A stretch of 39,364 bases of DNA. Source: Candidatus Martarchaeota archaeon (GTDB taxonomy: Archaea > Micrarchaeota > Micrarchaeia > Micrarchaeales > Micrarchaeaceae). Below the pieces are notes generated by a model, which had not been told where the DNA came from, did not search any database, and saw only the letters and a list, made by a program, of their open reading frames with translations. The DNA lies in contig JAMCSF010000001.1 of NCBI GenBank assembly GCA_023380795.1, positions 1-39,364 on the forward strand. The letters run 5' to 3'. Made by a program: the position numbers and the translations under genes. Every line of letters starts with the position of its first letter. Position 1 is the first letter of the stretch. Shown one piece after another: positions 1-39,364 of this stretch.

Positions 1-671
1 TCCTGGGCTTCTTCTGCGAAATCTAGGTTTATGAAGCTTGGAGTATTGACGGTCTCAGTAATGCCCCTTACTGCCCTGTATGCAACTTCGTCGGCAACCC
101 TGAAAGCCTGCTCTAGGGCAAGGTTCTGATAAAGGCTGACTAGCCTCTGGTTGTCTATTACTATCAATGTGTCAACATTCTTCCTGAGCTCCTGTATGCT
201 CTTCATTGCGACCTGAAGCCTTACCTTCTCAAGCCTGAACGGGAAGGTAACTATGCCTATCACTATTGCCCCGTTCTCCTTGGCTATGCCAGCGGCTATC
301 GGGGCAGCTCCGCCTCCTGTTCCTCCTCCCATTCCTGCGCATACGAATACGAGGTTGTATCCGTCCAGTGCCTTCTTCAAATCCCCTCTCGAATACTCTG
401 CCGCCCTTGCTCCCATTTCTGGAAACCCTCCTGCACCAAGCCCCTTGGTCAGCGGCCCGCCTATCAGTATTCTGTTTATCGACGGGTCAAGGCTGTTGAG
501 GTGCTTTGAGTCTGTGTTTACTGCTATGAAGCTTGCGCTCTTTATGCCTTGCTTGACCATCCTCTGTATGGTGTTGCTGCCTCCTCCTCCGAGGCCGCAC
601 ACTGCAATCTTGGCCTTAAAAAGCGAATCGTCAAAATCATTGTTGTTCAAAGCGTTGTCCAAAAGCTCCAT
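1..671 (-). CDS. ftsZ: Cell division protein FtsZ (3' part outside window)
   Basis: Reverse-strand translation from ATG at 671: MELLDNALNNNDFDDSLFKAKIAVCGLGGGGSNTIQRMVKQGI..., with tubulin/FtsZ signature VFVCAGMGGGTGGGAAPIAAGIAKE; no stop before window edge. Confidence 0.95.
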   Translation of the reverse strand, partial: MELLDNALNNNDFDDSLFKAKIAVCGLGGGGSNTIQRMVKQGIKSASFIAVNTDSKHLNSLDPSINRILIGGPLTKGLGAGGFPEMGARAAEYSRGDLKKALDGYNLVFVCAGMGGGTGGGAAPIAAGIAKENGAIVIGIVTFPFRLEKVRLQVAMKSIQELRKNVDTLIVIDNQRLVSLYQNLALEQAFRVADEVAYRAVRGITETVNTPSFINLDFAEEAQ

Positions 672-826
672 TGTGTCACCTGCAAAATATACTCAATTAA
701 AGTTTAAATGTATAACTCTAAATGCCTGAGCAGGGATTTCCAAATCTTTTTATAGGTTTTTATGCTAAACTATTATCGCTAATCTCTTTTCTCAGGGAGC
801 ATTAGATTTTTTTGAGAGTGTTTATA

Positions 827-1366
827 ATGACAAGGCTAAGACCGGCAAGGACTTTCAGGTATATATTTTCACAGGCGTGGGCAAGATATTCGCAGAAGAA
901 GCCCAGGAAGAACTACATAAGGGCAAAGCCGCACACGAGCCTGCTAGTGTTCAACATGGGCGTCGACAAGCCGGATTTTGACACGGTGCTTACGCTTACG
1001 ACAAAACAGGCAATACAGCTGCGCTCAAACTCCATAGAATCCGCAAGGCAGATGATAAACAAGCACATGGAGCTGATGGCGCCTGGCGATTTCTACTTCA
1101 AGGTCCTAGTGTACCCGCACATGATAATAAGGGAGCACAGGATGGCAACAGGAGCAGGAGCAGACCGTATATCCCAGGGAATGAGCCACGCTTTCGGAAA
1201 GCCTGTCAGCGTTGCTGCAAGGCTCAGGGAGGGCCAGCCTATTTTCATGGTAAAGACAAAGGCGAAGAACGTGCCCCACGTCAGGGAAGCCTTCAGGAGA
1301 GCCTCATCCAAGCTTTCCGGGCTTTACAAGCTCAATATAGAGCAGGCCCAGCAGGCGAAGAACTGA
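827..1366 (+). CDS. rpl10e: Large ribosomal subunit protein uL16 (archaeal L10e)
   Basis: MTRLRPARTFRYIFSQAWARYSQKKPRKNYIRAKPHTSLLVFNMG...; ATG at 827 preferred over upstream start at 812. Confidence 0.93.
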   Translation: MTRLRPARTFRYIFSQAWARYSQKKPRKNYIRAKPHTSLLVFNMGVDKPDFDTVLTLTTKQAIQLRSNSIESARQMINKHMELMAPGDFYFKVLVYPHMIIREHRMATGAGADRISQGMSHAFGKPVSVAARLREGQPIFMVKTKAKNVPHVREAFRRASSKLSGLYKLNIEQAQQAKN

Positions 1367-1385
1367 ATCCTTTTCCGATGCAAGT

Positions 1386-1428
1386 TTTATGCCTGCAAAA
1401 TACGGCAGGCATAAATATTACTTTTTTT
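1386..1428 (+). terminator. Perfect 11-bp stem-loop followed by T7 tract, downstream of rpl10e
   Basis: TTTATGCCTGC-aaaatacg-GCAGGCATAAA then tattacTTTTTTT. Confidence 0.6.
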
Positions 1429-1448
1429 AAATTACAATACGTGTTTCA

Positions 1449-2381
1449 ATGCGCATACTGATACAGTTCCCTGAAGGGCTCAAGCAGAAGGCCCTTGAAT
1501 ATGCACAGAGCCTTGAAAAAGAGGGCAACGAGGTATTCATATCTGCTTCTCCTAACTTTGGCGCCTGCGACTTGGCGCTTGACGAGGCTAGGAACCTGAA
1601 GGTCGACAAGCTCATACATTACGGTCACGCTGAATTCAACAAGGTGGATTTCAACGTTGAATACGTGTCTTACGAGATTGACGCTCCCTTGGATCTTCTT
1701 CCGAAATCCTTGGATTATCTGAAGAATTTTAACAAGATAAGCTTGGTCACTACAGTCCAGCACCTTCATCAGCTTGAAGCAATAAAGCAGTTCTATGAGA
1801 AAAATGGCAAAGAGGTCTTCATAGGAAAGCCATATGGCTTCGCAAAGCACCCAGGCCAGATACTGGGCTGCGACATAGGAAGCGCAGCTTCCGTAGACGG
1901 CAAGGTGGACGCCCACGTATATTTCGGCGGAGGCATATTCCACCCATTGGGTGCGCTCCTCAACACAAAGAAGCCGTTTCTTGTCATAGAGCCTTTCGAC
2001 AGCAAGATAGAATTCATAGACAGCCTCAGGGATACCTACCAAAGGAGAAGCAGGGGCAAGGTTCTAGCTTCTCTCGAAGCAAAGTCCATAGCAATACTTG
2101 TAAGCACAAAGAACGGCCAGCACAACCTTAAGCTTGCAGAGATACTAAAAAAGAAGGCAGAGGAAGCGGGATTGAAATCCGCTATACTCGTTTCCAACAC
2201 GTTCGACTTCGACTCAATAAACAACATGATGGAGTTCGACGCGTTCGTAAACACTGCGTGCCCGCGCATAGCGATAGACGATACTGACAGGCTGCGAAAG
2301 CCATTGCTTAGCGCAAACGAGCTGATGCAAGTTCTCTCAATGAAGAAGGAGCTCGCAGAAATGAGAGCAGAAAAGCACTGA
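1449..2381 (+). CDS. dph2: Diphthamide biosynthesis protein Dph2 (2-(3-amino-3-carboxypropyl)histidine synthase)
   Basis: MRILIQFPEGLKQKALEYAQ..., YGHAEF, DIGSAASVDGKVDAHVYFGGGIFHPLGA, NTACPRIAIDD; Dph1/Dph2 family pattern. Confidence 0.92.
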   Translation: MRILIQFPEGLKQKALEYAQSLEKEGNEVFISASPNFGACDLALDEARNLKVDKLIHYGHAEFNKVDFNVEYVSYEIDAPLDLLPKSLDYLKNFNKISLVTTVQHLHQLEAIKQFYEKNGKEVFIGKPYGFAKHPGQILGCDIGSAASVDGKVDAHVYFGGGIFHPLGALLNTKKPFLVIEPFDSKIEFIDSLRDTYQRRSRGKVLASLEAKSIAILVSTKNGQHNLKLAEILKKKAEEAGLKSAILVSNTFDFDSINNMMEFDAFVNTACPRIAIDDTDRLRKPLLSANELMQVLSMKKELAEMRAEKH

Positions 2382-2439
2382 TGTTCCTTATTCTCAAGCA
2401 TGCAAAAATTCAAAAAAAGGATAGCTTTCGCTATGCTCT

Positions 2440-2493
2440 AAATCAAATTAAAAAAGAAAAAGAAAAGAAAGAAAAGCTGAACTAATCAGCTTT
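2440..2493 (-). terminator. Stem-loop plus T-rich tract at the pilin stop codon
   Basis: Perfect inverted repeat AAAGCTGA-actaa-TCAGCTTT (2473-2493) spanning the stop codon; on the minus strand it is followed by TTTCTTTTCTTTTTCTTTTTT. Confidence 0.6.
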
Positions 2494-2989
2494 CCTTCAG
2501 GGTCATCGTAGCTATCTGCGATACTAGATCTGTCGCAGCAGAGTCACCAGATACGCTGTATTCAACCCACAACTGTCCTGAAGCCGATGTTCCTGGCGTT
2601 GTGCTGAATGTTGACATTGGGATTGTGCAGGATACTGTCTGACCGCTTGCCAAATCTATGTCTGAGCAGGCAGAGTTTGCTACTAGCGCTCCTGTAGCAC
2701 TAGAAGATGAAGGTGCAGCTGATCCGCTAGGCATGAAGAAGAATGTCACGCCTGTCCAACTAGCTCCTGTGCTCTGTCCAACTGTTACTATAAGATTTCC
2801 GCTAGTCCAAACAGGGCTTGTGCACAAGAATCCGGAGCTTGCTACGCAAGTCGTTCCTGTGAAGGAGCTGCTGCTGAAGATTCCCAGTGAGAAAAGTGCC
2901 GCCAGCACTATCGCAATAATCAGTATTGCCCAACCGTATGTCATTAGGTATTCCATAGCGCTTTGCGCTTTTTGGTTTTTCATTCCCAT
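2486..2989 (-). CDS. Class III signal peptide pilin/archaellin-like protein
   Basis: N-terminus MGMKNQKAQSAMEYLMTYGWAILIIAIVLAALFSLGIF, the typical class III signal peptide plus hydrophobic helix. Confidence 0.85.
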   Translation of the reverse strand: MGMKNQKAQSAMEYLMTYGWAILIIAIVLAALFSLGIFSSSSFTGTTCVASSGFLCTSPVWTSGNLIVTVGQSTGASWTGVTFFFMPSGSAAPSSSSATGALVANSACSDIDLASGQTVSCTIPMSTFSTTPGTSASGQLWVEYSVSGDSAATDLVSQIATMTLKES

Positions 2990-3193
2990 GTACTAACACC
3001 TTTAAGTGCTAATAAATACTTGAAGTGGTAATATATATAAAGCTTACTTTAATACTGGAACATTTCTTTCCACGCCGAATCTCGCATCTGCCAATCAAAT
3101 GCCACTTTTACAAAGAGAAAAATTCATCCCTTTTGTAAATGTGCTCATCGCAAAAAAACATTTTATTTCTGTAACTGCAGAATGCAAAAGACG

Positions 3194-3201
3194 TTTATAT
3201 A
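3194..3201 (+). promoter_or_regulatory. Putative archaeal TATA box for gdhA
   Basis: TTTATATA about 57 nt upstream of the gdhA ATG. Confidence 0.5.
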
Positions 3202-3257
3202 AGTTGCTGGAAAAATAAATGAGGAGCAACTACTCCTGAATTGTGATAGGTGGAAAA

Positions 3258-4523
3258 ATGACAGAAGAATTGAATCCTTTCAAGATAGCGCAAGAGCAGC
3301 TCGACGAGGCTGCGGAAGTTATGGGGCTTGATGAGCAGGCACACGCAATACTAAGAGAGCCTATGCGAACGCTTGTAGTAAACATACCAGTGCGCATGCA
3401 CGACGGCAAAGTCAAAGTTTTTCAGGGCTTCAGGGTGCAGTACAACGACGCAAGAGGTCCAACAAAGGGCGGCATAAGGTTTCACCCGAAAGAGAGCCTT
3501 GATACTGTGAAGGCGCTTTCTGCGTGGATGACATGGAAGGTTTCCCTCGCAAACGTGCCGTTCGGCGGCGCAAAAGGCGGAGTCATTTGCGACACTAAAA
3601 GCATGCTGCCCTGGGAGCTTGAAGCGCTGTCAAGGGGCTATATAAGGGCAATAGGGAAATACATAGGCCCGCAGGTGGATATACCAGCTCCTGACGTCTA
3701 TACAACTCCTCAGATAATGGCCTGGATGATGGACGAATACAGCAACATAGTCAGGCACAACGAGTTCGGAACGATAACCGGGAAGCCGCTGGAGGTCTGG
3801 GGAAGCGAAGGAAGGAGCGATTCGACTGCAATGGGCGGGCTTTTCGTAATGAGGGAAGCGGCAAAAACGCTTGGAATAGACCTCAAAAAAGCGAAAATCG
3901 CAGTGCAGGGATTCGGCAATGCCGGAATGTACGCATATACCCTTTCAAAGAAACTCTATGGTTCAAACGTAGTGGCCATAAGCGATTCCAACGGCGCCAT
4001 ATACGACCCGAACGGCTTGGATCTGGCAAAGCTTGAAAAAGCCAAGAAGGAAACAGGAAGCGTGACAGGCTACGAAGGCGGCGAAAAAATGACGAACGAG
4101 CAGCTTCTTGAGAGCGATGTAGACATACTGATACCTGCGGCGATAGAAAACCAGATAACAGGGTCTAACGCAGACAAGATAAAAGCCAAGCTCGTGCTCG
4201 AGCTTGCAAATGGGCCGGTGACTCCAGATGCAGACAAGATACTCCACGAGCGCAACATATTCGACGTGCCCGATTTCCTGGTAAATTCCGGAGGCGTAAT
4301 CGGCTCATACTTCGAATGGGTGCAGAACATAGGCGGATACTACTGGAGCGCCGAAGAGGTTTACTCGAAGCTTGACAAGATAATAACAAAATCATATGCA
4401 GACATGATGGCAACTAAGAAGGAATACGATGACAAAGGCAAGAAGATAACCCCAAGGACCGCGGCTTACATAATAGCTGTGTCCAGAGTGGCAGCCGCCA
4501 TGAAAGCAAGGGGCTGGTATTGA
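3258..4523 (+). CDS. gdhA: Glutamate dehydrogenase (Glu/Leu/Phe/Val dehydrogenase family)
   Basis: [43 protein letters not shown]...[31 protein letters not shown] at 3258 preferred over GTG at 3243. Confidence 0.96.
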
Positions 4524-4535
4524 AGGTGTGCATGC

Positions 4536-5345
4536 ATGGAAGGCAAGCAGGCAGAGTTCGGAGTTATAGGGGGCTCAGGGGTATATTCGCTTTTCGACAG
4601 CCCTGAGGAGCTAGATATAGATACAGAATACGGCAAGCCAAGCGACAAGGTTTCACTCGGAACCATAAACGGGAGGAGCGTTGCCTTCATCCCAAGGCAC
4701 GGCAAGGACCATACGATTCCACCGCACAAGATAAACTACAGGGCGAATATAGCGGCGCTGGATTCATTGGGCGTAAAGAGGATTATATCCATAACAGCGG
4801 TGGGCTCGCTCAGGATGGATTTTGTTCCTGGAGATTTCGCTTTGCCGACACAGTTCATAAACATGACTAGCGGAAGGGCTGACACTTTCTATGACGGGCC
4901 GCAGGTTACTCATATAAGCACGGCTTTTCCATACTGCCCTGAGATGCACAAAATGGCAGTGCGCGTCAGCGACTATGACGACATAAAATACCACGAGAAT
5001 GCAACGATAATCACAATAAACGGGCCGAGATTTTCCACGATGGCCGAATCAAAGATGTTCAAAAATATGGGTGCAGACATAATAAACATGACACAGTACC
5101 CGGAGATAACGCTTGCGAGGGAACGCGCAATGTGCTACTCTACAATAGCGGTTGTGACTGACTACGATGCAGGCATCGAGGAGGACCAGCACATACTGCC
5201 CGTATCGTTCGAAGACGTAGGAAAGAGGTTCGCTTCAAGTATAGAAAAAGTAAGGAAAATGGTGGCAGACATGATGAATGAAATACCGAAAGAGCGCTCC
5301 TGCGACTGCGGCTCGGTCCTGGACAACGCAAGGGTAAGCAAATGA
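4536..5345 (+). CDS. mtnP: S-methyl-5'-thioadenosine phosphorylase / purine nucleoside phosphorylase family
   Basis: FGVIGGSGVYSLFD...FIPRHGKDHTIPPHKINYRANIAALDSLGVKRIISITAVGSL; MTAP family. Confidence 0.93.
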   Translation: MEGKQAEFGVIGGSGVYSLFDSPEELDIDTEYGKPSDKVSLGTINGRSVAFIPRHGKDHTIPPHKINYRANIAALDSLGVKRIISITAVGSLRMDFVPGDFALPTQFINMTSGRADTFYDGPQVTHISTAFPYCPEMHKMAVRVSDYDDIKYHENATIITINGPRFSTMAESKMFKNMGADIINMTQYPEITLARERAMCYSTIAVVTDYDAGIEEDQHILPVSFEDVGKRFASSIEKVRKMVADMMNEIPKERSCDCGSVLDNARVSK

Positions 5346-5397
5346 CTGCCCAGAAAGCTTTTAATATATTAATCGTCAAAACTAGTGTATATCGGAG

Positions 5398-5607
5398 GTG
5401 TTTGAAATAAAGATTAAAGACATAAGGGCAATGCAGGAGAATGCGCTCAAGACAAAGATAGGCGAGCTCAACCTCGAACTTGCAATAGAGAAAAGAAAGG
5501 TCGCAGCTACTGGAGTTTCAAGCAAGGTCGTTAAGATACGCGAAATGAAGAAGACCATAGCAAGGATAAAGACCGTTCTCAACGAAAGAGGTGCAGCGAA
5601 GAAATGA
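5398..5607 (+). CDS. rpl29: Large ribosomal subunit protein uL29 (start codon ambiguous)
   Basis: IKIKDIRAMQENALKTKIGELNLELAIEKRKVAATGVSSKVVKIREMKKTIARIKTVLNER; followed by SUI1 as in other archaea. Confidence 0.85.
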   Translation: MFEIKIKDIRAMQENALKTKIGELNLELAIEKRKVAATGVSSKVVKIREMKKTIARIKTVLNERGAAKK

Positions 5608-5912
5608 GCGACATATGTCCCAAGTGCGGATTGCCGAAAGAACTCTGCGTATGCGATGTTTTAGATAAGGAAGTTGAAAGCAGGATAAAGGTTTATACCA
5701 AGAAAGCCAAGTTCAACAAGGTAGTTACCATAGTCGAAGGTTTGAATTCCGGAGACATAGACAACGCCCTTAAGAACCTTAAGAGGACGCTGGCTTGCGG
5801 AGGGACCTCCAAGGACAACATGATAGAGCTTCAGGGCAACCATAAGTCCAAGGTCAAGAACGTGCTTGTCAACATGGGCTACAAGGATGCAAGCATAGAC
5901 GTTGCGTCCTGA
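5604..5912 (+). CDS. Translation initiation factor SUI1/aIF1
   Basis: CPKCGLPKELCVCD...VVTIVEGLNSGDIDNALKNLKRTLACGGTSKDNMIELQGNHKSKVKNVLVNMGY; ATGA overlap with rpl29. Confidence 0.92.
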   Translation: MSDICPKCGLPKELCVCDVLDKEVESRIKVYTKKAKFNKVVTIVEGLNSGDIDNALKNLKRTLACGGTSKDNMIELQGNHKSKVKNVLVNMGYKDASIDVAS

Positions 5913-5962
5913 CCTATTTTTATTTCTTGTTTTCCATAACGTGCTAGCGTAAGCGTGTTAAA

Positions 5963-6943
5963 ATGGCTGTACTCGGCATAGAAAGCAGTGCGCACACATT
6001 CGGCGTAGGGATATCCGATAACGGAAGGATACTCGCGAATGCCAAGGAAATGTACAAGATAACCGACAAGGGCATGATACCCTCTCGCGTGGCGGAGTTT
6101 CACGCAAGCAATGCAAAGGGGGTAATCCAAAGGGCATTGTCTGAATCCGGGATTTCCCTCTCTGAAGTCGAAGCCATAAGCTATACTAAAGGCCCTGGTC
6201 TAGGGCCATGCCTGAGGATAGGCCAGCTTGCCGCAATGACCATGTCCGAAATGCTTTCGGTGCCGCTTTATCCTGTAAATCACGCCATAGGGCACATACA
6301 GATAGCTGCACATCTTTCCGGGCTAAAGGACCCAATTGCAGTATACGTAAGCGGGGGCAATTCCCAAATACTGGGCATAACGGAGCAGGGCTTCAGGCAT
6401 TACTCCGTATACGGCGAGACACTTGACATAGGCGTAGGCAACATGATAGACAATTTTGCCAGGGCCGCAAAGCTAAACCCTGCGTGGGGCTCAACAGTGG
6501 CGAAGGTTGCGGAAAACGGCCATTACATAAGGATGCCATACACTGTCAAAGGCATGGATTTCACGTTTACAGGCCTGCTCACAAATGCCGTAAAATCGCT
6601 TTCATCGCATAAGATTGGGGACGTCGCTTATTCGCTGCAGGAGACCGCATTCGGCATGATAGCCGAAGCATCAGAGAGGGCACTTCTGCTCTCGGGCAAG
6701 AAGGGAGTCATACTATGCGGCGGCGTAGCGCAGAGCAAAAGGCTTCGGGAGATACTTGCAGCAATGTCCAAATCGCATGGCGTGGGATTTTACGCCGCGC
6801 CAAACGAATACAATGCGGACAACGGGGCAATGATAGCTTATGTCGGAGAGCTTATGCACAAAGGAGGGGCAAAGCCAAAGCGCGGCGATTACGCTGTAGA
6901 GCAAAGATACAGGATAGACGGAGTGGATCTCAAATGGCTCTGA
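5963..6943 (+). CDS. kae1: tRNA N6-adenosine threonylcarbamoyltransferase Kae1 (KEOPS)
   Basis: VLGIESSAHTFGVGISDNGRILAN...YTKGPGLGPCLRIG...VNHAIGHIQIA...YVSGGNSQIL; Kae1/TsaD family. Confidence 0.96.
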   Translation: MAVLGIESSAHTFGVGISDNGRILANAKEMYKITDKGMIPSRVAEFHASNAKGVIQRALSESGISLSEVEAISYTKGPGLGPCLRIGQLAAMTMSEMLSVPLYPVNHAIGHIQIAAHLSGLKDPIAVYVSGGNSQILGITEQGFRHYSVYGETLDIGVGNMIDNFARAAKLNPAWGSTVAKVAENGHYIRMPYTVKGMDFTFTGLLTNAVKSLSSHKIGDVAYSLQETAFGMIAEASERALLLSGKKGVILCGGVAQSKRLREILAAMSKSHGVGFYAAPNEYNADNGAMIAYVGELMHKGGAKPKRGDYAVEQRYRIDGVDLKWL

Positions 6944-7533
6944 AGAAAATCTCGGAAGGAGCAGAGGCAGACATATACGAGCTGGAGCTGCTTGGAATAA
7001 AGGCAGTGATGAAATACAGGAGGCCAAAGCCCTATCTGGTAAAAGAGATAGAGGAATACCTCCGCGACACGCGCACAAGGACGGAAGCTAGGATTCTTTC
7101 TAAAGTCTCATCTCTGATAAGTGCGCCGAAGCCTCTTCTTGTCACTAGGTATGCAATAATAATGCAAAAGCTGGAAGGGATTCAAGCATCAAAGAATCCA
7201 AGCCTTGGGAAGCCAGGCGCAGAGGCTTCAGGCAAAGCGCTGGCGGCGCTGCACTCCTCGGGCATAATACACGGAGATTTTACTACTGCCAACATACTCG
7301 TTGGCAGGAGCGGCATATCTGTTATAGACTTCGGGCTTTCCTACTATTCAAGCTCTGCAGAAGACATGGCCTTCGACATCCTGCTCTTCAAGAGATCAGT
7401 AAGCAAAGAAGATTTTCGTGCGTTTGAAGAAGCATACGGGAACGGCTTTGCGAAGTCCTGCGAGGTGCTGAAAAAGCTTTCAGAGATAGAAACGCGCGGC
7501 AGGTACCAGAACAGGAGCCTGGAAACCGCATGA
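6934..7533 (+). CDS. bud32: KEOPS kinase/ATPase Bud32
   Basis: MALKKISEGAEADIYELELLGIKAVMKYRRPKPY...GIIHGDFTTANILV...VIDFGLSYYS; start overlaps kae1 stop. Confidence 0.93.
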   Translation: MALKKISEGAEADIYELELLGIKAVMKYRRPKPYLVKEIEEYLRDTRTRTEARILSKVSSLISAPKPLLVTRYAIIMQKLEGIQASKNPSLGKPGAEASGKALAALHSSGIIHGDFTTANILVGRSGISVIDFGLSYYSSSAEDMAFDILLFKRSVSKEDFRAFEEAYGNGFAKSCEVLKKLSEIETRGRYQNRSLETA

Positions 7534-7592
7534 TTCCTGGAAATCCCAAAAAGGATAAATATTACCCAAGCTCCAGCAATCTGTGTGTTCGG

Positions 7593-8525
7593 ATGAACTC
7601 AACCATCAATGCGAAGCTTGAGGACTACTCCGCCAAATTCGCAGATCTTATGCGCTATGCAAATAAGTCGCTAAATTCGTTCAGTTATGGCTTAGGAGGC
7701 AAGCTCAAGCTAAAGCTTTGGTCTGGCGAAAAGGAATTCAAAGTAATGCGCGTACCATTGGATGGGGACGGCTACATAATACGTTTTGACGGCAATATGC
7801 TCATCGCAGTTTCTACGAATCTCGATCTGCGCGGCGAGAAGATAACCTTGGCACACGAGGCCGCGCATCTGCTTAGAATGGACAGCAACGGACACTGGAG
7901 TCATAATCATGCCGTAGAAATAAGCACAGAAAAGCTCGCAAGGGAAATAGTCATGCCAAAATGGAAAATGCCCGAATATGCGGAAATGGAGCATAATATA
8001 CTCTCTGCAAGAAAGATAGCAGAAGAGAATTCCATACCTGTCGACTCTGCGCTCGCCAGGCTAACGTACGACACCAACACGTGGGGCGATGTCGGCTTAG
8101 GGATTTATACTACCTACGGGGGTCATAACAGCTACAGGTCGTTCATAACATCTCCCTATCCTGTCGACGATTCGTACTATTCTTGCAACAAGGAAGTTGG
8201 CTATATCGGCTCTTCATTCAATAAATTTTGCGGCCTTGGCTTCGAATTTCCCGAAACCATACATATAAGCGCAGGGCTAGATGCCAGATACAGGTTGTCT
8301 TCATGGAAAGAGGTGGAGCTTGGCGAACCTGCAAATTGGCTGATACGCAATGCGACGCGCAATTTCCCTGCAGTGGCTTCCGGGATTGACCAGTCAGCCT
8401 CAATTGAAGGTTTTAATGCTACTGCGTGTTTCGAACCCTCAATGGCAAATTCCAGGAATGTAAAGGGCATGCCTAAGGAAACGTGCATAGGCAATACTAT
8501 AATAATGATCCGCAGGGAAGACTAA
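7593..8525 (+). CDS. ImmA/IrrE-like HEXXH putative metallopeptidase
   Basis: ITLAHEAAHLLRM (HEXXH) followed by ISTEKLAREIVMPKWKM, resembling the IrrE/ImmA 'E..A..FA.ELLMP' layout. Confidence 0.5.
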   Translation: MNSTINAKLEDYSAKFADLMRYANKSLNSFSYGLGGKLKLKLWSGEKEFKVMRVPLDGDGYIIRFDGNMLIAVSTNLDLRGEKITLAHEAAHLLRMDSNGHWSHNHAVEISTEKLAREIVMPKWKMPEYAEMEHNILSARKIAEENSIPVDSALARLTYDTNTWGDVGLGIYTTYGGHNSYRSFITSPYPVDDSYYSCNKEVGYIGSSFNKFCGLGFEFPETIHISAGLDARYRLSSWKEVELGEPANWLIRNATRNFPAVASGIDQSASIEGFNATACFEPSMANSRNVKGMPKETCIGNTIIMIRRED

Positions 8526-9544
8526 AATCTTCCAACGTTCGCAAACTGGACTTCGGTATTGTCTTGCTCGTTTGCGCTTTTCTCTTCTACCGCTTCTGCG
8601 CTGCGGGAGCCTACAAGCGAATAAGCCTGCATCACAAGCGCCATAAGTGCCACTGCAGCTATTACTGCGGCATACAATATGCCGAAAGCCGCAAACCCGT
8701 AAGCGAACATTATCATCGTAAGCAGCGCAGCAATGGGGCCTACGGCAACGGCTGCCTTCGCGTGCAGCATTGTCAGGAACCCAGCCACGAATGCGAGCAG
8801 AGCCGCTGCGCTTTCAAGCACCAGAAGAATCTCTTCGAGCTTTGCGCTAGAAAGGAAAGTGAAGAAGCCAACGCTGTTCGAATAGCTTATAACGTTTGAA
8901 AGCTGGGTGCTGGCAAAAAGTATGAAAAGAAGGAAAACGGCCACGTACATAATGCCGGATATGGCGCCAACGTTGATGTAGTTTAGCTTGCCTGACATCT
9001 CGCTTATCGCGCTCTCGGTGCCAACCTTGTCTATGTCCTCAAGGCAGTAGTAATGCCCGTTCTGCTCCACGATGTCCTCGAAGCAGAAAGGCCTGTGACA
9101 GTAGTTGCATATTGCGTATGCAGGCCTCCATGGGTGCCATACGCACGACAGCCCCTCGGCGGCTTCCTCGCTCTCTTCCTCGGAACGCGTCTTGCTCTTC
9201 TTCTTTGCTGACATCTGCGAGATGTCTCCTCCTGCAGCTTCCACAGCCTCTTCTATCACTGCGCTAGACACTTTCGGACTAACGAATACAGGGGCTTCTT
9301 CCTGCTCCCTGAAATTCGCTGCTGGCCTCCTGCTTGCAGCCGGCGGCACGAACTTGGGTTTTGGCTGCGGAGCTTGCGCTGCAGCTTTCGGCTGTACCTG
9401 TGCGGACGGCTGTGCTTTTTCCTGAGGTTGGATGTTTTGCTTCTGTGGCTGCGTAGCCTGAGATATCTGCTGCGGCGACGCCCCGATGTTGGGTGTCATG
9501 TGCCGCATCCTGAATATCAGCATATCGTCAGGATCTACTGGCAT
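8522..9544 (-). CDS. Membrane protein with Pro/Gln/Ala-rich N-terminus and B-box-like zinc finger
   Basis: Low-complexity QPQ/PQ/AQ stretch, then CVWHPWRPAYAICNYCHRPFCFEDIVEQNGHYYCLED, then several hydrophobic helices. Confidence 0.7.
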   Translation of the reverse strand: MPVDPDDMLIFRMRHMTPNIGASPQQISQATQPQKQNIQPQEKAQPSAQVQPKAAAQAPQPKPKFVPPAASRRPAANFREQEEAPVFVSPKVSSAVIEEAVEAAGGDISQMSAKKKSKTRSEEESEEAAEGLSCVWHPWRPAYAICNYCHRPFCFEDIVEQNGHYYCLEDIDKVGTESAISEMSGKLNYINVGAISGIMYVAVFLLFILFASTQLSNVISYSNSVGFFTFLSSAKLEEILLVLESAAALLAFVAGFLTMLHAKAAVAVGPIAALLTMIMFAYGFAAFGILYAAVIAAVALMALVMQAYSLVGSRSAEAVEEKSANEQDNTEVQFANVGRF

Positions 9545-9778
9545 TCACATCATTTTCTTTGATCTTTCTATAGCTTGGCGCTTTTTCTGCTCAAAGATTC
9601 CCCTGTGCTTTGCACAGCTTATGCAGTAATAGACCTTCCTGCGCTCAAAGAAGCGCACGTCGTTGGCAGTCTTCAGGTCGGTGCTGAAGCTTATCGACTT
9701 CTCGAATATTACGGCCTTGTTCCTCGGGACCTTCCTTCCGCATGACTCGCAGATTACTAGTGTATCCTTTCCTCGCAA
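9545..9778 (-). CDS. Small ribosomal subunit protein eS26-like zinc protein
   Basis: LVICESCGRKVPRNKAVIFEK...VYYCISCAKHRGIF; paired CxxC and S26e-like 'C..CGR.VPR.KA' and 'YC.SCA.H'. Confidence 0.7.
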   Translation of the reverse strand: MRGKDTLVICESCGRKVPRNKAVIFEKSISFSTDLKTANDVRFFERRKVYYCISCAKHRGIFEQKKRQAIERSKKMM

Positions 9779-9882
9779 TTAAACACCTTGTTATTGTTAT
9801 TGCAGGTTAATTAATAAATATTAGCCATATAATAAGATTAACTGCCTTTACTTCATTTGGTCCAAAATACTTCAAAAGGTGC

Positions 9883-10440
9883 ATGAAATTGAAATTCTAC
9901 ATCTCATCTTCAGATTCAGGGGCAGCAATTAAACTGGCGAACGCCATAAGCAGGGTAGGCAGCAATCCAATAATATCCGAAGCTGAATCTTCCGCTCCGG
10001 AATCTGTTATATCTGACATAAGCAGCAACGCCGATGAGGGAACCGTAGCCATAGTAATATGCCAGAACCCGATAAAGCTGGCGCTCTTGGCAAACAAGAG
10101 CGGCTATTTTAACGCAGTGGCATGCAGCACATCAGACGATTTCAATACTGCTTTAGAAGAGGGTGCCAACCTGATAGCAGTGCAGGACGAATCTGCGGTT
10201 ATATCGGAGATAGCTTCTAGATTCGCCTCTCCTACCGCACAACAGCCGCCAAGGGCTGCAATGCAAAAAAGGCAGCAAAAGCCAATGAGCCCAAAACCGG
10301 ATAAGGCTCAAAAGTCTTCATTCGGTTTAGGTCTCCCAAAAAGCCAGCCAAAGCCAGAAGTAAACGAAGATGGCAAACCCCTATGGGAAAAGAGCAAGGG
10401 CATAAAGAAGAACCTCAGGGACATATTCGGGATAGAGTGA
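9883..10440 (+). CDS. RpiB-like fold protein (degenerate; low confidence)
   Basis: VAIVICQNPIKLALLANKSGYFNAVACSTSDDFNTALEEGANLIAV resembles RpiB/LacAB 'GI.ICGTGIG.SIAANK..GIRAA.C......A...N.AN.L'; basic C-terminal tail. Confidence 0.45.
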   Translation: MKLKFYISSSDSGAAIKLANAISRVGSNPIISEAESSAPESVISDISSNADEGTVAIVICQNPIKLALLANKSGYFNAVACSTSDDFNTALEEGANLIAVQDESAVISEIASRFASPTAQQPPRAAMQKRQQKPMSPKPDKAQKSSFGLGLPKSQPKPEVNEDGKPLWEKSKGIKKNLRDIFGIE

Positions 10441-10444
10441 TTAA

Positions 10445-10783
10445 ATGCAGCTGCTGTGCGAAAAGCTGACTAAATTTTCCATACCTGCGATAAGGATAGC
10501 AGTATCCGACATGCTTTACAGCAATTACGACATCTCACAGAAAGTAATAGCCTTAAAGCTCGGCGTAGCGCAGCCAGCCGTATACAAATACCTGAAGGGC
10601 AAATACTCCGAGCGCGTTTCCGTTGTGACAAACTTCATAAAATCAAGCGGCATGCACGAGCCCATAGCCAAAGCCATAATCTCCGGTTCGAATCCTCTCA
10701 AGGTTCAGGGTATGATAGAAAGGCTGGCATCCAGCAGGAGGGTTTCCGCATATTGCAATTCTCTCCTCAAATCAGGAAAATGA
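10445..10783 (+). CDS. Helix-turn-helix transcriptional regulator
   Basis: YDISQKVIALKLGVAQPAVYKYLKGKYSERV, a classic HTH pattern. Confidence 0.75.
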   Translation: MQLLCEKLTKFSIPAIRIAVSDMLYSNYDISQKVIALKLGVAQPAVYKYLKGKYSERVSVVTNFIKSSGMHEPIAKAIISGSNPLKVQGMIERLASSRRVSAYCNSLLKSGK

Positions 10784-10961
10784 CCAGCGTTTGATCTTTG
10801 CGATGCTCCTGTAGCTTCTGAGGAATTTTTCCATCTAATTTGCCTGCCACCTCCCCAAGCCTCCGGTTATGGCCATGCATTTTTGCATAATGGCACACGC
10901 ATTACAATTGCGCAACAACGAATCATAATGATGGCATGCGCAACGTCAATTGGCTAAACTG

Positions 10962-11528
10962 CTAGCCATGCGCAAAGTGCAGGAGCTCGGCGTTGCAGCT
11001 CTCTATCAGGACTCTTGCAACATCCTGCTTGCGCCTGAACCCCGGGAGCACATGCTCCTGGTACCGTATTCCCGCGCATGCATCGTACATGTCCTGCATG
11101 GCGTTGGCGTAATTCCTTGCTTCCGCAACCCCGTTTTTGGAAAGGGATTCAAAAACCTCCCTCTTAAGCTCCCCTATTGCGTCCATCATGCCGAGCAGGT
11201 AAGCCCTGTCTCCTACGCCTGTTTCTGCTGAATCGGGAATCCTGCTTTCCGATATCGCGGCATAAAATATGAAAGCCTCGGCATACTCTTGCAGCGAATT
11301 GAGCTTCATGTTTTCGTTTGCTTCGCCAATTCTAATCAGCGTTTCTGCGAGAGCCTTGGCATTTCCCAATTCCTGCTTCGTTCCGTCATGCTTCCTGTGG
11401 ATGTTTGTTATGAGGATGCCGCACACCCTAACGAGCTGCCTCGAAAGCCTTTCGGCCTCTTCAAGCCGGGCCTCTAAATCTTTGAGCCTGCCGTCTATTC
11501 TTTCCATCTCCGTGAATATATCTGCCAT
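10962..11528 (-). CDS. Translin family protein
   Basis: LQEYAEAFIFYAAISESRIPDSAETGVGDRAYLLGMMDAIGELKREVFESLSKNGVAEARNYANAMQDMYDAC, resembling the archaeal translin/TRAX family. Confidence 0.75.
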   Translation of the reverse strand: MADIFTEMERIDGRLKDLEARLEEAERLSRQLVRVCGILITNIHRKHDGTKQELGNAKALAETLIRIGEANENMKLNSLQEYAEAFIFYAAISESRIPDSAETGVGDRAYLLGMMDAIGELKREVFESLSKNGVAEARNYANAMQDMYDACAGIRYQEHVLPGFRRKQDVARVLIESCNAELLHFAHG

Positions 11529-11596
11529 ACAATCACAATGCTTACTATTTTAATTATTTGCCGATTAATAAATATTGCTTGTTAAATGTCTGGTGC

Positions 11597-12433
11597 ATGG
11601 TTGTGCGTGTTTTTGCTGCGGTGTTTGTATTGTTGGTGATAGCACTGGCTCATGTGTCATTCGGTGCCACCGTGAGCCTTACTGGACTATGCTCGTATTC
11701 TAACGTATCAGCCAATACTATCAATGTGACATTTTCGCTTCAGAACAGCGGAGATTTTCCTGCCACCGGAGTCTCTTTGATACCTAAAGGCTTGGGTCCA
11801 TTGGCATCAACCAACATAAGCGCGAACAACATAGGCTCAATATACCCAAACGTAACCAAAGGAGCAACCTTCAGCCTAAGCAATTTGCCGATGCCTGGCA
11901 GCTACATACTTGAGTTCGTAGTCTCATATTTTCAGGGCTCGTCGAATTTCTTCGCTGCATTCCCCTGCAGGTTCAATTACGATTCCGGCAACCTTACCGA
12001 TTACCTGGCGCCCATATCTGCAAACTACAGTTCTGGCAGGCTCAAGCTAGGCCTATTCAACATAGGCTCCAAGCCGATAAACACTACGATAAACATAATC
12101 GCGCCGCCAGAGGTGCGCTATTCCCCTAAGAATAGGAGTGCAATTATAAACCCGCAGTCAGAATACAACACCAGCTTCAACGTGTCGATTAGCAAATTGT
12201 CCGGCCTCGCAAACGCAACCCTCGGAGTATCCATGGTCGCAGGGTATGCCTACGATGGAAAATATTACTCCACTCTTGAAAATCTGTATCTGTCCTCATC
12301 AAGCTCGACCGCCACTTCGATACCTAGCGGCCTTCTTATAGCAGGTGCATTCATCGCCGTATTCGTTATCCTTATAGGGCTGATAATATTCTCTGTATTG
12401 CGAAAAAGTAAAAGGCCTGGACAAGGTCAATAG
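11597..12433 (+). CDS. Secreted, C-terminally membrane-anchored surface protein (CARDB/S-layer-like)
   Basis: Signal peptide MVVRVFAAVFVLLVIALAHVSFGA; beta-rich N-glycosylation-sequon-rich body; C-terminal helix GLLIAGAFIAVFVILIGLIIFSVLRKSKR. Confidence 0.65.
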   Translation: MVVRVFAAVFVLLVIALAHVSFGATVSLTGLCSYSNVSANTINVTFSLQNSGDFPATGVSLIPKGLGPLASTNISANNIGSIYPNVTKGATFSLSNLPMPGSYILEFVVSYFQGSSNFFAAFPCRFNYDSGNLTDYLAPISANYSSGRLKLGLFNIGSKPINTTINIIAPPEVRYSPKNRSAIINPQSEYNTSFNVSISKLSGLANATLGVSMVAGYAYDGKYYSTLENLYLSSSSSTATSIPSGLLIAGAFIAVFVILIGLIIFSVLRKSKRPGQGQ

Positions 12434-12451
12434 TAAATATTCGGTTACTCC

Positions 12452-13129
12452 ATGCAAAAGCCATATGTTAGCATAATAATACCGACACTAAACGAGGCCA
12501 AGAACCTGCGCAGCCTTTTGCCTTCAATAAAAAGCACGCTTAAGGGTTACAAGTACGAAATAATAATCGTGGACAAAAATTCTGCTGACGGAACGGCAGA
12601 AGTCGCAAGCAGCAACGGTGCCAAGGTGTTTTACGATGACAAGGGCAAAGGCAGCGCACTCATAAAAGGGTTCAAGGAAGCCGAAGGCTCGATAATAATA
12701 TCCATGGACGCGGATCTTTCGCACAGGCCCAAAGAGCTCAAGCTTCTCATAACCGCAATAGAAGCAGGCTATGATGTGTGCATGGGCTCAAGGTTTCTCA
12801 CTGGCGGAGGTTCCGATGACATGCCGGCCTTCAGAAGATTCGGAAACAAGATCTTCGTCTACATGGTCAACGTGCTTTACAAAGCGCACTATTCAGATCT
12901 TTGCTATGGTTACAGGAGCTTCAGCAGGTCTGCAACAAAGAAGCTCGATTTGAAGTCCGTAGGATTTGGCATAGAGACTGAAATAAGCATAAAGGCTAAG
13001 AAAAAGCGCCTGAAAGTGATAGAGATACCGAGCTTCGAGAAGAAACGCGGCACAGGAGAGGGAAAGCTGCACTCGTTCAGGGATGGCTACATAATACTCA
13101 AGACGATACTGAAAAACATTTCGGATTGA
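12452..13129 (+). CDS. Family 2 glycosyltransferase (dolichyl-phosphate sugar synthase-like)
   Basis: YVSIIIPTLNEAKNLRSLLPSI...EIIIVDKNSADGTAEVA...ISMDADLSHRPKEL...MGSRFLTGG. Confidence 0.92.
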   Translation: MQKPYVSIIIPTLNEAKNLRSLLPSIKSTLKGYKYEIIIVDKNSADGTAEVASSNGAKVFYDDKGKGSALIKGFKEAEGSIIISMDADLSHRPKELKLLITAIEAGYDVCMGSRFLTGGGSDDMPAFRRFGNKIFVYMVNVLYKAHYSDLCYGYRSFSRSATKKLDLKSVGFGIETEISIKAKKKRLKVIEIPSFEKKRGTGEGKLHSFRDGYIILKTILKNISD

Positions 13130-13135
13130 AACGGT

Positions 13136-13609
13136 TCAGCTGAAATTGTATCCAGTTATCCTATAAAACCCATACGTGAAATTGTTCGGAAGATAAGTAG
13201 CTGTGGCTATCGGAGAAGTTTTGTATTCGGAAAATGCCTGCTGGCATATGTTGTCCGGAGTCCCGCACCAATACCCGTAGTCTATCACCAAGCATTTGTA
13301 TTCTGCTATGGCTCTGCTTACGAAGCTCTGGTTGTATAAGTAAAGGTATTGGACAGAGGCCTTTCCTACGATGTTGAACAGGGTCGGATCGTAGCTAAAA
13401 ACGAGGCAGCCTGCCGGTATCTTGCTGCTGCTGTTGTACACAAAATTTTCATAAAACCTTGCACCACCAGCCTGTGCTATATCCGACGGCTTTATTGCAA
13501 GCTCGTGCACCTGCAGCAAAAATGAGTAAGCCAATATTGCTAGCATGGCTGCTATGATAGCAGCATATGCCATCCTTCGTGCGGTCATATTATCAGTCAA
13601 ATCCACCAC
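13136..13609 (-). CDS. Single-helix anchored protein; probable C-terminal part of the adjacent GT-C transferase
   Basis: One N-terminal TM helix plus extracytoplasmic domain; overlaps the upstream ORF by 17 nt in another frame. Confidence 0.5.
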   Translation of the reverse strand: MVDLTDNMTARRMAYAAIIAAMLAILAYSFLLQVHELAIKPSDIAQAGGARFYENFVYNSSSKIPAGCLVFSYDPTLFNIVGKASVQYLYLYNQSFVSRAIAEYKCLVIDYGYWCGTPDNICQQAFSEYKTSPIATATYLPNNFTYGFYRITGYNFS

Positions 13610-14894
13610 CTAAAAACATGGAAGCAGTTTTAGCAATGCCGTAGATGCCATATCCTCCCAGTATTGCAGCAGGCGCTGCTAAGGAAAGCATAAACCTCCA
13701 GTCTACCCCGTAAAGGACGCCTCCGGCATAGAAAGAAGTATACAGCACGAAGAACAGCCCGAACCAGACTGCAATTGCCAGGAGCTGCCTCCTGTAGCCT
13801 GCAGCAAGCATGAAAGCAACGCCTATTATGGCGAACGCTGTGAATGAAAGCGGCTGTATTATGTCTATGTTGGCGTAAGAATTTAGCCAATAATCTATGT
13901 TCGAACATATGTTGGCTTCAAAGTTCTGCAGGTCTATGGGCTTGCTTGCTATAAAGCTGGGATTGTCTGCCGCACACATCTGCTGGACGTATGCGCCCTG
14001 GTAGCCGAAGCTTCCGAAGAATAGCTCGTTGGCCGCAAACCCTATTTCGGGCGCTATTGCTAGCACGAAAATCAGTATCACCAAAAGGAACCGCGTGTCA
14101 AGCCAGTGCTTCCTGATGCGCGCCAAGTTGTTCAGCAATGACTGCTTAAGGCTGCCATCGGAGACTATAACGTAAAGCAGAGGTATCGCTATGAGATAAA
14201 CAACTCCGTCTATCTTCATGTATGTCAGTAGCGACAGGGCCATCAAAGCGGTGAATAATGTCGATATGCTGCGCTTTTCCAGGAAAATAAGCATCGCTGC
14301 AATGGCAATCAGGGAAAAAGCCAGCATGGGCATATCGGATGTTGTAGGATAGGCCCAGACTAGCAAGACCGGTGTAAGCGCCATTATGAACTCGGATATT
14401 ATGGCCACCTTGAATTTTTTGCTAAGCAGGAGCGCAACTACGAACGTCATGAATACCGAAACTGCGGCCACAAAAAACATCGTGCCGTATGCTGTTGCCC
14501 TGCTGAGCCCGAATCCTGCAAATCCGATCGCAAGAACAAAAGCGGTGCCTATGGGTTCGTGGAACGTGTTGCCTATGATGCATGAGCTCGAGCTCCCATA
14601 AACGCACATCCAAGCCTGGCCCATGTGCAGAAGGTTCAGGGCCATGTCCTGGTAAATAGTATCGTCGAAAAACAGCTGCTGTGTGGGTTTGACTATTGCA
14701 AGCTCCGCGGACACGAATACAAGAACGATCGCGAGAGAGAGCAGGAGCCTCCTCAAATCCACGCCTCTCTCCTTAAATATGTCAAATATCTGCCTGCGGG
14801 AAAGGAATATTCCAATTAACATTCCGGCAAAAGATATTAGCACTCCTATGGTGAAAAGGTATTGCCCCATCCCAGAAGATGTAAGAAACATCAA
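13593..14894 (-). CDS. GT-C (PMT/ArnT-like) polytopic glycosyltransferase
   Basis: Polytopic; early acidic loop LFFDDTIYQDMALNLLHMGQAW and HEPIGTAFVLAIGFAGFGLS, typical of GT39/GT83-like enzymes. Confidence 0.7.
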   Translation of the reverse strand: MMFLTSSGMGQYLFTIGVLISFAGMLIGIFLSRRQIFDIFKERGVDLRRLLLSLAIVLVFVSAELAIVKPTQQLFFDDTIYQDMALNLLHMGQAWMCVYGSSSSCIIGNTFHEPIGTAFVLAIGFAGFGLSRATAYGTMFFVAAVSVFMTFVVALLLSKKFKVAIISEFIMALTPVLLVWAYPTTSDMPMLAFSLIAIAAMLIFLEKRSISTLFTALMALSLLTYMKIDGVVYLIAIPLLYVIVSDGSLKQSLLNNLARIRKHWLDTRFLLVILIFVLAIAPEIGFAANELFFGSFGYQGAYVQQMCAADNPSFIASKPIDLQNFEANICSNIDYWLNSYANIDIIQPLSFTAFAIIGVAFMLAAGYRRQLLAIAVWFGLFFVLYTSFYAGGVLYGVDWRFMLSLAAPAAILGGYGIYGIAKTASMFLGGGFD

Positions 14895-16597
14895 ACGCCC
14901 CTCTTGTTGGTTACGGTGATGCCGTTTATGAACATATACTTGGTCTTAGTGGCCTTCATCGTGGCTATGGCATCCTCTGGTGTCATTACTATCGGCATGC
15001 CGTGCAGGTTGAAGCTCGTATTAAGTGCTAATCCATATCCTGTGAGCTTCCTCATGTTGTCCAGCAATTCCCTGTACCTAGGGTTCTCCTGCCCGACCGC
15101 CTGCGGCCTGGCCGAATGGTCCACGTTGACTACTGATTTTGTGGCATCTATGGCCGATTCCCTAACCTTGTATGCCATGGTCATGTATCTGTCGTATCCC
15201 TTGTTGTCATAATCTACTATGCGCCCTAGGTCCTCTTCGAGAACTGAAGGTGCGAAAGGCTGGAACCATTCTCTCCTCTTCACATAAAGGTTGAGCTTCT
15301 CCTTAACGTTCTCTGAATCCGGAGAGGCAAGTATGCTTCTGTCTCCAAGCGCCCTGGGCCCGTATTCCATGCGCCCCTGGAACCAGAATACGTAGTTTCC
15401 GTTGCTTATGAGCTCGGCCGCGTGCCTCGCCTGCTCTGCGTGGTCCTCCCTTGCCGTTTCAAGGGACCTGTCCTTCTTAAGCGCCTGCATCGTTGTTTCC
15501 GCGTCGTATTCGTTGCCCAAATAAGCGGAAAAATCGTGCCACGTATTGCCGTTAAGCTCATAATCGGCATAGAGCGCGCTTCCGAGCGCAATGCCGCCGT
15601 CGCCCATGTGCGGGAAAACGTACCAGTGCTTTACGTTCTCAAGCTTTCTTATCTTCATGTTCACCTTTATGTTCGAGAAAAGCCCGCCAGCAAGCACTAC
15701 GTCGCTTATGTTGAACCTGTCAACAACGTTGCTCACGAACTTTACCACCATGTTCTCCAAGAGCTGCTGCGCCATGTATGAAAATTGCTCCCTCGGCATC
15801 TGCCAGCCTATGCTCTGCAGCTTGGCGAACTGCTTCCTTGCCCCGTACCTTGCGTTTATTATGGTGCCTTCTACCTTAAACATGTCCTTGAGCCTGTTGC
15901 TCTCGAAATCGAAGGGATACGAGTAATCCGCCATGGCCATGACTTTGCCTTCGTCCTCCAGCTCCCTCATTCCTATTATGTTAGTTACCTGCTCGAAGAA
16001 TATCCCAAGCGAGTCCCTTGCAGGTATGGATATGTGCCTTTCAAGCTTCCCGTTTCCGAAAGTGCTGACCGAACCAGAAAGCCCGTCTCCAAGCCCGTCA
16101 AGCGTTATCACCAAGCACTTTTTGAAGCCTGAAGTAAACGCCGCTGTAGCCGCATGTGCAGTATGGTGCTCAACCACTCTCAACTTGAAGTTTCTGAAAC
16201 CCATATGCCTGAGCTGCCTGGATATTATCGAGGAGCTTATCGAATTGCAGAAAGGCAGGATGCCAATCCCGGTCATGCTGTACTTCAGGTTGTGCATGAA
16301 CCCCTCGAATCTCGGCTTCGGCATCTTCCTGCGCCTGAAAAGGTAATATTTCTCTTTCATTCTCGGGTATATGCGCTCGAGTGTCTTGGTGAATTCGGTA
16401 GTGGTGTATGTTACGTTATCTATGTCTGTTGGCTTTATTTGGGCATAATCCAACGCCGCCTTTATCGAGTGGTATGGGAACTTCATCTCCAGCTTTCTCT
16501 TGGTGAAGCGCTCCTCGTTCGCGGCATAGACTATGTTGCCGTCTTCAAGCAGCGCAGCACCTGCGTCATGCCCGTCCCATAAGCCTAAAACATACAT
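14891..16597 (-). CDS. Carbamoyltransferase, NodU/CmcH family
   Basis: MYVLGLWDGHDAGAALLEDGNIVYAANEERFTKRK...EHHTAHAATAAF...VLAGGLFSNIKVN...FQGRMEYGPRALGDRSILASP...VNVDHSARPQAV. Confidence 0.95.
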   Translation of the reverse strand: MYVLGLWDGHDAGAALLEDGNIVYAANEERFTKRKLEMKFPYHSIKAALDYAQIKPTDIDNVTYTTTEFTKTLERIYPRMKEKYYLFRRRKMPKPRFEGFMHNLKYSMTGIGILPFCNSISSSIISRQLRHMGFRNFKLRVVEHHTAHAATAAFTSGFKKCLVITLDGLGDGLSGSVSTFGNGKLERHISIPARDSLGIFFEQVTNIIGMRELEDEGKVMAMADYSYPFDFESNRLKDMFKVEGTIINARYGARKQFAKLQSIGWQMPREQFSYMAQQLLENMVVKFVSNVVDRFNISDVVLAGGLFSNIKVNMKIRKLENVKHWYVFPHMGDGGIALGSALYADYELNGNTWHDFSAYLGNEYDAETTMQALKKDRSLETAREDHAEQARHAAELISNGNYVFWFQGRMEYGPRALGDRSILASPDSENVKEKLNLYVKRREWFQPFAPSVLEEDLGRIVDYDNKGYDRYMTMAYKVRESAIDATKSVVNVDHSARPQAVGQENPRYRELLDNMRKLTGYGLALNTSFNLHGMPIVMTPEDAIATMKATKTKYMFINGITVTNKRGV

Positions 16598-16670
16598 AAA
16601 ATCACTGTATCAAGAGCAAACATGTGGGTTAATCTCATCGCGCCCGTAAAATGAGGCACCATGTTTTGTA

Positions 16671-16700
16671 TCTATTTAAAATGTTTCTATTTAAAATGTT
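16671..16700. repeat. Perfect 15-bp tandem duplication containing a TATA-like element
   Basis: TCTATTTAAAATGTT x 2. Confidence 0.9.
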
Positions 16701-16710
16701 AATTCTTTAT

Positions 16711-16738
16711 GTGTTAGCCTCTGTGTGTTAGCCTCTGC
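16711..16738. repeat. 14-bp tandem duplication (13/14 identical)
   Basis: GTGTTAGCCTCTGT GTGTTAGCCTCTGC. Confidence 0.9.
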
Positions 16739-16904
16739 CGTGTTGGTGAATTGCACAATGGGCCAGCAGCAAACCCGATTTCAACCATGCACGCAGGGCA
16801 AAATAAAAGGTTTTGGGGAAATGCCGCAATTGTTGAGTAATGGAAAACTATTTAAATTATTCAATCATATAAAAGTAAGTCAATCTAAAAAATCGGGTGC
16901 AAAA

Positions 16905-17306
16905 ATGCCTATAGAAACCAAAGCATTGAGTTTAATGAAAATAGTACAGTCACGCGTGTTCAAACTGGTTGTCATGATGCTTCCATTCCTCACGTTTGCT
17001 ACGGTTTCCGCGCAATCGAATACGGTATCAACCTCCCTGCAGGTTACTATAAGCAGCGTCATATGCCCCATATACGTGGCAGTTAACACCGGAATATTCA
17101 TATTGGGATTGACTCTGATGATACTGGGAGGGGCGCTCTATGCGGCTGCTCACGTAATGCCCAGCTCAAGCAAGGGCTCGATACAGGGATACGGCATGAG
17201 CATGATAATAGGCGGGGTTATAGGCGTGATAATAGCCGAGCTTGCCCCATACATACTCGGCCTGCTCACGAGCACGTCATCTACGACTATAACTTCTTAC
17301 TGCTGA
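16905..17306 (+). CDS. VirB2/TrbC-like two-helix pilin subunit
   Basis: Signal-like N-terminus ending FLTFATVSAQ, then VICPIYVAVNTGIFILGLTLMILGGALYAAAHVMPSSSKGSIQGYGMSMIIGGVIGVIIAELAPYILGLL: two TM helices joined by a short polar loop, ahead of VirB6-like genes. Confidence 0.6.
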   Translation: MPIETKALSLMKIVQSRVFKLVVMMLPFLTFATVSAQSNTVSTSLQVTISSVICPIYVAVNTGIFILGLTLMILGGALYAAAHVMPSSSKGSIQGYGMSMIIGGVIGVIIAELAPYILGLLTSTSSTTITSYC

Positions 17307-17350
17307 AGCCAAAAGTGGCTTCGGCATGTTTTCCATTCTTTTTTAACTTC
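17302..17350 (+). terminator. Stem-loop plus T-rich tract overlapping the VirB2-like stop codon
   Basis: GCTGAAGCCA-aaag-TGGCTTCGGC (one G:U) followed by atgTTTTccattcTTTTTTaacttcTTTTTT. Confidence 0.65.
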
Positions 17351-17477
17351 TTTTTTGATTTCGTTCGTTAGTAACGCTTAGCATGCGCAATCCTAGCAAT
17401 ACCGAAATCTATTTATTGTGTTAAACTTCTAATAATTTGGACTTGGGATAATTTGCAATCATAAACATGGTAAAACA

Positions 17478-18212
17478 ATGGCCAACATAATAGAGGTCTC
17501 ATTCAGCACCTACAAAAAGAACCTGAAGCTGATACTGCTTTTCTCAATAGCGTTTATAATCGCACTTCTAATACCTGTGTTCGCTCCATTTCCTACTTAC
17601 AACGATCTCGGCTCAATATTCATAAGGACCGGGAGCATATACATGAACCTCAATTTCATAGACGCGATAATAATAGTTGCCTCTACAATGTTTTCGCTCC
17701 TGTTTCTTAGCTTTGCCATAGTCGCAATAAATGTCATAGTCAAACACAGCCACACGGCGACCAGAATAAGGAAAGAGGTAATAGACGGATTGGAGAAATA
17801 CACCGCAAATGTTTTTGTAGTGCTTCTTCTCTTTACTGCGCTTCTGGTGCTGGTAAGCTTCCTCACCTATTATACAGGGTATTCAGGCATAGCCACGCTC
17901 ATCGCGGCAATAGTGCTCATACCATTCCTGTTCTATGCGCCTACTTCTATAGTTATAGACGACGCTAGGATAATGCGGGCCATCGGGCACAGCCTCGTCT
18001 TCATGAAAAACTACTTCAAGTATTTCCTGCTGTGGGTCCTGGTATCTTTCGTGCTGCTTAGCATTGTTGACTTAATGCCCATAATAGGCTCAGGCTCGTA
18101 TGCTTCTATGTACGCATCTCTTATCATAGACTCTTTCATAGTGCTGCCATTCCTGATAGTGCTGCAAAGCGAATCCTACATAAGGAGATTCAAGATACTG
18201 AGCCATACATGA
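17478..18212 (+). CDS. Polytopic membrane protein of unknown function
   Basis: Multiple hydrophobic helices; lies between the pilin and VirB6-like genes. Confidence 0.65.
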   Translation: MANIIEVSFSTYKKNLKLILLFSIAFIIALLIPVFAPFPTYNDLGSIFIRTGSIYMNLNFIDAIIIVASTMFSLLFLSFAIVAINVIVKHSHTATRIRKEVIDGLEKYTANVFVVLLLFTALLVLVSFLTYYTGYSGIATLIAAIVLIPFLFYAPTSIVIDDARIMRAIGHSLVFMKNYFKYFLLWVLVSFVLLSIVDLMPIIGSGSYASMYASLIIDSFIVLPFLIVLQSESYIRRFKILSHT

Positions 18213-18317
18213 AAAAAGCCCGTATCATTTGCCCCTTTCCAAGCTATCGGTACCAAGGACAACAATACGCATGTGCGGCTGTCACACAACTAAATACTTA
18301 TCCTTGAAAATAATATT

Positions 18318-19607
18318 ATGCGAAATGCTGCACTTTTGCTGTTAGCAATAGCCTTTGTCTCATTGATTGGCTATTCCAACGCATCTAGCAAAAACATAAC
18401 ATGTGCTCTTACGGGTCAGAGCCTGCCAATATCGCAAGCCGGCGTCTGCATAGAAAGCGCTATGCCCTTTGCAATAATCGGCCTTCTTGTCTCATTTGCC
18501 ATGGTCGCCGTAGCGTTTATGTTTGGCAATGTTTTCAACCTTCCGTCGCTTAAGAACTGGTACAAGGGCGAGCTATGGGAGACGACAAAAACCATAATAC
18601 TGATAGCGCTGATTTTCGCGGTCCTGATAATATTGGGGGCTTTGGCCCTCGGCCTCACTGGAAGCAGCATACCTGTTTCCTACATACAAGGATCGCAATC
18701 CGGAATAACGAGCGCAATTGGAGAGAATCTAAACGCACTTTACGCATCCGTATTGGCAAACTACGTGAATCCAGATATGCTGATGGTAAATGAATCCTAT
18801 TATGGTCTGGAAGGATTGGCAACAGGTATCGGAGACCTCAAAAAAACTACAATAAACGAGTGGATACCAATACCTATTCCTTTTGTCGGTTCAATACAGT
18901 TCGGTTCATCCAACGCAGCCCTGCTCGCAAGCTCCGTAATAGAGTCTGACACTGCGCTTCCGGGATTTTCATTCATAAAGGACATAATAAGCATAGTGCT
19001 GATTCCTGTGTATATAGTCTTCAGTGTCCTCAGCGTGGATCTGTATTCTATAGTCATTGCGGGCCTAACGCTATTCATACCTATAGGCATAGTGTTCAGG
19101 GCATTCCCGTTTCTTAGGGGGCTGGGCGGCTCATTCATAGCCATAGGCATAGCAATAGCTCTTGTCTTTCCGGCCTTATTAATCATGTTCAACCTTCCTA
19201 TACAGAACTTCATATTGCCACTTATATTCAGCCAGAGCGCCAGCTATGCCCCGGGGCAGACCTGCAGTTATTTGACTTTCAACTTTTTCGAGGACATAGC
19301 CTGCGGCCCGGCAAGTTTGGCTTTCAGCGTCTCTTCTGGTGTCCTTATAGGTGTGCAAACATCTAACCAAAATTACGCCGGAGTGTTCAACAACGGTCAG
19401 GATTCCGCCCTGGCAACGCTGTTCAACAGCAACGGCGGTTCGATATATCCTTCAATCAACTTTATAAACTTCTACACATATGGAGTTTTGCTGCAATTGA
19501 TACTTTTCATATTCGACATCGTAATAACGATAGTGATTGCGGGCGCCCTCGCACAGATGCTCGGCGGAAAGCTGAGCCTTGGGGTAGGCAAATTCAAGAT
19601 AGCGTGA
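18318..19607 (+). CDS. VirB6/TrbL-like polytopic membrane protein, paralogue 1
   Basis: Polytopic; GIVFRAFPFLRGLGGSFIAIGIAIALVFPALL signature; N-terminal NWYKGELWETTKTIILIALIF. Confidence 0.65.
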   Translation: MRNAALLLLAIAFVSLIGYSNASSKNITCALTGQSLPISQAGVCIESAMPFAIIGLLVSFAMVAVAFMFGNVFNLPSLKNWYKGELWETTKTIILIALIFAVLIILGALALGLTGSSIPVSYIQGSQSGITSAIGENLNALYASVLANYVNPDMLMVNESYYGLEGLATGIGDLKKTTINEWIPIPIPFVGSIQFGSSNAALLASSVIESDTALPGFSFIKDIISIVLIPVYIVFSVLSVDLYSIVIAGLTLFIPIGIVFRAFPFLRGLGGSFIAIGIAIALVFPALLIMFNLPIQNFILPLIFSQSASYAPGQTCSYLTFNFFEDIACGPASLAFSVSSGVLIGVQTSNQNYAGVFNNGQDSALATLFNSNGGSIYPSINFINFYTYGVLLQLILFIFDIVITIVIAGALAQMLGGKLSLGVGKFKIA

Positions 19608-20806
19608 GTATAATGTTCATGTTGGCTGCTACGACAACTGTGACAAACTATTGCCAGCTCTTCGGAGGCCCTGCCTCTCCGTACATAAGCGGCTGGCTTC
19701 CGCTCATGTATCTGGTGGTAGCGCTCGGCTTCCTGATAGTGGCCATATTGTACATGGTTGGCAGGTTCATGCCGCCATCAGTAAGCAGCAGGCTCAGGGA
19801 GGTAACGAAGTCCGAGATTACCCAGATATTCATCGGCGTATTTATAATACTTATACTGCTTTCAATGACCACGGCCGCTTGCGGCTTATCAAGCAGCCTC
19901 GGCTCGCAGGTGCTTGCAAACGCCGGAGTTTCCAATGCCCGCGGGCTCAGCCCATTCCAGTATGCCGATTACTACATAGGAACACTGGCTCTCAACCACG
20001 GAATAAACCTGTTGGGATACATATACTCGACATCAATAGGCTATGCCATAGAGGCCAGGGTTATAACTGTGCTTTCACAGGATTTGGGCTTCAGTACGGG
20101 CGGAGACTCTGTGGTATCATTCGGCATTACCTACGAGCATGACCTTGGGGCCCTTTACGGTGCACTTTCCGACGTTTATTTCGATGCCTTATCCCCAATA
20201 TTGGTAATAACCATAGGCATGCTCTATCTTCAATACCTCGCCTTGCCACTTTTGGAATATACTGCGTTCACCGTGATACTGCCTGTTGCCATATTGATAA
20301 GGCTGATACCATATGGCGGAAACGGCTTAAAATCTGCATCAAATGCTGTGCTTGCCATAGCAATAGCCGCGTATATCATATACCCGCTGATGATAGCTTT
20401 CGATAGCTATATTGTCTATTGGATATACAGCCCGGCACTGAATCCGGCATACGGCTGCACCAACTGCCTGAACACCGCGTATACGCTGCCAAGCCTTCCG
20501 TCTTCATCCTTCCTAAGCACAAGCGTGGCAAGCAGCAGCAGTAATGCCCTTGGCAGTATAACCGGCGCCCTCGGCGTATCCGCACCTGCTGCCAACAACG
20601 TGCTTTCGTCTTCGTTCTATTCGTCGCTTTCTATAAATCCCGAGCCTCCTGCCGCATACATAACGCAGCAGATGTCGCAGTTCATATTCGTTGCGGTATT
20701 TCTTTTCGGACTTAACCTTGCGGTTACCATCGGATTTGCGATGGGGCTTGCAAGAGGGCTCAACTTAGGCATAGAAGGGTCTGTATCATTCTGGGAGGGC
20801 TTATGA
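19604..20806 (+). CDS. VirB6/TrbL-like polytopic membrane protein, paralogue 2
   Basis: Polytopic; divergent signature PVAILIRLIPYGGNGLKSASNAVLAIAIAAYIIYPLM; start overlaps previous stop. Confidence 0.6.
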   Translation: MSIMFMLAATTTVTNYCQLFGGPASPYISGWLPLMYLVVALGFLIVAILYMVGRFMPPSVSSRLREVTKSEITQIFIGVFIILILLSMTTAACGLSSSLGSQVLANAGVSNARGLSPFQYADYYIGTLALNHGINLLGYIYSTSIGYAIEARVITVLSQDLGFSTGGDSVVSFGITYEHDLGALYGALSDVYFDALSPILVITIGMLYLQYLALPLLEYTAFTVILPVAILIRLIPYGGNGLKSASNAVLAIAIAAYIIYPLMIAFDSYIVYWIYSPALNPAYGCTNCLNTAYTLPSLPSSSFLSTSVASSSSNALGSITGALGVSAPAANNVLSSSFYSSLSINPEPPAAYITQQMSQFIFVAVFLFGLNLAVTIGFAMGLARGLNLGIEGSVSFWEGL

Positions 20807-22311
20807 TGGATCTATCGCTATTGCTTCCTGTCCTTCAAATTACTAGCTACAGCTCCATATCGACTGAGATGTTTCCCATAATATCGATAGCAGTATTCAT
20901 AGACGCGGTAATTGTCGCTCTGTGGTATTTCGCCGGAGCCGTGCTCAACAATAACAAGGTAAAATCTACTGCCATGGGCGAATTCTATCAGGTTTTCGGC
21001 ACTGCGCTTCTGGTAGTCGTCCTTGCCGGAATACTGGTGATCTTCGCAAATACTTTCTATTCCGCTACGTCGTCCACGTCGCTAATGTCTCCATCTGCAA
21101 TATTCAACATGTGCAAGGGCATAAACTCGACGTCGATGCTTACTCTTCTAAATTCTTCCATGTCGCCTACAGGGTCATCGCTGCTTTATTCTTCAAGCTC
21201 CAGCGGTTTTCCTGGCCTGTGCGCGCTGGTAAACAAAAACAACAAGCAGACGTTTACTGAGAAAATTGACTATCCGCTTGCTGCTACTGGGGTCATAATA
21301 GCCAACGTTACGAACCAGACAGCAACAAACCTGAATTCGTTCTTCATATTCGATTCATACGTCGGCTTCCTGGAAAAGCTATCGCCATCGTTAGACCTAT
21401 GCATATCTCCTGGGGATCCACCGTCTCCAGTAATACCAGAATGCCTGCTTCCGTTGCCATATCCTCCCGAGCTGCTGATACACTATTCAATTACTCCGTT
21501 CGCTGGATACTCGCTGATATACAAATCATTGGCCGCTCTGGGGGACCTTCTTACTGCGGCTCTGGAATCATTCATCGCCCAGCTGACGCTTCTGTCCATA
21601 TTCCTATATGCATGGCCCTATATGCTGTTTGCCGGGATAATACTAAGGGCGACCCCATTCACAAGGAAAATAGGCGGGTTGCTGCTTGCGATAGCTGTGG
21701 CAGGCGTGATATTCTTCCCTCTGATATTTTCAATAGAATACCTTTCGCTGGCTAACGGCCTTGGCCCATCCTTGGGATACACGCCTTCCTCCACTGGCCT
21801 TTTCGGCATAGTGACTCCTAACTCATATTCTGCAAACGACATAGGCAACTATTACGGATTCGGGAACTTATTCACGAACAGCACGTACTTCATTCCAAAC
21901 AGCACTGGGGAACCGTATGTGACAAATTTTTACGTAATGCCTAGCATAAAAACAATAGCAATATTCGGAGGCGCCTGGCCGCACAATGGAAATCTTTTTG
22001 AGACGGAGCAGAGCGATACGCAGTATCTTCTGGTGCCTTACGCAAATGGGGGGGCCATATTTCATTCCATAATGGCGTTTGCTGACCATAATCCTACTCC
22101 TCCAATCGGCACTTTCGGAATCTCATACGCCTTCAACAGGTCCCAAGCTCTAAACACAAACTACATGATGGCTAGGTCTTACGGCGTATTTGGGATAAGC
22201 GCGTACTTCCTTCCAATAATAAACCTAATAATAGTTCTAACTGCAATAATCGGGGTGTCTGGCCTGCTTGGGGGCGACACATCCCTTGCGGGCTTGTCGA
22301 GGTTGGTATGA
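20803..22311 (+). CDS. VirB6/TrbL-like polytopic membrane protein, paralogue 3
   Basis: GIILRATPFTRKIGGLLLAIAVAGVIFFPLIF; ATGATG overlap with previous stop. Confidence 0.65.
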   Translation: MMDLSLLLPVLQITSYSSISTEMFPIISIAVFIDAVIVALWYFAGAVLNNNKVKSTAMGEFYQVFGTALLVVVLAGILVIFANTFYSATSSTSLMSPSAIFNMCKGINSTSMLTLLNSSMSPTGSSLLYSSSSSGFPGLCALVNKNNKQTFTEKIDYPLAATGVIIANVTNQTATNLNSFFIFDSYVGFLEKLSPSLDLCISPGDPPSPVIPECLLPLPYPPELLIHYSITPFAGYSLIYKSLAALGDLLTAALESFIAQLTLLSIFLYAWPYMLFAGIILRATPFTRKIGGLLLAIAVAGVIFFPLIFSIEYLSLANGLGPSLGYTPSSTGLFGIVTPNSYSANDIGNYYGFGNLFTNSTYFIPNSTGEPYVTNFYVMPSIKTIAIFGGAWPHNGNLFETEQSDTQYLLVPYANGGAIFHSIMAFADHNPTPPIGTFGISYAFNRSQALNTNYMMARSYGVFGISAYFLPIINLIIVLTAIIGVSGLLGGDTSLAGLSRLV

Positions 22312-23417
22312 TGGCAACTGGAAAATTGATGGTGGCTTCCAGGGACATGCAGGTACTGGCATTGCTATTGCTTATTTTGGTGGTTCTCCCTTCATCTGCC
22401 CATGCGAGCTCTTCAAGCGTGGCCTCTACGTTCTGCATAGGAACCCAAAATGCCCCTGGAATAATACCTCCGTCTACCGAAATAACCACCGGCAATGCCC
22501 TTTCAAGCGGGGTTTTCACAATATCCATATCTATACTCGCGCTTATCTTCGCCATAGTGGGAATGGCGTGGGCCATAGGGTATGCCCTCGGGATAAACCT
22601 GCTTGTCAATTTTTCAAAAACCGAAATAGGCGAGATAGCAATATCGCTAATAATACTTCTGGTCCTGCTTGGCACTATGGCCACCATAACCGGCGGCACA
22701 TCTCCAGGAAGAATCTTCTCCAATTATAATTTCTACGGGATTTTCAGTAATGACTGCTATATTATGACGCTTACCGCGCTGAATACGACTTCAGATTTCA
22801 GGTCTCTCACGATAATACAGGACTACTACAGCCTCATTTCGCATACTACAGTAACTGTGGCTCCAAACTATTTCGGTTTCTCATTCATGCCATATATCGG
22901 GCTAACGGTAGTAAACCAGATAATAAAAATGATGATGGAATTCACCGGCATAATAATAGCGTTGTTTTTCGGCCTCTCGGTTTTTTTGGCTATAATATAC
23001 GGCCTGTTTCCGATATTCCTCTATATCGGGATTGTATTGAGGACCATACCATGGACGCGTGCGGCTGGCGGGGCATTCATCGGGCTTTTTATAGGGTTTT
23101 ACATATTGCTTCCGCTTCTGCTAGGCTTCGTAACTACTGTATCATTCTCAAACGTTCCAGTTGCTACGTTCGATACCTCGATATTCAGCCTTTCGTCGTT
23201 CTCCGGGAACCCTATATCAAGCCTTTCGTACCTTGTCAGCTTCATAAGCGGAAACATTCTTATCAATTTTATAGAAGGCGTCGTTGCGCCTAGCATATAT
23301 GTAATAATCGGGGTCGTGATATCAATAATGCTTTCGCTTGACTTCGCCGAAACTATGGGGGATTATCTTGGAGCGCCTAGCCTTTCAAGCGGGCATGCGC
23401 TCAAGGGTCTGGTGTAA
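22308..23417 (+). CDS. VirB6/TrbL-like polytopic membrane protein, paralogue 4
   Basis: GIVLRTIPWTRAAGGAFIGLFIGFYILLPLLL; ATGATG overlap with previous stop. Confidence 0.65.
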   Translation: MMATGKLMVASRDMQVLALLLLILVVLPSSAHASSSSVASTFCIGTQNAPGIIPPSTEITTGNALSSGVFTISISILALIFAIVGMAWAIGYALGINLLVNFSKTEIGEIAISLIILLVLLGTMATITGGTSPGRIFSNYNFYGIFSNDCYIMTLTALNTTSDFRSLTIIQDYYSLISHTTVTVAPNYFGFSFMPYIGLTVVNQIIKMMMEFTGIIIALFFGLSVFLAIIYGLFPIFLYIGIVLRTIPWTRAAGGAFIGLFIGFYILLPLLLGFVTTVSFSNVPVATFDTSIFSLSSFSGNPISSLSYLVSFISGNILINFIEGVVAPSIYVIIGVVISIMLSLDFAETMGDYLGAPSLSSGHALKGLV

Positions 23418-23419
23418 CA

Positions 23420-24529
23420 ATGAAAATCAAGATGCTTGCGGCCATTGTGCTTTTCCTGGTAGCGCTAGCCCCGTTTGCTGGCGCTTCCGGAGCAGGCCCC
23501 GGTGCACTTGCCCTTAACGGCCTGCAGGCATACACGGCATCGCATTCAGAGATACTGGCCCAGATAAAAGCATCTCCGACGATGCTTACTAGCATAACTC
23601 CTCCAGTGGTTAGCATGGGCCTTGCGATAATTGTTGTCCTTGTAGTGATAACAATCTCTGCATTTATCTACATAATCGCGAGCGTGATTAACAGTTCCAA
23701 TGCCAAAAACTGGGCGAAGATACAGGTATACGAAGCCCTGCTTTCCATAATGCTGCTGCTTATATTCCTTGGCCTTTTCTACCTGTTTCTGATAAATCCT
23801 TCGCCATACTATAATTCAGTGGGATTGCTTCCAAGCGAGTGCAGCACTCCGAGCATAAACACCCTATTCAACCTGTCAGCATGCGACATAGGCACATTTT
23901 CCAACAACGCGCTCGGGTATTTTGACCTAGTTTCATTAATAGGCGTAGCCTCTGGTTCATCTCCTGGAATCAAATTCGGTTTTGAACCTATCGAAGGATT
24001 TGGGGTATCATCCCAACTTACGAGCGTCATGCCTGACGGGCTTGAAGGCATGCTGGGCTCCGGTCTCTCAGCCCTCATATTCTTCTTGGTACTAAACAAC
24101 CTGCAGCTAATACTGGTATCCGGATCGATACTGTTCCTTACATTCTTCATAACGCTAGGGGTGTTCGCAAGGCTCTTCGGCATAACTAGGACATTCGGCG
24201 GCGCAATGATAGCTTTCGGCCTGGGACTAGGGGTGATATACCCTCTCCTGATAAGCATAACCTACGGGTTCATAGATGCGAACATGATATCTGCTACAGG
24301 AGCCTTCGCGCTTCTTCCATCGGCGATAGTAGACTTTATATCATTCACATACGCGAATGCGATACCTCTGTTGCCCAGTCAGCTTATACTGGGTCTCGGG
24401 TACGCAATAGCAGGCCTGACATTCATACCTTTCATAAACTTCATAATACTTGACGCTTTCATAGTAGATTTTTCGAAATCCATAGGCGAAAAGGTAAGTT
24501 TTATGGCTTTGCTGTCAAATTTCATATAG
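23420..24529 (+). CDS. VirB6/TrbL-like polytopic membrane protein, paralogue 5
   Basis: GVFARLFGITRTFGGAMIAFGLGLGVIYPLLI; AKNWAKIQVYEALLSIMLLLIF. Confidence 0.65.
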   Translation: MKIKMLAAIVLFLVALAPFAGASGAGPGALALNGLQAYTASHSEILAQIKASPTMLTSITPPVVSMGLAIIVVLVVITISAFIYIIASVINSSNAKNWAKIQVYEALLSIMLLLIFLGLFYLFLINPSPYYNSVGLLPSECSTPSINTLFNLSACDIGTFSNNALGYFDLVSLIGVASGSSPGIKFGFEPIEGFGVSSQLTSVMPDGLEGMLGSGLSALIFFLVLNNLQLILVSGSILFLTFFITLGVFARLFGITRTFGGAMIAFGLGLGVIYPLLISITYGFIDANMISATGAFALLPSAIVDFISFTYANAIPLLPSQLILGLGYAIAGLTFIPFINFIILDAFIVDFSKSIGEKVSFMALLSNFI

Positions 24530-26206
24530 GTGCAGGTTTTGGAAAACTACAAGAAAATAACTGCGTTTGCCCTGTGCACGGTAATCATAGCGCTTGCGCT
24601 CGCCTATGCATCATTCCACATTCCACTTGCCGCCAATCAGCAAACAAGTGCGTATTCCGGCAATCTCTTGCCAAAATATTCATACGCTGGTCTTTCCTAC
24701 GCTGCGCCAAGCGCAATTGCCTCTTCGTTAACGTTACCAAACATCTGTGACGAATGCGGGACCGAAGTTACGTGCCAGACAGGCCAAAAATGCCAGCGAA
24801 TCGGTATTTGCAGCAATGGCCAGCCAGCTAATTCATGTGTAGGAATTTCTCAGTCCACGTGTGGGGGGCTCAATTACGGCACATGCCCTATCGGATACGT
24901 CTGCGAAGCCAACACATGCACAATCTCGAGAAATATTGTGTGCAAGCCCTCTTACTCCTGCGTTAAATCACCCAATACCTCTACGTCAACGTCCACTACT
25001 TCCACATCCACAACCACAACCTCAACTTCCACCACCTCCACTGCATTTTATTCCTGCGATGAATGTTTCCCGGTGACTAAAGGGGATTCATGCCCTTCTA
25101 GCTGCAAGTTCCAAAGCAGCGGCCCAACCAACGGCTGTCCCTCGGGATACATCGCTTGCTCGCCCTCTTCAACGCCCCCCAAGATAAAGTGCGGCTTCCT
25201 GCCTCCGAGCCTTGCAACGAGCCTTGGCTCGGACGAGCCATGGTATTGCCCTATAAACCAATCGCTGTACTTGTCCTGGCAGAAAGACATACCTGTAGCA
25301 TTAATAGTCGTCATGATAGCCTTCCTAATAGCCGGCGGCATATTCATGGTTGGTGCCGGAATCAAAAACAACAGGATACGCAACTTCGGGATAGGCGAAC
25401 TATACGAGGCAGTGGCAAGTGCCATAATAGTGGCATTTTTCGTCTATCTTAGCGCAGTGATATTCGGCCTTATTCCGGGGGTTTTCGTCGGTGCAATAAA
25501 TCCCTACGCCACTTCTTTGCACCTTATAACAACAACAATAAACTCGGCTGAGAACGTATACACCGGCCTGTTTCATGCTTACGATTATGACATGTATCTA
25601 AGCACTCTTTCGGTAGACTTAAGCGTGCCTTCGGTGCCACAGCTCAACATCACAGGCACTGTGGTAAAATATGCGCTGCTTCCTCTTGACATATATTTTA
25701 TAGAGCCTACCGCGGTGGTATCGGGCTTCATATATGACGGGATACTGGCGCTGTACGCAGAATATTACCTGATAGTATTTTTCGCAATCGCCTCGATACC
25801 TGTTTTTCTGATACCTGGCGTCATATTAAGGGTCCTCCTTCCCACGAGGTCGCTCGGGGGCATACTAATAGCCCTTGCTGCCGGGTTCTATTTTGTAATG
25901 CCCCTTCTATTTGCGGTTGCCTTCTATTTCACTGCTCCGCATATTACCACACAAATGAACAACATTGCGACTTTGCTCAATGGGTACAGCATAGGCAAAG
26001 GCGCAGTCAATAACGCCGTTACGCCTTCAAGCCCTCTCGTACTTACTCTTTCGGCCCTAAACAGCTCCATGAACGGCTTCTGGCTGCTGATACTGTTCTA
26101 TCCTGCACTAATAAGCGCAGTAACGTACGCTTTCGTCGTGCAACTTGCGAATTTCATAGGCGGCGCCGCCCGCATGAGCGGCAGGGCGCGCGCCAAGTTC
26201 ATATAA
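24530..26206 (+). CDS. VirB6/TrbL-like polytopic membrane protein, paralogue 6, with Cys-rich and Thr/Ser-rich ectodomain
   Basis: GVILRVLLPTRSLGGILIALAAGFYFVMPLLF; N-terminal CDECGTEVTCQTGQKCQRIGICSNG... and STSTSTTSTSTTTTSTSTTST; GTG start. Confidence 0.65.
   Translation: MQVLENYKKITAFALCTVIIALALAYASFHIPLAANQQTSAYSGNLLPKYSYAGLSYAAPSAIASSLTLPNICDECGTEVTCQTGQKCQRIGICSNGQPANSCVGISQSTCGGLNYGTCPIGYVCEANTCTISRNIVCKPSYSCVKSPNTSTSTSTTSTSTTTTSTSTTSTAFYSCDECFPVTKGDSCPSSCKFQSSGPTNGCPSGYIACSPSSTPPKIKCGFLPPSLATSLGSDEPWYCPINQSLYLSWQKDIPVALIVVMIAFLIAGGIFMVGAGIKNNRIRNFGIGELYEAVASAIIVAFFVYLSAVIFGLIPGVFVGAINPYATSLHLITTTINSAENVYTGLFHAYDYDMYLSTLSVDLSVPSVPQLNITGTVVKYALLPLDIYFIEPTAVVSGFIYDGILALYAEYYLIVFFAIASIPVFLIPGVILRVLLPTRSLGGILIALAAGFYFVMPLLFAVAFYFTAPHITTQMNNIATLLNGYSIGKGAVNNAVTPSSPLVLTLSALNSSMNGFWLLILFYPALISAVTYAFVVQLANFIGGAARMSGRARAKFI
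24974..25045 (+). repeat. Thr/Ser-rich low-complexity coding tract
   Basis: Encodes NTSTSTSTTSTSTTTTSTSTTSTA. Confidence 0.85.
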
Positions 26207-26230
26207 GCAATGAAAATACGCGCTGTGAAT

Positions 26231-26252
26231 ATATAGGTAAAATATAGGTAAA
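26231..26252. repeat. Perfect 11-bp tandem duplication upstream of the 26288 ORF
   Basis: ATATAGGTAAA ATATAGGTAAA. Confidence 0.9.
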
Positions 26253-26287
26253 TTTATTAACCTTTAAAGCAATATGGTAGTGATTCG

Positions 26288-27121
26288 ATGGCAAGTTACC
26301 TGGGAATTTTCGTAGGTTTAATCCTAGCATCCGCGGTGCTTATGGGCATAGTGATGTTTGTCCCGTCGCTGCTTCTTCCTTCATACATAAAAATAATACT
26401 ATTCTTTATTTCGCTCGTATTGGACGCTATGGCATTTACCTCTAGGTATTACGCATACCTGATTGGGCCGCTGCTTAAGCACAGGAAGAAGCATGTGATA
26501 CTCAGCAACGAGAATCCGTACTGGCTAGCACAGTCCGGAGACACGATACTTCGCAAATCCGGGGAAAATTTTATCGCTACGGTCTACATATCAATACCGC
26601 TGTACAGGTCAGCCACAGAAATGGAAGACGACGAAAAGCTGGACTTTTCGCAGCAAATAAGCAGGCTTGTCGGCCTCTCAAAAAATCCCGTTAGGTATAC
26701 TTCTGAGCTCTACGTGATGAACAAGGACTCCTACATACAGAAGCTCAAGGAAAAGATAACAATGACTGAAAACGAGGAGGCAGACCTCCAGTCAAAAGAC
26801 GCTACTAAGAGCGAACTGGACAGGGTTCGCGGCAAGCTGGCCATGTGGCGCAACATGCTTGACAGCATAGGCAAGGGCTTTTCCTTCGAGCTAAGCACAT
26901 ATATGACGGTTTCTGCAGCCGGTGCCAAGGAATACGAAGCGTCGAGCCTGGCCCAGCAGAAAGCCAAGGAGCTGATGTCAGGAGTAGGGTCCATATTCGG
27001 CGTCCCGCCAAGCATAATAACCGGGGCAGACCTGCTCAGGTTTGTCGAGCCGGAATACCTGCTGCCGATTTCGACTGTGACAGAGCAGATAAGCAAGAAC
27101 ATACAGGAACAGGTGATATGA
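26288..27121 (+). CDS. Membrane-anchored protein resembling PrgI plus VirB4/TraC N-terminal domain, copy 1
   Basis: Two N-terminal TM helices, then ILSNENPYWLAQSGDTILRKSGENFIATVYISIPLY and a long soluble domain with charged helix. Confidence 0.5.
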   Translation: MASYLGIFVGLILASAVLMGIVMFVPSLLLPSYIKIILFFISLVLDAMAFTSRYYAYLIGPLLKHRKKHVILSNENPYWLAQSGDTILRKSGENFIATVYISIPLYRSATEMEDDEKLDFSQQISRLVGLSKNPVRYTSELYVMNKDSYIQKLKEKITMTENEEADLQSKDATKSELDRVRGKLAMWRNMLDSIGKGFSFELSTYMTVSAAGAKEYEASSLAQQKAKELMSGVGSIFGVPPSIITGADLLRFVEPEYLLPISTVTEQISKNIQEQVI

Positions 27122-27951
27122 TGGACGAAACAAAGCTCGTATTTTTCCTTTTTTCGCTCATGATAGTGCTCTTCGGATTTCTGGCATTGCATGAGCTTGG
27201 CAAGGGAATACTATATTACGTAGGTGCGCTGCTGCTGCTTATCGCCACAGTTTTCATACTTGCGATGAATTGGATAGACGCAAAGCTTTTCTCTGCAATA
27301 ACCTCGATACTTGGAATAACCTTTCAGCCTGCGAAGGATTACACGATCAACAAGCAACAGAACTCCGTCATAAAGGAAGTTAACGGGATATTCTATGCAA
27401 CAGGCTATATCACCGCCAACCTCTTCGCCTATACTTTCAAGGAAGAAGCCGCCCCGGAAGATGACGAAGAGAAGATGATAAGCGCGCCGGAGCTATGGGA
27501 GCGCATAGTGATGAACATAAACTTCCCTTTCAAGTTCCATGTCCTTGCTTCAGGCCTTGACGTCCAGAACATAAGGGACGAGCTGGAGGGCAAGCGCTCG
27601 TATCAGGAATTTCAGCTGTCTAGGGCAATGCAGAACAATTCTAACGAGGTCACCTTAACTGACATAAGGAGGAAAATGAACATGATACAGGCCAAGATAA
27701 ACAGGATATCCCAGGGCGAAAAGCCGATAGCAACAGTGATGTACGTAGAAACGACGGCAATAGGCGTAAGCGAGAAGGCAGCCCTCGATGCGCTTGACGC
27801 GCAGGTAAACCAATTAAGGCTGTCTTTTAGCTCCATGGACGTAGAGACATCCAGGATAATAGGCCGCGAGCTTTATTCGCTTTTCAACTTCAATTTCTCG
27901 CTTCCCACAGGGCTGAATGAGCTTTCGGCAATGTTCGATAACCAGAGCTGA
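27118..27951 (+). CDS. Membrane-anchored protein resembling PrgI plus VirB4/TraC N-terminal domain, copy 2
   Basis: Two N-terminal TM helices; YTINKQQNSVIKEVNGIFYATGYITANLFAYTFKEEA; ...RISQGEKPIATVMYVETTAIGVSEKAALDALDAQVNQLRLSFSSMDVE; ATGATG overlap with previous ORF. Confidence 0.5.
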   Translation: MMDETKLVFFLFSLMIVLFGFLALHELGKGILYYVGALLLLIATVFILAMNWIDAKLFSAITSILGITFQPAKDYTINKQQNSVIKEVNGIFYATGYITANLFAYTFKEEAAPEDDEEKMISAPELWERIVMNINFPFKFHVLASGLDVQNIRDELEGKRSYQEFQLSRAMQNNSNEVTLTDIRRKMNMIQAKINRISQGEKPIATVMYVETTAIGVSEKAALDALDAQVNQLRLSFSSMDVETSRIIGRELYSLFNFNFSLPTGLNELSAMFDNQS

Positions 27952-27961
27952 GGTAGTAAAA

Positions 27962-29479
27962 ATGAGCATACTGAAATTGCAGAATATAATGAGCAACGAG
28001 GTAGGCAAAAGGGCCTTCCTTTCGAGGCCACCTGAGCCGCCGGCAAACATACTGATAAACGACCCGTTTCAGGCAATATTCATAGGCAACACCAAGCTTT
28101 TCAAGGTTCCGTTCAGCTGGTCGTTCACCAACCTTACGAACCCGCACATAGCGGTTGTGGGCATAACCGGGGCAGGAAAGAGCTACTTTGTCAAGACATT
28201 CCTGATAAGGGCCAGCTATATATGGAACACCAATGCCGTGATAATAGACTGGGCTGCCGAATACAGGGCGTGGGTCAAGCAAAGCGATGGCATAATAGTA
28301 TCGCTGGGCAAGGGCGACTATCTAAACATAATGGACCTTTCTGGCATGAAGCCGCTTGACAGGGTAAAGCAGATACTTTCCTCATTCGAGATACTTACCG
28401 ACATAGCGTCGTATCCAGAGCAGCGCAGGCTTACCGAGGAAGCCATAGAGCAATCGTACACAAATGCCGGTTTTGTCCTTGCTGAGCCTGCGCCGGAGAA
28501 CAAGGAAGCGCCGACGCTAAAGGACGCAATATCAATTCTCGAGGAGCAGCTGCAGGAGGGCACTTACGAGTACCCTGCCGAGCTCGAAAATGCAATATAC
28601 AGGCTAAGGCAGTTCGCACGCGAGGGCGAGGACTTCTTCGCAAGGAAGAGCACGGTCAACCTCGAAAAGCTCGCGAACTCCGGTCTTGTCGACATAGACC
28701 TGTCAGGCCTTCCCGACGAGAGGTTCAGGGCGCTTGCCGCCCTTTTCATACTGCAGACGCTCAAGGAGCGCATGCGCTTCGAGGGCTGGAACGAGGCAAA
28801 AGGGCTTAAGACTCTCGTGGTCCTTGACGAGGCATGGAAGATAGCCGGGGACGAGAAGAGCGACGCCGTCATGATAGTGAGGGAGGGCAGAAAATACCAG
28901 TTCGGCCTCATAGTCGCATCGCAGAATCCTACAGACATAAACGAAGCAATATTTTCCAATGTTGGCACAACTTTCATATTAAGGATAAGGTTCGAAAAGT
29001 TCCTTGATTACATACAGGGATCCATAAACTTCTCGGATTTCATACGTTCAGAAATAGCCAAGTTCGGGGTCGGGCAGGCCGCGGTCAACATGGCATTCCA
29101 GACTTCGCTGCGCTTCCCTGAGATATTCGTTCTTGACAGGGTGCGTGGAGAGGAGCCACTGTACGTGTATACCCTGGACATAACCGACATACTGACGCAG
29201 AGCGAGCTTTCTGCCGGCGTAATACAGAAAGACTATCAGTTTGAGGAAGAGGAGCTCAAGAACAAGTTCATAGAATACAACGTAAGCACCGAAGCCATAA
29301 ACTCCATATTCAAGGTCCTCAACGACCAGAACAGGTCTTCGAAGATACTGGACTTCATACGCCTTCTTATGTCAAACGGCATAACTACAGAGGACGTAGT
29401 CCAGTTTCTCAAGAACCTGAGCATAGAGGACCTTCTTATAACAAGGATAATGTCGTCAGTGGGTGCCGTGAATGGCTAA
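27962..29479 (+). CDS. VirB4/HerA-like P-loop ATPase
   Basis: Walker A HIAVVGITGAGKSYFVKTF; Walker B LKTLVVLDEAWKIAGDEKS; FGLIVASQNPTDINEAIFSNVGTTFILRI. Confidence 0.85.
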   Translation: MSILKLQNIMSNEVGKRAFLSRPPEPPANILINDPFQAIFIGNTKLFKVPFSWSFTNLTNPHIAVVGITGAGKSYFVKTFLIRASYIWNTNAVIIDWAAEYRAWVKQSDGIIVSLGKGDYLNIMDLSGMKPLDRVKQILSSFEILTDIASYPEQRRLTEEAIEQSYTNAGFVLAEPAPENKEAPTLKDAISILEEQLQEGTYEYPAELENAIYRLRQFAREGEDFFARKSTVNLEKLANSGLVDIDLSGLPDERFRALAALFILQTLKERMRFEGWNEAKGLKTLVVLDEAWKIAGDEKSDAVMIVREGRKYQFGLIVASQNPTDINEAIFSNVGTTFILRIRFEKFLDYIQGSINFSDFIRSEIAKFGVGQAAVNMAFQTSLRFPEIFVLDRVRGEEPLYVYTLDITDILTQSELSAGVIQKDYQFEEEELKNKFIEYNVSTEAINSIFKVLNDQNRSSKILDFIRLLMSNGITTEDVVQFLKNLSIEDLLITRIMSSVGAVNG

Positions 29480-29777
29480 GGACACATTTACGATAAGCAG
29501 GCAGGAGCTGAGGCGCATACTTACCATATACAAAGTGGACGAATCAAGCATGGCTAAGCTCTTCTCCGACATGGAGAAAGCCCACAGGCACGTCAACGCC
29601 ATAGCGTTTGCAGGGATGCTTGAGAAGATAAACCTCAAGAGGGACGCAATCGTAAATGTGCTGAGGAGGCTTGGCATGGATGACGTAACGATAAACAGCA
29701 CCATAGACAGCATGGATGAGCAGAAGCTTCTTGCCGAATCAGGGAGGATTTTCGAGGCTACAATCAATTTTGGCTGA
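29472..29777 (+). CDS. Small helical protein of unknown function
   Basis: 101-aa ORF overlapping the ATPase stop by 8 nt, same operon. Confidence 0.55.
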   Translation: MAKDTFTISRQELRRILTIYKVDESSMAKLFSDMEKAHRHVNAIAFAGMLEKINLKRDAIVNVLRRLGMDDVTINSTIDSMDEQKLLAESGRIFEATINFG

Positions 29778-29782
29778 TTGCG

Positions 29783-30163
29783 ATGAAGAAGGAGACAAGA
29801 TGCATAATATGCGGCAAGGAGCTCAACGGGCTTGAAGTGAAAGAAGACAATGTAATAAGGGCTATGCGCTGGTTCAAGCGCAACGTTACCCACAACGAGA
29901 AGAACTACAGGCTCGTAGTGTGCAAGGATTGCTACGTGAAATACAAAAAAGCCAGGGATTCGTACAACTCAAAAACCGTGTCATACCTTGCCATAGGGGT
30001 CATATTTGCAGCGCTGCTCATAATAACCGGGAGAAGCTTAGGCGCTCTTGCGGCAGGCATCGCAATAATAATACTCATGTACGCCCTGTCACTGCTAAGC
30101 TACATGCCTGGCCTTAAGCAGCAGGCCAAGGGTGCATCCAAAAGCACAGGGCAAGAAATATAA
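29783..30163 (+). CDS. Zinc-ribbon-like protein with C-terminal TM helices
   Basis: CIICGKELNGLEV...VVCKDCYVKYKKA (two CxxC) and hydrophobic helices YLAIGVIFAALLIIT..., LGALAAGIAIIILMYALSLL. Confidence 0.65.
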   Translation: MKKETRCIICGKELNGLEVKEDNVIRAMRWFKRNVTHNEKNYRLVVCKDCYVKYKKARDSYNSKTVSYLAIGVIFAALLIITGRSLGALAAGIAIIILMYALSLLSYMPGLKQQAKGASKSTGQEI

Positions 30164-30208
30164 GAATAAACTTTTAATTTATGTTGTAGATAACCCAATG
30201 GTCTTCCG

Positions 30209-30938
30209 ATGGCTGAAACAGGATTGATAGAACCGAAAATAGCAGAGTTTTCGCTCAAGGCCACATTAACTGGCGATTTCCCCAGCATAGCCCAAAGGTT
30301 TTCGACGCTGCAGATGTTCTCCGTCAAGCTCGAGCAGGACAACAGCCTGGTTCTGCTAAGCGTGGAGAGCAGGGACATGCAAAAAAAATCCATTCCTTTT
30401 CTTCATAATAACGCTAAAGCCCGATTCCATAGAAGTGCAGTATTCCATAGCCCTGGACACGAGCGAAAAGATGAGGAAGCTGTACGTCGTGAAGAACCTG
30501 CTCGGCGTGCTTTCGCTTATAACAGACCTGTACTATGCCGATCCTGCCGGATTATACCAGTATGTCGACTCAACAATAGACGATGTCCTGGGCTCGCTCT
30601 CGCAGAATTACAGTGCACTGTTCAACAATTACGATTCCTTATTCAACGAATACAGGGAGCTCAAGCGCCTCAACATAGAGCTCACGGCTTCGAACAAGAA
30701 CCTCACTGTGCAGGCCACGCAGGCGGTTTCTGAGAACAGGGAGCTCAAGGAAAGGCTAAAGCAGCTGGAGACTTATTCGGATGAATCGCTCATGGTAATG
30801 CTCGAGGACTGGATAGACGCGCACAACAGCACAATTGACATAATTGAATTCTCAAAATCATACAAGATACCTGCGCCGAGGATAGAGCAGATGCTCAACA
30901 AGATGGTCACCACGGGCTACATAGAGCTCAAGGGTTAA
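30209..30938 (+). pseudogene. Beta-rich plus coiled-coil plus C-terminal winged-helix-like protein, interrupted by a frameshift at an A8 run
   Basis: ORF 30209-30733 and ORF 30435-30938 join sensibly if one A is removed in 30381-30388: ...SVESRDMQ|KKNPFLFFIITLKPDSIEVQYSIALDTSEKMRKLYVVKNLL... Confidence 0.65.
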
Positions 30939-30941
30939 ACT

Positions 30942-31076
30942 ATGAAATACATAGCCAGGGTTAACAAGCGTGTAAGGTACATAAGGGTCTACGAGATAGT
31001 GAAGCGAGCCGGCCCAAAACAGAACTTCCTTTCGCGCCTTTTCATCAAGGCGCTTACCAAGAAAGAGGAAAAATGA
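30942..31076 (+). CDS. Small basic protein, 44 aa (not in ORF track)
   Basis: MKYIARVNKRVRYIRVYEIVKRAGPKQNFLSRLFIKALTKKEEK, starting right after the preceding stop. Confidence 0.45.
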   Translation: MKYIARVNKRVRYIRVYEIVKRAGPKQNFLSRLFIKALTKKEEK

Positions 31077-31089
31077 CGGTGCATCAACA

Positions 31090-33444
31090 TTGGCAAATTT
31101 CAAAAAACTTGTGATAGTCATTGCCGCAATATTCATCATTGCGATGGTAGCCAGCGGCATATACCTCTCATCGGAGCTAAGCCACATAAAGATAACTCCG
31201 CCAGCGCCGCCAGTTGTGCTTCCAACCTCGCTAAGCGCGTATGTGAGCTATCAGGCCCTGCTTGACAGCAATGAGTCGCAGTTCGTCATCCCGTACGCGG
31301 AAATCTCATATTCTGCTTCAAACCTTACAAAACTCTACATGAACGTGTCCATCCTAAAATCAAAATTCCCTGCAAAGTTGTACGTGCTTAACGCATCGCA
31401 GTCGGGGTGCGTAAACTGCGGAGATTTCCAGGCTTTCGCCGACGGCGTTCAATCTGACCTAGCGCCCTATGGGCTCACCTCGGAAGTGGGAAACCTTACA
31501 GTCATAAACGAATCAGCTATACCTACAATTTCAAACAACTCAATCCTTATAATACCAAACGGGCTAATGCCGCAGGCCATGCTAAGCAATTACGGCCAGG
31601 GAAACATGACTCTTATGCACTACCTTCTGGACAAGGGCACCAGCATAATATACATAGGGCAGACATTCTCCAGGGTGGTGCTGCAGAACGGGGTGATAGT
31701 GCCTAACTCCCGCATACCTTATTACATGCTTACAACGTCTCCTGCATCATCAAACAGCACATTCACATTCGACAACCCTACGTTCTCGTTTTCAAGCGGG
31801 CGTAGCTACGGGGACATATCATACGTAAACGCTTTCAACGGCAGCATAGTCGCCTTTTCAAACTACCTCGATTCATGGACGTCTCCCTCTTCGGCCTCGG
31901 AAGACATGGCCAAAGCGATTTCTATCGCCTTCTGGCTTCCACGTTATGCACATGGGCTAGAAACGATCGCGCTAAATGCATCCAAAACAGAGTCAGGCTC
32001 GGCTGGAATAACGATGCCGATCCCGAAGATAAATTATACTGCCCAGAATGCCGCAGCCGTTGGGTCAGGATGGCTTTACGCTGAAATATATACTAATGCC
32101 AGCTATAGCTATTCCGACAAATCAATATACCGATACATAAGCGAGCCATTCAGCTACACAAGCAGCGGCACTGTTTCGCTGCCTTCGGCGGTTGTACTCG
32201 GCAGCTCACAGTCTATAACGATGCAGATATACACGCATTCGAGCGTTCCGATACAGATACAGCCCCACCTTTCGATATATACCGAGAACATGGTCAAGGT
32301 TTCAACCATACCTTTATCTTCCATATCCGCAACCGGAAATTTCACATTTGTAAAGCTAATAAAATCCTCATTCGTCCCCGGAAGCTATATAATCCAGCTC
32401 AAGGGCTTTTCCGACAACCTCTATGCCAGCGCTCTCTTCAGCGTGCCTTCGGTAAACGTTACTGAAACATATTCCAACTATACCTCAAACTCATTCAGTT
32501 TCTACGTAAGCTCCGATGGCGCACCGCTTACTGGGCTTGGCTATACGATGACGCTTAATGGCAAATACCCACTGAATGGAACGCTGACAAACGGCACGAT
32601 AGCTTATTCGCTTCCTAAGGGCATAGGCGAGCAGTTCGGAAAGCTGAATTTCACTGCAAAGATTCTCTCGCAAAAATTCTCCTATGTGGCAAGCAATCCC
32701 GCCCCAGTAATAAAGATAACTTCGAAGGACATAGCGCTGATAGTCGTGGTGGTGCTGATGCTGCTTATGGTTACGATGGTGAGGGCGCCAAACAGGGATG
32801 ATTTCTTCATAGACGTGCCGCACATGCCGAAACAGCAGCGCACATTTATAGACCTGAATGCCCAGGAAGTGATGCAGGTTTTCCAGAAGCTCAACACGTA
32901 CTACCATTGGCGCTATATGCCTTTGTCGATAAGCGAGTTCAAGCTTGCAATAGCCAGCAATATAAGGTATAACGGGATTCCGGTCAATCTAACTCCTTCA
33001 AACGTCGAAGTGCTTCTGGACCAGCTAATTGCAAACGGTCTGGTCGTATCGGCCGATGACATGTATGCCCCAAAGAGTTGGATAGACGAGAGCAAGCACG
33101 ACATAGAGTACTTGACGGTGTTCAAGAAGCTCAGGATATACATGGTAACGCATGCCTATGTTTTCACCGATCTCGACACCAGCCAGACGGCAGACATGAA
33201 TGTGGTGGTTGGCGGCGAGAGGCACAATGTAGTGATATACGCGCCCTCGAGCAAATTCAAGAACATCCCAGTGAACGCCAATTCCAAGACATTCATCGCG
33301 TTCATGAACGACGACAGGCTCGAAGACTTCAAGGACCGCTTATATTCGGTTTCAGATGCAGGCGCTGAGCAGCTCAAACTATACATATCTGCAGGATACG
33401 TAAAACTTATATCCATGGAGAATCCGGCAAACATATTCGATTGA
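31090..33444 (+). CDS. Large two-helix membrane protein: extracytoplasmic beta-rich domain with CxxC, and cytoplasmic winged-helix-like C-terminus
   Basis: N-terminal TM LVIVIAAIFIIAMVASGIYL; QSGCVNCGDFQAF; second TM IALIVVVVLMLLMVTMV; C-terminal soluble domain with LTPSNVEVLLDQLIANGLVVSADDMY; TTG start. Confidence 0.65.
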   Translation: MANFKKLVIVIAAIFIIAMVASGIYLSSELSHIKITPPAPPVVLPTSLSAYVSYQALLDSNESQFVIPYAEISYSASNLTKLYMNVSILKSKFPAKLYVLNASQSGCVNCGDFQAFADGVQSDLAPYGLTSEVGNLTVINESAIPTISNNSILIIPNGLMPQAMLSNYGQGNMTLMHYLLDKGTSIIYIGQTFSRVVLQNGVIVPNSRIPYYMLTTSPASSNSTFTFDNPTFSFSSGRSYGDISYVNAFNGSIVAFSNYLDSWTSPSSASEDMAKAISIAFWLPRYAHGLETIALNASKTESGSAGITMPIPKINYTAQNAAAVGSGWLYAEIYTNASYSYSDKSIYRYISEPFSYTSSGTVSLPSAVVLGSSQSITMQIYTHSSVPIQIQPHLSIYTENMVKVSTIPLSSISATGNFTFVKLIKSSFVPGSYIIQLKGFSDNLYASALFSVPSVNVTETYSNYTSNSFSFYVSSDGAPLTGLGYTMTLNGKYPLNGTLTNGTIAYSLPKGIGEQFGKLNFTAKILSQKFSYVASNPAPVIKITSKDIALIVVVVLMLLMVTMVRAPNRDDFFIDVPHMPKQQRTFIDLNAQEVMQVFQKLNTYYHWRYMPLSISEFKLAIASNIRYNGIPVNLTPSNVEVLLDQLIANGLVVSADDMYAPKSWIDESKHDIEYLTVFKKLRIYMVTHAYVFTDLDTSQTADMNVVVGGERHNVVIYAPSSKFKNIPVNANSKTFIAFMNDDRLEDFKDRLYSVSDAGAEQLKLYISAGYVKLISMENPANIFD

Positions 33445-33453
33445 GAATGCAGA

Positions 33454-35097
33454 TTATGCGTTTTCGCCTTTTTCTTCTTCTGCGGAGCTTTCGACTATTT
33501 CAAGCGTGCCTTCGTCTTCGCCTTTTGTTTCCTCCCTCTCCTTTACTTTCGGGTAATGCTCTGTGACCAGCTCTTCAAGCTTGCCGCGTATTAACTCTTT
33601 GTCGGTTCCGGTAAGGCTGCCGAGGTCCTTCGAAAGCTGCGAGACGTATCTCATTATGGTTTTGTACTTGTTCTTCTCCACGTTTACCTGCTGCTTTCCG
33701 TGCATGTATCTCTGTATGTTCCTTGCAGCTTCCTGCAGCGCGAGCTTTATCTCGTCTATTATTTCGTCTTCCTGGGCTATGGCCTCTTTTCCGACTCCTG
33801 AATAAGGGACGTAAACAGAGGATATGTTCACGAGCACGCTCACTGGCTGGTTGTCCATGTCTATTCCGTAGCGCTTCCACTGGATGCCCCTTACTGCCTG
33901 GGTTATGGCGCAGCTTCCTGTGTCGAAAAGCAGCGGCACCTTGTTGGCGAACCTAAGTATGCTTCCGGTGTATTCCTCGGCCCCAACCTTCTTGCCGGAG
34001 CCGCCGCCGTAGGATATTGCGGCTTCAACTATGAACGGTATGCCTCCCTTGAAAACCTGCGGCTTCCTTTCTATTACGTGCATGTATTCAGGGTTAAGTA
34101 TGCTGCGAACAGCAAGCTTTACCCTGTCGGCACCTATCGGCCTTATCACGCTCGCATCCGGCGCAAGCCATTTAACTTTCTTGAACGCCTTCACGAGCTC
34201 CTCCGAATCGTTCCAGCTCATTGCCTTCGGGCTTTTGGAAAAATCAACGCCAGCGGCGATTTCCTTCAGCTCCTTGACCTTTCCCTGGCTGACTCTCGAA
34301 AAGCTTGTCATGAGGAAAGAAGCTATGCTGCTTTCCTGGCTCTTCTTAGCGAAGTCTAGAATGTCCATTATGGAGAGGCCGAGCGGGTGCGGCAGGGTTT
34401 GCTTTGGCAATTCGGGCACCGCATCAGATGACCTTACGAAAGTATACTCCTTTCCTTCCGGGTCCCTGAACTTTATCTGAGCATGGGGATTAGCCAATGC
34501 CGTCCTCTTCAAATATTCATACACTCCGTGCTCGCTGTTTTCGTACTTCACCTCGGCAAATTCCGCCCTTATTGCCGTTCCGGTTATGCCTTCAGGGTTT
34601 TCAAGTTCCTTGGTTTCGGTTATCAATGGCTTGTTTCCCATGGTGTCTATGGCAATGCTGCACGAGTAAGCCTCTCCGTCCTTTGTGAAAGCCCTGATGC
34701 TTACCGGTTTTCCTGTTGTTATCTGCGAAAAAAGCGTGCATCCGGCTGCCCCTATTCCCTGCTGGCCCCTTTGCTGTATATACCTGTGAAATTTAGTCCC
34801 TGCAAGTATGGTCGCCAGCGCCTTTCCCGCGAACTTTTTGGGTATTCCTGGCCCGTTGTCGCCCACCTCTACGATATACCTGTTTTCTCCGCTCTGTGAT
34901 ATCGAAACGCTTATGTCGGGAAGGATTCCCGCTTCCTCGCAGGCGTCCAGCGAATTGGTCACGTATTCATGAATTACCGTTACCAGCGATCTTACCAGTC
35001 CTGCGTAGCCCAGCATCTGCTTGTTCTTCTTGAAGAACTCTGCTATCGAATGCTCCTTGAACTCCTTAAATATCTCATTGGCTTTTCTTTCCGCCAT
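33454..35097 (-). CDS. top6B: DNA topoisomerase VI subunit B
   Basis: FFKKNKQMLGYAGLVRSLVTVIHEYVTNSLDACEEAGILPDI...VGDNGPGIPKKFAGKALATILAGTKFHRYIQQRGQQGIGAAG. Confidence 0.96.
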   Translation of the reverse strand: MAERKANEIFKEFKEHSIAEFFKKNKQMLGYAGLVRSLVTVIHEYVTNSLDACEEAGILPDISVSISQSGENRYIVEVGDNGPGIPKKFAGKALATILAGTKFHRYIQQRGQQGIGAAGCTLFSQITTGKPVSIRAFTKDGEAYSCSIAIDTMGNKPLITETKELENPEGITGTAIRAEFAEVKYENSEHGVYEYLKRTALANPHAQIKFRDPEGKEYTFVRSSDAVPELPKQTLPHPLGLSIMDILDFAKKSQESSIASFLMTSFSRVSQGKVKELKEIAAGVDFSKSPKAMSWNDSEELVKAFKKVKWLAPDASVIRPIGADRVKLAVRSILNPEYMHVIERKPQVFKGGIPFIVEAAISYGGGSGKKVGAEEYTGSILRFANKVPLLFDTGSCAITQAVRGIQWKRYGIDMDNQPVSVLVNISSVYVPYSGVGKEAIAQEDEIIDEIKLALQEAARNIQRYMHGKQQVNVEKNKYKTIMRYVSQLSKDLGSLTGTDKELIRGKLEELVTEHYPKVKEREETKGEDEGTLEIVESSAEEEKGENA

Positions 35098-35116
35098 GCA
35101 AGCACCTAAAATTTGG

Positions 35117-35620
35117 CTAAGGCCTGTGTTTCCTGTGCGAGGCTTCCATCTTCGTGTAAGCCAGCCTATGCGAGCTGCCCTTCATTATCGTGAGCGCGGC
35201 GGCCTCGGCCTCTTCTATTGCTTCCGAGCTGCCTATGAAACTCACTGTATCGCCATAAACCGCTATCACGGCCCCGCTGACGCTCTCCATATACCTTTTG
35301 GCTTTGCCCTTGCTGCCTATGAGCCTTGATTTCATGTTCCTTATCCTGTTCTTGTTTCCGGTTATGTCCCGCATGCTTATGCTCGAAAAGTAATACCCGT
35401 CCTTGAGCAGCAGCTCGGCAATCCTCATTCCGAACCCCCTTCCGTAAGCCTGAATGACCTCTCTTGCCATGTATTCGCCGTAGCCGTCTCCTTCTATGCT
35501 TATGCAGTTCGGCTCATTTAAGCTTATATCGCAGCCGCACAGCTCTCCCAGCCTTTTAAGCATTCCAGGCTTCTGCTTGAGCATTTTGCTCCTCTCCTGT
35601 GGTATGTATATCTCTTCCAT
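35117..35620 (-). CDS. KH-domain RNA-binding protein (Pno1/Dim2-like)
   Basis: IYIPQERSKMLKQKPGMLKRLGELCGCDISLNEPNCISIEG...AYGRGFGMRIAELLLKDGYYFSSISMRDITGNKNRIRNMKSRLIGSKGKAKRYMESVSGAVIAVYGDTVSFIG. Confidence 0.88.
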   Translation of the reverse strand: MEEIYIPQERSKMLKQKPGMLKRLGELCGCDISLNEPNCISIEGDGYGEYMAREVIQAYGRGFGMRIAELLLKDGYYFSSISMRDITGNKNRIRNMKSRLIGSKGKAKRYMESVSGAVIAVYGDTVSFIGSSEAIEEAEAAALTIMKGSSHRLAYTKMEASHRKHRP

Positions 35621-35946
35621 AAATTCACTCTAAGCAGCCAGGGTCGCACTAGCTACTGCGATTTTAAGATTTATAAGGTTTGCCGCTCAGCTTTTCCAAA
35701 ACGTGGGCCAGTTCAGGCAGGGCCCTTGCCTACGTCTGTCCCGCGCGCCTTCCTTAGGGGGTTGAATTCTTTAATACCTTTGCATCAACAATAAATCGTG
35801 GGCAACTTTCCCTTTTCTTTTCTCTTTATCTCAGGGAAAATTAGTGAATAATAAGCCTGCTTCCCGATAAGCTAACTTGCGTTGTATTCCTTGCCCAAAG
35901 ATAGTAACATGCAAATAATATGTGCCAAAAAATAAAACACCAGAGG

Positions 35947-35964
35947 TTCTTGCGTACGCAAGAA
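35947..35964. promoter_or_regulatory. Perfect 18-bp palindrome in noncoding DNA
   Basis: TTCTTGCGTACGCAAGAA. Confidence 0.6.
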
Positions 35965-36032
35965 TAGTATCAATAATGAACTGGCATGCTGGAAAGTATG
36001 CTAAACACATAGTTGCTCCTGCTATGGAGTAA

Positions 36033-36251
36033 ATGAAGCGGTTTCACAAATCCACAGCACCAATGGGCTACGAATACTGCAAAAGATGGGCAGTGAAAAG
36101 GGTATTTTCCAGGCCGAAAGAGGTGTCAGACCTTTCAAGAAACAGGTTTGTAGTGATGGAAAAGGTCACAGTGTATACCTATTCCTGCCTTATTGCATAC
36201 ACGGTAAATATATATGAATCGGCCGCCGGGATGAAACGATATAAAGCATAA
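36033..36251 (+). pseudogene. C-terminal remnant of a DDE (IS4/IS5-type) transposase
   Basis: GYEYCKRWAVKRVFSRPKEVSDLSRNRFVVMEKVTVYTYSCLIAYTVN resembles '.R..VER.FSRLKE..GL...R.......V..H....LIAY'; expected Glu is Lys; no upstream catalytic part. Confidence 0.6.
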
Positions 36252-36400
36252 AAGAGGTCCAAAACGAAGCAAATATAAAAGCCACTTCCTCTCTTAGATA
36301 TACCAACATTTTAAATATCTCACGTTCTAAGAATCATATAAAGAAACAGTGATTTTATTGGTTATATTTACAAATCAATTACTCTAGAAAAGTTGTTGTG

Positions 36401-39364
36401 ATGTATTTGAGAAAAGCGCAGTCTGCACTTGAATATTTGATAACCTACGGCTGGGCAATACTGATTATTGCTGTCGTAATATCGCTCTTATATCTCTATA
36501 TCGCTGTACCTAAAGTGATAGTGCCATCAACGTGCAGCTTCGTAACCGGAGCAGTGTGCCAGGACATGATTTTTGGAACCAACACAACGACGCACGCCAC
36601 AGTCATAGGCTTTTTCATAACCAATCCCAGAAAATATCCAATATATGGCCCGGAAATCTATGTCAGCGTAAACGGGAGGAATACCACCGCTGCGCAATGC
36701 AAACCCTCCTTCGTTCTTGCCGGAGGCTCAGTAATATGCGTTCTTGATGTTCCAAGCGTATCTTCCTCGTTGGGGCAGTTTTTCTCCGGAAGCGTATATC
36801 TGAATGCGTCGTATTGCGGCCTGGCTGCAAATACCTCTTCTCCGTCTTCGTGCTCCTCTGTACCAAAGGAAACGTACATGGGTACATACAGCGCGCACGC
36901 AGAACCTTTGGTTTCCCCCAGCTATACTCTTTCGCTTTCTGTTGCAAACTCTACAAACCCGGCTAACAACGCGAAGGACGAACTTATTGCGAGAGTTGAT
37001 TTGCTGGGCTACCCGCAAAGCGGTGCTACGGTGAACTTCACCGCAACGTTTACGAAGAACGGGACAAATGCGGTGCCGCCGTATTCGTTGCAGAGCCAGT
37101 TTGTGACAACAGGCACCAATGGCCAAGCAATAAACTACATATGGGGCACCACAGTTGCAAATGTAACGGTAAAGGCGAATTATGCAGGCCTTAACGCAAC
37201 AAAGACGATAAATTTTGTTGCGGTGGTGCCGGTATTCTTCAACATATCGAACATACCTCCGTCTTTGCAGAGCAATCCTTCCGGCATCGCAACGATAGAC
37301 GGGGTTTCATATTCATATTCGCAGCTGACAAAGAAACCCACAAATTTTGACTGGGGCTGCAACACAACGCACACGTACAGCTTCGACCCTGTAATATACA
37401 ACTCGTCCGGAACCAGGTTCGTTTTCGAGAGCGTTAATATAGACGGTTTCAGCTCCACCAGCGACTCTGGCACTGCAACAGTTTCAACGTGCAAGAGCCA
37501 GAGCATAACTGTGTCATATGCGGAGCAGTACGAGCTCTATGAAATCGCCTCGCCTTCTATTGGCGGGAGCGTTTCTCCTGCCACTTCATGGTACGCACCG
37601 TCCAGCAGCGTAACCATATCAGAAACGCCAAATACTACCGGGCATTACGTTTTTGTGGACTGGACTTGCAACGGCACCGGATGCTATTCAGGAACCGCAC
37701 CGTCCACTTCCGTAACGCTTAACAACCCGATAAACGAGACGGCAGTGTTCCAGAGCACTACTACCTCCACCAGCACAACTACGTCAACTACATCCACAAG
37801 CACTACCACATCTACAACCTCTACAAGCACTTCGACAACCAGTACGTCAACGACAACTTCTACATCAACGACAACTTCTACATCAACGACGTCCACCAGC
37901 ACAACTACGTCAACTACATCCACAAGCACTTCGACAACCAGTACGTCAACGACAACTTCTACATCAACGACGTCCACGTCAACGACAATTTCTACATCAA
38001 CTACATCCACGTCAACGACATCCACATCAACGACAACTTCTACATCAACGACAACTTCAACCTCCACAATGACTACCGTTCCTTATGCGTTCAGCATAGG
38101 GTCGGGACTAATAGGCCAGAACCAGAGCAATACATATTACGCAGCGGTGGGCACCAGCTGGTACCAGACCACATCATACCCTAACAACTACACGAGCCCA
38201 GTATGCACGGAATACGACGGTTACGCGTATTGCATTGGGGGTATGAGCAATGTCGGCTGCAGCGGCTCATACCCAGGTTGCAACCTTACTGGCACAATTT
38301 ATTCCGCGCAGCTTACGGACACTGGCATCTCATCGTGGAGCTACCAGGGAACATTCCCTGATGGGTTAAAGTACACGACATATTCCGGCCTTTCTTGCGT
38401 GACGTATTCAGGCTACATATACTGCTATTCGTCTTATAATTCCGGAACAATATTCTTCGCTCCTATTAGCGGCGGCACAGTCGGAACATGGACTTACACG
38501 ACCATGTATGCGCCAACCCAAGACATACCTTCTGATAATTGTGCGGAATACAACGGATGGATGATATGCGGCTCCTTCAGTCCTACTGACGAATTTGGAG
38601 ACGTAAACCTGAATGTGGTGCGCACAAACGCCACAAATACTCTAGATTGGATGGGATTAGGCCCCTCTGGCCATTATTATGCAATATTCTATGACATCTA
38701 TTACAAAGGCAACACCAATACGCCGCAGACATACTACCTATGCGTCAGCGGCGAGTATTACTCTGGGTTCCCCCTTGTGATTTCGTCGCAGGGAACAATG
38801 TATGCACTGGGTACGAATTACCTGCCTTGGAATTCGTCAGCATCGTATGGCTGCTCTGGATATGCGTTTGGGAACAGCACGATTTACCAGTTCGGCTTAA
38901 ACACCAGTGGCGGCAATCCGTTGGTTGAAACTTATGACATAGAAGCGCAGCCGGCTTCATCTTCGTATCCTCTAAGCCTAACCGTACCGGAGTGCAACTT
39001 CCTTCCGGGGGGCAACGAGCTCTACTGCTTAGGTGGAGATAACTTCTCAACTACTCCAGCGCATTACAAGCAGTTTTATGAAGCTGCAGCGGGCAGCGGG
39101 ATAAGCAGCTGGACACAGTTGCAGGACCTTCCCATAAAGGCATCAGTGTCTGATCTGATAATAGCCAGCCTGCAGAGTCCGCCAATAACCACAACCACTT
39201 CCACCTCTACAACAACCTCAACAACCTCAACAACCATGACAACGACTTCGTCAGTTACAGTTTCTTATAGTGATGGTTCGGTTTATGGTAACGTGGGTGT
39301 GCTCATGGCTAACGGCACTTCAATGCCTGCAAGCAATATAAAAGTCGGTGACATAATCATGTCT
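36401..39364 (+). CDS. Giant class III signal peptide surface protein with InlB-like repeat, Thr/Ser-rich linkers, Kelch-like region and start of a Hint/intein-like domain (runs off window)
   Basis: MYLRKAQSALEYLITYGWAILIIAVVISLLYLYIAV...; open to the window edge (absent from ORF track because no stop); ends ...DGSVYGNVGVLMANGTSMPASNIKVGDIIMS. Confidence 0.85.
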   Translation, partial: MYLRKAQSALEYLITYGWAILIIAVVISLLYLYIAVPKVIVPSTCSFVTGAVCQDMIFGTNTTTHATVIGFFITNPRKYPIYGPEIYVSVNGRNTTAAQCKPSFVLAGGSVICVLDVPSVSSSLGQFFSGSVYLNASYCGLAANTSSPSSCSSVPKETYMGTYSAHAEPLVSPSYTLSLSVANSTNPANNAKDELIARVDLLGYPQSGATVNFTATFTKNGTNAVPPYSLQSQFVTTGTNGQAINYIWGTTVANVTVKANYAGLNATKTINFVAVVPVFFNISNIPPSLQSNPSGIATIDGVSYSYSQLTKKPTNFDWGCNTTHTYSFDPVIYNSSGTRFVFESVNIDGFSSTSDSGTATVSTCKSQSITVSYAEQYELYEIASPSIGGSVSPATSWYAPSSSVTISETPNTTGHYVFVDWTCNGTGCYSGTAPSTSVTLNNPINETAVFQSTTTSTSTTTSTTSTSTTTSTTSTSTSTTSTSTTTSTSTTTSTSTTSTSTTTSTTSTSTSTTSTSTTTSTSTTSTSTTISTSTTSTSTTSTSTTTSTSTTTSTSTMTTVPYAFSIGSGLIGQNQSNTYYAAVGTSWYQTTSYPNNYTSPVCTEYDGYAYCIGGMSNVGCSGSYPGCNLTGTIYSAQLTDTGISSWSYQGTFPDGLKYTTYSGLSCVTYSGYIYCYSSYNSGTIFFAPISGGTVGTWTYTTMYAPTQDIPSDNCAEYNGWMICGSFSPTDEFGDVNLNVVRTNATNTLDWMGLGPSGHYYAIFYDIYYKGNTNTPQTYYLCVSGEYYSGFPLVISSQGTMYALGTNYLPWNSSASYGCSGYAFGNSTIYQFGLNTSGGNPLVETYDIEAQPASSSYPLSLTVPECNFLPGGNELYCLGGDNFSTTPAHYKQFYEAAAGSGISSWTQLQDLPIKASVSDLIIASLQSPPITTTTSTSTTTSTTSTTMTTTSSVTVSYSDGSVYGNVGVLMANGTSMPASNIKVGDIIMS
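37754..38068 (+). repeat. Thr/Ser-codon minisatellite (mucin-like linker)
   Basis: Repeated ACGACAACTTCTACATCA-type units; a larger block 'CAGCACAACTACGTCAACTACATCCACAAGCACT' occurs twice (37771 and 37897). Confidence 0.9.
39188..39252 (+). repeat. Second Thr/Ser-rich tract directly before the Hint-like segment
   Basis: Encodes TTTTSTSTTTSTTSTTMTTTSS. Confidence 0.8.

What the first reader, a model, noticed from the sequence alone, without database searches (positions are those of the whole stretch)
16905..33444. Streamlined archaeal type IV secretion/DNA-transfer-like locus with a VirB2-like pilin, a VirB6-like array and a VirB4-like ATPase
Seen: a two-helix pilin-like protein, six consecutive polytopic proteins, two membrane-tethered soluble-domain proteins, and a Walker A/B ATPase with VirB4/HerA features, almost all co-directional with overlapping genes. 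Established: the crenarchaeal Ced system (CedA VirB6-like, CedA1 VirB2-like, CedB VirB4/HerA-like) and conjugative T4SS share this minimal core. Inference: this is a divergent Ced/T4SS-like machine in a DPANN-type archaeon, perhaps for DNA uptake or host-cell contact. No relaxase, VirD4 coupling protein or VirB7/8/9/10 was recognised here, which argues against ordinary conjugation.
Basis: partly seen in the sequence, partly recalled or inferred. Interest (0 to 1): 0.85.

Follow-up and report, generated by a model that had tools for sequence, protein, structure and literature searches.

The report
Six-VirB6 DNA-transfer machine of Micrarchaeota
These tiny, often host-dependent archaea carry, almost without exception, a relative of the machines that pass DNA between cells, but its membrane pore protein comes as exactly six different versions in a row and its motor is split into separate genes.

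Summary
The window is from a Ca. Micrarchaeum-type genome. The locus holds a VirB2/TrbC-like pilin, six VirB6/CedA-like proteins, two membrane-anchored proteins and a VirB4/CedD/CedB/HerA-class ATPase.

(1) The VirB4-class ATPase occurs in 251 of 301 Micrarchaeota genomes (89 of 96 good ones). Gene order is conserved where I read it in the window's family, its order and one further family.
(2) Every VirB6 array not cut by a sequence end has exactly six genes in fixed order (51 locus entries; then 10 of 10 in a test written down beforehand). The only other state is a single VirB6.
(3) The two membrane-anchored proteins are paralogues. The fold predicted for one matches the VirB4 N-terminal domain (top nine PDB hits), so VirB4 is split into separate genes.
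(4) Neither a T4SS coupling protein, a relaxase nor ComEC was credibly found.

It is a chromosomal Ced/Ted-like type IV machine with an elaborate, not streamlined, pore. DNA import from neighbouring or host cells is the likeliest function; effector export is the main rival. A six-subunit mixed pore is inferred, not shown. I found no paper describing it.

The parts
16905..17306 (+). VirB2/CedA1/TedC-like pilin (133 aa): leader ending ...VSAQ, two helices with a basic loop, conserved Cys before helix 1 and at the C-terminus
   Evidence: TrbC PF04956 in 9 of 18 orthologues, best 2.5e-4; T4SS_pilin PF18895 in 7, best 2.8e-5; TrwL of R388, E=0.025
17478..18212 (+). Six-TM membrane protein (244 aa), conserved neighbour in families f1/f2; not VirB6-like; membership doubtful
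   Evidence: found away from arrays in L139
18318..19607 (+). VirB6-like protein, array position 1
19604..20806 (+). VirB6-like protein, array position 2
20803..22311 (+). VirB6-like protein, array position 3 (largest extracellular insert in many relatives)
22308..23417 (+). VirB6-like protein, array position 4; the one closest to CedA
   Evidence: NCBIfam Ced_CedA E=1.5e-5; 8 of 28 orthologues, best 2.6e-7; genome-wide specificity
23420..24529 (+). VirB6-like protein, array position 5
24530..26206 (+). VirB6-like protein, array position 6 (N-terminal Cys-rich insert in this genus)
   Evidence: (hhalign to position 4, E=2.4e-25)
26288..27121 (+). T1: two TM helices + VirB4 N-terminal-domain-like fold, without ATPase domain
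   Evidence: (Foldseek ranks 1-9 all TrwK/VirB4)
27118..27951 (+). T2: paralogue of T1; a T1/T2-type gene lies directly upstream of nearly every ATPase copy found
   Evidence: (hhalign E=5.8e-24)
27962..29479 (+). VirB4/CedD/CedB/HerA-class ATPase (505 aa), Walker A at GITGAGKS, no N-terminal domain of its own
   Evidence: 251 of 301 genomes
29472..29777 (+). Small soluble helical protein (101 aa) conserved in the operon
29783..30163 (+). Small zinc-ribbon-like (CxxC...CxxC) protein with two TM helices (126 aa), conserved in the operon
30209..30938 (+). Coiled-coil + winged-helix-like protein (242 aa in most close relatives); two frames in the window
31090..33444 (+). 784-aa surface protein: N-terminal TM, Ig/macroglobulin-like beta-sandwich ectodomain (~45-540), TM ~540-562, ~190-aa cytosolic domain
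   Evidence: conserved in the operon

Best explanation
The locus encodes a chromosomal (not plasmid-borne) type IV secretion-like machine related to the crenarchaeal Ced/Ted DNA importers, widely conserved in Micrarchaeota. Shown by homology: a conjugative-type pilin, VirB6/CedA-type membrane proteins, VirB4-type motor parts. Shown by comparison: exactly six VirB6 paralogues in fixed order per array, and the VirB4 N-terminal domain carried on separate membrane-anchored proteins (T1, T2) next to an ATPase-only protein. Inferred: the ATPase forms a hexamer docked on the membrane through T1/T2. The six VirB6 proteins form one mixed ring or pore, each with its own seat. The pilin polymerises on it into a lipid-lined pilus, and the Ig-like 784-aa protein contributes to surface contact or envelope anchoring. 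Inferred and less sure: the cargo is single-stranded DNA taken in from neighbouring cells (kin or the Thermoplasmatales host) for recombination and, in purine-lacking lineages, also as nucleotides.
For: Pilin families TrbC and T4SS_pilin. CedA model specific to the arrays: 11 hits in 29 genomes, one per genome; nine are in arrays I read, and the other two contigs (G124 C5, G138 C48) also carry arrays; among controls only Sulfolobus rings. ATPase: CedD 1e-18, VirB4 CD1110 5.8e-18, CedB 1.9e-16; CedD, CedB and VirB4-type models hit all 30 orthologues. T1 fold: PDB ranks 1-9 are all TrwK/VirB4, after the idea had been written down. T1 and T2 are paralogues, and a T1/T2-type gene lies directly upstream of nearly every ATPase copy. 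Six-gene arrays: and the advance prediction met in 10 of 10. Wide presence. In G031 the parts sit at three places of one contig yet all are kept. Ced/Ted also lack relaxase (PMC9905601); here 0 of 25 have relaxase and ComEC is not credibly found in 28. Ced splits the VirB4 N-domain over CedB and CedD (PMC11868833).
Against: No experiment of any kind. Cargo and direction are borrowed from Ced/Ted. Half of the 28 genomes tested have no PurD hit and about twelve have a strong one, yet those sampled carry the machine either way, so nucleotide hunger alone does not explain its retention. No DNA-processing gene is tightly linked except convergent topoVI-B, which is housekeeping. The T1 match is local: Foldseek E=3.6e-3, TM-score about 0.3, rmsd 12 A; no sequence profile links T1/T2 to VirB4. 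Known VirB6 rings are homopentamers (PMC12857230), so a mixed six-seat ring is a departure.
Confidence: 0.55

Rival explanations
1. Same machine, other cargo: it exports proteins (effectors or adhesins) into or onto the host cell, as proposed for the T4SS of Patescibacteria and nanohaloarchaea.
For: No relaxase and no convincing coupling protein. Patescibacteria and nanohaloarchaea, also host-dependent, have chromosomal VirB4 systems thought to serve host contact (PMC12102498, PMC10266531). Rickettsia, another host-dependent lineage, has five VirB6 duplicates (PMC2653234). Giant one-TM proteins lie next to several of the second arrays.
Against: Closest profile relatives of both pore and motor are the Ced DNA importers. 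Protein-secreting T4SS normally use a VirD4-type coupling protein, which is missing. The machine is also kept in larger genomes with purine synthesis that may be less host-dependent.
Confidence: 0.27
2. The six VirB6 proteins are not one ring: they are alternative or stage-specific subunits, each forming its own homo-oligomer (for example different partners or envelope depths).
For: Known VirB6 assemblies are homopentamers (PMC12857230). The six differ strongly in extracellular inserts. Two arrays per genome occur in other families.
Against: Fixed number six and fixed order in all complete arrays, even where unlinked from the motor and duplicated. Dispensable alternatives would be expected to vary in number.
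Confidence: 0.4
3. A recently domesticated or still mobile conjugative element.
For: T4SS parts are usually on plasmids or ICEs.
Against: Near-universal chromosomal presence and conserved flanking genes within the order (topoVI-B, KH protein). No relaxase. Composition does not differ from its surroundings.
Confidence: 0.03
4. Unrelated membrane transporter plus a HerA-type DNA repair helicase that merely neighbour each other.
For: The ATPase scores nearly as well against HerA, and no Pfam T4SS model covers the membrane proteins.
Against: A separate longer HerA-type ATPase exists in these genomes. CedA-specific and TrbC hits; a conserved T1/T2-type gene + ATPase pair beside a pilin and one VirB6 even in minimal loci.
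Confidence: 0.04

Closest known systems
Ced system (CedA, CedA1, CedB, CedD, CedE) of Sulfolobales
   Same: Pilin, VirB6-like pore and VirB4/HerA-like motor; chromosomal; no relaxase or coupling protein; profile hits to CedA, CedB, CedD; VirB4 N-domain spread over two proteins (PMC11868833)
   Different: Six VirB6 paralogues instead of one or two; N-domains detached from any ATPase, one ATPase instead of two; no hit reaches the CedA or CedB family cut-off; linked Ig-like surface protein and small conserved proteins; other organisms
Ted system (TedA, TedB, TedC) of Thermoproteales
   Same: Same three-part core; pilin with cleavable-looking leader as in TedC (PMC9905601)
   Different: One VirB6, one VirB4 per system; different neighbours
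R388 Trw conjugation system (TrwK/VirB4, TrwI/VirB6, TrwL/VirB2)
   Same: T1 fold matches TrwK; pilin profile weakly matches TrwL
   Different: No outer-membrane or stalk components, no VirD4 or relaxase; VirB6 homopentamer there
Rickettsia rvh T4SS with five VirB6 duplicates
   Same: Strongly diverged VirB6 paralogues kept in a host-dependent lineage (PMC2653234)
   Different: Five, not six; full Gram-negative T4SS with VirD4; unrelated origin
Patescibacteria T4SS (MPF-FATA-like)
   Same: Chromosomal, mostly relaxase-free, very common in a host-dependent ultrasmall phylum, VirB2-like pilins (PMC12102498)
   Different: Bacterial; no comparable six-VirB6 array or split VirB4 noted in the passages read

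Membership tests
Ced/Ted archaeal DNA-import systems | CedA1/TedC-type (VirB2-like) pilin | tested here: met
   TrbC and T4SS_pilin are the two commonest families among 18 orthologues; TrwL E=0.025
Ced/Ted archaeal DNA-import systems | CedA/TedA (VirB6-like) pore protein | tested here: met
   CedA model E down to 2.6e-7, specific to the arrays; below the family's curated cut-off (330 bits)
Ced/Ted archaeal DNA-import systems | CedB/CedD/TedB VirB4-class ATPase | tested here: met
   CedD, CedB in 30 of 30, but below equivalog cut-offs
Ced/Ted archaeal DNA-import systems | ATPase fused to (part of) a VirB4 N-terminal domain | tested here: not met
   ATPase begins near its own N-terminus (Walker A about residue 67); N-domain-like folds are separate proteins
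Ced/Ted archaeal DNA-import systems | Induction by DNA damage and import of DNA | not testable with these tools
   needs experiment
Conjugative T4SS (VirB/D, MPF classes) | Relaxase | tested here: not met
   PF03432 in 0 of 25 genomes; other relaxase families not tested
Conjugative T4SS (VirB/D, MPF classes) | VirD4/TraG-type coupling protein | tested here: not met
   PF02534 in 24 of 25 genomes absent, one doubtful short hit in G124
Conjugative T4SS (VirB/D, MPF classes) | VirB7/9/10 outer complex, VirB8, VirB11 | tested here: inconclusive
   no family hits among locus proteins; not searched genome-wide
Natural transformation (Com) | ComEC channel | tested here: not met
   PF03772 no convincing hit in 28 genomes (one at E=9.6e-4, below cut-off, with a stop inside)
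HerA-NurA repair helicase | HerA equivalog score and NurA partner | tested here: not met
   far below HerA cut-offs; no NurA recognised in the locus

The most novel reading that the evidence does not exclude
Most Micrarchaeota build a type IV transfer machine whose membrane pore is an obligate mixed ring of six different VirB6 proteins (one of each, by analogy with six-membered hetero-rings elsewhere in biology), driven by an ATPase held by separate VirB4 N-domain subunits. It would be a core cell-contact organelle of this DPANN phylum, and a symmetry-broken pore not known to me in any T4SS.
Probability: 0.4. Interest if true: 0.92.

Novelty: new variant of a known kind. Interest (0 to 1): 0.8.

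Why it matters
How DPANN archaea take material from, or act on, the cells they live with is an open question. Pili-like contacts between ARMAN cells and Thermoplasmatales have been seen by microscopy (reported in PMC5498576 and PMC5864196), and Ca. Mancarchaeum was described with type IV pili as a suspected route (PMC5498576). This report offers a specific, near-universal machine to test in an existing co-culture (Ca. Micrarchaeum harzensis with Ca. Scheffleriplasma hospitalis; PMC8975820). The one-or-six rule for VirB6 genes bears on a general open point, how VirB6 forms a channel, and the split motor shows which VirB4 parts can be separated. It also extends the idea of domesticated conjugation machinery from Crenarchaeota to a DPANN phylum.

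Tried and rejected
Pfam and NCBIfam on single window proteins gave nothing for T1, T2 and five of the six VirB6-like proteins (position 5 was not in the NCBIfam call); family alignments and a fold search were needed. hmmsearch of T1, T2 and VirB6 profiles against PDB sequences found nothing. Pilin profile against PDB: best hits are calcium-channel gamma subunits, judged chance likeness of two-helix stretches; TrwL is eighth. A conjugative-element origin was rejected. I first took L048-L050 for another phylum; the taxonomy label Microcaldota turned out to be given to Micrarchaeum itself as well. An early 101-aa family model had absorbed the ATPase and was rebuilt. The array count for L049 showed a wrong set because of an ORF-overlap filter; the re-read (L154) shows six. 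The seventh weak hit in L154 and L155 is a short protein (20-22 bits); in L154 it is the 193-aa pilin ORF. Plasmid search gave only distant VirB4/HerA/TraC relatives. The fold search of the 784-aa protein gave only Ig/macroglobulin-type sandwiches at the top. Other DPANN phyla could not be searched.
Full report
WHAT IS THERE. The window (39,364 bases, no tRNA or Rfam hits) belongs to a 658 kb, about 72% complete assembly. The ATPase is 99% identical to that of Candidatus Micrarchaeum A_DKE, whose complete chromosome is public. On the + strand from 16905 to 33444 lie, in order, a pilin-like protein, a six-TM protein, six polytopic proteins, two proteins with two N-terminal hydrophobic segments (T1, T2), an ATPase, two small proteins, a coiled-coil protein and a 784-aa surface protein. 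The polytopic genes overlap by 4 bases or nearly abut. Base composition does not set the stretch apart from its surroundings.

IT IS CONSERVED AS A UNIT. The ATPase has an orthologue of at least 63% identity in nearly all of 60 relatives, and a profile of it matches 251 of 301 genomes of the phylum, 89 of the 96 best ones, 104 of 126 genera. Reading the neighbourhoods shows the same order, pilin - 6TM protein - six polytopic - T1 - T2 - ATPase - s101 - s126 - coiled coil - 784 aa, through two families of the order, and without the 6TM protein in L049/L050. G149 of a further family has the same set (L123). In G031, on one contig of the size of a whole genome, the array, the T1/T2 pair and the ATPase lie at three places but all are kept.

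IDENTITY OF THE PARTS. Pilin: among 18 orthologues the two Pfam families hit most often are TrbC/VirB2 (9, best 2.5e-4) and T4SS_pilin (7, best 2.8e-5). The profile finds TrwL of R388 in the PDB only weakly, behind chance hits. Most orthologues carry a Cys before the first helix and one near the C-terminus. VirB6-like: the fourth polytopic protein matches the NCBIfam model of CedA (1.5e-5; 8 of 28 orthologues, best 2.6e-7). Searched through 29 whole genomes in six frames, the CedA model rings once per genome in 11 genomes; nine of these places are in VirB6 arrays of the main locus, and the two others are on contigs that also carry arrays. Among 14 controls it rings only in Sulfolobus. Profile-profile comparison links the fourth with the sixth (2.4e-25) and the third (4.7e-23), and the position profiles of all six match each other. 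ATPase: CedD 1e-18, a VirB4 family 5.8e-18, CedB 1.9e-16, HerA 6e-15, consistent over 30 orthologues; in the PDB it matches a VirB4 ATPase domain and HerA. None of these matches reaches an equivalog cut-off, so it is a relative and not CedB or HerA itself.

A SPLIT MOTOR. The ATPase has no VirB4 N-terminal domain: its Walker A is near residue 67. I wrote down the idea that T1 and T2 are that domain before the fold search. T1 and T2 are paralogues (hhalign E=5.8e-24). The AlphaFold2 model of T1 (pLDDT 76) has two membrane helices and an alpha/beta domain. Against 350,542 PDB chains the first nine matches are all from R388 TrwK/VirB4 entries, probability 0.89-1.00. The match is local (TM about 0.3, rmsd 12 A, E=3.6e-3) and rests on its specificity; no sequence profile shows it. 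A T1/T2-type gene lies directly upstream of nearly every ATPase copy in the genomes compared, main and second loci alike. This resembles Sulfolobales, where the N-domains of CedB and CedD together cover the VirB4 N-domain (PMC11868833), but here the N-domains have left the ATPase altogether.

SIX, OR ONE. Other families carry VirB6 arrays away from the ATPase, often two per genome. Each of the 20 I fetched has exactly six VirB6-like genes. A count over all held loci with 12 position profiles gives 51 entries with six (one known duplicate pair, L033/L052) and lower numbers only where a contig or locus end cuts the array, except a single VirB6 in minimal loci. Three arrays not used in training (L050, L123, L145) are assigned positions 1 to 6 in order, 18 of 18. 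I then wrote down a prediction and fetched eleven more arrays. One is cut by its contig end; the other ten have exactly six genes in order 1-6 (L153-L155 come from the genomes of L050, L049 and L048). In the profile matrix between distant and near arrays, positions 1, 2, 3 and 6 are clearly best with themselves, 4 and 5 less clearly. So the array is old, inherited as a set, and its number is constrained.

A MINIMAL RELATIVE IN THE SAME GENUS. In A_DKE a second locus at about 612 kb holds pilin - one VirB6 - T2-like protein - small ATPase (L125), and family f24 has only this kind of set (L106, L107). Apart from the very long branch of the A_DKE copy, the tree of the ATPase puts the f24 copies with the second, single-VirB6 type of other families. 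The six-VirB6 machine therefore looks like an elaboration of a Ced-like core.

HOW IT MOST LIKELY WORKS. Shown by homology: pilin, VirB6-type pore proteins, VirB4-type motor parts. Inferred: a hexameric ATPase held at the membrane by T1/T2 (only one N-domain type is present in some other families), the six VirB6 proteins forming one mixed ring, and the pilin polymerising on it. The known VirB6 ring is a homopentamer (PMC12857230), so the mixed six-seat ring is a hypothesis (about 0.4). Cargo: DNA import is favoured because the nearest relatives of pore and motor are DNA importers and because neither relaxase, a convincing coupling protein nor ComEC was found, as expected of a Ced-like system. 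Ca. Mancarchaeum Mia14 lacks purine and pyrimidine synthesis (PMC5498576), but about twelve of the 28 genomes tested have a strong PurD match, so feeding on nucleotides cannot be the whole reason. Effector export remains the main rival (PMC12102498, PMC10266531). The 784-aa protein has an Ig/macroglobulin-like ectodomain, a second TM helix and a cytosolic domain and may serve contact.

RELATION TO WHAT IS KNOWN. It works like, and is related to, Ced/Ted, but fails one feature tested (ATPase fused to an N-domain), has six pore paralogues, and scores below the family cut-offs; I call it a new variant, not a member. VirB6 duplication is known in Rickettsia (five; PMC2653234). Paper searches found no description of this system: the Mia14 paper lists type IV pili and secretion genes and speculates on DNA exchange without naming it.

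LIMITS. No search beyond the phylum was possible except with profile libraries. Many genomes are draft. No experiment exists. Two structure predictions only; the VirB6 proteins were not modelled.

Noticed in passing
L125 (A_DKE, G002:C1 about 611-614 kb): 8982-12240, minus strand: A second, minimal pilin - single VirB6 - N-domain-like protein - 364-aa ATPase locus in the same genus; similar short ATPases occur in many relatives.
   Followed up: partly
L126-L143 (families f3-f21): Two separate six-gene VirB6 arrays per genome, unlinked from the ATPase; several of them sit next to giant 1000-1730 aa proteins with one TM helix, possibly adhesins.
   Followed up: partly
30209-30938 +: The coiled-coil gene is split between two frames in this assembly while most close relatives keep one 242-aa frame; sequencing error or real frameshift not decided.
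   Followed up: partly
16905-17306 and orthologues: Two nearly invariant cysteines (before helix 1 and near the C-terminus) could close the pilin by a disulfide.
   Followed up: no
2486-2989 -: Small protein with an N-terminus typical of archaeal type IV pilins (QKAQSAMEYLMTYGWAILIIAIVLAALFSLG), separate from the T4SS-like pilin.
   Followed up: no
13136-16597 -: Carbamoyltransferase-like protein next to a polytopic glycosyltransferase-like pair, possibly surface polysaccharide modification.
   Followed up: no
33454-35620 -: Topoisomerase VI B subunit and a KH protein are convergent neighbours of the locus in the order.
   Followed up: partly
37684-38067 -: ORF of long Val-Asp repeats, low complexity, probably the opposite strand of a repeat tract.
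   Followed up: no
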